A DNA stretch of 64,000 nt from positions 62,001 through 126,000 of the forward strand of contig RPFO01000115.1 in the NCBI GenBank assembly GCA_009746045.1. The letters run 5' to 3'. This document shows, piece after piece, positions 1-64,000 of this stretch (within the stretch, counting starts at the first letter, position 1; every line of letters starts with the position of its first letter). This stretch comes from Mesostigma viride. Taxonomy: Eukaryota; Streptophyta; Mesostigmatophyceae; Mesostigmatales; Mesostigmataceae. The notes under the pieces are model-generated. The model was not told where the DNA came from and made no database searches. It saw only the letters and a list, made by a program, of their open reading frames with translations. The position numbers and the translations under genes were made by a program.

Positions 1-881
1 CCGGCAATTGCGTGCATGGTGTGTGTACGTGTGTGTGCAGCCGCCCCTTGCGTGCGCGGTGTGTGTACGTGTGTGTGCACTCGCCCCTTGCGTGCGCGGT
101 GGATGTACATGTGTGTGCAGCCGCCCCTTGCGTGCATGGTGTATGTCCATGTGTGGGCAGTTGCCCCTTGCGTGCGCGGCGTATGTACATGTTTTTGCAC
201 TCGCCCCTTGCGTGCATGGTGTATGTATGTGTGTGTGCAGCCGCCCCTTGCGTGCGCGGTGGATGTACGTGTGTGTGCAGCCACCCCTTTCGTGCGCGGT
301 GTATGTACATGTGAGTGCCGTCGCCCCAAGCGTGCATTTTGTGTGTAAGTGTGTGTGCAGCAGCCCCTTGCGTGCGCGGTGTATGTACGTGTGTGTGCAG
401 CCGCCCCGTGGTTGCGCGGTGGATGTACATGTGAGTGGAGCCGGTCCTTGCGTGCGCGGTGTATGTACGTGTGTGTGCAGCCGCCCCTTGCGTGCGCGGT
501 GTAGGTACGTATGTGTGCAGCCGCCCCTTGCGTGCGCGGTGTATGTACGTGTGTGTGCAGCCGCCCCAAGCGTGCGCGGTGTGTGTACATGTGAGTGCAG
601 CTGCCCCAAGCGTGCGCGGTGTGTGTACATGTGTGTGCAGTTGCCCCTTGCGTGCGCGGTGGATGTACGTGTGTGTGCATGCCGGCAATTGCGTGCATGG
701 TGTGTGTACGTGTGTGTGCAGCCGCCCCTTGCGTGCGCGGTGTGTGTACATGTGAGTGCCGTCGCCCCAAGCGTGCATTTTGTGTGTAAGTGTGTGTGCA
801 GCCGCCCCTTGCGTGCGCGGTGTAGGTACGTGTGTGTGCAGCCGCCCCAAGCGTGCGCGGTGTGTGTACGTGTGTGTGCAG
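1..881. repeat. 40-bp GT/GC-rich minisatellite, block 1
   Basis: Direct tandem units of 40 bp, each built from CCGCCCCTTGCGTGCGCGGT followed by GTGTGTACGTGTGTGTGCAG, with point variants (for example CCAAGCGTG or a TTGCCCC start). Long open frames exist on both strands only because the period and composition avoid stops. Much of the unit is alternating purine-pyrimidine (GTGTGTACGTGTGTGTGC, GCGTGCGCG), so it could adopt Z-DNA. It continues after the insertions at 2101 and 6937. Confidence 0.95.
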
Positions 882-2100
882 AGTTACGTTAAATAGTGCC
901 GGAACCTTTTGCCGCCTGAGGCAAATCGGTCCGTAACACTATTTTGCCCGGAATAACCACTTCCGAGCACCCAAGTTAATTCGGCCGAATTAACTTGGGT
1001 GCTCGGAAGTGGTTATTCCGGGCAAAATAGTGTTACGGACCGATTTGCCTCAGGCGGCAAAAGGTTCCGGCACTATTTAACGTAACTAAAACCTGGCCTC
1101 GTGGAGGGGGGACGAAGAGCCCGAGACATCCGCCTAGGCCGCTGAGCACGCACCACTAAATGCGCCGGAGCTGCCTCAGTGAGGATTCGAACCCCTGACC
1201 TCCAAGGTGCACAGGTTTTAGTTACGTTAAATAGTGCCGGAACCTTTTGCCGCCTGAGGCAAATCGGTCCGTAACACTATTTTGCCCGGAATAACCACTT
1301 CCGAGCACCCAAGTTAATTCGGCCGAATTAACTTGGGTGCTCGGAAGTGGTTATTCCGGGCAAAATAGTGTTACGGACCGATTTGCCTCAGGCGGCAAAA
1401 GGTTCCGTCACTATTTAACGTAACTAAAACCTGTGCACCTTGGAGGTCAGGGGTTCGAATCCTCACTGAGGCAGCTCCGGCGCATTTAGTGGTGCGTGCT
1501 CAGCGGCCTAGGCGGATGTCTCGGGCTCTTCGTCCCCCTCCACGAGGCCAGGTTTTAGTTACGTTAAATAGTGCCGGAACCTTTTGCCGCCTGAGGCAAA
1601 TCGGTCCGTAACACTATTTTGCCCGGAATAACCACTTCCGAGCACCCAAGTTAATTCGGCCGAATTAACTTGGGTGCTCGGAAGTGGTTATTCCGGGCAA
1701 AATAGTGTTACGGACCGATTTGCCTCAGGCGGCAAAAGGTTCCGGCACTATTTAACGTAACTAAAACCTGTGCACCTTGGAGGTCAGGGGTTCGAATCCT
1801 CACTGAGGCAGCTCCGGCGCATTTAGTGGTGCGTGCTCAGCGGCCTAGGCGGATGTCTCGGGCTCTTCGTCCCCCCTCCACGAGGCCAGGTTTTAGTTAC
1901 GTTAAATAGTGCCGGAACCTTTTGCCGCCTGAGGCAAATCGGTCCGTAACACTATTTTGCCCGGAATAACCACTTCCGAGCACCCAAGTTAATTCGGCCG
2001 AATTAACTTGGGTGCTCGGAAGTGGTTATTCCGGGCAAAATAGTGTTACGGACCGATTTGCCTCAGGCGGCAAAAGGTTCCGGCACTATTTAACGTAACT
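882..2100. mobile_element. Palindromic composite element, copy 1 (4 palindromes, 3 spacers)
   Basis: Four ~206-bp inverted repeats with no loop lie at 882-1087, 1220-1425, 1557-1762 and 1895-2100. Each begins AGTTACGTTAAATAGTGCC, is centred on CGGCCG and ends with the reverse complement. Spacers of 131-132 bp lie at 1088-1219 (minus orientation), 1426-1556 and 1763-1894 (both plus). The pentamer TGCAG at 877-881 recurs at 2101-2105, so the whole chain is one insertion with a 5-bp target duplication in the minisatellite. The second palindrome has one mismatch (TTCCGTCAC against TTCCGGCAC). No protein is encoded, so the element must be moved in trans. The superfamily is unknown. Confidence 0.9.
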
Positions 2101-5100
2101 TGCAGCCGCCCCAAGCGTGCGCGGTGTGTGTACATGTGAGTGCAGCTGCCCCAAGCGTGCGCGGTGTGTGTACATGTGTGTGCAGTTGCCCCTTGCGTGC
2201 GCGGTGGATGTACGTGTGTGTGCATGCCGGCAATTGCGTGCATGGTGTGTGTACGTGTGTGTGCAGCCGCCCCTTGCGTGCGCGGTGTGTGTACGTGTGT
2301 GTGCAGCCGCCCCTTGCGTGCGCGGTGTATGTACGTGTGTGTGCAGTTGCCCCTTGCGTGCGCGGTGGATGTACGTGTGTGTGCAGCTGCCCCAAGCGTG
2401 CGCGGTGTGTGTACATGTGTGTGCAGTTGCCCCTTGCGTGCGCGGTGGATGTACGTGTGTGTGCAGCCGCCCCTTGCGTGCGCGGTGTAGGTACGTGTGT
2501 GTGCAGCCGCCCCAAGCATGCGCGGTGTGTGTACGTGTGTGTGCACTCGCCCCTTGCGTGCGCGGTGGATGTACGTGTGTGTGCAGCCGCCCCTTGCGTG
2601 CATGGTGTATGTCCATGTGTGGGCAGTTGCCCCTTGCGTGCGCGGTGTATGTACATGTTTTTGCACTCGCCCCTTGCGTGCATGGTGTATGTATGTGTGT
2701 GTGCAGCCGCCCCTTGCGTGCGCGGTGGATGTACGTGTGTGTGCAGCCACCCCTTTCGTGCGCGGTGTATGTACATGTGAGTGCCGTCGCCCCAAGCGTG
2801 CATTTTGTGTGTAAGTGTGTGTGCAGCAGCCCCTTGCGTGCGCGGTGTATGTACGTGTGTGTGCAGCCGCCCCGTGGTTGCGCGGTGGATGTACATGTGA
2901 GTGGAGCCGGTCCTTGCGTGCGCGGTGTATGTACGTGTGTGTGCAGCCGCCCCTTGCGTGCGTGGTGTGTGTACATGTAAGTGCAGCCGCCCCTTGCGTG
3001 CGCGGTGTATGTACGTGTGTGTGCAGCCGCCCCAAGCGTGCGCGGTGTGTGTACATGTGAGTGCAGCTGCCCCAAGCGTGCGCGGTGTGTGTACATGTGT
3101 GTGCAGTTGCCCCTTGCGTGCGCGGTGGATGTACGTGTGTGTGCATGCCGGCAATTGCGTGCATGGTGTGTGTACGTGTGTGTGCAGCCGCCCCTTGCGT
3201 GCGCGGTGTGTGTACGTGTGTGTGCACTCGCCCCTTGCGTGCGCGGTGGATGTACATGTGTGTGCAGCCGCCCCTTGCGTGCATGGTGTATGTCCATGTG
3301 TGGGCAGTTGCCCCTTGCGTGCGCGGCGTATGTACATGTTTTTGCACTCGCCCCTTGCGTGCATGGTGTATGTATGTGTGTGTGCAGCCGCCCCTTGCGT
3401 GCGCGGTGGATGTACGTGTGTGTGCAGCCACCCCTTTCGTGCGCGGTGTATGTACATGTGAGTGCCGTCGCCCCACGCGTGCATTTTGTGTGTAAGTGTG
3501 TGTGCAGCAGCCCCTTGCGTGTGCGGTGTATGTACGTGTGTGTGCAGCCGGCCCTTGCGTGCGCGGTGTATGTACGTGTGTGTGCAGCCGCCCCTTGCGT
3601 GCATGGTGAGTGTAAGTGTGTGTGCAGCAGCCCCTTGCGTGCGCGGTGTAGGTACGTATGTGTGCAGCCGCCCCTTGCGTGCGCGGTGTGTGTACATGTG
3701 TGTGCAGTTGCCCCTTGCGTGCGCGGTGGATGTACGTGTGTGTGCAGCCGCCCCTTGCGTGCGCGGTGTAGGTACGTGTGTGTGCAGCCGCCCCAAGCGT
3801 GCGCGGTGTGTGTACGTGTGTGTGCACTCGCCCCTTGCGTGCGCGGTGGATGTACATGTGTGTGCAGCCGCCCCTTGCGTGCATGGTGTATGTCCATGTG
3901 TGGGCAGTTGCCCCTTGCGTGCGCGGTGTATGTACATGTTTTTGCACTCGCCCCTTGCGTGCATGGTGTATGTATGTGTGTGTGCAGCCGCCCCTTGCGT
4001 GCGCGGTGGATGTACGTGTGTGTGCAGCCACCCCTTTCGTGCGCGGTGTATGTACATGTGAGTGCCGTCGCCCCAAGCGTGCATTTTGTGTGTAAGTGTG
4101 TGTGCAGCAGCCCCTTGCGTGCGCGGTGTATGTACGTGTGTGTGCAGCCGCCCCGTGGTTGCGCGGTGGATGTACATGTGAGTGGAGCCGGTCCTTGCGT
4201 GCGCGGTGTATGTACGTGTGTGTGCAGCCGCCCCTTGCGTGCGTGGTGTGTGTACATGTAAGTGCAGCCGCCCCTTGCGTGCGCGGTGTATGTACGTGTG
4301 TGTGCAGCCGCCCCAAGCGTGCGCGGTGTGTGTACATGTGAGTGCAGCTGCCCCAAGCGTGCGCGGTGTGTGTACATGTGTGTGCAGTTGCCCCTTGCGT
4401 GCGCGGTGGATGTACGTGTGTGTGCATGCCGGCAATTGCGTGCATGGTGTGTGTACGTGTGTGCAGCCGCCCCTTGCGTGCGCGGTGTGTGTAGGTGTGT
4501 GTGCACTCGCCCCTTGCGTGCGCGGTGGATGTACATGTGTGTGCAGCCGCCCCTTGCGTGCATGGTGTATGTCCATGTGTGGGCAGTTGCCCCTTGCGTG
4601 CGCGGCGTATGTACATGTTTTTGCACTCGCCCCTTGCGTGCATGGTGTATGTATGTGTGTGTGCAGCCGCCCCTTGCGTGCGCGGTGGATGTACGTGTGT
4701 GTGCAGCCACCCCTTTCGTGCGCGGTGTATGTACATGTGAGTGCCGTCGCCCCAAGCGTGCATTTTGTGTGTAAGTGTGTGTGCAGCAGCCCCTTGCGTG
4801 TGCGGTGTATGTACGTGTGTGTGCAGCCGTCCCTTGCGTGCGCGGTGTATGTACGTGTGTGTGCAGCCGCCCCTTGCGTGCATGGTGAGTGTAAGTGTGT
4901 GTGCAGCCGCCCCTTGCGTGCGCGGTGTAGGTACGTATGTGTGCAGCCGCCCCTTGCGTGCGCGGTGTATGTACGTGTGTGTGCAGCCGCCCCAAGCGTG
5001 CGCGGTGTGTGTACATGTGAGTGCAGCTGCCCCAAGCGTGCGCGGTGTGTGTACATGTGTGTGCAGTTGCCCCTTGCGTGCGCGGTGGATGTACGTGTGT

Positions 5101-5721
5101 GTGCATGCCGGCAATTGCGTGCATGGTGTGTGTACGTGTGTGTGCAGCCGCCCCTTGCGTGCGCGGTGTGTGTACATGTGTGTGCAGCCGCCCCTTGCGT
5201 GCGCGGTGTAGGTACGTGTGTGTGCAGCCGCCCAAGCGTGCGCGGTGTGTGTACATGTGTGTGCAGTTGCCCCTTGCGTGCGCGGTGGATGTACGTGTGT
5301 GTGCATGCCGGCAATTGCGTGCATGGTGTGTGTACGTGTGTGTGCAGCAGCCCCTTGCGTGCGCGGTGTGTGTACGTGTGTGTGCACTCGCCCCTTGCGT
5401 GCGCGGTGGATGTACATGTGTGTGCAGCCGCCCCTTGCGTGCATGGTGTATGTCCATGTGTGGGCAGTTGCCCCTTGCGTGCGCGGTGTATGTACATGTG
5501 TGTGCACTCGCCCCTTGCGTGCATGGTGCATGTATGTATGTGTGTGTGCAGCCGCCCCTTGCGTGCGCGGTGGATGTACGTGTGTGTGCAGCCACCACTT
5601 TCGTGCGCGGTGTATGTACATGTGAGTGCCGTCGCCCCAAGCGTGCATTTTGTGTGTAAGTGTGTGTGCAGCAGCCCCTTGCGTGCGCGGTGTATGTACG
5701 TGTGTGTGCAGCCGCCCCGTG
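2101..5721. repeat. 40-bp minisatellite, block 2
   Basis: Continuation of the 40-bp array after composite copy 1. A higher-order period is visible: a run of about 1.2-1.3 kb that includes the GCCGGCAATTGCGTGCATGG variant recurs, for example around 2227, 3147, 4427, 5107 and 5307. This indicates that blocks of units were duplicated together. Confidence 0.93.
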
Positions 5722-6936
5722 AGTTAGGTTAAATAGTGCCGGAACCTTTTGCCGCCTGAGGCAAATCGGTCCGTCACACTATTTTGCCCGGAATAACCAC
5801 TTCCGAGCACCCAAGTTCATTCGGCCGAATGAACTTGGGTGCTCGGAAGTGGTTATTCCGGGCAAAATAGTGTGACGGACCGATTTGCCTCAGGCGGCAA
5901 AAGGTTCCGGCACTATTTAACCTAACTAAAACCTGGCCTCGTGGAGGGGACGAAGAGCCCGAGACATCCGCCTAGGCCGCTGAGCACGCACCACTAAATG
6001 CGCCGGAGCTGCCTCAGTGAGGATTCGAACCCCTGACCTCCAAGGTGCACGGGTTTTAGTTAGGTTAAATAGTGCCGGAACCTTTTGCCGCCTGAGGCAA
6101 ATCGGTCCGTCACACTATTTTGCCCGGAATAACCACTTCCGAGCACCCAAGTTCATTCGGCCGAATGAACTTGGGTGCTCGGAAGTGGTTATTCCGGGCA
6201 AAATAGTGTGACGGACCGATTTGCCTCAGGCGGCAAAAGGTTCCGGCACTATTTAACCTAACTAAAACCCGTGCACCTTGGAGGTCAGGGGTTCGAATCC
6301 TCACTGAGGCAGCTCCGGCGCATTTAGTGGTGCGTGCTCAGCGGCCTAGGCGGATGTCTCGGGCTCTTCGTCCCCCTCCACGAGGCCAGGTTTTAGTTAG
6401 GTTAAATAGTGCCGGAACCTTTTGCCGCCTGAGGCAAATCGGTCCGTCACACTATTTTGCCCGGAATAACCACTTCCGAGCACCCAAGTTAATTCGGCCG
6501 AATTAACTTGGGTGCTCGGAAGTGGTTATTCCGGGCAAAATAGTGTGACGGACCGATTTGCCTCAGGCGGCAAAAGGTTCCGGCACTATTTAACGTAACT
6601 AAAACCTGGCCTCGTGGAGGGGGACGAAGAGCCGAGACATCCGCCTAGGCCGCTGAGCACGCACCACTAAATGCGCCGGAGCTGCCTCAGTGAGGATTCG
6701 AACCCCTGACCTCCAAGGTGCACAGGTTTTAGTTACGTTAAATAGTGTCGGAACCTTTTGCCGCCTGAGGCAAATCGGTCCGTCACACTATTTTGCCCGG
6801 AATAACCACTTCCGAGCACCCAAGTTCATTCGGCCGAATGAACTTGGGTGCTCGGAAGTGGTTATTCCGGGCAAAATAGTGTGACGGACCGATTTGCCTC
6901 AGGCGGCAAAAGGTTCCGGCACTATTTAACCTAACT
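5722..6936. mobile_element. Palindromic composite element, copy 2 (4 palindromes, 3 spacers)
   Basis: Palindromes lie at 5722-5927, 6058-6263, 6395-6600 and 6731-6936, spacers at 5928-6057 (minus), 6264-6394 (plus) and 6601-6730 (minus). The 5-bp target duplication is CCGTG (5717-5721 and 6937-6941). This copy carries variant arms: AGTTAGGTT ends and a centre of GTTCATTCGGCCGAATGAAC in the first, second and fourth palindromes. The third and fourth have unlike outer ends (AGG/CGT and ACG/CCT), yet the two ends flanking any one spacer always match each other. Confidence 0.9.
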
Positions 6937-8505
6937 CCGTGGTTGCGCGGTGGATGTACATGTGAGTGGAGCCGGTCCTTGCGTGCGCGGTGTATGTACG
7001 TGTGTGTGCAGCCGCCCCTTGCGTGCGTGGTGTGTGTACATGTAAGTGCAGCCGCCCCTTGCGTGCGCGGTGTATGTACGTGTGTGTGCAGCCGTCCCTT
7101 GCGTGCGCGGTGTGTGTACGTGTGTGTGCAGCCGCCCCTCGCGTGCATGGTGAGTGTAAGTGTGTGTGCAGCAGCCCCTTGCGTGCGCAGTGTATGTACG
7201 TGTGTGTGCAGCCGCCCCTTGCGTGCGCGGTGTGTGTACTGTGTGTGCAGCCGGCCCTTGCGTGCGGTGTGTGTACGTGTGTGTGCAGCCGCCCCGTGGT
7301 TGCGCGGTGGATGTACATGTGTGTGCAGCCCCTTGCGTGCGCGGTGTATGTACGTGTGTGTGCAGCCGCCCCTTGCGTGCGGTGGTGTACATGTGTGCAG
7401 CCGCCCCTTGCGTGCGCGGTGTATGTACGTGTGTGTGCAGCCGTCCCTTGCGTGCGGTGTGTGTACGTGTGTGTGCAGCCGCCCCTTGCGTGCATGGTGT
7501 GTGTAAGTGTGTGTGCAGCAGCCCCTTGCGTGCATGGTGTGTACGTGTGTGTGCAGTTGCCCCTTGCGTGCGCGGTGTATGTACGTGTGTGTGCAGCCGG
7601 CCCTTGCGTGCGCGGTGTGTGTACATGTGAGTGCAGCCGGCCCTTGCGTGCGCGGTGGATGTACATGTGTGGGCAGTTGCCCCTTGCGTGCGCGGTGTAT
7701 GTACATGTGTTTGCACTCGCCCCTTGCGTGCGCGGTGGATGTACATGTGTGTGCAGCCGAACCTTGCGTGCATGGTGTGTGTACCTGTGCGTGAAGTCGC
7801 TCCTTGCGTGCATGGTGTGTGTACGTGTGTGTGCAGCCGCCCCTTGCGTGCGCGGTGTAGGTACGTGTGTGTGCAGCCGCCCCTTGCGTGCGCGGTGTAT
7901 GTACGTGTGTGTGCAGCCGGCCCTTGCGTGCATGGTGTGTGTACGTGTGTGTGCAGCCGGCCCTTGCGTGCGCGGTGGATGTACATGTGTGTGCAGTCGC
8001 CCCTTGCGTGCGCGGTGTAGGTACGTATGTGTGCAGCCGCCCCTTGCGTGCGCGGTGTATGTACGTGTGTGTGCAGCCGCCCCGTGGTTGCGCGGTGTAT
8101 GTACATGTGTGTGCAGTTGCCCCTTGCGTGCGCGGTGTATGTACGTGTGTGTGCAGCCGGCCCTTGCGTGCGCGGTGGATGTACATGTGAGTGCAGCCGG
8201 CCCTTGCGTGCATGGTGTGTGTACGTGTGTGTGCAGCCGCCCCTTGCGTGCATGGTGTATGTACATGTGAGTGCAGCCGGCCCTTGCGTGCATGGTGTGT
8301 GTACGTGTGTGTGCAGCCGCCCCTTGCGTGCGCGGTGTATGTACGTGTGTGCGCACTCGCCCCTTGCGTGCGCGGTGTATGTACGTGTGTGTGCAGTTGC
8401 CCCTTGCGTGCGCGGTGGATGTACGTGTGTGTGCAGCCGCCCCTTGCGTGCGCGGTGTGTGTACGTGTATGTGCAGCCGCCCCTTGCGTGCATGTACATG
8501 TGTGA
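6937..8505. repeat. 40-bp minisatellite, block 3
   Basis: Same 40-bp family as upstream but more degenerate, with several shortened units between 7230 and 7560. It ends near 8505 and passes into about 110 bp of AT-rich unique sequence in which I see no gene. Confidence 0.92.
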
Positions 8506-8605
8506 AGAAATAAGCAATAGTGAATGAAATAGTAAAAAGAAAATCATTCCAGCATATGTATGTACAAGTTTTTAGTAGTACACTATGACTATCGTCAAAT
8601 ATAAC

Positions 8606-10430
8606 AATTTTCTATATTTTCATACACACACGAACAACACACCCAACACACACACACACTATGTTTGCACCCAAGACACACACCAACACCTAAAAACAAG
8701 ACACCAACACACAAGACAGCCATGCAACACACACCCAACACACACACGCAACACACACATAACACACCTAAGTATAGTTGTTATAACACACAACACATAG
8801 GTACATCCCGCCCCCCCCACACACAACACCAACACATGACAATTAACAGGCCACAACACACACACTGACACACATGCCCCAACACACACACACACATGCC
8901 CCAACACACACACACATGCCCCAACACTGCACACACAACAACACCCAAACACACACCACACACACAAAAGACACCCAACACACATACCGAAAACACGCAC
9001 ACACAACACCTACTAAAAACAAGACACCAACACACAAGACACCCAACACACACCCAACACACACACACACACACAATGTTTGCACCGGTCGGCCCACGAC
9101 ACCCACACCCAACACACACATAACACACCTAAGTAACACACAACACACACGTACATCCCCCCCCCCCACACACACAACACCAACACATGACAATTAACAT
9201 GCCACAACACACACACATGCCCCAACACACACACACACATGCCCCAACACTGCACACACAACAACACCCAAACACATACCACACACACACAAGACACCCA
9301 ACACACATACCGAAAACACGCACACACAACACCTACCAAAAACACCAAACACACAAGACACCCAACACACACCCAACACACACACACACACAATGTTTGC
9401 ACCCACGACACACACACCAACACCTAAAAATAAGACACCAACACACAACACACGTACACGTACATCCCCCCCCCCCACAACACCAACAATAACATGCAAA
9501 CAACACACACACAACACACCTAAGTCACACACACAACACACACGTACTTTCCCCCCCCCCACACCCAACACCAACACACAAGACACTTTGCACACACCCT
9601 ACACACACCCACACCCTTTATGAACACATGTACACCCAACACACACACGCAACACACACCTAGGTCGATCACACACAACACACACAAAACACACCTAAGT
9701 CACACACAACACACACGTACACCCCCCCACACAAACCCAATACCAACACACAAGACACTTGGCCCCCCCCCCACCCACCCACACACCCACACCCACACCC
9801 ACACCACACATCCAACACACACAACACACACACTACACACTTAAGTCACACACAACACACACATAACACACCTAAGTCACACACAACACACACGTCCATC
9901 CCCCCCCTCACACTCAACACCAATACATGACAATTAACATGCACACAACACACACACGCACACGCCCCAACACACACACACACAACATACATACACAGAG
10001 CACACACACACGCCTCAACACACATACCGAACACACACACACAAGACACCCAACACACATACCGACACACACACACACACACACACTATGTTTGCACCCG
10101 ACATACACACACCCAACACCTACTAAAAACAAGAAACCAACACACAAGACACCCTACACACACACACACACACACACACACAACACATATCCAACACAAA
10201 CAACACACACACCTAAGTCACACACACAACACACCTACTAAGTCACACACACAACACACATGTACCTCCCCCCCCCCACACCCAACATCAACACACAAGA
10301 CACTTTGCACACACCCTACACGCCCCCGCACCTTCATGAATGCACCCAACACACACACACAACACACACGCCCCAACACACATACCCAACATTCACACAA
10401 CACACCCAACATATAAGGGTAAATATGGTT
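8606..10430. repeat. AC-rich low-complexity region with higher-order repeats
   Basis: About 1.8 kb of CACACA/CCCAACAC simple sequence. It is not a uniform microsatellite: blocks containing ATGTTTGCACC, CCTAAGT and poly-C runs recur at roughly 8660, 9075, 9390 and 10085. The open frames here are artefacts of composition. I see no gene. Confidence 0.9.
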
Positions 10431-10457
10431 TAGGAGTGTAGGGGTTTAGGGTTTAAG
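10426..10457 (+). repeat. Short interstitial telomere-like motif
   Basis: GGTTTAGGAGTGTAGGGG is followed by TTTAGGGTTTAAGG. TTTAGGG is the plant and green-algal telomere unit. Only one perfect and a few degenerate units are present, at the edge of the AC-rich block, so this may be chance. Confidence 0.3.
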
Positions 10458-10604
10458 GCCTACCATACACCCGTATGTAAAAATGCAACAACACGCCAAG
10501 TCATCCGCCACCATGCAAAAATATATAAACACAACTGGTCATCCTCAACAAGAATGCCCATTTTAGTACCAATCCGCACTTGGCACTTGTCCAGTTTCGT
10601 AAGT

Positions 10605-10618
10605 CCAACGGCCGTTGG
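10605..10618. repeat. CCAACGGCCGTTGG palindrome (single)
   Basis: A perfect 14-bp palindrome with a CGGCCG core, lying about 150 bp downstream of the last recognised exon of the minus-strand transposase-like gene. It is one of roughly 70 copies in the window, all in introns or intergenic sequence. Confidence 0.85.
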
Positions 10619-10777
10619 CTTTGAGAAATTAAGATATGCGACATGCGCCATGCAGCCAAGCTAAAGTATAGGCTGATTGCCCTGTATGTAACATTAGTAA
10701 GGTGAACGACCGTCGACAAAAAAACACATGCGACATACAAACACCAATTTTACACAGTAATGTTTGGAATGACGTAC

Positions 10778-11446
10778 CGTAATTTCGGCGTCCACCTTCT
10801 TCGCAATTGTGAACCAGCCCTGTCGCGTGTTGTCCGGATGTCCTTCCCACTTGCCCTTCGTGACCTTTGCGACGCTCAGGTAGCACACGATTGCAGTTAA
10901 GGGTTCTCGGTCGTCTGGGTTCCAGAAGAAGCGTCGGGCGTCCGATCCGGAGGAGGAGCACCTCTCGAAGTATTTTACGTACATTACCCAGTTGCCTTTC
11001 TTAAAAACCTCGCCCCCCCCCCCTGTATGTTTGTTTAAACACTCATCCTTGTCGAGTTGGTGGGCGACTCGAACAACTTTCGCCAACCAGTACGGGTGGT
11101 CGGGCACATGGTCCTTGTGCCCCCTCTCAGATGCGACTGCGACGGCCTCCCCCTCCTGCAAACCACGCCCCAACTCGTTTCTTGCCGTTTGAACGTGGTT
11201 CAGGCGGGTTCCCGGATATCGCGTGGGGTTCCGCGACTTACTCGCCTGGAGTTTTACAGTCCACGACGAGCTGCTCCAATCGTTTGGGCATGTCGTCCAC
11301 TTGCCCTCTCGGCACTCCGCACAACTGAAGCATGAAAAACGCCTGAGCTTTACCACCTCGACCCGCTCGCCCTTTTTGTCCAGTCGCCACTGGTGTGCCG
11401 TGGAGATATCTCGGATCGGGCCTCGCTCCTTACCGGACGTGAGAAT
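10778..11446 (-). CDS. Transposase-like gene, exon 4 (Cys-rich C-terminal region, partial)
   Basis: The exon reads on the minus strand from an acceptor (...TTGCAG, 11447-11449) to a donor GTACGT (10772-10777); both ends are phase 0, matching exon 3. It encodes about 223 residues with a cysteine cluster (SCFSCAECREGKWTTCPN, CxxCxxC-like) near residue 45. A region rich in Trp and Tyr follows (HPYWLAKVV, WVMYVKYFERC). From memory, a Cys-cluster tail after the catalytic core occurs in this family of repetitive eukaryotic proteins; I have not checked this. The final exon further downstream is not resolved: an open frame runs to 10694, but the GTACGT donor suggests another intron, containing the palindrome at 10605. 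Confidence 0.65.
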
Positions 11447-11748
11447 CTGCAATTGTAAATCCATGAAACAACATCACAGCACATTTCCCAACTCCAACGG
11501 CCGTTGGCACTCAACAATTATAAGATTTCCCAACTCCAACGGCCGTTGGCCCTTGGAAACTTTATATAAGTACATTTCTCAACTCCAACGGCCGTTGGCA
11601 CTCAACAATTATACGATTTTCCAGCTCCAACGGCCGTTGGCCTTATGAAACTTCAAACTGCATCAAGGAAGCTGTCCTCTGTAAAGTGTAACCAGAGACA
11701 AATTATAGAACTGCACTTGACCACCAGAAAGCAACTGTCTTTACTTAC
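11447..11748 (-). other. Intron with four tandem CCAACGGCCGTTGG units
   Basis: A 302-bp intron (donor GTAAGT 11743-11748, acceptor CAG 11447-11449). Between about 11490 and 11645 it consists of four ~45-bp units, each carrying CCAACGGCCGTTGG after a TTCCCAACT-like lead and separated by AT-rich linkers. Two alternating linker types (CACTCAACAATTATA and CC/TTATGAAAC-like) are visible, so a two-unit block was probably duplicated. Confidence 0.75.
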
Positions 11749-12504
11749 GTTATCGAGAAGAAATGCCCGTCGAACCACGTCCGATTGTGCCGATGGTCGA
11801 CTCGAGTCTTTGCCGGTTCTCCAATCCCGGTTCAGGTAGGCCACCAGTGCCTCCACCGTATTCAGGTTCCGATTGTCCTCCTGCATCTGCGCTCTTTTGA
11901 GGATGCTTTTGACCGTCCCCCCCTCCCCGTCCGACTCCCCCTTCCCATGTCCTGCACACGAGTAGTTCCACTCCAATGATTCCAAGTCGGGGTCGGCCTC
12001 GAGCAGGTCCGCAGCCATCGCCAACACATACCGGGATTGGAACTGCTCCTTACAGTTGTCGGACCAACTGATCCAGTTCCTCACCTCCACCCCCTCCTCC
12101 CTCAGCACGTTAAGGGTATTCTTCATCACGAACTCCAGGGTCTGGGCATTCCTCGGTACGTCCTTCCCCATGTAATCGTGCTTCACCCTTTTGATTTCCA
12201 GCGATACGGGATCACGGTACATCACGATCACCGGCATCAGGACGTAACTACTTGGGTACCAGTACTGCGCCTGCAACTGTTTCTGCAGGTGGTCCGAATA
12301 GTTCTCCGAGTAGTCCATCAGGACCACCACCGTTCCCAGCGGCATCACGTCAATGCACTCCTTGTAAGCGTGGTGCTGCCAGGCCCATGTATGGACGTGA
12401 ATGGCGAATTCCGGGAAGCGCGCCGTAATGAGTTCATGGAGCTCCGAGAGGGTTGACTTGATGAGTTTTTGCTGCAGGTTCATTTGCGGCGCCACATCCT
12501 CCTC
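11749..12504 (-). CDS. Transposase-like gene, exon 3 (putative DDE/D catalytic region)
   Basis: A 252-codon exon between acceptor TTGTGTTGCAG (ends 12505) and donor GTAAGT (11743-11748), phase 0 at both ends. Candidate acidic catalytic residues sit in three conserved-looking blocks: VVVLMDYSENY, WSDNCKEQFQSR and HGKGESDGEGGTVK. I recall a widespread, mostly unannotated family of repeat-associated eukaryotic proteins with a D-[FY]-x-E-N-Y, SD-x(4)-QF, HGK-x(2)-DG-x-GG-x-VK pattern. I infer an RNase H-fold DDE transposase or a domesticated derivative. An H-rich stretch (HVHTWAWQHH) precedes the first aspartate. The superfamily assignment is not certain. Confidence 0.65.
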
Positions 12505-12519
12505 CTGCAACACAACACA

Positions 12520-12619
12520 CCCGCGCACCATGGATTGACCGAAGAATGGAAGTCAGCAGCTGGGAATTTCCCAACGCCAACGGCCGTTGGAAGTATGAAA
12601 GTCTACATATATATATTCA
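12520..12619. repeat. 100-bp direct repeat of host intron, left copy (partner 23784-23883)
   Basis: From CCCGCGCACCATGG to ACATATATATATTCA the sequence matches 23784-23883 base for base as far as I can read, including one CCAACGGCCGTTGG palindrome. The right copy continues into AACGATGCAAATATACATGC and the splice donor; the left copy is cut there by retroelement 1. A pre-existing ~118-bp tandem duplication in the intron, with insertions into its first unit, explains the layout. Confidence 0.85.
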
Positions 12620-13178
12620 GGAATTATAGCACCGGCGGGCTTCCAAGTGCCGGACGGCAGGCGGTACCACCATTCCGTGGCAGCTTGGCCCAGTTTGCTA
12701 CCGGCTGGCACACGTTTTCAGTGCATTTTGGGCTCCAGATTTAAATGCAACGTGCGGTTTGAGGCAGGGGAAAACATGCGTGGACGATAGGAATTATAGC
12801 ACCGGCGGGCTTCCAAGTGCCGGACGGCAGGCGGTACCACCATTCCGTGGCAGCTTGGCCCAGTTTGCTACCGGCTGGCACACGTTTTCAGTGAATTTTG
12901 GGCTCCAGATTTAAATGCAACGTGCGGTTTGAGGCAGGGGAAAACATGCGTGGACGATAGGAATTATAGCACCGGCGGGCTTCAAAGTGCCGGACGGCAG
13001 GCGGTACCACCATTCCGTGGCAGCTTGGCCCAGTTTGCTACCGGCTGGCACACGTTTTCAGTGAATTTTGGGCTCCAGATTTAAATGCAACGTGCGGTTT
13101 GAGGCAGGGGAAAACATGCGTGGACGATAGGAATTATAGCACCGGCGGGCTTCCAAGTGCCGGACGGCAGGCGGTACC
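12620..13178 (+). repeat. 170-bp 5' tandem repeats of retroelement 1
   Basis: Units begin GGAATTATAGCACCGGCGGG at 12620, 12790, 12960 and 13130 (the last truncated near 13178). The second and third differ from the first by single bases. Tandem 5' monomers that carry promoter activity are known for some LINEs; a promoter role here is inference. Confidence 0.9.
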
Positions 13179-13285
13179 GCGACCGCAGCGCGTTGGGGTG
13201 CTGCCGCCCCCCAAACCCCCCGCGTGGGGGCTCCGCCCCCCACACCCCCCGCCCCCCCCCTCGGTGGCTGCCACGCCTGCCCTGA

Positions 13286-14112
13286 TTGTTCATGGACGAC
13301 CCACGACCCCCTTCGCCCAACGGCTCCCCCGCTCCCCGGTTGGCGCCTCGGCGGTCCTCTCGGCTTGCGGCCCTTCTTGCGGAGGTGGGCGACCCGGCTG
13401 CGGGGGGCTCGGGCGCCCCGGTCTCCCCCTCCTTGGTCTGCGAGGTCTGCCGGAGCGGGCACCGCGGGCACCACATGTTAGTTTGTGATGCTTGCAATTC
13501 CGGGTGGCACTTGCAGTGTCTTACTCCCCGGCTCTACCGGGTCCCGCCGGGCTCCTGGACGTGCCCGCGCTGTCCCCCCCGGCGGGCCCCCGGGCTGCCC
13601 TCCCCGCTGGGTGCTCCGGCCCCCTGCCCCGTGTGCCCCCCTGCCGAGGCCCTCGGGGCGGGCCGTGGCCTGCCCGATGGGGCCGCCGTTGCTCGGGCCC
13701 TGGCGCCCTCGGCCCCGGGGCCCCACCCGTCGCCTGGCCCCGCCGACGGGGGCGCGGCGCTGTCGCCTGGGCTGGGCCCGGCCGACCCCCGGCGGGCCTG
13801 GCGACCCCGGCGCCCGCCCCCGGCCCCTCGCTCCCCGACGCTCTGGCCTCCCTTCCCCCGGCCGCGGTTGGCCACCCAGCCGCCACCCCCGTCCTTGCCG
13901 CGTGGGACGGCGGCCCCCGGGCCCACGCGTTCACCTCGTGGCCGCCCTCGCACATTGTCGGCGTGGTGGGCCGCGCCACCTTTTCTTGGGCGTACTGCCC
14001 TTTGTTGCTGGACGCGGTCGGGCTCCAGGCCGCCTTCCCCTCGCTCCCTAGGCCCCCGGCCTTCCTGGCCCTAGTTGCGCAGGTGCGGGCGACATTTCTT
14101 TCCGCCGCCCCC
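13286..14112 (+). CDS. Retroelement 1 ORF1, N-terminal part with PHD finger
   Basis: The frame opens near 13286. At about residues 51-96 it has a PHD finger: CEVC, then LVCDACNSGWHLQCL, then GSWTCPRC, giving a Cys4-His-Cys3 spacing. A Pro/Ala-rich linker follows. The same frame runs into nonsense before 14074, while another frame carries plausible sequence (for example WAYCPLLLDAVGLQ) up to about 14112. At least one frame change is therefore needed in this very GC-rich stretch, and the linker translation is uncertain. PHD fingers bind histone tails or nucleic acids; here the domain may guide target-site or chromatin choice. Confidence 0.6.
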
Positions 14113-14114
14113 CG

Positions 14115-15614
14115 GTGACGGCCTCGACTCTTTGGGGGTATGTCTTGGAAGGATATCACGCCGGCTGCCGGCTGCCGTGGCATCTCCCGGCCGCCCGGCA
14201 GGAAGAGCTGCTTTCCCTGGACGAGCGGGTGGGTCAGGAGGTGGTCGAGTTCGTCACGGCGGTGGCTCGAGACGCACAGGTCTCGGTGCGGGCGGCCTAC
14301 CTCGCGGGCGGCGCCGACCTGGGCCTCATGTCCCCGCGGCAGCTTCGCCTCTTCTTGGACGCCCAGGCCCCGCCTCCCGGCCCGGTTGCCAGTGGGGGCT
14401 TTCTCATCACCTCCCTCAGCCTGGCGCAGGCCGCCATGCTGCGTGTGGAGTTCGGGGCCCCCATCGCGGTTCAGGGCGGCCAGGCCATCTTGGTGGACTC
14501 GGCCGGGCGCGCCCAGCCCCTAACCGCGGGGACGCCTGTTTCTGCCTTCCTCCACGACATCCTGGAGTTGGCAGGCATCCCGCACGAATGGCACCCCGCG
14601 GCTGACCAACCGGTCGGCATCCTCTCGCGCGCCCAGATTGCCGCTCTCCCGGGTTGCTGGGAGGCCGGCTGGGACCCGCCCCCCCCTCATGTCCGGTCCC
14701 TTCTGGAGGGGGACGACCCCGAGTCGGGCTCCTGTGCCATCTGCCTTGAGCCCTTCCGGCCGGGGGATGGCTTGTGTCGCCTGCCCGCGTGCGGCCACAC
14801 ATTCCATCAAGCGTGCATCGCGCGCAGCTTGCTCCACTCCGTGCCGCGCTGCCCGTTGTGCCGGGCTGTTGTGCCGCCCCCTGGGACTGCGCTTCCTCTC
14901 GGCCCGCCCCCGGTCTCGCTGGGTCCCCTGCCGGGTCCCCACCGGGCCCCGGGGCCAGCTGCCTCCCCGACCCCTCGGCCGCCGCCCCCGGCCTCGTTGC
15001 CGGGGCCTGGGGTGGTCGCGGGCGCGCTGGCGAGTCCCCCTGGGAGGGGCGCCGGCGTTCTCGATCCCCCTCCGCTGGGGGTCTCCCCGGTGGGCACTGC
15101 CTCCTCCGTGGCCCCGGCGGGCCTGCCGGGCGCTGGTCGGGTCGTGGTGCGCGCGCCTGCCGGCCCGGCTGGGGAGACGCCGCAGGCCCCACGTCCTGCC
15201 TTTGCTGGCGCCGCTCCCCGCCACTCAGCGCCCGCCGACGGCCTTCACCGGTGTGCCGTGCTGCTTCCCACGGGGTCCCCGTGTGCGGGTGTGTTCCACA
15301 ACCGTAACCTCCTCTGCCAGCACCTTCGCGCTGTGCACCCCGATCTCGGCGCGGCGGATCTGCAGGCCATGAGCTGTTACCGGTGCCCGGAAGCTCACTG
15401 CCAGCGGGTGTACTCCATTCACGGGCGCGCTCAGCACGCGCGCGCCTGTGTTGCTCAACGGCCCCTCAACCGGCCAGCAGTCCCGGCCCCCTCCCCCCTC
15501 CCGCCTCGGCTCCCACCGGCTCCCAGCCCCCGCCGCCCGACTACTCGGCCAGTTGGCGTTGGCTTGACACGGTTCCCTGGGATGCATGCGCCATCAACCC
15601 GACGTCTACCCTGA
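14115..15614 (+). CDS. Retroelement 1 ORF1, RING-H2 and C2H2-like fingers
   Basis: A 499-codon open frame. At about residues 206-248 it carries a RING-H2 finger: CAIC, ACGHTFHQACI and RCPLCR, with the expected spacing for an E3-type RING. At about residues 379-445 are two C2H2-like modules (CAGVFHNRNLLCQHLRAVH; CPEAHCQRVYSIHGRAQH). The region between is Pro/Gly-rich linker. The 3' end overlaps the reverse-transcriptase frame (open from 15383) by about 230 bp in the -1 frame, and the same arrangement exists in copy 2. This suggests an ORF1/ORF2 overlap rather than decay. The annotated start may be inside a longer protein joined to the PHD part. Confidence 0.7.
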   Translation: MTASTLWGYVLEGYHAGCRLPWHLPAARQEELLSLDERVGQEVVEFVTAVARDAQVSVRAAYLAGGADLGLMSPRQLRLFLDAQAPPPGPVASGGFLITSLSLAQAAMLRVEFGAPIAVQGGQAILVDSAGRAQPLTAGTPVSAFLHDILELAGIPHEWHPAADQPVGILSRAQIAALPGCWEAGWDPPPPHVRSLLEGDDPESGSCAICLEPFRPGDGLCRLPACGHTFHQACIARSLLHSVPRCPLCRAVVPPPGTALPLGPPPVSLGPLPGPHRAPGPAASPTPRPPPPASLPGPGVVAGALASPPGRGAGVLDPPPLGVSPVGTASSVAPAGLPGAGRVVVRAPAGPAGETPQAPRPAFAGAAPRHSAPADGLHRCAVLLPTGSPCAGVFHNRNLLCQHLRAVHPDLGAADLQAMSCYRCPEAHCQRVYSIHGRAQHARACVAQRPLNRPAVPAPSPLPPRLPPAPSPRRPTTRPVGVGLTRFPGMHAPSTRRLP

Positions 15615-16296
15615 CCGACCTCCCCCACCGCGCGCGTAGCCTTTTCGCGCAATGTGCAATCGTTTCTCTCCGGCGCATGCACGCCGCTCCGGACGACCCG
15701 CTGGGCTTTAAACTGCACATGGTGACCCCCCGCCTGCTCCTCACCCCTCTCGGGCGTGGTGTGCGCGGCCTCCAGGGTGCGGTTATTGCCCGTTGCCGAC
15801 GCTTTCTGCAGGGGGACTGGGAGGGGCTGTTTGGCGTGCCGCCCCCGCGCACGGCCCGGCTGTCGGGGGAGGTCAACTTCGAGCGGGTGGCCGCCGACGT
15901 CATCCGCCTCGTCCGCGAGGGGCAGCTCAGCCGGGCCATGACCCGCTTGGAAATGGCCAAGCTCGCCCCCGCCAATGCGGCTACCCTGGCGGCCTTGGAG
16001 GCTCTTCACCCTGCGGAGCCCGGATTCCAGCTGCCCGTGCCGGACCCCCTGCCGGCCCCCCTCCGGCTGGACCGCGACTGCTTCCTGGAGGTGATGCGTG
16101 CGGTCCCGCGGGCTTCCTCTACCGGGCCGTCGGGCTGGCGCTACGAGCACTTGGAGGTCCTGGTGGGGCATGGGGGCGAGGACATTCTCTTTGACACCCT
16201 CATTGACCTGGCGGCTGGTCGCGTTCCTCCCGCTGCGCGCGAGTGGTTAGCGGGCGCTCGCCTCCTCGCTCTGCTCAAGGGTGTCTTGCCCCCCCC
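15383..16296 (+). CDS. Retroelement 1 ORF2, 5' part (upstream of and into the reverse transcriptase)
   Basis: The frame includes DYSASWRWLDTVPWDACAIN and runs through a helical region to STGPSGWRYEHLEVL and LAGARLLALLKG, a pattern typical of the N-terminal fingers of non-LTR reverse transcriptases. It is joined to the next part by a -1 frame change at a run of eight cytosines (16289-16296). The same run of eight is present in copy 2. Confidence 0.65.
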
Positions 16297-17118
16297 GAGG
16301 GCAAGGTGCGCCCGATCGCCTGCGGTGAGGTGCTCCGCAAGCTCGTGGGCAAAGTGATCTGCCGCCAAAAGGCGCCCGAGCTCCGTGCCTTTTTCTGCCC
16401 GCCCCTCGCAGCGGGTGAGACCTCGGTGGCGGCCCAGCTGGGGGTGACGACTCCAGGCGGGGCGGATATCCTCATCCATTCGGTGCAGGCCTACCTCGAG
16501 GCCCACCCCACCCACGCTGTCGTCAAGGTCGACTGCCACAACGCGTTCAACAGTCTGTCCCGCGCCAGCATGTTTGCGGCCGTCATGGAGTCCTTCGAGG
16601 ACTTGTACGCTTGGACAGCCGTGTGCTACGGCCAGCCCGGCCAACTGGTTCACATCATGGAGGACGGCACTCGCGGCGGCCTGCTGTCGCGGTCGGGCAC
16701 CCAGCAAGGGGACCCCCTGGGACCCCTGTACTTTGCCGCCCCCCTCCAGGGTTGCCTCCAAGCGGTCCATGCTGCCCACCCGGCGGTCGCTATTCAGGCC
16801 TACTTGGATGATATCTACCTTCTGGGCCCTGTGCCGGACACCACCGCGGCTCTGCTGGCACTGCAGACCGCGGTGGCCGACATCAACCTCCAGTTGACCC
16901 TTGCCAAGTGCGCGGTGTACTCGCCCCAAGGTGATTGCTCCGGCTTTCCGCCCCAGCTCTTGGGCCGGGACGAGCGCCTCCATGGGTTGGATGTCCTCGG
17001 CGTTCCGGTTGGCGACCCCGCGTTTGTCATCGATGCTCTGCGGGCCGCCCTCGAGGCACGCACTGAGGTACTGCCCTTGATTGCGCGCCTTCATGACTCG
17101 CAGACCAAGGGTCTGCTT
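16297..17118 (+). CDS. Retroelement 1 ORF2, reverse transcriptase core
   Basis: Recognisable reverse-transcriptase motifs in order: GKVRPIACGEVLRKLVGK (fingers), VVKVDCHNAFNSLSR (motif A, catalytic Asp), SGTQQGDPLGPLYF (motif B) and AYLDDIYLLG (motif C, the catalytic YLDD box). The frame then runs to the insertion of composite copy 3, where AGTTACGTTAAATAG introduces a stop. It resumes in the same frame after the target duplication at 18001. This is the enzyme for target-primed reverse transcription. Confidence 0.85.
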
Positions 17119-18000
17119 AGTTACGTTAAATAGTGCCGGAACCTTTTGCCGCCTGAGGCAAATCGGTCCGTAACACTATTTTGCCCGGAATAACCACTTC
17201 CGAGCACCCAAGTTAATTCGGCCGAATTAACTTGGGTGCTCGGAAGTGGTTATTCCGGGCAAAATAGTGTTACGGACCGATTTGCCTCAGGCGGCAAAAG
17301 GTTCCGGCACTATTTAACGTAACTAAAACCTGGCCTCGTGGAGGGGGGACGAAGAGCCCGAGACATCCGCCTAGGCCGCTGAGCACGCACCACTAAATGC
17401 GCCGGAGCTGCCTCAGTGAGGATTCGAACCCCTGACCTCCAAGGTGCACAGGTTTTAGTTACGTTAAATAGTGCCGGAACCTTTTGCCGCCTGAGGCAAA
17501 TCGGTCCGTAACACTATTTTGCCCGGAATAACCACTTCCGAGCACCCAAGTTAATTCGGCCGAATTAACTTGGGTGCTCGGAAGTGGTTATTCCGGGCAA
17601 AATAGTGTTACGGACCGATTTGCCTCAGGCGGCAAAAGGTTCCGGCACTATTTAACGTAACTAAAACCTGTGCACCTTGGAGGTCAGGGGTTCGAATCCT
17701 CACTGAGGCAGCTCCGGCGCATTTAGTGGTGCGTGCTCAGCGGCCTAGGCGGATGTCTCGGGCTCTTCGTCCCCCCTCCACGAGGCCAGGTTTTAGTTAC
17801 GTTAAATAGTGCCGGAACCTTTTGCCGCCTGAGGCAAATCGGTCCGTCACACTATTTTGCCCGGAATAACCACTTCCGAGCACCCAAGTTAATTCGGCCG
17901 AATTAACTTGGGTGCTCGGAAGTGGTTATTCCGGGCAAAATAGTGTGACGGACCGATTTGCCTCAGGCGGCAAAAGGTTCCGGCACTATTTAACGTAACT
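17119..18000. mobile_element. Palindromic composite element, copy 3 (3 palindromes, 2 spacers)
   Basis: Palindromes lie at 17119-17324, 17457-17662 and 17795-18000; spacers at 17325-17456 (minus) and 17663-17794 (plus). The target duplication is TGCTT (17114-17118 and 18001-18005). The orthologous position in retroelement copy 2 (near 21762) is uninterrupted and holds a single TGCTT (AAGCA on the plus strand). This proves that the composite is an insertion and that it is younger than the retroelement duplication. Confidence 0.95.
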
Positions 18001-19339
18001 TGCTTCTGTGGTTTTGCGCTCACCCTCGCGTCGTTCACTGGCTCAGGGGCGCTCTTCCGTCTCAGGTCCGGCTGGCCGCCGAGGGCCACGACGAACGCAT
18101 CCAGTCGGCCTTGGCGCAGCTGGTCCCGGGCCCCGACCTCCCGCCACATGCTATTCGCATTGCCTCCCTGCCTGCACGGATGGGTGGCTGCGGTCTGACT
18201 CGTGCCGCCCGGCTGGCCCCAGCAGCATTTTTGGGCTCCGACGCTCAGTCGTGGGCGGAAAGCTGCCGGCTCCTGCCCCTTTTGGCAACGGCAGCGCCTG
18301 ACCTCCTGGACCCCAGCAGCCCTTTGCCCTTCGTCACCGCCATCCAGGAGGCCTATGCTGAGATCCAGCAGGCCTGTTCTCCCGTCCGTGCCGCTCAGGC
18401 GGTACAGCGCCACCTCCCTCGCGGCACTCCCTCGGTCGCCTCCGTTCAATCTCCCGCCGCATTCCCTGCTCGCGTCATCGATAAACACCAGAAAACCTAC
18501 GCGGGTATTCTGCACACGGCTGATTGGATTGCTCTTTTCGCGGACCTCAACGCCCAGGGACGTGCGTGGCTGTTCTCGCTTTCCTTGCGGAGTGTGGGCT
18601 CGGCGTACCTTCGTGCTCTTCCCATGGCCCCCCCATTCGCCTTGGCTCCCAGCCACTACTCGGTGGCGCTCCGGCACCAGCTATTTGCCCCGCAGCCTCT
18701 TGTTCCGGCCGGGCGGCCTTGTGGTAGCTGTGGGCAGCCGCTGGATCCCACGGGGACTCACTACCTTGCCTGCATGGGGGGCCAACAGAATCAGAATTGG
18801 TATTTGTATTTGCACACTGTCCTCCTGACGGTGGTGCTCGCCATGATTCGGTCGGTTTTCCCCCACGCGAACATCCGGTCCGAGGATGCGGATGGCGCTG
18901 CCTTCTATTCCCCCAACCACCGGCCTGACATCGTGGTGCTGGACTTTGAGGGGGTGGCCGGCATCTGCTTATTGACGTTTCGGTGGCGCGGCCCTTGGCT
19001 CTTAGCCACGTGGCTGGGGCCTCCCTCACGGCAGGTTACACGGCGGACCGGGCGGAGCGGGCCAAGCTCCTGGCCTACGGCGACGTCGGGCACCATCGTG
19101 TGGTGCCCTTTGTCCTGGAGGAGTTTGGGGCCATGGGGCCCCTGACCTCCGCCTTCTTCAAGGAGTGTTGCCGGCTCCGGGAGGATCGGCTGGACCTGGA
19201 GGGCCAGCGGGCCCCATGGTCGGCGCGGACCTGGACGTCATATTGGCGTCAGCGCTTGTCGGTGGCGCTGACTCGGGCCATGGCTGACATCATGCTCCGC
19301 CGTACGCGGGCTGATTTTGCGGTGCAGCAGGGCTATTAG
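18001..19339 (+). CDS. Retroelement 1 ORF2, C-terminal part with PD-(D/E)xK-like endonuclease (frameshifted)
   Basis: Continues the reverse-transcriptase frame after the nested insertion. A Cys/His knuckle (CGSCGQPLDPTGTHYLAC) precedes a restriction-like endonuclease signature: RPDIVVLDFEG, then a downstream LLIDVSVARP and a lysine in ERAKLLAY. In this copy the G run at about 18949-18953 has five Gs against six in copy 2, so the frame is lost just after RPDIVVLDFEG and resumes in another frame to the TAG at 19337-19339. The domain order reverse transcriptase, Cys/His knuckle, REL matches REL-type non-LTR elements. Confidence 0.75.
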
Positions 19340-19472
19340 GTTCCTCCCGTTAGGCGTTTCCATTGGTCTTATCGTAGTATAGAGCTTTGACATGGCTCTG
19401 TATATAGGTTTATAGCTGGGCGTTTGCTTTGGTTTGAGTGATTTCACTCTGCTGTAAGTAATTATATTTTTA
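19340..19472 (+). other. Retroelement 1 3' UTR
   Basis: About 130 bp from the stop to the 3' terminus (ends GTAATTATATTTTT). It is identical in design to the 3' end of copy 2 except for the TIR insertion in that copy. There is no poly-A tail; the T-rich end directly abuts the target duplication. Confidence 0.75.
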
Positions 19473-19565
19473 ACATATATATATTCAACGATGCAAATAT
19501 ACATTAAAAATATAATTACTTACAGCAGAGTGAAATCACTCAAACCAAAGCAAACGCCCAGCTAT

Positions 19566-20350
19566 CATTACAATTCGTTCAAGTGGCCCGCCGGAGCGGC
19601 TGTACAATTTTTCCCAGTGAGCGCGCTGCCAAGTGTACTTGTGGGCAAATTTTTAGGTGCCCCGTCACTTCGAGGTACTAAAAATTAGGCTACGGTACGA
19701 ATTCAGCGAATTTCAGCGAATTTTCAGTCGAACCAAAGGAAGTGACGCCAACTACCAAAAAGTTTCCGTTACGAATTTTCAGCCCAACACTCGCGCAAAA
19801 TGAAGTGACGGCAACTACCAAAAAGTTTCCGTTACGAATTTTCACTCCCACACGTTTGCACAAGAGGAAGTGACGGCAACTACCAAACAGTTTCCGTTAC
19901 GAATTTTCAGTCCCACACTTCGCGCAAATTTTAGTAGGGCTGCACGCAAGCTACCTTTCAAAATTTTGCGCTAGTATGGAACGCATTTCATTCGTCTGGA
20001 GGAACGCTGCCCGCCAACTACCCCCGTTCAGAATGTTCCGCCGAAATTTACTTGAGATTTGGAAATCTGAACGTGCGCGCAAATTTTAGTAGGGCTGCAC
20101 GCAAGCTACCTTTCAAAATTTTGCGCAAGTATGGAACGCAATTCATTCGTCCGGAGGAATGCTGCTCGTCAACTGCCCCCGTTCAGAAAGTTGCGCCGAA
20201 CTTTACTTGAGATTTGGAAATCTGAACGTGCGGTTGGAGTTTCGCGGGGAAACCCAAGTTCCCTAGTAATTCACCAATGACGCGCTTCGAACACTTGTCC
20301 GCTAAAACCTAAGCAGCCGCTCCGGCTGGCCACTTAAACGAAACTTGATG
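19566..20350. mobile_element. Non-autonomous TIR element in the 3' UTR of retroelement 2
   Basis: 785 bp absent from the equivalent site in copy 1 (19410-19420). The ends are imperfect ~37-bp inverted repeats: left CATTACAATTCGTTCAAGTG, right the reverse complement of CATCAAGTTTCGTTTAAGTG, both continuing into GCCGGAGCGGCTG. Inside are three ~60-bp units containing GAAGTGACGGCAACTACC (about 19735-19925) and two ~150-bp units starting CGCGCAAATTTTAGTAGGGC (about 19921 and 20074). It has no coding capacity. No clear target duplication could be fixed by comparison with copy 1, so the superfamily is open. Confidence 0.75.
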
Positions 20351-20422
20351 AAACCTATATACAGAGCCATGTCAAAGCTCTATACTACGATAAGACCAAT
20401 GGAAACGCCTAACGGGAGGAAC

Positions 20423-20959
20423 CTAATAGCCCTGCTGCACCGCAAAATCAGCCCGCGTACGGCGGAGCATGATGTCAGCCATGGCCCGAGTCAGCGCCAC
20501 CGACAAGCGCTGACGCCAATATGACGTCCAGGTCCGCGCCGACCATGGGGCCCGCTGGCCCTCCAGGTCCAGCCGATCCTCCCGGAGCCGGCAACACTCC
20601 TTGAAGAAGGCGGAGGTCAGGGGCCCCATGGCCCCAAACTCCTCCAGGACAAAGGGCACCACACGATGGTGCCCGACGTCGCCGTAGGCCAGGAGCTTGG
20701 CCCGCTCCGCCCGGTCCGCCGTGTAACCTGCCGTGAGGGAGGCCCCAGCCACGTGGCTAAGAGCCAAGGGCCGCGCCACCGAAACGTCAATAAGCAGATG
20801 CCGGCCACCCCCCTCAAAGTCCAGCACCACGATGTCAGGCCGGTGGTTGGGGGAATAGAAGGCAGCGCCATCCGCATCCTCGGACCGGATGTTCGCGTGG
20901 GGGAAAACCGACCGAATCATGGCGAGCACCACCGTCAGGAGGACAGTGTGCAAATACAA
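20423..20959 (-). CDS. Retroelement 2 ORF2, intact endonuclease domain
   Basis: Same protein segment as 18830-19339 but with the frame intact across the G6 run. RPDIVVLDFEGG is followed in frame by LLIDVSVARP and ERAKLLAYGDVG, so the PD...D...K arrangement of a restriction-like endonuclease is complete here. It is separated from the reverse-transcriptase frame by a one-base deletion (C5 against G6 in copy 1) at about 20987. Confidence 0.75.
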   Translation of the reverse strand: MYLHTVLLTVVLAMIRSVFPHANIRSEDADGAAFYSPNHRPDIVVLDFEGGGRHLLIDVSVARPLALSHVAGASLTAGYTADRAERAKLLAYGDVGHHRVVPFVLEEFGAMGPLTSAFFKECCRLREDRLDLEGQRAPWSARTWTSYWRQRLSVALTRAMADIMLRRTRADFAVQQGY

Positions 20960-22559
20960 ATACCAATTCTGATTCTGTTGGCCCCCATGCAGGCAAGGTA
21001 GTGAGTCCCCGTGGGATCCAGCGGCTGCCCACAGCTACCACAAGGCCGCCCGGCCGGAACAAGAGGCTGCGGGGCAAATAGCTGGTGCCGGAGCGCCACC
21101 GAGTAGTGGCTGGGAGCCAAGGCGAATGGGGGGGCCATGGGAAGAGCACGAAGGTACGCCGAGCCCACACTCCGCAAGGAAAGCGAGAACAGCCACGCAC
21201 GTCCCTGGGCGTTGAGGTCCGCGAAAAGAGCAATCCAATCAGCCGTGTGCAGAATACCCGCGTAGGTTTTCTGGTGTTTATCGATGACGCGAGCAGGGAA
21301 TGCGGCGGGAGATTGAACGGAGGCGACCGAGGGAGTGCCGCGAGGGAGGTGGCGCTGTACCGCCTGAGCGGCACGGACGGGAGAACAGGCCTGCTGGATC
21401 TCAGCATAGGCCTCCTGGATGGCGGTGACGAAGGGCAAAGGGCTGCTGGGGTCCAGGAGGTCAGGCGCTGCCGTTGCCAAAAGGGGCAGGAGCCGGCAGC
21501 TTTCCGCCCACGACTGAGCGACGGAGCCCAAAAATGCTGCTGGGGCCAGCCGGGCGGCACGAGTCAGACCGCAGCCACCCATCCGTGCAGGCAGGGAGGC
21601 AATGCGAATAGCATGTGGCGGGAGGTCGGGGCCCGGGACCAGCTGCGCCAAGGCCGACTGGATGCGTTCGTCGTGGCCCTCGGCGGCCAGCCGGACCTGA
21701 GACGGAAGAGCGCCCCTGAGCCAGTGAACGACGCGAGGGTGAGCGCAAAACCACAGAAGCAGACCCTTGGTCTGCGAATCATGAAGGCGCGCAATCAAGG
21801 GCAGTACCTCAGTGCGTGCCTCGAGGGCGGCCCGCAGAGCATCGATGACAAACGCGGGGTCGCCAACCGGAACGCCGAGGACATCCAACCCATGGAGGCG
21901 CTCGTCCCGGCCCAAGAGCTGGGGCGGAAAGCCGGAGCAATCACCTTGGGGCGAGTACACCGCGCACTTGGCAAGGGTCAACTGGAGGTTGATGTCGGCC
22001 ACCGCGGTCTGCAGTGCCAGCAGAGCCGCGGTGGTGTCCGGCACAGGGCCCAGAAGGTAGATATCATCCAAGTAGGCCTGAATAGCGACCGCCGGGTGGG
22101 CAGCATGGACCGCTTGGAGGCAACCCTGGAGGGGGGCGGCAAAGTACAGGGGTCCCAGGGGGTCCCCTTGCTGGGTGCCCGACCGCGACAGCAGGCCGCC
22201 GCGAGTGCCGTCCTCCATGATGTGAACCAGTTGGCCGGGCTGGCCGTAGCACACGGCTGTCCAAGCGTACAAGTCCTCGAAGGACTCCATGACGGCCGCA
22301 AACATGCTGGCGCGGGACAGACTGTTGAACGCGTTGTGGCAGTCGACCTTGACGACAGCGTGGGTGGGGTGGGCCTCGAGGTAGGCCTGCACCGAATGGA
22401 TGAGGATATCCGCCCCGCCTGGAGTCGTCACCCCCAGCTGGGCCGCCACCGAGGTCTCACCCGCTGCGAGGGGCGGGCAGAAAAAGGCACGGAGCTCGGG
22501 CGCCTTTTGGCGGCAGATCACTTTGCCCACGAGCTTGCGGAGCACCTCACCGCAGGCGA
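20960..22559 (-). CDS. Retroelement 2 ORF2, reverse transcriptase (uninterrupted)
   Basis: Encodes the same GKVRPIACGE, VDCHNAFNSL, SGTQQGDPLGP and AYLDDIYL motifs as copy 1, and runs straight through the site where copy 1 carries composite element 3 (SQTKGLLLWFCAH). It is the best single reference for the reverse-transcriptase and linker region. The upstream boundary is the C8/G8 frame change at about 22579-22586, shared with copy 1. Confidence 0.85.
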
Positions 22560-22586
22560 TCGGGCGCACCTTGCCCTCGGGGGGGG

Positions 22587-23770
22587 CAAGACACCCTTGA
22601 GCAGAGCGAGGAGGCGAGCGCCCGCTAACCACTCGCGCGCAGCGGGAGGAACGCGACCAGCCGCCAGGTCAATGAGGGTGTCAAAGAGAATGTCCTCGCC
22701 CCCATGCCCCACCAGGACCTCCAAGTGCTCGTAGCGCCAGCCCGACGGCCCGGTAGAGGAAGCCCGCGGGACCGCACGCATCACCTCCAGGAAGCAGTCG
22801 CGGTCCAGCCGGAGGGGGGCCGGCAGGGGGTCCGGCACGGGCAGCTGGAATCCGGGCTCCGCAGGGTGAAGAGCCTCCAAGGCCGCCAGGGTAGCCGCAT
22901 TGGCGGGGGCGAGCTTGGCCATTTCCAAGCGGGTCATGGCCCGGCTGAGCTGCCCCTCGCGGACGAGGCGGATGACGTCGGCGGCCACCCGCTCGAAGTT
23001 GACCTCCCCCGACAGCCGGGCCGTGCGCGGGGGCGGCACGCCAAACAGCCCCTCCCAGTCCCCCTGCAGAAAGCGTCGGCAACGGGCAATAACCGCACCC
23101 TGGAGGCCGCGCACACCACGCCCGAGAGGGGTGAGGAGCAGGCGGGGGTCACCATGTGCAGTTTAAAGCCCAGCGGGTCGTCCGGAGCGGCGTGCATGCG
23201 CCGGAGAGAAACGATTGCACATTGCGCGAAAAGGCTACGCGCGCGGTGGGGGAGGTCGGTCAGGGTAGACGTCGGGTTGATGGCGCATGCATCCCAGGGA
23301 ACCGTGTCAAGCCAACGCCAACTGGCCGAGTAGTCGGGCGGCGGGGGCTGGGAGCCGGTGGGAGCCGAGGCGGGAGGGGGGAGGGGGCCGGGACTGCTGG
23401 CCGGTTGAGGGGCCGTTGAGCAACACAGGCGCGCGCGTGCTGAGCGCGCCCGTGAATGGAGTACACCCGCTGGCAGTGAGCTTCCGGGCACCGGTAACAG
23501 CTCATGGCCTGCAGATCCGCCCCGCCGAGATCGGGGTGCACAGCGCGAAGGTGCTGGCAGAGGAGGTTACGGTTGTGGAACACACCCGCACACGGGGACC
23601 CCGTGGGAAGCAGCACGGCACACCGGTGAAGGCCGTCGGCGGGCGCTGAGTGGCGGGGAGCGGCGCCAGCAAAGGCAGGACGTGGGGCCTGCGGCGTCTC
23701 CCCAGCCGGGCCGGCAGGCGCGCGCACCACGACCCGACCAGCGCCCGGCAGGCCCGCCGGGGCCACTCTT
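22587..23770 (-). CDS. Retroelement 2, truncated ORF1 3' end and ORF2 5' part
   Basis: From the 5' truncation point the reading starts within the ORF1 linker and includes the C2H2-like pair (CAGVFHNRNLLCQH), then the ORF1/ORF2 overlap. A one-base loss in a C run near 23147 (five Cs against six at 15726-15731 of copy 1) breaks the ORF2 frame after HMVTP. PHD and RING fingers are missing because of truncation, so this copy is not autonomous. Confidence 0.7.
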
Positions 23771-23783
23771 GCAAATATACATG

Positions 23784-23883
23784 CCCGCGCACCATGGATT
23801 GACCGAAGAATGGAAGTCAGCAGCTGGGAATTTCCCAACGCCAACGGCCGTTGGAAGTATGAAAGTCTACATATATATATTCA
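23784..23883. repeat. 100-bp direct repeat of host intron, right copy
   Basis: Partner of 12520-12619. It is followed by AACGATGCAAATATACATGC and the exon 2 donor. The same target string (ACATATATATATTCAACGATGCAAATATACAT) also survives between the two retroelements at 19473-19504. Confidence 0.85.
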
Positions 23884-23906
23884 ACGATGCAAATATACAT
23901 GCTTAC

Positions 23907-25056
23907 CGTCCCACGGGGCGCTGTGCCCTCCTTTATGAAGTCGAACCACGTGTACTTCTTTGTCCACCCCTTCATCTGGTCCGTCACGATGAACTCGGAA
24001 ATCCCACACTCGTTGCACGTCCCTTCCAAGCAGTTCATTGGGACGTTAACGAACGGGCCGCCCGTCCTCCCCCCTCCTTGCCCCCCTCCCCCCTCTCAGC
24101 CCTGTGGCAGGTGAAACGTCGAACGAAATCATGGGCATTGTCAGGCACGGAAGGGATACCCTCCCTCTCCTCGATCTCCAGCGTGCTCTTCAACTCCTTG
24201 ACGCCTTTGGCGAAGGCAGAGAGCAGAGACTCGAAGACGACGTGCTTTTCGCATGCGCACAAGTCCCGGTCCTTCCACACGCCCTTTACGCACTTGGGCA
24301 TGAACTCCACGAACTTCGTGTACCCCACCTTGTACCTTGTCCCGTCCGCAGTCGTCACGATACCTCCCTTGTACGGCGACGCGTCAGAACAGAACCGCTT
24401 GTAAATCGTTTCAAGCGAGTCCAAATAGTACCTTCCGCCCTGGGAGGAAATGAGGATCCTGGCGTTTCCCTTCCTTTCGAACTCATTGACCACGTCCTTA
24501 TGGTTGGGAGACGCCCTCGTGTTTAGGTCTGACAACCAGTAACTCCCGACGATGTCTTTGACCTCCTCCGGAAACTTGTCCGACCGTAAAGCACGAGGGG
24601 GCGCCTTCAGGGCGGGAAGGTCGCCCCCCATCCTCATTCCCCTTGCGGTCTGGATATCCTTGGGCGTGACGTGAAGCAGCCGCGCGAGAGTGCAATGCCC
24701 TTGATTGTTCATGCCGTCCTTTCCCAAGCACATTGACAGCACAGCGCACTTCGCGTTCCTGTGCTCATCCGACTTGCCCAATTCCTGGAAACCTTGCACG
24801 ATATTAGCGACAACCTCCTGAGCGAAGGACTCCGACGCCTTTCTTTTCAGCGCAGGGCGGTACTGTTTCCCCATAACCTTCACAACCGCACCTGGCAGCC
24901 GCTCAAGCGCCCTCAAGCCTACTGCAGTTTTCGTGTTTTCAGTCTTGTGATTGTTGTCCTTCAGCAAGTATTCCATTGCGCTGGCCATGTCGAGGGCAAG
25001 TTGGTTGCCCTTGATCTCGACGTACTTGAGACTTAGGTCTTTGTTGTGCGCTTCAC
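23907..25056 (-). CDS. Transposase-like gene, exon 2 (N-terminal region)
   Basis: The exon begins after acceptor GCGCGGATGCAG (ends 25057) in phase 1 and ends at donor GTAAGC (23901-23906) in phase 0. It encodes about 380 residues. The last part has two cysteine-containing blocks, KDRDLCACEKHVVF and MNCLEGTCNECGISEF. From memory these resemble the C-x-C-x(2)-H and C-x(4)-C-x(2)-C patterns ahead of the catalytic core in this family. Between them, a G-rich stretch (about 24063-24105) requires a one-base frame change to join the two frames; this may be real or an assembly error. The upstream exon holding the start codon was not identified. Confidence 0.6.
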
Positions 25057-25137
25057 CTGCATCCGCGCGCATACAGAATCCAGACGAAGTTTTGACTTTT
25101 TATCAAATTATTGCTTTCCAACAATTACCCAATTTGT

Positions 25138-25695
25138 AGGTCCCAACGGCCGTTGGACCCCTGAAAGTACGCCTGAAACACGCCAACACATGCATTTTCG
25201 ACACCCAACGGCCGTTGGACCCCCGAAAGTGGGCCTGAAACACGCCAACACATGCATTTTCGACACCCAACGGCCGTTGGACCCCAGAAAGCGGGCCGAA
25301 AACACGCCAACACATGCATTTTCGACACCCAACGGCCGTTGGACCCCTGAAAGTGGGCCTGAAACACGCCAACACATGCATTTTCGACACCCAACGGCCG
25401 TTGGACCCCTGAAAGCGGGCCGAAAACACGCCAACACATGCATTTTCTACACCCAACGGCCGTTGGACCCCTGAAAGTGGGCCTGAAACACGCCCTTTAC
25501 ATGCATTTTCGACACCCAACGGCCGTTGGACCCCTGAAAGCGGGCCGAAAACACGCCAACACATGCATTTTCGACGTCCAACGGCCGTTGGGCCCCTGAA
25601 AGCGGGCCGGAAACACGCTAACGCATGCATTTTAGACACCCAACGGCCGTTGGACCCCTGAAAGCGGGCCGAAAACTCGCCAACACCTGCATTTT
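25138..25695. repeat. Nine-copy ~60-66-bp tandem array containing CCAACGGCCGTTGG
   Basis: The unit is CCAACGGCCGTTGGACCCC, then TGAAAG(T/C)GGGCC, then GAAACACGCCAACACATGC, then ATTTTCGACAC. The array lies immediately upstream (in gene sense) of exon 2 of the transposase-like gene, so probably within its first intron. The palindrome is invariant in all nine units while the linker varies. Confidence 0.9.
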
Positions 25696-26170
25696 TTACA
25701 CGCCAGGATGTGAATTTCCGAATCCCAACGCACTTTTTATAACCTTAACGACCGTTGGAACCCAGAAATTCGACTGAAATGTTTCCATAACACACGTAAC
25801 AACAAATTTGGTGGTCAACAACCCCGTAAATCCGTAACCCTGCACGCACCTCTTGCCGCCATAGCTCTTGTTCGCAGCAGGTGGGCCCTGAAGACGCCTT
25901 TTGGTCTTGCACCTGTTGGTTACAATTGCATGGCATACCAGCAATATATTGCACATAGCATTGTATTTCACACAATTATTATATTCATGCCACAAATAAT
26001 AATAATAATTGTATTAAACAGAGGGGGGCAGGTTGCATATTCGTTTCATTGCAGTCTAATATCAACATATTAAAAATTTCCATGCCCATAAACATTTTTG
26101 ATATAGCTATTAGGTTGCTAATTATATTAAATCTTACCAGCCGTGTAGTGGTTTGCGGATTGCTTTATAG
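25696..26170. other. Stretch without a confident gene
   Basis: AT-rich sequence with a degenerate palindrome relic near 25747 (GACCGTTGGAACC). A minus-strand frame with CKTKRRLQGPPAANKSYGGK (about 25840-25920) could be an upstream exon of the transposase-like gene, but I cannot match its splice phase to exon 2. Confidence 0.3.
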
Positions 26171-26189
26171 GCTTGCCACACCAACCCAA

Positions 26190-26330
26190 AAAAAAATGTT
26201 ACGACGGGAGTTGAACCCGGGCCTACTAGACGTGTTCACGAGGTACTACGAGGATCAGCCAAGAATCTGTCCCGTACCGGTGTGGTTCACCAGTTCCGCA
26301 CACTAGCATGGTCTCCGCGTCGCGCTCGTT
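26190..26330 (-). other. tRNA-like sequence followed by a T run
   Basis: On the minus strand GTGTGCGGAACTGGTGAACC is followed about 70 bases later by CGGGTTCAACTCCCG, a T-arm with a good B box, and then CGTAAC and a run of nine Ts, a potential Pol III terminator. I could not fold a complete cloverleaf: the 7-bp acceptor partner is missing. It is more likely a tRNA-derived SINE or fragment than a functional tRNA gene. The string GTGTGCGGAA also occurs in the tRNA-like foldback at 39798-39992. Confidence 0.35.
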
Positions 26331-26449
26331 CATTAAATTTCGGAGAAATTTTGCCTGCTTATATACGTTTTTGAAGCCCCTCGGCGTCGCGCCGTGAAAA
26401 GCTTCCTCCGCCAGGCGTCCAATCAGGTAGCAGGAATGTGAAAAAATGG

Positions 26450-26690
26450 GCTCGAGCTGTGTGCAGCGCCGCGTCCATGTGGCGCCACACGGCGTCAGGA
26501 GTCGGCGTGGCGCCATATATGGCGCTGCGAATTCCCTACCGTGTGGTCTGCAGCGCCACGTCACAGTTGCGACTGCAAGTATTTTTCAGCGCGGCGCCGT
26601 CCCGGCGCCGCGCCATATCGTTTGGCGCGTAAATTTTTTTACCGCGCGCGGCGTCTTTTAGGCGCCGCGCCATTCCATTTGCGCGTCGGC
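26450..26690. repeat. Cluster of GGCGCC palindromes
   Basis: Within about 240 bp there are at least five GGCGCC sites (for example GTGGCGCCAC, GTGGCGCCATATATGGCGC, GCGGCGCCG, AGGCGCCGCG) on a locally AT-mixed background. No open frame or known regulatory unit is recognised. No gene is seen from 26330 to 27140. Confidence 0.5.
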
Positions 26691-27141
26691 ATACCAGCAC
26701 CAGGGAATTTGAATTGCAGGTGCTGCGTTGGCGCTTTCCAGCCCTCCTGGAAGACCGACACCGTGGATGCACCTTGCACCCGAGCATCAACGGCGGGTAT
26801 TCGCGACATCGGCCGAAAGTGACAACGATATTAGCAACCCGACAGCCATATTCGACTGAGCAAAGCGATTGTCGACACAGAGTGAAGAAAGAGGTGAGCA
26901 ATGGCTGATGTACATGGATGCTTTTGACAGATAGTGGTTTTATGCATGCCAGCACCCCCATTCTTGGTTAATAACAGTGTCCACAAGCAGCTCGTTGACG
27001 GGCTAGAAGAATCAGAAATTGTAGCTGTGATTCTGAACGTCGCGTTTGCTTTAATTGTGTAGCCCGTCAACTGATTCGCTTGCTTATGGTGTATGCCCTG
27101 CATTGTGCCTTTAATTGTGTGCAGCATCCTTGCGTGCGCCC

Positions 27142-27981
27142 CTGTAAAAACCAAGGAAAAAGAAAAAAAGGTACGAATGGCAGCCCCACTCGTGCATTTG
27201 TTGGAATCAATGCATTATTGAAGCAGGCTGTCGTGCATGTTTTCTTTTCTGGGTTCCCTTATAGCTGCGTTGCTGGGTTGCTGGGTTTTCTTGCCATGGC
27301 AGCGCCGTATGATCGTTTTTTCCGGCCTGCAATGTAGTCGACATCTTTCCCCCGGCTGCCATTCTTGGTTAATAATGTTGATATTTATGCATGCCAGCAC
27401 CCCCATTCTTGGTTAATAACGTCAACGTCCTTGCTGCTTCCTTTGGTGCTTGATCTGCCTTGGTGTCGTGCCTCCATTTGGTGGCCGGTGGTCACGGGAT
27501 GCACAAACGGGAACGCTATCAGTTTTCGTCCACCCGCCGCCGCTGCCCCCAGGCCGGCCCCCTGTAAAAACCAAGGAAAAAGAAAAAAAGGTACGAATGG
27601 CAGCCCCGCTTATTCATTTGTTGGAATCAATGCATTATTGAAGCAGGCTGTCGTGCATGTTTTCTTTTCTGGGTTCCCTTATAGCTGCGTTGCTGGGTTG
27701 CTGGGTTTTCTTGCCATGGCAGCGCCGTATGATCGTTTTTTCCGGCCTGCAATGTAGTCGACATCTTTCCCCCGGCTGCCATTCTTGGTTAATAATGTTG
27801 ATATTTATGCATGCCAGCACCCCCATTCTTGGTTAATAACGTCAACGTCCTTGCTGCTTCCTTTGGTGCTTGATCTGCCTTGGTGTCGTGCCTCCATTTG
27901 GTGGCCGGTGGTCACGGGATGCACAAACGGGAACGCTATCAGTTTTCGTCCACCCGCCGCCGCTGCCCCCAGGCCGGCCCC
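27142..27981. repeat. 420-bp tandem duplication (two units)
   Basis: The two units (27142-27561 and 27562-27981) both run from CCTGTAAAAACCAAGG through TATTTATGCATGCCAGCACC and CTTGCTGCTTCCTTTGG, with only a few differences. Each contains a single copy of the ATGCATGCCAGCACCCCC module that later forms the 28-bp minisatellite, so this may represent the founder arrangement. Confidence 0.8.
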
Positions 27982-28060
27982 CTGTAAAAACCAAGGAAAA
28001 AGAAAAAAAGGTACGAATGGCAGCCCCACTTATTCATTTATTGGAATCAATGCATTATTG

Positions 28061-28910
28061 GCATGGATGGGTGTAGTGGGGTGCTTGCATGCCTGGATGG
28101 GTGTCATGGGGTGCTGGCATGCATGGATGGGTGTCATGGGGTGCTGGCATGCGTGGATGGGTGTCATGGGGTGCTGGCATGCATGGATGGGTGTAGTGGG
28201 GTGCTGGCATGCGTGGATGGGTGTCATGGGGTGCTGGCATGCATGGATGGGTGTCATGGGGTGCTGGCATGCATGGATGGGTGTCATGGGGTGCTGGCAT
28301 GCATGGATGGGTGTCATGGGGTGCTGGCATGCATGGATGGGTGTCATGGGGTGCTGGCATGCATGGATGGGTGTGATGGGGTGCTGGCATGCATGGATGG
28401 GTGTAGTGGGGCGCTGGCATGCATGGATGGGTGTCATGGGGTGCTGGCATGCATGGATGGGTGTCATGGGGTGCTGGCATGCATGGATGGGTGTAGTGGG
28501 GTGCTGGCATGCATGGATGGGTGTAATGGGGCGCTGGCATGCATGGATGGGTGTCATGGGGTGCTGGCATGCGTGGATGGGTGTAGTGGGGTGCTGGCAT
28601 GCATGGATGGGTGAAGTGGGGTGCTGGCATGCGTGGATGGGTGTCATGGGGTGCTGGCATGCATGGATGGGTGAAGTGGGGTGCTGGCATGCATGGATGG
28701 GTGTAGTGGGGTGCTGGCATGCGTGGATGGGTGTCATGGGGTGCTGGCATGCATGGATGGGTGTAATGGGGCGCTGGCATGCATGGATGGGTGTCATGGG
28801 GTGCTGGCCTGCGTGGATGGGTGTCATGGGGTGCTGGCATGCATGGATGGGTGTAGTGGGGTGCTGGCATGCGTGGATGGGTGTCATGGGGTGCTGGCAT
28901 GCATGGATGG
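28061..28910. repeat. 30-bp minisatellite, array 1 (~28 units)
   Basis: The unit is GGATGGGTGTCATGGGGTGC then TGGCATGCAT. Variants are TAGTGG, GAAGTGG, TAATGGGGCGC and GCGTGG. Open frames on both strands are artefacts of the 30-bp (10-codon) period. Confidence 0.95.
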
Positions 28911-29139
28911 TTAATAACGTCAACGTCCTTGCTGCTTCCTTTGGTGCTTGATCTGCCTTGGTGTCGTGCCTCCGTTTGGTGGCCGGTGGTCACGGGATGC
29001 ACAAACGGGAACGCTATCAGTTTTCGTCCACCCGCCGCCGCTGCCCCCCAGGCCGGCCCCCTGTAAAAACCAAGGAAAAAGAAAAAAAGGTACGAATGGC
29101 AGCCCCACTTATTCATTTGTTGGAATCAATGCATTATTG
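28911..29139. repeat. Higher-order repeat block between minisatellite arrays (copy A)
   Basis: About 229 bp beginning TTAATAACGTCAACGTCC and ending AATCAATGCATTATTG. Near-identical blocks lie at 29540-29768, 30829-31016 and 31135-31335, and earlier ones sit within 27410-28060. Array plus block forms a higher-order unit that has been copied several times with different numbers of minisatellite units. Confidence 0.85.
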
Positions 29140-29539
29140 GCATGGATGGGTGTAGTGGGGTGCTTGCATGCCTGGATGGGTGTCATGGGGTGCTGGCATG
29201 CATGGATGGGTGTCATGGGGTGCTGGCATGCATGGATGGGTGTCATGGGGTGCTGGCATGCATGGATGGGTGTAGTGGGGTGCTGGCATGCATGGATGGG
29301 TGTCATGGGGTGCTGGCATGCATGGATGGGTGTCATGGGGTGCTGGCATGCGTGGATGGGTGTAGTGGGGTGCTGGCATGCATGGATGGGTGAAGTGGGG
29401 TGCTGGCATGCGTGGATGGGTGTAGTGGGGTGCTGGCATGCATGGATGGGTGAAGTGGGGTGCTGGCATGCGTGGATGGGTGTAGTGGGGTGCTGGCATG
29501 CGTGGATGGGTGTCATGGGGTGCTGGCATGCATGGATGG
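29140..29539. repeat. 30-bp minisatellite, array 2 (~13 units)
   Basis: Same unit as array 1. The first two units are the same start variants as in array 1 (CTTGCATGCCTGG), so the array was copied as a block and then shortened. Confidence 0.95.
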
Positions 29540-29768
29540 TTAATAACGTCAACGTCCTTGCTGCTTCCTTTGGTGCTTGATCTGCCTTGGTGTCGTGCCT
29601 CCGTTTGGTGGCCGGTGGTCACGGGATGCACAAACGGGAACGCTATCAGTTTTCGTCCACCCGCCGCCGCTGCCCCCCAGGCCGGCCCCCTGTAAAAACC
29701 AAGGAAAAAGAAAAAAAGGTACGAATGGCAGCCCCACTTATTCATTTGTTGGAATCAATGCATTATTG
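29540..29768. repeat. Higher-order repeat block (copy B)
   Basis: Same 229-bp block as at 28911-29139, ending in the AATCAATGCATTATTG that precedes the next array. Confidence 0.85.
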
Positions 29769-30828
29769 GCATGGATGGGTGTAGTGGGGTGCTTGCATGC
29801 CTGGATGGGTGTCATGGGGTGCTGGCATGCATGGATGGGTGTAGTGGGGTGCTGGCATGCATGGATGGGTGTAATGGGGCGCTGGCATGCGTGGATGGGT
29901 GTCATGGGGTGCTGGCATGCATGGATGGGTGTAGTGGGGTGCTGGCATGCATGGATGGGTGTCATGGGGTGCTGGCATGCGTGGATGGGTGTCATGGGGT
30001 GCTGGCATGCATGGATGGGTGTCATGGGGTGCTGGCATGCGTGGATGGGTGTCATGGGGTGCTGGCATGCATGGATGGGTGTAGTGGGCTGCTGGCATGC
30101 ATGGATGGGTGAAGTGGGGTGCTGGCATGCGTGGATGGGTGTCATGGGGTGCTGGCATGCATGGATGGGTGTCATGGGGTGCTGGCATGCGTGGATGGGT
30201 GTCATGGGGTGCTGGCATGCATGGATGGGTGTCATGGGGTGCTGGCATGCATGGGTGGGTGTAGTGGGGTGCTGGCAAGCGTGGATGGGTGTAGTGGGGT
30301 GCTGGCAAGCATGGATGGGTGTCATGGGGTGCTGGCATGCATGGATGGGTGTCATGGGGTGCTGGCATGCATGGATGGGTGTCATGGGGTGCTGGCATGC
30401 ATGGATGGGTGTCATGGGGTGCTGGCATGCATGGATGGGTGTAGTGGGGTGCTGGCATGCATGGATGGGTGTAATGGGGCGCTGGCATGCATGGATGGGT
30501 GTCATGGGGCGCTGGCATGCATGGATGGGTGTAGTGGGGTGCTGGCATGCGTGGATGGGTGTCATGGGGTGCTGGCATGCATGGATGGGTGTGATGGGGT
30601 GCTGGCATGCATGGGTGGGTGTAGTGGGGTGCTGGCAAGCGTGGATGGGTGTCATGGGGTGCTGGCATGCATGGATGGGTGTGATGGGGTGCTGGCATGC
30701 ATGGATGGGTGTGATGGGGTGCTGGCATGCATGGATGGGTGAAGTGGGGTGCTGGCATGCGTGGATGGGTGTAGTGGGGTGCTGGCATGCGTGGATGGGT
30801 GTCATGGGGTGCTGGCATGCATGGATGG
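29769..30828. repeat. 30-bp minisatellite, array 3 (~35 units)
   Basis: Same unit. It includes internal block duplications marked by GGGTGGGTGTAGTGG and GGCAAGCGTGG variants (about 30250 and 30610). Confidence 0.95.
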
Positions 30829-31016
30829 TTAATAACGTCAACGTCCTTGCTGCTTCCTTTGGTGCTTGATCTGCCTTGGTGTCGTGCCTCCGTTTGGTGG
30901 CCGGTGGTCACGGGATGCACAAACGGGAACGCTATCAGTTTTCGTCCCCCGCCGCCGCTGCCCCAGGCCGGCCCCCTGTTTCCAAGAAAAAAAGAAAAAA
31001 AGGTACGAATGGCAGC

Positions 31017-34000
31017 CCCCCCCTAGGTATTTATGCATGCCAGCACCCCCCCTAGGTATTTATGCATGCCAGCCCCCCCCTAGGTATTTATGCATGCCAG
31101 CACCCCCCCTAGGTATTTATGCATGCCAGCACCCCATTCTTGGTTAATAACGTCAACGTCCTTGCTGCTTCCTTTGGTGCTTGATCTGCCTTGGTGTCGT
31201 GCCTCCGTTTGGTGGCCGGTGGTCACGGGATGCACAAACGGGAACGCTATCAGTTTTCGTCCACCCGCCGCCGCTGCCCCAGGCCGGCCCCCATTAAAAA
31301 ATAAAAACAGAAAAAAAGGTACGAATGGCAGCTGAACCCCTAGGTATTTATGCATGCCAGCACCCCCCCTAGGTATTTATGCATGCCAGCACCCCCCCTA
31401 GGTATTTATTCATGCCAGCATCCCCCCTCGGTATTTATGCATGCCAGCACCCCCCTCGGTATTTATGCATGCCAGCACCCCCCCTAGGTATTTATGCATG
31501 CCAGCACCCCCACATGTATTTATGCATGCCAGCCCCCCCCTAGGTATTTATGCATGCCAGCACCCCCCCTAGGTATTTATGCATGCCAGCACCCCCCTAG
31601 GTATTTATGCATGCCAGCACCCCCCTAGGTATTTATGCATGCCAGCACCCCCCCTCGGTATTTATGCATGCCTGCACCCCCCCTAGGTATTTATGCATGC
31701 CAGCACCCCCCTAGGTATTTATGCATGCCAGCACCCCCCTAGGTATTTATGCATGCCAGCCCCCCCCTAGGTATTTATGCATGCCAGCATCCCCCCGACG
31801 TATTTATGCATGCCAGCCCCCCCCTAGGTATTTATGCATGCCAGCACCCCCCCTAGGTATTTATGCATGCCAGCACCCCCCCTCGGTATTTATGCATGCC
31901 AGCACCCCCCCTCGGTATTTATGCATGCCAGCCCCCCCCTAGGTATTTATGCATGCCAGCACCCCCCCTAGGTATTTATGCATGCCAGCACCCCCCCTAG
32001 GTATTTATGCATGCCAGCCCCCCCCCTAGGTATTTATGCATGCCAGCACCCCCCTAGGTATTTATGCATGCCAGCACCCCCCTAGGTATTTATGCATGCC
32101 AGCACCCCCCCTCGGTATTTATGCATGCCAGCACCCCCCCTAGGTATTTATGCATGCCAGCACCCCCCCTAGGTATTTATGCATGCCAGCACCCCCCTCG
32201 GTATTTATGCATGCCAGCACCCCCTCTAGGTATTTATGCATGCCAGCACCCCCCCTAGTTATTTATGCATGCCAGCACCCCCCCTAGGTATTTATGCATG
32301 CCAGCACCCCCCCTAGGTATTTATGCATGCCAGCACCCCCCCTAGGTATTTATGCATGCCAGCACCCCCCCTAGGTATTTATGCATGCCAGCACCCCCCC
32401 TAGGTATTTATGCATGCCAGCACCCCCCCTAGGTATTTATGCATGCCAGCACCCCCCTAGGTATTTATGCATGCCAGCACCCCCCCTAGGTATTTATGCA
32501 TGCCAGCACCCCCCCTAGGTATTTATTCATGCCAGCATCCCCCCCTCGGTATTTATGCATGCCAGCACCCCCCTCGGTATTTATGCATGCCAGCACCCCC
32601 CCTAGGTATTTATGCATGCCAGCACCCCCCCTAGGTATTTATGCATGCCAGCACCCCCCCATGTATTTATGCATGCCAGCCCCCCCTAGGTATTTATGCA
32701 TGCCAGCACCCCCCTCGGTATTTATGCATGCCAGCACCCCCCCTAGGTATTTATGCATGCCAGCACCCCCCCTAGGTATTTATGCATGCCAGCACCCCCC
32801 CTAGGTATTTATGCATGCCAGCACCCCCCCTAGGTATTTATGCATGCCAGCACCCCCCCTAGGTATTTATGCATGCCAGCACCCCCCCTAGGTATTTATG
32901 CATGCCAGCACCCCCCCTAGGTATTTATGCATGCCAGCACCCCCCCTATTTATGCATGCCAGCCCCCCCCTAGGTATTTATGCATGCCAGCACCCCCCCT
33001 AGGTATTTATGCATGCCAGCACCCCCCCTCGGTATTTATGCATGCCAGCACCCCCCCTCGGTATTTATGCATGCCAGCCCCCCCCTAGGTATTTATGCAT
33101 GCCAGCACCCCCCCTAGGTATTTATGCATGCCAGCACCCCCCCTAGGTATTTATGCATGCCAGCCCCCCCCTAGGTATTTATGCATGCCAGCACCCCCCC
33201 TAGGTATTTATGCATGCCAGCACCCCCCCTAGGTATTTATGCATGCCAGCACCCCCCCTCGGTATTTATGCATGCCAGCACCCCCCCTAGGTATTTATGC
33301 ATGCCAGCACCCCCCCTAGGTATTTATGCATGCCAGCACCCCCCCTCGGTATTTATGCATGCCAGCACCCCCTCTAGGTATTTATGCATGCCAGCACCCC
33401 CCCTAGGTATTTATGCATGCCAGCACCCCCCTAGGTATTTATGCATGCCAGCACCCCCCCTAGGTATTTATGCATGCCAGCACCCCCCCTAGGTATTTAT
33501 GCATGCCAGCACCCCCCCTAGGTATTTATGCATGCCAGCACCCCCCCTAGGTATTTATGCATGCCAGCACCCCCCCTAGGTATTTATGCATGCCAGCACC
33601 CCCCCTAGGTATTTATGCATGCCAGCACCCCCCCTAGGTATTTATGCATGCCAGCACCCCCCCTAGGTATTTATGCATGCCAGCACCCCCCTCGGTATTT
33701 ATGCATGCCAGCACCCCCCCTCGGTATTTATGCATGCCAGCACCCCCCCTAGGTATTTATGCATGCCAGCACCCCCCACATGTATTTATGCATGCCAGCA
33801 CCCCCCCTAGGTATTTATGCATGCCAGCACCCCCCCTCGGTATTTATGCATGCCAGCACCCCCTCTAGGTATTTATGCATGCCAGCACCCCCCCTAGGTA
33901 TTTATGCATGCCAGCACCCCCCCTAGGTATTTATGCATGCCAGCACCCCCCCTAGGTATTTATGCATGCCAGCACCCCCCCTAGGTATTTATGCATGCCA

Positions 34001-35381
34001 GCACCCCCCCGACGTATTTATGCTTGCCAGCACCCCCCTAGGTATTTATGCATGCCAGCCCCCCCCTAGGTATTTATGCATGCCAGCACCCCCCCGACGT
34101 ATTTATGCATGCCAGCACCCCCCCTAGGTATTTATGCATGCCAGCACCCCCCTAGGTATTTATGCATGCCAGCACCCCCCCTAGGTATTTATGCATGCCA
34201 GCACCCCCCATGTATTTATGCATGCCAGCACCCCCCCTAGGTATTTATGCATGCCAGCACCCCCCCTCGGTATTTATGCATGCCAGCACCCCCTCTAGGT
34301 ATTTATGCATGCCAGCACCCCCCCGAGTATTTATGCATGCCAGCACCCCCCCTAGGTATTTATGCATGCCAGCACCCCCCCTAGGTATTTATGCATGCCA
34401 GCACCCCCCCTAGGTATTTATGCATGCCAGCACCCCCCCTAGGTATTTATGCATGCCAGCACCCCCCTAGGTATTTATGCATGCCAGCACCCCCCCTAGG
34501 TATTTATGCATGCCAGCACCCCCCCTAGGTATTTATGCATGCCAGCACCCCCCCTAGGTATTTATGCATGCCAGCACCCCCCCTAGGTATTTATGCATGC
34601 CAGCCCCCCCCCTAGGTATTTATGCATGCCAGCACCCCACCCGACGTATTTATGCTTGCCAGCACCCCCCCTAGGTATTTATGCATGCCAGCACCCCCCC
34701 TAGGTATTTATGCATGCCAGCACCCCCCCTAGGTATTTATGCATGCCAGCACCCCCCCATAGGTATTTATGCATGCCAGCACCCCCCCTAGGTATTTATG
34801 CATGCCAGCACCCCCCCATAGGTATTTATGCATGCCAGCACCCCCCCATAGGTATTTATGCATGCCAGCACCCCCCTAGGTATTTATGCATGCCAGCACC
34901 CCCCCTAGGTATTTATGCATGCCAGCACCCCCTTCTAGGTATTTATGCATGCCAGCACCCCCCCTAGGTATTTATGCATGCCAGCACCCCCCCTAGGTAT
35001 TTATGCATGCCAGCACCCCCCTAGGTATTTATGCATGCCAGCACCCCCCCCTAGGTATTTATGCTTGCCAGCACCCCCCCTCGGTATTTATGCATGCCAG
35101 CACCCCCTCTAGGTATTTATGCATGCCAGCACCCCCCCTAGGTATTTATGCATGCCAGCACCCCCCTAGGTATTTATGCATGCCAGCACCCCCCCTAGGT
35201 ATTTATGCATGCCAGCACCCCCCCGACGTATTTATGCTTGCCAGCACCCCCCCTAGGTATTTATGCATGCCAGCACCCCCCCTAGGTATTTATGCATGCC
35301 AGCACCCCACCCGACGTATTTATGCTTGCCAGCACCCCCCCTAGGTATTTATGCATGCCAGCACCCCCCCTAGGTATTTAT
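31017..35381. repeat. 28-bp minisatellite (~145 units), interrupted at 31135-31335
   Basis: The unit is TAGGTATTTATGCATGCC then AGCACCCCCC, with length changes only in the C run (27-29 bp). Common variants are CTCGGT, CGACGT, ACATGT and CATAGGT. It is interrupted once by the higher-order block also found between the 30-bp arrays. The reverse complement of its core, GGGGTGCTGGCATGCAT, is the core of the preceding 30-bp arrays. Confidence 0.95.
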
Positions 35382-36200
35382 CCTTCCCTCCTTCCCTCCT
35401 TCCCTCCTTCCCTCCTTCCCTCCTTCCCTCCTTCCCTCCTTCCCTCCTTCCCTCCTTCCCTCCTTCCCTCCTTCCCTCCTTCCCTCCTTCCCTCCTTCCC
35501 TCCTTCCCTCCTTCCCTCCTTCCCTCCTTCCCTCCTTCCCTCCTTCCCTCCTTCCCTCCTTCCCTCCTTCCCTCCTTCCCTCCTTCCCTCCTTCCCTCCT
35601 TCCCTCCTTCCCTCCTCCTTTCCCTCCTTTCCCTCCTTCCCTCCTTCCCTCCTTCCTCCTTCCCTTCTTCCCTCCTTCCCTCCTTCCCTCCTTCCCTCCT
35701 TCCCTCCTTCCCTCCTTCCCTCCTTCCCTCCTTCCCTCCTTCCCTCCTTCCCTCCTTCCCTCCTTCCCTCCTTCCCTCCTTCCCTCCTTCCCTCCTTCCC
35801 TCCTTCCCTCCTTCCCTCCTTCCCTCCTTCCCTCCTTCCCTCCTTCCCTCCTTCCCTCCTTCCCTCCTTCCCTCCTTCCCTCCCCTCCTTCCCTCCTTCC
35901 CTCCTTCCCTCCTTCCCTCCTCCTTTCCCTACTCCTTTCCCTCCTTCCCTCCTTCCCTCCTTCCTCCTTCCCTTCTTCCCTCCTTCCCTCCTTCCCTCCT
36001 TCCCTCCTCCTTTCCCTACTCCTTTCCCTCCTTCCCTCCTTCCCTCCTTCCTCCTTCCCTTCTTCCCTCCTTCCCTCCTTCCCTCCTTTCCCTCCCTCCC
36101 TCCCTCCCTCCCTCCCTCCCTCCCTACTTCCCTCCTTCCCTCCTTCCCTACCTCCCTCCTTCCCTCCTTCCCTCCCTCCCTCCCTCCCTCCCTCCCTCCC
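35382..36200. repeat. (CCTTCCCT)n polypyrimidine tract
   Basis: About 820 bp of pure pyrimidine on the plus strand with an 8-bp period, slipping to CCCT units at the right end. It starts directly from the last 28-bp unit (GGTATTTATCCTTCCCT). It is capable of triplex (H-DNA) formation; the long Ser/Pro and Arg/Gly frames are artefacts. Confidence 0.95.
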
Positions 36201-36283
36201 ACCTGCTGGGCAACTTGGATTTAATTCTGTCACCCGGCACAATTTTCTCACACGCATGTAGTGGTATTCTTATTAATCTCATG

Positions 36284-36669
36284 CCAACGGCCGTTGGACC
36301 TGAAAAACTAAATGTGGAAAATATGTAATCCTTGTAATTCTGATTGCAACGTTTTTGCGCATTCCTTGCAGATTCCACGTCGCCACACAAGATTCGCGTC
36401 TGTCAACCACCTGCAAGGTACTTGTTTTATTATTATGCGTTTTTTGGGCAGTCGCTCCCTCTTCTGATTTTCTTGATGCCAACGGCCGTTGGACTTGCAA
36501 AATCAGTTTCCATCATTGCTGTTGTGATTTACGTGATGCCAACGGCCGTTGGACCTCCAAAAAAAAGTTCCAATTTTTTTTGCGTTATTGATTATACGCC
36601 AGTTTTATCAGCCGTTGCATTACGACGTTTTTATCTTAACTTCATTGCTGTAATGCCAACGGCCGTTGG
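36284..36669. repeat. Four dispersed CCAACGGCCGTTGG palindromes
   Basis: Perfect copies at 36284-36297, 36479-36492, 36539-36552 and 36656-36669, each preceded by ATG or AATG. They mark the transition from satellite DNA into the gene cluster. No protein is recognised between 36200 and 36778. Confidence 0.85.
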
Positions 36670-36777
36670 CGTTGTAAAATAAAATTGTACTCCGGCTGAT
36701 GAATTAATCCGCCCCTGAAGTTACTAGGTTTACTTACATTGGTTGTGCCAGTTGTGCTTCACGTGCAGTTTTTTTCA

Positions 36778-37032
36778 ATGGAGAAAGACAAGGACGTTTC
36801 GGTGTCGAACCAGGAGAGAGAGGCAGTTGAACGGGGGGCCAAAAAACTGCCAGCCGAAGTTGTTAGAGCGATTGAGAAATTTTGGGATTCAATTCCAGCC
36901 ATGGTTGTGATGAAAAAAGATGATGTACAAGCTGAAGTGGACGAAATGCCGGCCTTAATTTCCGACGATGAAGGGGATGGTGTCAACTTTATTCAACCGG
37001 GAAACAAACGTAAACTGAAACGCAAAAAGTAG
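36778..37032 (+). CDS. Small acidic-to-basic protein, function unknown
   Basis: 84 residues from ATG at 36778 (the frame is also open upstream, but the only good start context is TTCAATGG). The N-terminus is charged, the middle is acidic (EVDEMPALISDDEGDG) and the C-terminus is a strongly basic NKRKLKRKK that looks like a nuclear localisation signal. A possible acceptor GTGCAG lies 10-15 bases upstream. First of a series of same-strand genes. No family recognised. Confidence 0.5.
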   Translation: MEKDKDVSVSNQEREAVERGAKKLPAEVVRAIEKFWDSIPAMVVMKKDDVQAEVDEMPALISDDEGDGVNFIQPGNKRKLKRKK

Positions 37033-37212
37033 TGCGACCTAAGATGTTTTTAAATGTATATGCCAATTTAATGAAATCATTTTCTGAGGTTGTGAAGGAC
37101 CTGACTGTTTTAAAAATGAATGATTACAATAAATTAGGCAAACACACTAATGGGAAAACGCGTTTTTTTGGCCGCGATGTAAATCTTTTTGTTCGTTTTT
37201 TCCCTGAAAAAG

Positions 37213-37989
37213 ATGGCCGAGATCGCGAATGAGTCCGAGATCGTGAATGAAGTCTACGGAAGCGTCCTTCAAAACGTTTACAAACAAGTTCGCTTTCTGT
37301 CGCGTGGCATATTCGAGGAAGTTCGTGTCGCGCAGGAGAAGACAGGCCGCCACTTGGCCGTTTTATTGGCGTTTGATTCGTTCAGCCAAATGGAGAGGGT
37401 TATGTACGCCCAGCTAGCTGATATGAACTTCTGTATTCAAGAGGGTTTTTTCGTACCACAGATGGATCTAAGAGCGCCAATAGACCCAACGAGGGAGTTC
37501 CGCCTTTTGGTGTCGTTCATTACAAAGGGGCCAAAGATAGAGTTGGGGGAAGAGGAAGGGGCTCAGCTTGGGTGCACCTACAAGCGCGCATTTTACCCGA
37601 ATGTTACGTCTTCCCTGCGCGTGAGGGCTGATGCGTGTGTAGGGGCAGAAGTACCCCTCAACATGAACTTTTTCTTGCTCTCTGACCCGATCGTGAGGGA
37701 TGGGGATCCCATGCGTGGTATGCGAAATTGCTCCAAGGAGGGGTGTGGGTGCGACACAGGCCCTCAGAAGTGGTGTAGAGGATGTAGGGATGCCAGATAT
37801 TGCAGTGAGGAGTGCCAGCGTGCTGACTGGAGTAGGCATAAGGATAGATGCGAACGTCTGAGGCAAGCAAGACAGGGGCTGGCAGGGGTGATAAGGGGGG
37901 TAAACAGGACGACCATACTGGATGGAACTCAGGTCGACTTCTCTGAGGTCGACTTCTCCTTCACCTTCTACTACGGTTCTTCCTCATAG
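37213..37989 (+). CDS. MYND-type zinc-finger protein A
   Basis: 258 residues; start chosen at ATG 37213 (AAAAAGATGG) because the paralogue at 42538 also starts MAE. The N-terminal ~170 residues form an unrecognised conserved domain shared with the paralogue (LAVLLAFDSFSQMERVMYAQL, EFRLLVSFITK). Residues about 173-216 are a MYND finger: CSKEGCGC, WCRGCRDARYCSEECQRADW and HKDRC, complete in Cys/His ligands. MYND fingers mediate protein-protein contacts, often in chromatin regulators and SMYD proteins; no SET domain is present here. The gene follows the small basic protein after about 180 bp. Confidence 0.8.
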   Translation: MAEIANESEIVNEVYGSVLQNVYKQVRFLSRGIFEEVRVAQEKTGRHLAVLLAFDSFSQMERVMYAQLADMNFCIQEGFFVPQMDLRAPIDPTREFRLLVSFITKGPKIELGEEEGAQLGCTYKRAFYPNVTSSLRVRADACVGAEVPLNMNFFLLSDPIVRDGDPMRGMRNCSKEGCGCDTGPQKWCRGCRDARYCSEECQRADWSRHKDRCERLRQARQGLAGVIRGVNRTTILDGTQVDFSEVDFSFTFYYGSSS

Positions 37990-38064
37990 AAAAACTGGAA
38001 ATGTAGAGTAATAATTTGCTTTTGAGGATAACTGGACGCATTTTGGATTTGAAATTTGTGTATT

Positions 38065-38215
38065 TAGTCCTGATTTGTGTTGTAAAATGGTGTAATGGTG
38101 AATTCTCTTTTTACTTTGAAATTGGAATAAAATTGACCTGATTTGTGTTGTAAAATGGTGTAATAGTGGATTCTCCTTTCACTTTGAAATTGGAATAAAA
38201 TTGACTTTCGTTTTC
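38065..38215. repeat. Tandem 3'-flank repeat
   Basis: Two ~75-bp units containing CCTGATTTGTGTTGTAAAATGG and ACTTTGAAATTGGAATAAAA follow the MYND gene A. The AATAAA strings could serve as polyadenylation signals. Confidence 0.6.
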
Positions 38216-38254
38216 TCTCATGCGACTGTAGTGGGTTAAACAACAATTAGTGAC

Positions 38255-38268
38255 CCAACGGCCGTTAG
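38255..38268. repeat. Degenerate palindrome CCAACGGCCGTTAG
   Basis: One base from the consensus; lies between MYND gene A and the F-box-like gene. Confidence 0.7.
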
Positions 38269-38389
38269 GGATTGGAAACCTCGCCTAACGTTTGCATATT
38301 TTCTTTCCGACCAAACCTCATTTTTTTTAAAGGATGGACGTCGATGTATGTTATGTGCAGAGGGGACAAGTTTGACGTCGGGGCCGATA

Positions 38390-39256
38390 ATGGAAGGGGA
38401 TATCTCACTGCCGTGGGAAATTTGGACCGAAGTCGCAGCTTTTATGGAGGCGCCCGACGTAGCCCGCTTTGAAGCAGTTTGTAGAGGGGCTAGGGAAGCG
38501 GTGTCGGGGAGGTATGAACCCCAATTCAGCTTTAAGTTAATTTCTGGGTTCGTGGACGCATTCGGGGATGGTCCTCGTACATTGATAACTGAGTCTCTTT
38601 TCCGAGAATTGTATGGCGGGCAAGTAAAGTGTGCAAGCGCTGATATCACCCCCTACACACTCGTCACAAGGGGAATGTATTTTAAGGTATATTGTGAAGA
38701 AGTTGAGGAGGTGTTAGGACGCCAGCCAGCACCAGAGGGACATGCACGAGTAAGGACGATGGGAGGGTTGTTCAGGTCCGAGCGTGCTGAGAGGAGACGT
38801 GTGTTGGAGAGGAATTGGAGGGGGTGGACAGCTCGCTTACGCCAATTGGGAAAGGAAATGGATGACTTGTACGATAATTATGAACTATGGGGGTTAAGGA
38901 GCATTTTCTGGTTCTGCGATACTCCTTATGACCCGGATGAGGACATTTTTTTTCCTCCGGGGAGGAGAGCGCGTAGGGAGGCAGAATGGGTGAAGCTTTT
39001 GGAGGGGCTGCCTCTGGAGGGGGGAGGAATGGCATGTGCAGTTCTGATCATGGGATTTGATGAGAACGCAGACATGAAGGCCTTATTAGAGAGGAGGTGT
39101 AGGGAGGAGGATATGGCAAGCGTTTTGGTGGAGTTAGCTATGCAGGTCCTCAGCGGAACAATCTTCCCCCCGGATTATCTCAAGTTTTTGGGGGGAAGAA
39201 GGCACGCTTGCTGTATTTGGCCGAGAGTAGTATGTACAAGTGGAAAGGGGACATGA
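38390..39256 (+). CDS. F-box-like protein
   Basis: 288 residues from ATG 38390; an in-frame ATG at 38348 exists, but a likely splice acceptor (TTATGTGCAG, ends 38360) makes the later start more probable. Residues 6-45 resemble an F-box (SLPWEIWTEVAAFMEAPDVARFEAVCRGAREAV). That fits the LP-x-E-I start and the V-C-[RK] signature by which such proteins bind Skp1 in SCF ubiquitin ligases. No Kelch, LRR or WD repeats follow; the remainder is unrecognised, with a short acidic DTPYDPDEDIFFPPGRRARR segment. Substrate unknown. Confidence 0.55.
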   Translation: MEGDISLPWEIWTEVAAFMEAPDVARFEAVCRGAREAVSGRYEPQFSFKLISGFVDAFGDGPRTLITESLFRELYGGQVKCASADITPYTLVTRGMYFKVYCEEVEEVLGRQPAPEGHARVRTMGGLFRSERAERRRVLERNWRGWTARLRQLGKEMDDLYDNYELWGLRSIFWFCDTPYDPDEDIFFPPGRRARREAEWVKLLEGLPLEGGGMACAVLIMGFDENADMKALLERRCREEDMASVLVELAMQVLSGTIFPPDYLKFLGGRRHACCIWPRVVCTSGKGT

Positions 39257-39289
39257 TGTTGTGTTTGGATGAGGATTCTGAAGAGGTTG

Positions 39290-39490
39290 AATGATGAAAC
39301 ATAAATTTCATTCATAAATTTTGAATTCTAATATTGAATGAAATTCGCCAATTTTTGATGATGTGTAAAGCTGATGGCTAAATAATTCAATAAAACACAA
39401 AGGGGACTTAATGTTGAGGTTGAATGGTGAAAGATAAATTTCATTAATAAATTTTGAATTCTAATATTGAGTTCTAAAGCTGGGTTTGAT
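39290..39490. repeat. AT-rich tandem 3'-flank repeat
   Basis: Two ~120-bp units containing AAATTTCATTCATAAATTTTG or close variants and GAATTCTAATATTGA follow the F-box-like gene. They contain AATAAA-like strings. Confidence 0.6.
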
Positions 39491-39563
39491 CATTTAATTA
39501 TCTCTAATTCTGTCAACTGTCACATATATATAAATTTGACATGAATTCGGCATTTTTTGGATT

Positions 39564-40043
39564 CCAACGGCCGTTGGACCTCAAAAAACATTTCTAGTGT
39601 GGTTAAAAAGTTGTGGGTATTTTGTTAAATGGAGTGACCAATGGTTGTGATTTATTTGATGCCAACGGCCGTTGGACCTTGACAAACATTGCTAGTGTAG
39701 CGCAACAGTGGTGGATAATTTGTTTAATGGAGGGGCCGTCGCATCTGCTTGTGATTTTTTTAAGCTGAACAGTCACCGAAAATGTCGACATTATTTCTCC
39801 ACACCCACAAAAAACTCGTTCCGGAACTGTTCGAAGCGAATAGCACTGACAGGGTTCGAACCCAGGTCCACATTGATGTTGGGGAGTGAGGTAGGCCAGC
39901 CATCATGTTCCGCACACAAATCTGGCTCGACTCCGATCCCTGGCAGTGCTCTTCGCTTCGATCAGGTCCGGAACGAGTTTTTTGTGGGGTTGGGCAATAA
40001 ATACTCTTTTACCGGGAAGAGGCGTAATGCCAACGGGCGTTGG
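39564..40043. repeat. Three dispersed palindromes
   Basis: CCAACGGCCGTTGG at 39564-39577 and 39662-39675, and the variant CCAACGGGCGTTGG at 40030-40043. All are followed by GACC(T), a shared context. Confidence 0.8.
39798..39992 (-). mobile_element. Foldback element with tRNA-like core
   Basis: A ~50-bp imperfect inverted repeat (CAAAAAACTCGTTCCGGAAC, then GAAGCGAATAGCACTG, against its complement near 39945-39990) encloses about 80 bp. On the minus strand the core holds CTGGGTTCGAACCC, a perfect B box. The 7-mers AGCACTG and CAGTGCT flank it like an acceptor stem, with a following A as discriminator. The design mirrors the large palindromic composites (B box inside long inverted arms). No full cloverleaf could be folded by eye. 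Confidence 0.5.
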
Positions 40044-40172
40044 ACCTGAAAAATTGTGTGGTTAAATCAAGTGACAGAATATGAATGTGATTTATTTTAC
40101 ATTTAAAAACATATGTTATTTGGGAGGACAAGAAAGTTGGTTTTTGAGGTGTGTGTATCTTACGGTTTTGAG

Positions 40173-40277
40173 ATGGAGGAAACCTCTAACAATCCTGATG
40201 CTCTCGTGATCGTGTTTTGTTTATGTGATATCTGTCAAGGCAGCAAGGAGAGGAGTCGCCCGTTGCTGAGAAGCTGA
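40173..40277 (+). CDS. Micro-ORF or leader exon ahead of MYND gene B
   Basis: A 34-codon frame with a CLCDICQG cysteine cluster. A consensus-like donor (GAAAGGTATGT) follows near 40297, and an acceptor (TTGGCGCAG) lies about 42528, just before MYND gene B. This stretch may be a 5' exon whose intron is the 2.2-kb repeat array rather than a separate gene. Weak evidence. Confidence 0.25.
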   Translation: MEETSNNPDALVIVFCLCDICQGSKERSRPLLRS

Positions 40278-40339
40278 GGACAACTGTACTGGAAAGGTAT
40301 GTGGACAAGGACAACTGTGGGTGTGGGGGGAACAGCTTG

Positions 40340-42505
40340 GTGGACACTATTTCTGACTGGTCCGTAAGGCCTCTACCCGAAGGGGGTTGTGAGCCAACGG
40401 CCGTTGGAATTGGAAAAACATTATCTTATGCTTTTTATTCGTTTGATAGGGTGGCAAGCAGCCAGGATGTGTCTTTCATGCAGCTTAGTGGTGGCTATTA
40501 CCATTTTTCTTCCAAGAAAGGCCTCCAAAAAATCTAGCTGAGCATAAAGATGGGCTTGACTGGTTCGTAAGGCATCCACCCTTCCCAGAGGGGGGTTGTG
40601 AGCCAACGGCCGTTGGAATTGGAAAAACATTATCATGTGCATTTCATTCGTTTCATTGGGTGGCAATAAGGCAGGATGTGTCTTTCATGCAGCTTAGTGG
40701 TGGCTATTTACCATTTTTCTTCCAAGAAAGGCCTCCAAAAATATAGCTGAGCATAAAGATGTGGTTGAATGGTTCGTAAGGCATCCACCCTTCCCACAGG
40801 GGGGTTGTGAGCCAACGGCCGTTGGAATTGGAAAAACATTATCATGTGCATTTGATTCTTTTCATTTGGTGGCAGTAAGGCAGGATGCGTCTTTCATGCA
40901 GCTTAGTGAAGGTTATTACCATGTGCCTTCCAAGAAAGGCCTCCAAAAATCTAGCTGAGCATAAAGATGTGGTTGACTGGTTCGTAAGGCATCCACCCTT
41001 CCCACAGGGGGTTGTGAGCCAACGGCCGTTAGACTTGAAAAAAATTATCATGTGCATTTCATTCGTTTCATTTGGTGGCAATAAGGCAGGATGTGTCTTT
41101 CATGCAGCTTAGTGGTGGCTATTTACCATTTTTCTTCCAAGAAAGGCCTCCAAAAATCTAGCTGAGCATAAAGATGGGCTTGACTGGTTCGTAAGGCATC
41201 CACCCTTCCCAGAGGGGGGTTGTGAGCCAACGGCCGTTGGACTTGAAAAACATTATCATGTGCATTTCATTCCTTTGAGTGGGTGGCAATCAGCCAGGAT
41301 GTATCTTTCATTCAGCTTAGTGGTGGCTATTACCATTTTTCTTCCAAGAAAGGCCTCCAAAAATCTAGCTGAGCATAAAGATGGGCTTGACTGGTTCGTA
41401 AGGCATCCACCCTTCCCAGAGGGGGTTGTGAGCCAACGGCCGTTGGACTTGAAAAACATTATCATGTGCATTTCATTCCTTTGAGTGGGTTGGCAATCAG
41501 CCAGGATGTATCTTTCATTCAGCTTTGTGGTGGCTATTACCATTTTTATTCCAAGAAAGGCCTCCAAAAATCTAGCTGAGCATAAAGATGTGGTTGAATG
41601 GTTCGTAAGGCATCCACCCTTCCCAGAGGGGGGTTGTGAGCAAACGGCCGTTGGAATTGGAAATACAATAAAATGTGCATTTCATTCGTTTCATTTGGTG
41701 GCAATAATGCAGGATGTGTCTTTCATGCAGCTTAGTGATTGTTATTACCATGTGCCTTCAAAGAAAGGCCTCCAAAAATCTAGCTGAGCATAAAGATGTG
41801 GTTGAATGGTTCGTAAGGCATCCACCCTTCCCACAGGGGGTTGTGAGCCAACGGCCGTTGGACTTGAAAAACATTACCATGTGCATTTCATTCGTTTAAT
41901 TGGGTGGCAATAAGGCAGGATGTGTCTTTTATGCAGCTTAGTGGTGGCTATTTACCATTTTTCTCCTAGAAAGGCCTCCAAAAAATCTAGCTGAGCATAA
42001 AGATGGGGCTTGACTGGTTCGTAAGGCATCCACCCTTCCCACAGGGGGTTGTGAGCCAACGGCCGTTGGAATTGGAAAAACATTATCATGTGCATTTCAT
42101 TCTTTTCATTTGGTGGCAGTAAGGCAGGATGTGTCTTTCATGCAGCTTAGTGATGGTTATTACCATGTGCCTTCCAAGAAAGGCCTCCAAAAATCTAGCT
42201 GAGCATAAAGATGTGGTTGGATGGTTCGTAAGGCATCCACCCTTCCCACAGGGGGGTTGTGAGCCAACGGCCGTTAGACTTGAAAAACATTACCATGTGC
42301 ATTTCATTCTTTCATTTGGTGGCAGTAAGGCAGGATGTGTCTTTTATGCAGCTTAGTGATGGTTATTACCATGTGCCTTCCAAGAAAGGCCTCCAAAAAT
42401 CTAGCTGAGCATAAAGATGTGGTTGAATGGTTCGTAAGGCATCCACCCTTCCCACAGGGGGGTTGTGAGCCAACGGCCGTTAGACTTGAAAAACATTACT
42501 TACGT
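40340..42505. repeat. ~208-bp tandem array, 11 units each with one palindrome
   Basis: Each unit contains GTTGTGAGCCAACGGCCGTT, then GGCAGGATGTGTCTTTCATG, then CTTCCAAGAAAGGCCTCC, then GTTCGTAAGGCATCCACCC. Palindromes lie near 40391, 40601, 40811, 41017, 41227, 41437, 41641, 41848, 42056, 42266 and 42472; three carry the GTTAG variant and one begins CAAACGG. Translated frames of 60-100 codons repeat with the unit and are not genes. Confidence 0.9.
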
Positions 42506-42537
42506 ATTACGCACGTGCCAATTGGCGCAGGGGAGGG

Positions 42538-43328
42538 ATGGCGGAGACGGGCGAGCTGGAATCTTCGACCCGCGCTGCGATTGCCTGCGTGGCAGCAAAC
42601 GTACTTAACCGGGCTCGCGAGATCCACGGATGGGTACGGCAGCACGAGAAGCGCCTGGGTCGCCAGTTTGCGGTTTTGGTCGTGTATGACTCGTTCGCCT
42701 CAGTAGGACGACAGATTAATCTCCAGTTGCTGGACATGTACTTCGCCTTGGCTGGCGGATTCTACAAGCCCACGCCGGCGGATCGGGTTCCACTCAATCG
42801 AGACGTCGAGTTTCGACTTTTGGTGTCGTATGTCGGAAAGGTTGGGTGGGACCAGTGGGAGAAAGACCAGTGGGGGAAATTTCCAGACGCGAGTGAGGCG
42901 CAGCCGAGATTGACCGTATCGGCGAGAGTAGAGGGGGGGGGTTTGAAGGTTTCCATTTTACATTCGGGAATTCCGAGTCCGTGAAATTGACGTTTTCACG
43001 GATGATCGTTCTCCCGGGGGTGGGAGGGCCGATGCTGGGCTCGCTTCCAAAGTGTTGCTCGAATCAGGCGTGCTCTGTGATGGAGGGTGTCCACCGCAAG
43101 TGCGGGGGTTGTCGAGACGTCCGGTATTGTGCTGCCGAATGCCAGCGTGCGGACTGGGAGGAACACAAGAAGTGGTGTAACAAGTATCGTGAGGCGAGAA
43201 AGTCTCTCAGCACTATGCACGGCGACGTTACAGACAGCTGGTCTGGTGTCAATTTGGCCGGACTTGTAATTCGGATGGGGGGTGAAGTGCATTTCAAGTT
43301 CAAAGGTGAAATGTTCAAGGTTTTTTGA
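42538..43328 (+). CDS. MYND-type zinc-finger protein B (frameshifted paralogue)
   Basis: Starts at ATG 42538 (MAETGEL). The first ~130 residues align with protein A (QFAVLVVYDSFASVGRQI, EFRLLVSYVGK). The frame is lost at a run of eight Gs (about 42934-42941). A different frame then gives FHFTFGNSESVKLTFSRM and a complete MYND finger (CCSNQACS, CGGCRDVRYCAAECQRADW, HKKWC). Either a one-base indel has inactivated the gene or the run length is mis-assembled. It is separated from protein A by the F-box-like gene and the 208-bp array. Function as for A; partner unknown. Confidence 0.7.
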
Positions 43329-43334
43329 GGGGAC

Positions 43335-43690
43335 TAAATCGTACCCCAGGGCGATTTGTGAGGCGATGTCCGCGCTGGGGGAACAGTACCCCTGTTCGAC
43401 TGCGTGAGGGGAATGGATTCTGCGACTGAAGAAATTTTGGGTGTGATTTTCTTGCGCCAACGGCCGTTGGAACTTGCAAATTAGGGTTTGATTTTCTTTG
43501 CAACCGGAAGTAGGGTGTGGTTTGCCACGTGGCACCATGGATGTAATTAATAAATGCATAATAAAACATTTTTCGTGCGCCAACGGCCGTTGGAGACTGA
43601 AAACTAGTGTGTGATTTGTGCGCGTAATAAATCTTAAAATTCTTGTTGTTTTTTCAAGCCAACGGCCGTTGACGGTGAGAAATGTATATC
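43335..43690 (+). pseudogene. Remnant of the C-terminus and 3' flank of the next gene (tandem duplicate)
   Basis: GTGAGGCGATGTCCGCGCTG, then CTGCGTGAGG and TCTGCGACTGAAG, match the last ~25 codons of the gene at 43713-44330 (GTGAGGTGATGTCCGCGCTG and so on). The downstream palindrome-bearing flank, up to GACGGTGAGAAATGTATATC, matches 44340-44610. A block ending at the next gene's start was therefore duplicated with a ~915-bp offset. The protein part here is broken by stops. Confidence 0.75.
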
Positions 43691-43712
43691 AAACGGTGTC
43701 GGTGGGTTGCAG

Positions 43713-44330
43713 ATGACGTTCTACAGGACGGAGGGGGGCGAGTGGATCAACTTGGAAGACAGGCTTCTGGGAGTGGTTAAGAGCGCGCTCAGGCTTCTGC
43801 CGGACATTAAGCTGGATTTTAAGCCCAAGGAGGGTGAAAGGTCTCTTTTGAAACCGGATGTCGCGAAGGCCGCGGCTCTTGTTTTCAATATCGAGGGTCG
43901 GGGACTCCCAAACCCGACCGTAGAGCCATTTGAGGAGGTGCTTGTGAGGTGTGGTGCTATAAGGCCCTATGATCCATCAATACCCAGCCCAATTTGTTTT
44001 CAGTCGATCGATGCTGATGGTAATGAAAGTTGGATACAGATGACGCGGCCATATGATAGGGGAGAAGGGTTTAAGGGTTTAGGGGAGGTGGGACGGTTCG
44101 AATGGGTCATCTTGAAGGACGGCAAGTACTTCAAGCATCACACTGACCTGATCATCGACCGGCTGTTCGTGTCTGCTGGAGATTGCATGTTCTGGTTGAG
44201 GGAATACGTGCATGAGTGGGGACCCGACGGTGTTGACGAGTTTGAGAAAGCGGTTCGTGAGGTGATGTCCGCGCTGGGGCAGGAGTACAAGTTCGAGTGC
44301 GTGACTGACGCGAATCGATTATGCGACTGA
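43713..44330 (+). CDS. Unrecognised 205-residue protein
   Basis: Start ATG 43713 lies directly after GGTTGCAG, a good splice acceptor. The protein is soluble and mixed-charge, with no zinc motif or transmembrane segment; features include SLLKPDVAKAAALVFNIEG and a Trp-containing SAGDCMFWLREYVHEWG. The 5' flank (palindrome, GACGGTGAGAAATG, ATCAAACGGTGT) is nearly identical to that of the following gene, so the two share a duplicated leader. No family recognised. Confidence 0.6.
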   Translation: MTFYRTEGGEWINLEDRLLGVVKSALRLLPDIKLDFKPKEGERSLLKPDVAKAAALVFNIEGRGLPNPTVEPFEEVLVRCGAIRPYDPSIPSPICFQSIDADGNESWIQMTRPYDRGEGFKGLGEVGRFEWVILKDGKYFKHHTDLIIDRLFVSAGDCMFWLREYVHEWGPDGVDEFEKAVREVMSALGQEYKFECVTDANRLCD

Positions 44331-44355
44331 AGTGTTGGGTGTGATTTTCTTTGCG

Positions 44356-44592
44356 CCAACGGCCGTTGGAACCTGCAAATTAGGGTTTGATTTTCTTTGC
44401 GCCAACGGCCGTTGGCAGCTGGAAAGTTGGGTGTGATTCGCCACGTGGCACTATGGATGTAATCAATAAATGCATAATAAAAATTTTTTTCGTGCATTTT
44501 TCGTGCGCCAACGGCCGTTGGAGGCTGGAAAATGGTGTGATTTTCGTGCGAGTAATAAATCATTCTTGTTGTTTCAAGCCAACGGCCGTTGA
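44356..44592. repeat. Four palindromes in the intergenic leader
   Basis: CCAACGGCCGTTGG copies near 44356, 44402 and 44508, with a GTTGAC-ending variant near 44579. The first pair is separated by 46 bp with linker AACCTGCAAATTAGGGTTTG, the same linker type as in the arrays at 54.4 and 56.4 kb. Confidence 0.85.
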
Positions 44593-44631
44593 CGGTGAGA
44601 AATGTGTATCAAACGGTGTTGGTGGTCGCAG

Positions 44632-45413
44632 ATGGCGGTCAAATGCACGGTTGCGTGGTGCCAGGAAGCGAGAGCAGGAGGGGATGACTTGTGCGTGCGT
44701 CATGTCAGCGTGCGAACGGGAATGGCAGGGAGGGTGAAGGATTTGTTTGCAAAAAAGGGGGGTGTATCGCCCGGGATTGCCAGCTTCCATTCGGGACGGA
44801 TTGCATGCCTTTTTGTGATGGACACGCCAAGTTGTCAGGGGAGATGCAAGAGGTGATCAAAGGAGGCTTGTTGTTTGTGCATGGCGAGTCCAGTGCTGGT
44901 GAAGGACCTCTTGTCCTGAGTTTTGAGGTGGACAGTGCTGGAAGTCTGGAAAGAATGGCGGTCAGGTCGCGGGAATGGATGTTGAATCACCCTGACTTTG
45001 ACTCGTATGCCTACTGCCAAGGTTTCGGGGACGCCGTTTTTACATGGATGCTGTGCTCGGAGGATGACGTGCATGCGATTGTTTCGCATGACGACTTGGA
45101 TATCGCAGGCGCCATGGGCGCAGACCTGTTGTTGTATTTCATGATTGGATGGGGTTGCGGATTTTTGGAAGGTGATTGGTGGGTCCCGCACCTCGCAAGG
45201 CTTACTTTTGCGGTCGGCGAATTGCCTGTACCTGTTGAAGTCTCAAAAACTCGTGTGGAGATGGCTGCCGTTCTGGCATCGGGGGTTAAGCGCCAAGCCC
45301 GATTTGCCATGACCGTTGTTGCTGATGCTGAGGGGGAGGAAATTGAAAAGGTCGTGGAAAGGGTCGTCCTGGCCTCTGCTTTGGTGGAGAGAGCAAGGAA
45401 TGCATGCGACTAG
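44632..45413 (+). CDS. Protein with two C-x4-C...C-x2-H zinc motifs (frameshifted)
   Basis: ATG 44632 directly follows GGTCGCAG. The first ~40 codons hold CTVAWCQEARAGGDDLCVRH (C-x4-C-x10-C-x2-H). A frame change at GCAAAAAAGGGGGGTG (about 44748-44763) leads to a second motif of the same type (CIARDCQLPFGTDCMPFCDGH), then about 190 residues of unknown fold. Because both fingers are intact in different frames, I infer one gene with a single indel or sequencing error. The motif resembles the short CxxxxC...CxxH repeats of algal and oomycete WRKY19-like proteins. Confidence 0.55.
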
Positions 45414-45484
45414 GTGTTTTTGGTCGCCAACGGCCGTTGGACTTGCAAAATGTCCTGTGAGCTGAGTCCGTTTCTTAACTTGCC

Positions 45485-45829
45485 ATGGACGTCGGTTGTG
45501 CAGGGGCAGGGTGTAGGATGGAGTGCGGAAAAGAAGGAAAGGAAGGGGGGGAGACTACAAAGGAAAACCTGATAGAGATTGTGGAGGCCGAACTGGAAGA
45601 CCTGCCCGATCTGGTTCTCGAAGAGGACGGGCAATTGCACGCTGAACGTCTTGATGGCGTGGGCATGATGATGTCGGAGGTTGATGGGTATGGTGGAATT
45701 GCTAAAGGTGTATTGCGTAAATTGAGGCGTGAGGAGGATGTGGGGACTCCGGCTCATGTTTTGGTCAGTTTTATGAACGACAATTGGGGTCGAATGCAAC
45801 CCACTAAAGATGGGGAGGATGTTGACTAG
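45485..45829 (+). CDS. Small acidic protein, function unknown
   Basis: 114 residues from ATG 45485 (TTGCCATGGAC). The N-terminus has CAGAGCRMEC, a possible incomplete Cys cluster, followed by an acidic segment (EIVEAELEDLPDLVLEEDGQ). The gene lies 70 bp after the previous stop, with a palindrome (near 45427) in the gap. No family recognised. Confidence 0.5.
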   Translation: MDVGCAGAGCRMECGKEGKEGGETTKENLIEIVEAELEDLPDLVLEEDGQLHAERLDGVGMMMSEVDGYGGIAKGVLRKLRREEDVGTPAHVLVSFMNDNWGRMQPTKDGEDVD

Positions 45830-45921
45830 AATGTGATTTTAGGATGAATGTAAATTTATTTAATAAAGAAGAATCATTTGGAAAAAATCGCCTGATGGTG
45901 TCAAGTTTTGTGCGTCTAAGG

Positions 45922-45972
45922 CCAACGGCCGTTGGGATGTGTGGAATTTAACAGGGCCAACGGCCGTTGACC
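45922..45972. repeat. Two palindromes 36 bp apart
   Basis: CCAACGGCCGTTGG near 45922 and CCAACGGCCGTTGA near 45959, directly upstream of the next gene. Confidence 0.8.
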
Positions 45973-46023
45973 CTGCTGAATGCGTGCGTTTGCGGGTGGT
46001 GTAAAAAATATCGATGTGCACAG

Positions 46024-46596
46024 ATGGACCCCATTCGATGCGAACATCCGGATTGTCAATGGGAAGGAATGCCGACGGACAGCGAGTGGTTCTGTCCCAA
46101 GCATTCTGACGTATGGGGGGCGTTGTTTGCCGAAATCGAGAGCGGGCTGATGACGATTGACCGTCACATCGTGACGAAAAAGTGGAAGCCTTGGCCCAAC
46201 AACATGGTTTTGGTCTTGTACTATGTTGACAAGAAGCCTCGATTCATGCTGCGTGATGCAGAGTGGGTGATAGAGGAGGTGGGACAGATGCGACCTGGAG
46301 AGGGGATAGGCGGAGAGGACAAGCCGCCAAGGCATGTGTGGGCTTACATGGGAGACCATCCCGACTGTCCAACGGCCAAAGTGTGGCATGATATGGGAAG
46401 GGACCTGGCCACGGAGTCCGCGTATGAGTGCGCGCGACTCGTGACAGCGCTCTTGAAGGGGGAGGTGAAAGACCTGATGCGCAAGGGGGGGTTGGTAGAG
46501 CAGATTAGACAGCAGATTAGACGTGTGTGTGATTTTGATGAGGAGATTGATGAGAAGCCGGCAAAGAGGGGCAGGATGGACAGAATTGCTCAGTAA
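46024..46596 (+). CDS. Cys/His-motif protein, function unknown
   Basis: 190 residues from ATG 46024, which immediately follows a GTGCACAG acceptor. The N-terminus is CEHPDCQWEGMPTDSEWFCPKH (first Cys at residue 6), again C-x4-C...C-x2-H, the same class as in the neighbouring genes. The rest is unrecognised, ending in a Lys/Arg-rich KPAKRGRMDR. The upstream frame to 45967 also has cysteines, but I consider it intron or leader. Confidence 0.55.
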   Translation: MDPIRCEHPDCQWEGMPTDSEWFCPKHSDVWGALFAEIESGLMTIDRHIVTKKWKPWPNNMVLVLYYVDKKPRFMLRDAEWVIEEVGQMRPGEGIGGEDKPPRHVWAYMGDHPDCPTAKVWHDMGRDLATESAYECARLVTALLKGEVKDLMRKGGLVEQIRQQIRRVCDFDEEIDEKPAKRGRMDRIAQ

Positions 46597-46822
46597 GAAA
46601 GAGAGGGAGAAAATATGATTTGATTAATCTGATGCGTGTAATTGAAACTAATTTATTTTGTCTCATAAAACTTCTTTGAACGGACCTTCTTTGAACCAAC
46701 AATTATTGCACAAAAAGACTAGATTGAGAATTGTGTGAGAAAGACGCCAGAGGGGGTTCTGACGGTGCTCATTGCCCCTGTTATACAATGGCTGCTGTAT
46801 GGGACTCATGGCAATTGCGCAG

Positions 46823-47611
46823 ATGGCAACGAAATGCAAAATCTGTACGGAGCCCGTAAGGGTCGAGGGACTGTGCGCGGAACATTACAAGTTCCTACAA
46901 GCGCACGACCTCGAGTACCAACATGCCAAGGATCCATACGGGGGGTGTGGATTTCTTAGATGTGATAGACCACTGGAGGGATTGGATGTGTATTGCAAGA
47001 CACATCTACCTTTTGCCGAGAAGTTGGAGGACGTGTGCGCTCGTGGGATCGCATACGTAGCAAGTTTGCAGATGTTGATGGGGAAGACCGGAATGACACG
47101 CTCGGTCCTCCACTTCACGGCAACGCACACTGGGGAACGGAAAGTTGAGCTGGTGCGCCTCGACAGGCAGGGACTCGAGATTTTGGCAGAGGGGGACAGC
47201 GCGTACGGGTTTGCTCATGGGCTTAACGTTACCATGGGGGATTCCTTGCAGGGTGTGGCGCGTGAATGCGCGTACACCTTGATGACGAATAATGGATTTG
47301 TGGAAGCACAAAGACTGCACAAGGATATTTTGGAGGCTCTTCTTGCCGCAGAGCCGGTGGGACTGCCGACGCTCCCGAGGCCTGAGGAGCGGGACCGTTT
47401 GATCAGGATGGTGGTGAAGGCGGATATAGATGCAGATGTGGAGGCCGCAAAGGCGAAGGCAGAGGAAGCGCGTCGTGCAAAGGAGGAATCGGATCAAGAA
47501 CTGTTGGAGAAGATGCAGAGCTCCAACAAAATTTTGCATCGTTTGGGGATGGCGGACGTCGCTTATGAATGCGAGTCCGGGAAGGGGAAGAAACAAAAGA
47601 GGAAAAGATAA
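46823..47611 (+). CDS. Two-finger C-x2/4-C...C-x2-H protein with coiled-coil tail
   Basis: 262 residues from ATG 46823, directly after GCGCAG. The first motif is CKICTEPVRVEGLCAEH (C-x2-C-x10-C-x2-H), the second CGFLRCDRPLEGLDVYCKTH (C-x4...C-x2-H). A middle domain is unrecognised. The last ~70 residues are a charged helix (DADVEAAKAKAEEARRAKEE) likely to form a coiled coil, then a basic KGKKQKRKR tail. It is the best-preserved member of the local finger family. A role in nucleic-acid or protein binding is inference. Confidence 0.6.
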   Translation: MATKCKICTEPVRVEGLCAEHYKFLQAHDLEYQHAKDPYGGCGFLRCDRPLEGLDVYCKTHLPFAEKLEDVCARGIAYVASLQMLMGKTGMTRSVLHFTATHTGERKVELVRLDRQGLEILAEGDSAYGFAHGLNVTMGDSLQGVARECAYTLMTNNGFVEAQRLHKDILEALLAAEPVGLPTLPRPEERDRLIRMVVKADIDADVEAAKAKAEEARRAKEESDQELLEKMQSSNKILHRLGMADVAYECESGKGKKQKRKR

Positions 47612-47847
47612 TAATGGGAATGGTCGCCCACTGTTCTTGTCACAGAAATGCTTTTGTTAATGCTGGCGAACTTGGGACGGTCGTCCGTATTTCAACATTT
47701 CCTTGCCTTTAAAATTGATTGATGGGTAAATAATAATACTGAGCAAGCCTTCCATTTTATGTGTCTGTGGTCATACAATTTCGTTATTGTTTCAACCCTT
47801 GCAACGAGGTTTTTCTTGTCCCATGCATGTAAGTCTCAACCTTGGTG

Positions 47848-48267
47848 TCATGGAACTGCTTGTCTTTGCATATTACAACCCATTAATGCTCGGTTTGCAT
47901 CATCATGTTCCACCAAGGGAATAAATGAAGTAGCTATTGAAGCTTGCGTTAGAGAAATCCCCAAATAATCGACTTCTTCTGCTTTACTACTAAATTCTGG
48001 TTTATATCGCACATGAACATAATTATTTTCAACACTAGAGTAACAAGAAAGTAATAAATATTCTGGGGCGAATTTAAATTGATCTTGTTGATCTGGAGGT
48101 ATAAAAATAGGTATTTCACTTTTAATTACTTGATTTTTTTGTAATGTATAAAAAGGACAGAAAACATATTCATTTACTTTACTATGCGTAGCTAAAGATC
48201 CAATTAAACCGGTATTAGGCCCTTCTGGCGTTTGTATAGGACCATAATGACTAGGATGTATATCATG
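47848..48267 (-). pseudogene. rpoB: Plastid rpoB fragment in nuclear DNA (NUPT)
   Basis: About 139 codons of the plastid RNA polymerase beta subunit: HDIHPSHYG, PIQTPEGPNTGLIGSLAT, VEHDDANRALMGCNMQRQ. Plastid and bacterial RpoB read HYGR-[IV]-C-PIQTPEG here; three codons (R-x-C) are missing, so the fragment is not a simple functional copy. The homology stops abruptly at the QRQAVP codons (47848); upstream of codon HDI the sequence is unrelated. The AT-rich composition contrasts with neighbouring exons. The reading frame is still open, implying a recent transfer. A chimeric assembly is less likely because both junctions are inside single-copy sequence. Confidence 0.85.
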
Positions 48268-48394
48268 TAACGTGCGTGTTTGCAAGTTGGCCGTTGACAC
48301 TCTACGACGGAGCCAATTTTCGGAAGAACCTGCCTCATTTATGAATGCATCGACTGTGTGCATAAATTGTGATCATTGAATTGAACAAAAAAAT

Positions 48395-48772
48395 TCTCTT
48401 ATTGCCCCAATCATGGCTATTCTCTTAATGCCCTATCATGGCTATTTGTTTGTGTATGTTTTGCCCATGTTATTACATTAATGGCATGATGTTGTGGATT
48501 GCTCTATCTATGATGGTTGTTCGTTTGTGTATGCTTTGCCCATGTTGTTACAGTAATGGCATGATGTTGTGGATTGCTAGCTCAATCTATGATGGTTGTT
48601 CGTTTGTGTATGCTTTGCCCATGTTGTTACAGTAATGGCATAATGTTGTGGATTGCTAGCTCAATCTATGATGGTTGTTCGTTTGTGTATGCTTTGCCCA
48701 TGTTGTTACAGTAATGGCATGATTTTCTGGATTGCTCAACCTATGAGGGTTGTTCGTTTGTGTATGTTTTGC
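48395..48772. repeat. ~78-bp tandem repeat (4-5 units)
   Basis: Each unit contains ATGGTTGTTCGTTTGTGTATG, then GCCCATGTTGTTACAGTAATGG. The last unit leads into GTTTTGCGCGCAG, the likely acceptor just before the first coding exon of the next gene. Confidence 0.85.
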
Positions 48773-48784
48773 GCGCAGATCACA

Positions 48785-48880
48785 ATGGATTGCACCATCT
48801 GCCGCAACAAGCGAAGCCCCCTTACTGGTTCCAAGATCTTATCCTACTCGATGCCAAGCAGGCTGGCGAAGGGTATCCCA
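48785..48880 (+). CDS. Five-exon gene, exon 1
   Basis: 32 codons beginning MDCTICRNKRSPL, after acceptor GCGCGCAG and ATCACA, and ending at donor GTACGT (48881). The CTIC pair, together with CTHNH at the start of exon 2, could form a small zinc site. All introns of this gene are phase 0. Total coding length without the insertion is about 685 residues. Confidence 0.55.
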
Positions 48881-49425
48881 GTACGTACTTTGAAACTTGA
48901 TGCCGCAAAACAACTACAACTTCGTTTTAACCCTTTAGCCGTTTTGAGTGATATTTACAGCGGACATTACATTTTGTTGCTACGGGATGAGAATTGAGCT
49001 TTGTAATGCTAGCAGGTGTCACCAACCAAACTGTCCGCTATTTGTAGTGGGCATTTATTGTTAGAGCTTGCAGCTGGGTCCCTGCTCCTCCACATGCAAC
49101 CTTGGTGTTCATGAGCCCTTTACTAGCTTCCTTTCTGTCAGGGGGTGCTATATTTGGCACCCATAGGACATTGCAATATGACCAATGACATGACCCCCAA
49201 GGTGGTGAATATATGTGTGTGCTTGTGTCCTATAATGGACCATAACTAACTATTAGGTTGGTTTGTGGACATTATCATGGAAAGTGACCATTGCCCGGTT
49301 TTTATAGCGGGCAGTTGGACACGGTTTTAAGGGTTGACCTATTAGCTTTGTCAGGTGTGTGTGCTGCACCGCACCGCTTGCTAACATATTCGGCGGATTT
49401 CTTCTTTGTCGTCTGCGTGTCACAG

Positions 49426-49515
49426 CGTGCTTGTACGCACAACCACCCGCGTTCCCCTCCGCCGGCGCCCCCGCCGCCGGGCTCTCCGCCGCCACCGGTG
49501 TTGCCCCCTCCCGCC
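49426..49515 (+). CDS. Five-exon gene, exon 2 (5' part, before the insertion)
   Basis: Starts after acceptor GCGTGTCACAG in phase 0. Encodes RACTHNHPRS, then a proline tract (PPPAPPPPGSPPPPVLPPPA). It is interrupted by composite element copy 4 directly after the CCGCC target; the frame resumes exactly at 50741. Confidence 0.6.
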
Positions 49516-50735
49516 AGTTACGTTAAATAGTGCCGGAACCTTTTGCCGCCTGAGGCAAATCGGTCCGTAACACTATTTTGCCCGGAATAACCACTTCCGA
49601 GCACCCAAGTTAATTCGGCCGAATTAACTTGGGTGCTCGGAAGTGGTTATTCCGGGCAAAATAGTGTTACGGACCGATTTGCCTCAGGCGGCAAAAGGTT
49701 CCGGCACTATTTAACGTAACTAAAACCTGGCCTCGTGGAGGGGGACGAAGAGCCCGAGACATCCGCCTAGGCCGCTGAGCACGCACCACTAAATGCGCCG
49801 GAGCTGCCTCAGTGAGGATTCGAACCCCTGACCTCCAAGGTGCACGGGTTTTAGTTACGTTAAATAGTGCCGGAACCTTTTGCCGCCTGAGGCAAATCGG
49901 TCCGTAACACTATTTTGCCCGGAATAACCACTTCCGAGCACCCAAGTTAATTCGGCCGAATTAACTTGGGTGCTCGGAAGTGGTTATTCCGGGCAAAATA
50001 GTGTGACGGACCGATTTGCCTCGAGTGGGCAAAAGGTTCTGGCACTATTTAACGTAACTAAAACCTGGCCTCGTGGAGGGGGGACGAAGAGCCCGAGACA
50101 TCCGCCTAGGCCGCTGAGCACGCACCACTAAATGCGCCGGAGCTGCCTCAGTGAGGATTCGAACCCCTGACCTCCAAGGTGCACAGGTTTTAGTTACGTT
50201 AAATAGTGCAGGAACCTTTTGCCGCCTGAGGCAAATCGGTCCGTAACACTATTTTGCCCGGAATAACCACTTCCGAGCACCCAAGTTAATTCGGCCGAAT
50301 TAACTTGGGTGCTCGGAAGTGGTTATTCCGGGCAAAATAGTGTTACGGACCGATTTGCCTCAGGCGGCAAAAGGTTCCTGCACTATTTAACGTAACTAAA
50401 ACCTGTGCACCTTGGAGGTCAGGGGTTCGAATCCTCACTGAGGCAGCTCCGGCGCATTTAGTGGTGCGTGCTCAGCGGCCTAGGCGGATGTCTCGGGCTC
50501 TTCGTCCCCCCTCCACGAGGCCAGGTTTTAGTTACGTTAAATAGTGCCAGAACCTTTTGCCCACTGAGGCAAATCGGTCCGTCACACTATTTTGCCCGGA
50601 ATAACCACTTCCGAGCACCCAAGTTAATTCGGCCGAATTAACTTGGGTGCTCGGAAGTGGTTATTCCGGGCAAAATAGTGTGACGGACCGATTTGCCTCA
50701 GTGGGCAAAAGGTTCTGGCACTATTTAACGTAACT
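49516..50735. mobile_element. Palindromic composite element, copy 4 (4 palindromes, 3 spacers), inside a coding exon
   Basis: Palindromes lie at 49516-49721, 49853-50059 (207 bp, imperfect), 50192-50397 and 50530-50735; spacers at 49722-49852 (minus), 50060-50191 (minus) and 50398-50529 (plus). The target duplication is CCGCC (49511-49515 and 50736-50740). The second palindrome has unlike arms: its right arm (GTGTGACG, GTGGGCAAAAGGTTCTGGC) matches the fourth palindrome while its left arm is the common type. The third has the paired change GTGCAGG/CCTGCAC, and the fourth GTGCCAGAACC/GGTTCTGGCAC. Confidence 0.92.
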
Positions 50736-50740
50736 CCGCC

Positions 50741-50950
50741 GCCGGCCCTTCCGCGCCGTCGGAAGCTGCAGCGGCAGCACAGCAAATGCCCCCTCCCCCC
50801 GCACCATCGTCGGGGCAAGAGGCGCGCGGCGCTCATGCAGCAAAGGCGGCGAAGGAGCGGAGGAAATCGGCGGCTTCTGGGTCATCGGGTTCCGATGCCG
50901 CGACGGCAGCAACTGGAAAAGCAACCCACCAGACACTGCCAGCTGCCCGG
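50741..50950 (+). CDS. Five-exon gene, exon 2 (3' part, after the insertion)
   Basis: Continues the exon 2 frame after removal of the composite and one CCGCC. It is Ala/Ser-rich (SEAAAAAQQ, AAKAAKERRKSAASGSSG), a low-complexity basic linker, ending at donor GTAGGT (50951) in phase 0. With the insertion in place, translation would stop at AGTTACGTTAAATAG. Confidence 0.55.
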
Positions 50951-50989
50951 GTAGGTGTTACGCACAAAGATGTGATTTTCTTGCGCCAT

Positions 50990-53900
50990 CCTTGTCCTTG
51001 TCCTTGTCCTTGTCCTTGTCCTTGTCCTTGTCCTCGTCCTTGTCCTCGTCCTTGTCCTTGTCCTTGTCCTTGTCCTTGTCCTTGTCCTTGTGCCAGCACG
51101 TTGTCCTTGTCCTTGTGCCAGCACGTTGTCCTTGTCCTTTTCCTTTTCCTTGTGCCAGCACGTTGTCCTTGTCCTTTTCCTTTTCCTTGTCCTTGTCCTT
51201 GTCCTTGTCCTTGTCCTTGTCCTTGTCCTTGTCCTTGTCCTTGTCCTTGTCCTTGTCCTTGTCCTTGTCCTTGTCCTTGTGCCAGCACTTGTCCTTGTCC
51301 TTTTCCTTGTCCTTGTCCTTGTCCTTGTCCTTGTCCTTGTCCTTGTCCTTGTCCTTGTCCTTGTCCTTGTCCTTGTCCTTGTCCTTGTCCTTGTCCTTGT
51401 CCTTGTCCTTGTCCTTGTCCTTGTCCTTGTCCTTGTCCTTGTCCTTGTCCTTGTCCTTGTCCTTGTCCTTGTCCTTGTCCTTGTCCTTGTCCTTGTCCTT
51501 GTCCTTGTCCTTGTCCTTGTCCTTGTCCTTGTCCTTGTCCTTGTCCTTGTCCTTGTCCTTGTCCTTGTCCTTGTCCTTGTCCTTGTCCTTGTCCTTGTCC
51601 TTGTCCTTGTCCTTGTCCTTGTCCTTGTCCTTGTCCTTGTCCTTGTCCTTGTCCTTGTCCTTGTCCTTGTCCTTGTCCTTGTCCTTGTCCTTGTCCTTGT
51701 CCTTGTCCTTGTCCTTGTCCTTGTCCTTGTCCTTGTCCTTGTCCTTGTCCTTGTCCTTGTCCTTGTCCTTGTCCTTGTCCTTGTCCTTGTCCTTGTCCTT
51801 GTCCTTGTCCTTGTCCTCGTCCTTGTCCTTGTCCTTGTCCTTGTCCTTGTCCTTGTCCTTGTCCTTGTCCTTGTGCCAGCACTTGTCCTTGTCCTTGTGC
51901 CAGCCTTGTCCTTGTCCTTTTCCTTTTCCTTGTCCAGCACTTGTCCTTGTCCTTTCCTTTTCCTTGTCCTTGTCCTTGTCCTTGTCCTTGTCCTTGTCCT
52001 TGTCCTTGTCCTTGTCCTTGTCCTTGTCCTTGTCCTTGTCCTTGTCCTTGTCCTTGTCCTTGTCCTTGTCCTTTTCCTTGTGCCAGCCTTGTCCTTGTCC
52101 TTTTCCTTTTCCTTTTCCTTGTCCTTGTCCTTGTCCTTGTCCTTGTCCTTGTCCTTGTCCTTGTCCTTGTCCTTGTCCTTGTCCTTGTCCTTGTCCTTGT
52201 CCTTGTCCTTGTCCTTGTCCTTGTCCTTGTCCTTGTCCTTGTCCTTGTCCTTGTCCTTGTGCCAGCACCTTGTCCTTGTCCTTGTCCTTGTCCTTGTCCT
52301 TGTCCTTGTCCTTGTCCTTGTCCTTGTCCTTGTCCTTGTCCTTGTCCTTGTCCTTGTCCTTGTCCTTGTCCTTGTCCTTGTCCTTGTCCTTGTCCTTGTC
52401 CTTGTCCTTGTCCTTGTCCTTGTCCTTGTCCTTGTCCTTGTCCTTGTGCCAGCACCTTGTGCCAGCACCTTGTCCTTGTCCTTGTCCTTGTCCTTGTCCT
52501 TGTGCTTGTCCTCGTCCTTGTCCTCGTCCTTGTCCTTGTCCTTGTCCTTGTCCTTGTCCTTGTCCTTGTCCTTGTCCTTGTCCTTGTCCTTGTCCTTGTC
52601 CTTGTCCTTGTCCTTGTCCTTGTCCTTGTCCTTGTCCTTGTCCTTGTCCTTGTCCTTGTCCTTGTCCTTGTCCTTGTCCTTGTCCTTGTCCTTGTCCTTG
52701 TCCTTGTCCTTGTCCTTGTCCTTGTCCTTGTCCTTGTCCTTGTCCTTGTCCTTGTCCTTGTCCTTGTCCTTGTCCTTGTCCTTGTCCTTGTCCTTGTCCT
52801 TGTCCTTGTCCTTGTCCTTGTCCTTGTCCTTGTCCTTGTCCTTGTCCTTGTCCTTGTCCTTGTCCTTGTCCTTGTCCTTGTCCTTGTCCTTGTCCTTGTC
52901 CTTGTCCTTGTCCTTGTCCTTGTCCTTGTCCTTGTCCTTGTCCTTGTCCTTGTCCTTGTCCTTGTCCTTGTCCTTGTCCTTGTCCTTGTCCTTGTCCTTG
53001 TCCTTGTCCTTGTCCTTGTCCTTGTCCTTGTCCTTGTCCTTGTCCTTGTCCTTGTCCTTGTCCTTGTCCTTGTCCTTGTCCTTGTCCTTGTCCTTGTCCT
53101 TGTCCTTGTCCTTGTCCTTGTCCTTGTCCTTGTCCTTGTCCTTGTCCTTGTCCTTGTCCTTGTCCTTGTCCTTGTCCTTGTCCTTGTCCTTGTCCTTGTC
53201 CTTGTCCTTGTCCTTGTCCTTGTCCAGCCTTGTCCTTGTCCTTGTCCTTGTCCTTGTCCTTGTCCTTGTCCTGTCCTTGTCCTGTCCTTGTCCTTGTCCT
53301 TGTCCTTGTCCTTGTCCTTGTCCTTGTCCTTGTCCTTGTCCTTGTCCTTGTCCTTGTCCTTGTCCTTGTCCTTGTCCTTGTCCTTGTCCTTGTCCTTGTC
53401 CTTGTCCTTGTCCTTGTCCTTGTCCTTGTCCTTGTCCTTGTCCTTGTCCTTGTCCTTGTCCTTGTCCTTGTCCTTGTCCTTGTCCTTGTCCTTGTCCTTG
53501 TCCTTGTCCTTGTCCTTGTCCTTGTCCTTGTCCTTGTCCTTGTCCTTGTCCTTGTCCTTGTCCTTGTCCTTGTCCTTGTCCTTGTCCTTGTCCTTGTCCT
53601 TGTCCTTGTCCTTGTCCTTGTCCTTGTCCTTGTCCTTGTCCTTGTCCTTGTCCTTGTCCTTGTCCTTGTCCTTGTCCTTGTCCTTGTCCTTGTCCTTGTC
53701 CTTGTCCTTGTCCTTGTCCTCGTCCTTGTCCTCGTCCTTGTCCTTGTCCTCGTCCTTGTCCTTGTCCTTGTCCTTGTCCTTGTCCTTGTCCTTGTCCTTG
53801 TGCCAGCCTTGTCCTTGTCCTTGTCCTTGTCCTTGTCCTTGTCCTTGTCCTTGTCCTTGTCCTTGTCCTTGTCCTTGTCCTTGTCCTTGTCCTTGTCCTT

Positions 53901-54400
53901 GTCCTTGTCCTTGTCCTTGTCCTTGTCCTTGTCCTTGTCCTTGTCCTTGTCCTTGTCCTTGTCCTTGTCCTTGTCCTTGTCCTTGTCCTTGTCCTTGTCC
54001 TTGTCCTTGTCCTTGTCCTTGTCCTTGTCCTTGTCCTTGTCCTTGTCCTTGTCCTTGTCCTTGTCCTTGTCCTTGTCCTTGTCCTTGTCCTTGTCCTTGT
54101 CCTTGTCCTTGTCCTTGTCCTTGTCCTTGTCCTTGTCCTTGTCCTTGTCCTTGTCCTTGTCCTTGTCCTTGTCCTTGTCCTTGTCCTTGTCCTTGTCCTT
54201 GTCCTTGTCCTTGTCCTTGTCCTTGTCCTTGTCCTTGTCCTTGTCCTTGTCCTTGTCCTTGTCCTTGTCCTTGTCCTTGTCCTTGTCCTTGTCCTTGTCC
54301 TTGTCCTTGTCCTCGTCCTTGTCCTTGTCCTTGTCCTTGTCCTTGTCCTTGTCCTTGTCCTTGTCCTTGTCCTTGTCCTTGTCCTTGTCCTTGTCCTTTT
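50990..54400. repeat. (CCTTGT)n hexamer satellite, ~3.4 kb
   Basis: A nearly pure CCTTGT repeat with sparse interruptions (GCCAGCA(C), CCTTTT, CCTCGT). The very long Cys-Pro, Leu-Val and Gly-Gln frames are artefacts of the stop-free hexamer. The GCCAGCAC interruptions recur and mark block duplications. Confidence 0.97.
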
Positions 54401-54414
54401 CTTGCTTGATTTTC

Positions 54415-55165
54415 TTGCGCCAACGGCCGTTGCAATTTGGAAATTAGGGTGTTATTTTTTTTTTGCCCAACGGCCGTCGGAACCTTGAAATTAGGGTGTG
54501 ATTTTCATGCGCCAACGGCCGTTGGAACCCGTAAATTAGGGTGTGATTTTCATGCGCCAACGGCCGTCGGAACCTTAAAATTAGGGTGTGATTTTCATGC
54601 GCCAACGGCCGTTGGAACCTGGAAATTAGGGTGTTATTTTTCTGTCGCCAACGGCCGTTGGAACCTGGAAATGAAGGTGTCATTTTTCTCGCGCCAACGG
54701 CCGTTGGAAACTGGAAATTAGGGTGTGATTTTCATGCGCCAACGGCCGTTGGAACCTGGAAAATAGGGTGTGATTTTTCTCGCGCCAACGGCCGTTGGAA
54801 CCTGGAAAATAGGGTGTCATTTTTCTCGCGCCAACGGCCGTTGGAACCTGTAAATTAGGGTGTGATTTTCATGCGCCAACGGCCGTTGGAACCTGTAAAT
54901 TAGGGTGTGATTTTCATGCGCCAACGGCCGTCGGAACCTTAAAATTAGGGTGTGATTTTCATGCGCCAACGGCCGTTGGAACCTGGAAATTAGGGTGTTA
55001 TTTTTCTGTCGCCAACGGCCGTTGGAACCTGGAAATTAGGGTGTGATTTTCATGCGCCAACGGCCGTTGGAACCTGTAAATTAGGGTGTGATTTTCATGC
55101 GCCCACGGCCGTTGGAACCTGGAAATTAGGGTGTTATTTTTCTGTCGCCAACGGCCGTTGGAACA
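54415..55165. repeat. ~46-bp tandem array of CCAACGGCCGTTGG (about 17 units)
   Basis: The unit is GCCAACGGCCGTTGGAACCT, then GGAAATTAGGGTGTGATTTT, then a short CATGC/CTCGC/CTGTC end. Three units have GTCGG instead of GTTGG and one CCCACGG. It lies just upstream of the exon 3 acceptor. Confidence 0.92.
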
Positions 55166-55211
55166 TAGTACTGACCTTCCGGCTATCTGTATGTTTTTTG
55201 CATGTGATCAG

Positions 55212-56366
55212 GGGCGTCCGTCAAGGCAGAGAACGGACGAAGAGCGGAGGAAGTGGGCTTACAAGATTGAACATAACTGTTCGGAAAGGCATCTCACAAC
55301 ATTTTTTGAGGACTGGCGCCAACGAGCACCGGGCACCGACTTATGGTCGGTTATTGTGAAGACCTTTGAGAGGAAGGGGCTGCTGACGACACGTGCTGGA
55401 AATGCGAAGCCCAGCATTTTGGACTCCTGGGAGCCAGCGCCGTCCTCTCAAGTGCACGACAAGAATCTAACTGACACCATACAGGCGGCGTTTCATCTGC
55501 GGCAGAAGATACGCCTAGTTCCAGACGATGTCGACATCGTGGGGGGGTCCGCGATTGCGACTCAAGTACGGGCCCCCACGGAGAACTTGTGCCAACTCCC
55601 GGAACTCATGCGGCATCGGACGGTGACGGTGCGGAATTGTAGGGGGCTCGCGCCGTGGTTCGTGGGGGCCGGCACAAGTCTGACAAAAGCAAAATGTGCC
55701 GTGCCGATCTTCCGGTTTGCGTGGCAGGTGCTGGCAGACCGTGATCCAGGTCTCTACAATTTATGGGTGCAGAGGAGTGAAATGGTTCCTTACCACATTA
55801 AAATACTGACGGGGGACGACAGTGACCGTGCCGTGCAGAGGTTCGGATACTATCGTTCGCCAACGGCCGAGGAAGCCATGTCCATTCTCCGGACGGACTC
55901 CCTGAAGGACATGGCGGCCGCTTGCTCAGACGAGTTGATCACCATGGAGTTGGATCCGTCCGAGTGGTCAAATGAATCTGAGCGTCAGGCAGTAGTTGAC
56001 CTGACGAAATCCGCGCTGGGGAGCTTGAACATCTCGGACCATGCCGGCCTTAAGGGTAAATTTCCAGACCAGACGCCTTGCGTGTTTGTGCAGTTTGCCG
56101 TGCTGGACGGCAACCACTACACGCAGATGTTGAAGTCCGTGATTTTCGAGGGCTCTGACGAGCAAGTGAGTACCGCGATAGCTGGCGAGATTGCGGGTAC
56201 ACAAAAGGGCAAGTTCGTGGAGACAACCGACGAGGCGTTTGATTTGTGGAGGGGGTTGGTGAGGGACGCGGACAAGTTCAAGTACACCAATCTGGACGTG
56301 CTCAAGGGCTGGGAGGTGGAGGGGGAAGCACTGATCCCGCCCATGAAGGACATGCGGACGCAAAAG
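55212..56366 (+). CDS. Five-exon gene, exon 3 (main domain)
   Basis: 385 codons from acceptor GTGATCAG to donor GTAAAT (56367), phase 0 at both ends. It begins GRPSRQRTDEERRKWAYKIEH and includes a Trp-rich helix (TTFFEDWRQRAPG). It continues through VVDLTKSALGSLNISDHAG and CVFVQFAVLDGNHYTQMLK. No family is recognised, and no membrane segments or zinc motifs are present. Length and composition indicate a folded soluble protein. A half-site of the palindrome (CCAACGGCCGAGG, 55859) occurs in coding sequence, probably by chance. Confidence 0.65.
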
Positions 56367-56419
56367 GTAAATATAACGGATCGGGTGTGGGAACGTTTTA
56401 GGCACTATATGTTATTTTT

Positions 56420-56935
56420 GTTCGCCAACGGCCGTTGGAAACTGGAAATTAGGGTGTGATTTTTCTTTCGCAAACGGCCGTTGGAACCTGGAAATTAGTG
56501 TGTGATTTTTCTTGCGCCAACGGCCGTTGGAACCTGGAAATTAGGGTGTGATTTTTCTTGCGCCAACGGCCGTTGGAACCTGGAAATTTGGTTGATATTT
56601 TTCTTGCGCCAACGGCCGTTGGAACCTGGAAATTCGGTCGACATTTTTCTTGCGCCAACGGCCGTTGGAGCCTGGAAATTAGGGTGTGATTTTTCTTGCG
56701 CCAACGGCCGTTGGAACCTGGAAGTAGGGTGTGATTTTTCTTGCGCCAACGGCCATTGGAACCTGGAAATTAGTGTGTGATTTTTCTTGCGCCAACGGCC
56801 GTTGGAACCTGGAAATTAGGGTGTGATTTTTCTTGCGCCAACGGCCGTTGGAACCTGGAAATTAGGGTGTGATTTTTCTTGCGCCAACGGCCGTTGGAAC
56901 CTGGAAATTAGGGTGTGATTTTTGTTCGGGAACGG
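56420..56935. repeat. ~46-bp palindrome array in intron 4 (about 11 units)
   Basis: Same unit as at 54415-55165, with ends CTTGCG. Palindromes lie near 56423, 56470, 56517, 56563, 56609, 56655, 56701, 56746, 56792, 56838 and 56884, with one CCATTGG variant. It fills most of the intron between donor 56367 and acceptor 57029. Confidence 0.92.
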
Positions 56936-57029
56936 CCGATCTTCCAAAGTGTAAGGACAAAATGTCAGGTCGTGTGTTGTATGACCGTTTTTTGTCTCAA
57001 ACACTGTGATTCACATTTCATGCATGCAG

Positions 57030-57536
57030 GGGAGAGAGGCGCATCGGAGGGTTGCCCTGATCGGAGGGGGGCTGAATGCAGAAGACGAGGCCGTTTCCAA
57101 AAAGTCGAGGGGGACGGCGCTGCTGGAAGTGCACAACTATTTCAAGACGCACATGGAGGAATCCTGGGATAAGCCGGAGGTGCCCCTTCAGGACCAGAAA
57201 GAAATATGGAATTTGATTCATGGGGTTTCAAGCAGCACTGAGAAGGCAAGGAAGGACGGGGAGGGGGAGGAGGGTGGTGAGGAGCGGGTTGGAGGGCGAT
57301 TGAACGAGGGTGGTTTGTCCGAATCGGAGAAAACCCAAGTCTACGACTTCATCTCGGCTGTGAAGGATGAAACGGTCGCTCCGAACGACGACAGTAGATG
57401 TGGAATGCCGATTGAGGACAAGCTGGCCAAGGAGCTTGCAGAGTTTCTGGACATCGTGGCAGCGGACAAGCTGGACGGGGAGGGAAGGGTGATGAGGAAG
57501 GGGGGGGGATCAAACAGGAAGGGTGGAGGAGTCTAG
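57030..57536 (+). CDS. Five-exon gene, exon 5 (C-terminal part)
   Basis: Starts after acceptor CATGCATGCAG in phase 0 (GREAHRRVALIGGGLNAEDE) and ends at TAG 57534-57536. It contains a Glu/Gly-rich linker (GEGEEGGEERVGGRLNEGG), a short helical region (LAKELAEFLDIVAADKLDG) and a basic Gly-rich end. No family recognised. Numbered as the fifth coding segment counting exon 2 as two pieces; four true exons flank three introns. Confidence 0.55.
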   Translation, partial: GREAHRRVALIGGGLNAEDEAVSKKSRGTALLEVHNYFKTHMEESWDKPEVPLQDQKEIWNLIHGVSSSTEKARKDGEGEEGGEERVGGRLNEGGLSESEKTQVYDFISAVKDETVAPNDDSRCGMPIEDKLAKELAEFLDIVAADKLDGEGRVMRKGGGSNRKGGGV

Positions 57537-57562
57537 CCCGCTTTCGATTCTGGCCGTCTATC

Positions 57563-59436
57563 ATGGCAACCGTGAAGGCCAAACACGTTCCTCCTCAGTG
57601 CTTGTATGACCTGACATACATGGCCAAGATCTTCTGCGAGGTGATGGTCCAGCTTTTCATGATCTACAACCGCGATTTGGGGAAATACCCCGAACCACGC
57701 GACCTCGGCTGGTTGCCGATGCAGCCTTCGGAAGCCGACAGCGCCCTTCAGAGGGTGGCCGATACGGTCGCTGTAGCTGCCAAGAGACTAAGGGCGGTTA
57801 TCAGGCCAACGGGGAGGGACGATTCCACCTTCCCACTTGCACTGCTGGAGAGGACGGATTTTCGGACGACCCACAAGGAGGAAACGAAATGGTGGGTCCT
57901 GATTGCGCCCGAACCCCCAACCGAACAGGCTGTGGTGCCCCAACCCGTACAGCCTGTGGCGGGGGCTGTGGTGGTGACGGGGGCTGTGCCGGAGGAAGGC
58001 CAAGCCGAACATGCCGAGGCAGAGGACGTCCAGTCGGGTCGCCAAAAAAAGGTGGGGGAGAAGCGGGAACCCCCGCGGAAGTTTGGGTCGGAGGAGCTGG
58101 CATCCGAAATCGAGCAGCAGGGCCCGTGGATTTCTAAGAGAGTTTACACGTCTGACGGGGACGAGACCTGTGAGTTCATGATGAAGACTTTCGCGTGGGA
58201 GAAAAGCGATGGGCCGACACGGTTGGCTCAAGTGGTACTTAATGCAATGGAGGGGTTCGAATTTGTTGCGAAGAGGAAGGGGGTGAACCAGCCGATATCA
58301 AGAATGGGGTATGATGTGAATTTGGAACATCACGCCAAGCTGTGGAATGATGAGGAATTGTTGAAGGGTCGAACGGGTTCGTGGGTGGAGAAAAGGGACT
58401 GGAAGGCGGCGAAGGATTGTGGAGATTTCAATGGTGTGAAGGACGACTGGTCGTCGTACCTAAGCGATTTCACGGGATTCTTCAACCCACCCGTGATCTT
58501 CATTGGGTCAAAGGAGCAGGTGGATGGGTTTAAGGTCCTTCTGAAGGTACTTGGGAAGCGGCCACAGGGGGAGGATATTTCCAATCCCAACGGCCGTTCG
58601 GGCAAGGAAATTGCGGGTGCAGCCCAGAAGCGTCAGCTGGAGACGGCAGGCGCTGGCACCAAAAAGAAACGCCGGAAGCGCGCCGCCTCGGAGACCCCCG
58701 CGGCCGAAGACGTCTCAATGGGGGATGATGAGGATGTCGGGTCACATGGGGGTGATGATGGGGAGGAGGTTGGTGATGATGGTGCCGGCGATGATGAGGG
58801 GGACGGGAATGAGGGTGGTGATAAGGGGGGCGGGTCGAAGGACGGAGAGGGGGGGGTTCGAAGGGCGGAGAGGGGGGCGGGTCGAAGGGCGGAGAGGGGG
58901 GGGGTCGAAGGACGGAGAGGGGGGCGGGTCGAAGGGCGGAGAGGGGGGGGGTCGAAGGGCGGAGAGGGGGGGGGTCGAAGGACGGAGAGGGGGGCGGGTC
59001 GAAGGGCGGAGAGGGGAGGGGGTCGAAGGATGGAGAGGGGGGCGGAGAGAAGGGCGGAGAGGGGAGGGGGTCGAAGGGCGGAGAGGGGGGCGGGTCGAAG
59101 GGCGGAGAGGGGGGCGGGTCAAAGGGTGGAGAGGGGGGCGGGTCAAAGGGCGGAGAGGGGGGCGGGTCCAAGGGCGGAGAGGGGGGGGAGAGAAGGGTGG
59201 AGAGGGGGGCGGGTCAAAGGGCGGAGAGGGGGCGGGTCGAAGGGCGGAGAGGGGGGCGGGTCGACCGGCGCATCGGGGGAAGGGGGGAAGGAGGGGGGGG
59301 AGGGGAGGGAGGCTCGAGGGGGAATTCGGGGGCGTCGGGGGGGGGATGTTGGGGCGTGCCGTCGACTACTGCAAAAAGCTCCTTTCGCCTGGCGGGCACG
59401 TTCGATCAAGAGCAACGGCTAGTCATCTGTCAAAGG
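57563..59436 (+). CDS. Large unknown protein with Lys-rich NLS, acidic region and G-rich minisatellite (exon 1)
   Basis: Start ATG 57563, only 27 bp after the previous stop. Residues 1-100 and 190-340 look globular (CLYDLTYMAKIFCEVMVQLF; RVYTSDGDETCEFMMKTF); between them is a Pro/Val/Glu linker. At about residue 370 there is a strong nuclear localisation signal (TKKKRRKRAASE), then an acidic run (DDEDVGSHGGDDGEEVG...DDEGDG). From 58840 the exon is a GGGCGGGTCGAAGGGCGGAG minisatellite. The first frame stops at 59422, but another frame joins donor GTAAGT (59437) with the right phase for exon 2, so a frame change occurs inside the minisatellite. Function unknown; nuclear by inference. Confidence 0.55.
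58838..59275. repeat. G-rich ~21-23-bp minisatellite inside a coding exon
   Basis: Units of GGGCGGAGAGGGGGGCGGGTCGAA with G-run length changes (5-8 Gs), which shift frame from unit to unit. The G4-like runs could form quadruplexes. Confidence 0.85.
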
Positions 59437-59555
59437 GTAAGTTAATCTGAGTGAATATGGTCGGTTAAATTATGATGTTTGCATATTCCCAAGTTTGATT
59501 TGCGATTGTAATGATAACTAATTGCGCCGCTCGTCATTGCTTGTCCCACACACAG

Positions 59556-60375
59556 GTGACGAGTCTGAAGAGGAGCCGCCAAAGGATGACGCGCATGGCG
59601 GCCCACCCAAAGGGTTTGAGGAAGATTCGGAAGAATCGGAAGAATCGGAACCTGAGGAGGAAGCGCCACAAAGACGTGTCACAGTTACCGCAACCCAGCC
59701 CAAGCCACTAGACAAGAAAGTGCCACCACCAAGTTGGCAGACGTGGATGGAGAATCTGGAAGGTGGGGGGGGGGGAAACGGGTCGTGCCCCGCTCGCCTG
59801 TTGGATGTCCGGTTTCGGTATTGTGCAAGCACGGCGGTGAATTTTGCCAGTATCGGAAGAACCAATCCCAGCGCCTTGATACGTTGTGGAAGCCCACGTG
59901 GGCTGCTGATTCGGTGGCTAAACTCAATGCAGACCCAATGAAGCTGGCACACATGCCTGATTTCCACGTCGACACGTTCCTGGTGCATGGAGTCGTTCGA
60001 AAGGTGGATAAAACGGGCGTGTGGTACGTTAAATTTTGGGCAGAAGGGTGTGACGAAAAGGGAATCTGGATTAATGGGGAGCAGGGGACGATGCCCAACA
60101 TAATTTTCAAGGTACAACAAGACGAGATGCGGAACTGTTTCAAGCCACCTGAGGGAACGTATTTGGAGTGGTGGATGGACAAGGGGTACCTGGCGACCAG
60201 ATCTTCCCCAGCGACCAGATCTTCCCCACGACTCCAAGAGAAGGGGGGAGACCAAGCCGCAGGGCAGGGCAAACGAAAACCTCAAGGGAAGGCTGGCGCA
60301 GATGTGCGGGAGGGGGGTGTAAAGAAGCCCAGCGGACGGGCACCTGTAAAGAAACGCCTGTTAGTAGGTAGTTAG
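59556..60375 (+). CDS. Large unknown protein, exon 2 (acidic, then Cys-containing; frameshifted)
   Basis: Follows acceptor CACACACAG (ends 59555), split-codon phase 1. The first ~70 residues are very acidic (EEPPKDDAHGG, EEDSEESEESEPEEE). At a run of ten Gs (about 59765-59774) the frame must change to reach CPVSVLCKHGGEFCQYRK, FHVDTFLVHGVVRKVDKTGV and WYVKFWAEGC, ending in a basic tail (KKPSGRAPVKKRL) and TAG at 60373-60375. The final domain with its short beta-like strands is unrecognised. A homopolymer indel or assembly error is likely. Confidence 0.5.
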
Positions 60376-63300
60376 ATAGCTTGATCTGAACTCGTGTACA
60401 TTTGTAAAGATCGATCTGTACATCTGTCTCCAGAGCATTCACTTGAATATTCAAAGTTCAAGTGGGAATTACTGGTTGGGTTGTGCACAGGCTTGTGCAC
60501 AATTTTGGCAATAATTATAATTCGTTCTATAAATAGAACTAGCGGGGTCGTGGAGAGGGTTGTGCAATTGTAAATTTAATCTACAACTTGTCTCACTTGC
60601 TTACCCTCCGAGTGCATGACACTTTGACAAAAACAGCCAATTTTACCCCGACTTGAATAAATTTTAATAAATGTTAATAAATTTTAATAAATTTTAATAA
60701 ATTTAAGCAATCTAGTAATGAAAAGTGCACGCGGAAAGCGCACCAGTGACCAAATTGCATGAAATGGTAATGATTTCATGTGGAAACGCATTCACAATGA
60801 GCATCAATTGTCATGTATTTGTTGAAATGGCGTCTCCTCAAGTAATAAAATTTGGCATGGGTATTGTAGATTGATTGTGGGCCCCCCCCCCCAACCTTTA
60901 GCACTAGATGGGATGTATATCCTCATCCGGAGCTGTCCTCTACTGTAATGGCAGACGACGGCGGTAGGTGTAGCGGCTATCCTCAGGAACCAAATAACCC
61001 TCCACCTGCGGACTTTACCCTGGCTATTCTACCCTAGCTTGATAGTGGTGGTGTCTGTTGTATGTGTTTTTCCCATCAATCCTTTCTCGTTACCCTTCTG
61101 TCTCTCCCTCCATGCAGCTACCTAGAGATAGCCACGCGGCTCCCGCGGGCCTTCACGTCCTTTCCTCTCAGACAACTACCCTAGTCCTTCGACGGCGTGG
61201 ACACCATCGACCAGCATAGTTTTGTCCACTTCATATGGTGGGCATTGATGCAGACGACTATTTGTAAGTTTTCGTGTAAATATTTCTAATGAGACTTAGC
61301 ATAGTACTCCGTGGCATGCCCATGAGCATGACATGCAAGTATTTATACTTACCTGTAAAACTTTTTCTGGTGGGGCTCCACATTCCCGTAGGAGGCAACA
61401 TGTCGCTGCATAGCTATATAATTATGCAGTAGAGGACAGCAGTATACTAGCTCGGATTGAGGATTATGCCCATTATATAGTGCTCTATGCTATTTATAGG
61501 GGTGCGGCATATGATGCGCAGACCGATCTTTGTCTGTTGATTAAAACTTTGTACATTAGTGTTATTTGTCTAATGTTCAGTAGCACAGTAAACTCCTGGC
61601 ATGCCTCTGCGCATGCGCATGCACAAGTACTTACTTACTTATGGTACCTAGTTTTAAAACTTATTAACTTTAACTTATATACTAGGCAAGTGTGGCCGTG
61701 GGTCTCCCAACGGAGTCATGTTTATTTATTTTTTAAGCTTGGCCGGCGGAGTGCGTAGGAGTATACACACCTGCCCCATAATACCTTAAGTACGTTTCGG
61801 AACGCTGAAACGGGGCATGAAACTTGTGCATGCTGCTCAATGATGGAATTATCACATAGCTCGCACATAAAACATTACGAAGCACCATGTTGCTGTAGAA
61901 GGGCACCTAGCTGGCCGACAACAACCAGGTACACAAGTCCCGGTGCACCACTGCCTGTCTAAATAGTGCCAGGGCTCCGGTCTGCGATGCATGCCCCCCT
62001 GGCAGCTACCCTAGGCCGGCATGCTCCTCATGCACACGCACGTTTTGCAAGGATTGGCCGAAAGGTGCCAAGCGCTGCCCGGGGCAGTCTAGCTGCAGAT
62101 TGAGATGGGTGCGTTGATAATTTGCTTTGCAGTCTCACTAAAACCATGTGAAAAAGAGCTTGCCCAGCTGACTACTAGAATGCACTACCTTACCTAGGTG
62201 CTGCTAACTGCGCTAGCTTGTGAAGGTGTCAAAAGGGTAAGGTGCCAAGCACAGCTGCAAGCCTGCACCCCATTCCGTCGGATTCCTTGGAGGACAAAAG
62301 CCACAGCAGACCATTAGAGGCACTGGTGTACAACCCCCCTGCCAGGCCCGCTATGTACCTGAATACACGGGCAACCATGGCACTACAAACCACGGCATGA
62401 ATAATTTGCGTGCAGTCAGAATAAGTCCTGGCCATTGTCAACGTCAACTGCAATTTAGTTCTGCTATCCAGAGCCCTTGCAGGGGCCAGCGGGGGTGCTT
62501 GCAAACTAACCCGCCACAAACACCAGTCACATCTGCCGCAGAGTGCAGGGCATGCATACCACGAGAGTGTACACATGCAGGCAGCATACAATAAACGAAG
62601 TCTCTAACAAGCTACTCAATTGATGAGATGCCTTGCAGCACAGGGCAGCCGGTTGCAGTAGGAGGCTGGTATAGCCACGGGAAAACGGCAATATCTGCAC
62701 CACGGCTGCACTTGAAAAAATAGGCTACAGTCCCCCCTTTCCCCAAACATTCACATTTGGATCAAGCCCCCACACGACCATAACAACGCATGATGCCTCA
62801 TTGTCTTGTTACTGCCAGTCTGCCATCAAGTCCCAGGAGGACTTAACCCCCCATTCCCACATCCCTTACCCCACCCTGCTCGCCGCACCACCACGCTCGC
62901 CAGAAACTATGCGCCACAACCACATTGAATGACATACGCGCGACAATACAGGTGCAAAGTAACAGGAGCCCAATGATGGGACACATAAAAGTAGGCCATG
63001 AGTGTTACAACTTGCATTAGGGGCAGGCACGGTTGCTATAGATTAGGCTGTTTGGCTGCTGATACAACGGGCAAACACAATGGACAAACACCATGGGCAA
63101 AAAAATTTGGCAACACTTTGGGCAAAACTTTTGGCAAACACTTATGGGCAATAGTGGCTCGTGCAAACCACTCATCTGATACCACTCTCGCCTACCCACC
63201 TCATGCCATACTCAAACAATATGGGCAGACCCACCTCATCCCGAACTCGCCCGCTTTCGCGAGGCTTCATTGGAACAGCTCACGCGCGCCCGCCACTGCT

Positions 63301-64000
63301 GCCGCTGCAGCACATCTTACCCTACCATGTAGTGCCGCGTAGGCGGCCACAAGGCCTGCCACACACAGGTGCGAGCACATAATGAATCTAACGATTGCAA
63401 CAGCGCGGTTATTCCTGATGCCAGCACACGACAACGAACCCGCACCTACGCGGCCATTCTCATCGCCCAACCTGTCTATCCCATTATAGATCCCTATATA
63501 GGGGGCCAACCTTATGGACCCGACCTTATGGCTAACCACATTAGCCCTATCTGATGGCCCTAACTAATGGCCACCTATCAAATGGCCCTATCTAATGGGC
63601 CCAGTCTTATGGACCCTATATAATGGCCCAGCCTATGCCCTAGTCTAATTTGAACCCCCTTAATAACGGCCTTTTTGGTGTGCATCCAGAGGCACATCAT
63701 CAGCTAGCCAGGCCGACGGCCACGTACGCATGCGACGCTGAGCTTGCGCAGGTTGCTTGAAGGCCGCGATCCATCGCCCGCGCACGCTGCTTCAGGCCGC
63801 AACGCGGCACGTCCATGTTTGCAGCTGCCACCAGCACCTCCAGCACGCACCAGGGCCAGCGGACAGGCAGTGAACATGCCGACCAGTGCGCCAACTCCTC
63901 ACTCAGCGGCCAGCGCCTCTTCACCGCCGCCTTCCTGGAGCCCCAGGTGCCATTTGGTCTCACTTCGCGACCGCGTCCACCAAACACCAGCAAGCCGTCG
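60376..64000. other. 3.6 kb with no convincing gene
   Basis: Contains AATAAATTTTAATAAATGTT repeats (60655-60705), a C10-like run (60883-60893) and short imperfect repeats (GGGCAAACAC-type at 63070-63150; TATGGCCC/CTAATGGCCC-type at 63530-63640). Open frames at 61480-61758, 62229-62591 and 63700-63993 lack recognisable domains or repeats of local gene style. The last (minus strand, reaching near the window edge) could be an exon but cannot be supported. The CCAACGGCCGTTGG palindrome is absent. Confidence 0.5.

Follow-up and report, generated by a model that had tools for sequence, protein, structure and literature searches.

Chains of loopless palindromes in Mesostigma viride, probably a non-autonomous TIR element whose units share terminal palindromes

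Results

Four chains of palindromes and spacers

The 64-kb window, that is, the whole stretch of DNA analysed here, contains 15 palindromes (P) and 11 spacers (S) arranged in four chains, A to D, with 4, 4, 3 and 4 palindromes and 3, 3, 2 and 3 spacers, respectively (Table 1). The palindromes are 206 bp long in 14 of 15 cases and 207 bp in the remaining one (49853-50059), whose arms differ by four substitutions and one inserted base. The arms match without any mismatch in 11 of the 15, and alignment revealed an uninterrupted centre with no unpaired insert in all 15. The near-identical spacers of 130-132 bp occur in both orientations within each of the four chains (A -++, B -+-, C -+, D --+). 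The original prediction of four loci, each with three or four near-perfect loopless palindromes of about 206 bp alternating with variably oriented spacers, is thereby borne out. The chains also apparently code for nothing, as had been proposed: the list of open reading frames holds no frame of at least 150 aa confined to any chain, and the stop-to-stop frames inside chain A, the chain to which this measurement applies, reach 80 aa at most. Assembly could have affected how many units a chain shows.

Table 1. Positions of the chains, their parts, the flanking duplications and the empty sites in the window
Feature	Position	Strand	Remarks
5' target-site duplication of A	877..881	none	TGCAG
Chain A	882..2100	none	P-S(-)-P-S(+)-P-S(+)-P; host sequence is a 40-bp minisatellite
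Palindrome A1	882..1087	none	perfect
Spacer A1	1088..1219	-	132 bp
Palindrome A2	1220..1425	none	1 mismatch
Spacer A2	1426..1556	+	131 bp
Palindrome A3	1557..1762	none	perfect
Spacer A3	1763..1894	+	132 bp
Palindrome A4	1895..2100	none	perfect
3' target-site duplication of A	2101..2105	none	TGCAG
5' target-site duplication of B	5717..5721	none	CCGTG
Chain B	5722..6936	none	P-S(-)-P-S(+)-P-S(-)-P; minisatellite of the same kind as chain A's
Palindrome B1	5722..5927	none	perfect
Spacer B1	5928..6057	-	130 bp
Palindrome B2	6058..6263	none	perfect
Spacer B2	6264..6394	+ (by alignment; one changed base)	131 bp
Palindrome B3	6395..6600	none	1 mismatch
Spacer B3	6601..6730	-	130 bp
Palindrome B4	6731..6936	none	2 mismatches
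3' target-site duplication of B	6937..6941	none	CCGTG
5' target-site duplication of C	17114..17118	none	TGCTT
Chain C	17119..18000	none	P-S(-)-P-S(+)-P; within LINE reading frame
Palindrome C1	17119..17324	none	perfect
Spacer C1	17325..17456	-	132 bp
Palindrome C2	17457..17662	none	perfect
Spacer C2	17663..17794	+	132 bp
Palindrome C3	17795..18000	none	perfect
3' target-site duplication of C	18001..18005	none	TGCTT
5' target-site duplication of D	49511..49515	none	CCGCC
Chain D	49516..50735	none	P-S(-)-P-S(-)-P-S(+)-P
Palindrome D1	49516..49721	none	perfect
Spacer D1	49722..49852	-	131 bp
Palindrome D2	49853..50059	none	207 bp hybrid: left arm consensus, right arm D4-type
Spacer D2	50060..50191	-	132 bp
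Palindrome D3	50192..50397	none	perfect; 1 mirrored substitution per arm
Spacer D3	50398..50529	+	132 bp
Palindrome D4	50530..50735	none	perfect; 4 mirrored substitutions per arm
3' target-site duplication of D	50736..50740	none	CCGCC
Minisatellite paralogue, joined flanks of chain B	351..470	+	identical, single CCGTG
Uninterrupted LINE copy, empty site of chain C	20351..23555	-	single TGCTT within 21697-21816

The spacers begin and end with an 8-bp inverted repeat, AAAACCTG..CAGGTTTT, with imperfect similarity continuing to about 20 bp and one base of the 8 bp changed in three of the 11 (B1, B2 and D1). Counting this repeat, most internal palindromes are 222 bp long. All 11 spacers carry an exact box-B motif, GGTTCGAATCC, of which the window holds no other exact copy, and neither ARAGORN nor Rfam reported a tRNA in the spacers at their thresholds. 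The earlier description of the spacers as 'tRNA-like' may therefore hold for box B but not for a complete tRNA; the likeness is a weak one and lies in this motif rather than in a demonstrated tRNA. A tRNA-derived SINE was rejected: only box B is exact, no tRNA reaches threshold, the flanking duplications are always 5 bp and the ends are P, without a tail.

Each chain is inserted as a unit

A 5-bp direct repeat lies outside the outermost palindromes of all four chains, with the four different pentamers originally listed. No such repeat surrounds an individual palindrome (0/15) or a sub-chain. When random intervals of the same lengths were drawn within the 64-kb window, 1803 of 200,000 (0.9%) had matching 5-bp flanks, so that a repeat at four of four chains is far beyond chance. 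The chains are thus inserted as units with a 5-bp duplication and bounded by complete palindromes, in line with the claim that a whole chain moves as one. Helitron or HUH elements, which make no target-site duplication, do not fit these repeats.

Paralogous sequences without the insertion were found for chains A, B and C. The LINE that hosts chain C is 99.81% identical, over 3207 aligned columns, to an uninterrupted copy. The joined flanks of chain B match at 120 of 120 positions at three places (351-470, 2817-2936 and 4098-4217) and those of chain A at 116 of 120; since both chains lie within minisatellite, paralogous 'empty sites' are to be expected there at any point. No empty-site paralogue of chain D was found in the 64-kb window. 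Long palindromes are notoriously troublesome in sequencing, and an assembly or library artefact would come to mind for this reason, but four different sites with four different duplications, the empty sites and the chain-specific variants make it barely credible.

In the window, the end motif occurs only at palindrome ends

Scanning the window for AGTTACGTTAAATAG with up to three mismatches returned 30 matches, versus 0.58 expected by chance, and all 30 are ends of the 15 palindromes. As every match is a known palindrome end, the window is without a solo palindrome or any other element with such ends. The 64-kb window, the part of the host that was examined, yielded neither a transposase nor an autonomous relative, nor a fifth chain. 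Each of the eight outer ends fits AGTTACGTTAAATAG with one mismatch or none, and the chains end in AG..CT (AGTT..AACT) at 8 of 8.

Since P holds both ends needed for transposition and is predicted to fold as a hairpin (101 pairs, 4-base tip, z = -35), it could be a solo foldback MITE, two copies of which once moved a box-B stretch as a composite transposon, the chains then arising by recombination. We consider this origin very unlikely, given the lack of a solo P in the window and of a P with its own duplication (0/15), in a sample of only four chains.

Arms are homogenised and parts reshuffled

The two 103-bp arms differ on average at 0.53 of 103 sites within one palindrome, as compared to 1.31 for arms from different palindromes of one chain and 2.22 for arms from different chains; when arms were re-paired within chains, 0.6% of 20,000 shuffles gave an equally low total. 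Seven of the eight substituted arm sites (6, 19, 20, 33, 34, 54 and 97) are mirrored in at least one palindrome, site 18 being the only one that never is. Because most substitutions are mirrored in both arms, the arms must have been homogenised. At the tips of B3 and B4 site 6 is mixed, in opposite order in the two palindromes. Spacer variant C7 stands beside A54 arms (D1) as well as C54 arms (B1, B2), and T7 likewise beside both; the presence of all four combinations indicates that parts have been reshuffled. Mirrored substitutions thus occur together with hybrid palindromes and with variants common to different chains.

Mirrored arm changes would also be produced by a rolling-hairpin replicon, in which parvovirus-like terminal palindromes self-prime and dimers or trimers sharing one palindrome integrate. 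In parvovirus concatemers neighbouring units share one terminal palindrome, as they do here at every junction, and each chain starts and finishes with a complete palindrome. Taken whole, chain C is a dimer-like palindrome (882 bp, 99.5% palindromic), five of the seven junctions join oppositely oriented spacers, and the same spacer face is outermost in seven of eight cases (binomial 0.035, from few and possibly related chains). However, the other two junctions are head-to-tail, unlike the product of simple hairpin replication, no replication protein is known, and recombination alone accounts for all orientations. Unlike parvoviruses, moreover, the chains have no viral gene and are chromosomal with a fixed 5-bp duplication. 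We therefore hold such a replicon to be quite improbable. We give a similarly small chance to a chromosomal terminal-hairpin replicon whose self-primed dimers or trimers would be inserted, as multimers with a 5-bp duplication, by a DDE-type integrase; to our knowledge, a self-primed multimerising replicative step is not known in TIR elements.

Comparison with tandem TRIM arrays

The nearest architectural parallel is provided by tandem arrays of tiny LTR retrotransposons (TRIMs) of the Pol III-promoter kind (Cassandra; TRIMp3 / Helenus). P would then be the LTR and S the internal domain, unequal recombination would yield LTR-int-LTR-int-LTR, and integrase would make the 5-bp duplication. Outline, size and duplication length (within 4-6 bp) are all compatible: both are short, non-coding repeat-spacer-repeat chains with a full repeat at either end, and Cassandra arrays tended towards about three LTRs, according to the available part of the source (PMC7215508). 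Helenus of fungi and plants has, in the sections available, 5-bp duplications and a tRNA-like sequence in its LTR (PMC10886601), and here the Pol III-type box B is exact in 11 of 11 spacers. The outermost arms, which are mutual inverted repeats, are identical over 103 bases in two of the four chains (A and B), with one difference in C and four in D.

Several features nevertheless make a TRIM array unlikely. The chain ends are AG..CT instead of TG..CA at 8 of 8. No polypurine tract precedes P, whichever way spacer A1 is read: among its final 30 bases, purine runs reach 4 at most. Only this spacer was tested, the 11 being nearly identical in that part. The repeats are palindromes, and the accessible portions of the literature contain no description of a perfectly palindromic LTR. 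Spacers run both ways within every chain. With 4 differences per arm between them, the two outermost palindromes of D do not, unless altered afterwards, go back to a single template at insertion in the way LTRs would. A primer-binding site would lie after the 5' repeat; in the S(-) orientation a TGG stands six bases after P, which weighs neither for nor against the TRIM reading.

Discussion

Our results favour, with some confidence, a TIR (class II) element that is non-autonomous, with terminal palindromes common to neighbouring units and with spacers that vary in number and orientation through recombination or hairpin-primed copying. The chain arrangement resembles known mobile DNA. Inverted repeats at the chain termini and a fixed 5-bp duplication are typical of TIR elements, as are empty sites, here paralogues for three of four chains, two of them in minisatellite; like MITEs and foldback elements, the chains are short, non-coding and mostly inverted repeat. 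The original prediction that no known design fits thus does not hold up, since the data are explained by this reading, and tandem TRIM arrays, as described in the portion of the account at hand (PMC7215508), have a like outline. No published description of a mobile chain of shared palindromes was found.

Duplication lengths in the available part of a survey (PMC10741241) are 8 bp for hAT, 7-12 for Mutator, 3 for CACTA, 3 for PIF, 2 for Tc1 and 4 for Sola, and 4-6 bp with TG..CA ends for Ginger; all seven groups mismatch the combination of 5-bp duplications and AG..CT ends. The 5-bp duplications and 103-bp arms match the 5-6-bp duplications and long TIRs published for Polinton-type elements, as far as the source text extends. 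Polintons, Polinton-like viruses and Ginger2/TDD have long TIRs, with duplications of some 4-6 bp, in the excerpts available (PMC12220804, PMC8547959, PMC2836005); these are coding, unlike the chains, and Ginger ends in TGTNR. No integrase gene with the chains' ends was seen. As to a sequence relationship with Polinton-type elements, four exact-pattern scans of viral contigs gave no match in three cases and, in one, two matches in unrelated context.

Galileo and FB are foldback or long-TIR non-autonomous DNA transposons. The chains depart from such elements, as partially documented, in that their terminal repeats are complete loopless palindromes common to neighbouring units. Tetris foldback elements similarly have long inverted repeats, modular rearranged forms and target-site duplications with no transposase found, but their duplications are 8-10 bp in the text available (PMC4079207). 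CMITEs of corals are non-autonomous TIR elements, too; they stand in tandem, the sequence between them is highly similar, and their duplications differ in being TTAA. The available part of that source gives no account of whole arrays that move together or have ends in common (PMC2872659).

Under the favoured TIR reading, a transposase or integrase acting in trans would recognise AGTTACGTTAAATAG, cut the target with a 5-bp stagger and insert the element as double-stranded DNA, the intermediate probably being DNA and not RNA. The unit would be a spacer between two terminal palindromes, one P being common to neighbouring units. Being a palindrome, each P stands to all the others as a direct and an inverted repeat alike. 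Spacers could therefore be added, removed or flipped at P, through homologous recombination or through copying primed by a hairpin, and the rearranged chain would still be bounded on either side by a complete palindrome with a usable end. Repair of hairpins or cruciforms, together with gene conversion, may keep the paired arms of a palindrome identical.

As a rule, long loopless palindromes are unstable, and genomes lose them. In contrast, all 15 palindromes here keep an uninterrupted centre and nearly identical arms, in units young enough for near-identical empty sites. The chains offer a natural test of the way in which perfect palindromes are tolerated and copied in a nucleus. They also allow one to ask whether a palindromic end, being direct and inverted repeat at once, lets a transposon multimerise yet move as a unit. 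They are also a case where structure alone cannot class terminal repeats as LTR or TIR. The 5-bp duplications and the chains of about three repeats are compatible with TRIM arrays as well, and the identical outer arms of A and B are also predicted by the LTR reading.

Architecture of the palindrome chains

The four chains, A to D, lie exactly at the coordinates originally predicted (table), and our whole account is based on these four within 64 kb. As anticipated, loopless palindromes (P) of about 206 bp alternate with spacers (S): we counted 15 P and 11 S, with no central insert in any of the 15 P. Fourteen P are 206 bp long and one is 207 bp, and 11 of the 15 are perfect. As a single strand, the first palindrome of chain A (A1; units are numbered in order within a chain) forms a hairpin in which 101 pairs lead up to a tip of four bases; its folding energy under DNA parameters is -135.7 kcal/mol (z -35). 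The spacers are 130-132 bp long, varying in the length of one C-run, at one T/C site and by one base absent in B3, and every internal P is bordered by GTTTT and AAAAC. Self reverse-complement identity is 99.5% over the 882 bp of chain C and, ungapped, 92.5% in A, 78.8% in B and 59.5% in D. Spacers meet in opposite orientation at 5 of 7 junctions and in the same orientation at 2. The outermost spacers present their box-B-free face in 7 of 8 cases (binomial 0.035); coming from four chains that are perhaps related by descent, this bias is a hint only.

Features of the window. For spacers, + denotes box B on the left.
Feature	Position	Detail
Chain A	882-2100	spacers -++; flanking repeat TGCAG
Chain B	5722-6936	spacers -+-; flanking repeat CCGTG
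Chain C	17119-18000	spacers -+; flanking repeat TGCTT
Chain D	49516-50735	spacers --+; flanking repeat CCGCC
LINE copy, RVT_1 domain	15319-19411	opposite orientation to the next; 99.8% identical over 3.2 kb
LINE copy, RVT_1 domain	20351-23555	
Transposase-like frame	11653-12531	labelled from the sequence by eye
Transposase-like frame	24035-25072	labelled from the sequence by eye
rpoB-matching fragment	47848-48363	bacterial-type RNA polymerase beta subunit
Very long minisatellite/microsatellite	8-8491	40-bp unit
Very long minisatellite/microsatellite	28061-30828	30-bp unit
Very long minisatellite/microsatellite	31337-35381	29-bp unit
Very long minisatellite/microsatellite	50989-54398	6-bp unit

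Insertion of whole chains

That a chain moves as one unit, as the original prediction held, is upheld by the 5-bp direct repeats outside all four chains. No such flanking repeat surrounds an individual P (0 of 15) or any sub-chain, and among random intervals 1803 of 200,000 had a 5-bp flank match by chance. The fixed 5-bp duplications rule out SINEs and Helitrons.

Chain C breaks a LINE reading frame, and the other LINE copy (20351-23555), in opposite orientation, provides the empty site, being chain-free with a single TGCTT; the joined flanks of chain C match it at 99.81% over 3207 columns, the differences being 3 mismatches and 3 gap positions. For chain B, the joined flanks match 120 of 120 bases at three places in the same minisatellite, and those of chain A match 116 of 120. 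These are weaker evidence than the empty site of chain C, since the surroundings of both chains are a minisatellite and the sites are paralogous repeat units. No paralogue of the joined flanks of chain D was found in the window.

Spacers and the tRNA question

The spacers had been described as tRNA-like. One part of this description stands, in that all 11 carry the exact box-B motif GGTTCGAATCC, with no further exact match to GGTTCGANTCC in the window outside them; beyond that, neither ARAGORN nor Rfam returned a tRNA above threshold. A weak Rfam tRNA match over the outer P and the start of S scored 18.3 and 16.2 bits (gathering score 29) and was not listed in two narrower searches. An ARAGORN structure spanning P and S, with a score of 37, is no proof of a tRNA, for 32 of 500 shuffles reach 37. 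With box B kept and the tRNA searches below threshold, a Pol III-type internal promoter motif in S is plausible from its sequence and a tRNA origin undemonstrated. The ends of S form an 8-bp inverted repeat that prolongs P (one base is altered in B1, B2 and D1), with imperfect similarity extending to about 20 bp. S alone does not fold significantly better than shuffled sequence (its fold is equalled by 12 of 200 shuffles).

Homogenisation and reshuffling of arms

We compared all 30 arms (half-palindromes) from tip to centre, removing the single inserted base of D2 before counting. Arms of the same P differ at a mean of 0.53 sites (15 pairs), those of different P within one chain at 1.31 (84 pairs) and those of different chains at 2.22 (336 pairs). 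When arms were paired at random within chains, a total as low as that observed arose in 0.6% of 20,000 shuffles. Seven of the eight substituted arm sites (6, 19, 20, 33, 34, 54 and 97) appear as mirror-image changes in the two arms of one or more P. Site 18, where two changes led to different letters, and the one inserted base are not mirrored. One arm has thus passed its mutations to the other, a pattern to be expected if hairpins or cruciforms are repaired, if gene conversion takes place or if hairpins are copied.

D2 combines a consensus left arm with a D4-type right arm, site 6 is mixed in both B3 and B4 in opposite order, and all four combinations of spacer variant C7 with arm site 54 are present. 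Parts have thus been exchanged between units and between chains.

Mechanism and affiliation

Together, the fixed 5-bp stagger, the inverted ends and the empty sites suggest a DDE-type transposase or integrase, which would cut the target with that stagger and insert double-stranded DNA. Since each P is palindromic, a pair of P can be read as direct and equally as inverted repeats, and recombination between them can therefore alter the number of spacers and flip them, every product keeping two valid ends. This would be one route to the observed chains; alternatively, the same chains could arise by copying primed from a folded-back P end.

The outermost arms bear on a rival reading, an array of tiny LTR retrotransposons (TRIMs), in which the usual LTR process would make both ends from one template. 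In A and B these arms do not differ; in C they do so at one site and in D at four. The identical outer arms of chain A fit an LTR or a terminal-inverted-repeat (TIR) reading alike, and the differing outer P of chain D speak against the LTR process, although later conversion could also cause such differences. Tandem TRIM arrays resemble the chains in outline but not in their ends or in having a polypurine tract, as far as the accessible text of PMC7215508 and PMC10886601 describes them. We place the chains, as non-autonomous TIR elements, in class II with moderate confidence and leave the superfamily unassigned: by the descriptions in the available part of PMC10741241, none of the plant class II superfamilies pairs 5 bp with AG..CT.

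Like the chains, foldback elements have long inverted repeats and occur in modular forms; in the foldback case Tetris, however, the duplications are 8-10 bp rather than 5 bp (PMC4079207, accessible text). For tandem arrays of CMITE in corals, the available text of PMC2872659 gives replication slippage as the probable cause. Polinton-type integrases make 5-6-bp duplications (accessible portions among PMC12220804, PMC8547959 and PMC2836005), and such an integrase is a candidate source of the enzyme.

Searches for an autonomous relative gave no candidate. Outside the 15 P, the end motif returned nothing usable in the window or in viral contigs; in genome contigs a 15-base end pattern matched at least 120 stretches, none usable, and its prokaryotic matches were judged from pattern length to be chance. 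Phages and plasmids, searched with 546 bases of chain A, yielded nothing usable; patterns taken from the P centre, the spacer and the arm had no match among viral contigs, and the translation of P-S-P had no candidate among predicted proteins. The frame at 11653-12531 was rejected as a chain partner: it has no Pfam match and one homologue, and nowhere else in the window are there ends like those of the chains. Among the literature matches listed, in which subscription papers are mostly not represented, titles and abstract openings revealed no chained terminal palindromes moving as a unit, and word counts found no word beginning 'palindrom' in the main texts of the two Mesostigma genome papers.

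Neighbouring features

Judged from its sequence, the LINE pair is a very recent duplication. Among named relatives, the reverse transcriptase frame of the uninterrupted copy comes closest to records labelled Cymbomonas tetramitiformis and Mesvir1, the latter of which we read as Mesostigma viride. Compared with the window LINE, the Mesvir1 gene model P0008 agrees in 129 of 129 residues of one block and, with gaps, in 80% of a second; the figure for a further such model, P0011, is about 68-73%, and protein P0006 reaches 99.6% and 100% in two blocks. Upstream frames look PHD- and RING-like to the eye rather than by database match.

One transposase-like frame agrees in 99 of 99 residues with a protein whose record names the dinoflagellate Prorocentrum lima, which conflicts with a green-alga host. 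We take the host to be probably Mesostigma viride or one of its close relatives. The rpoB fragment is probably plastid DNA in the nucleus. In several of these very long minisatellites and microsatellites, two or more phases contain extended open frames.

The 14-bp palindrome CCAACGGCCGTTGG occurs between 10605 and 58600 in 57 exact copies, or 74 with up to two mismatches (0.57 expected). An AAA block often lies a few bases to either side (45 and 11 of the 57, by a loose pattern). The sites fall within unrelated tandem repeats (periods about 45, 62 and 208) and between gene-like frames, and the motif may possibly be an intron, processing or repeat-seeding signal.
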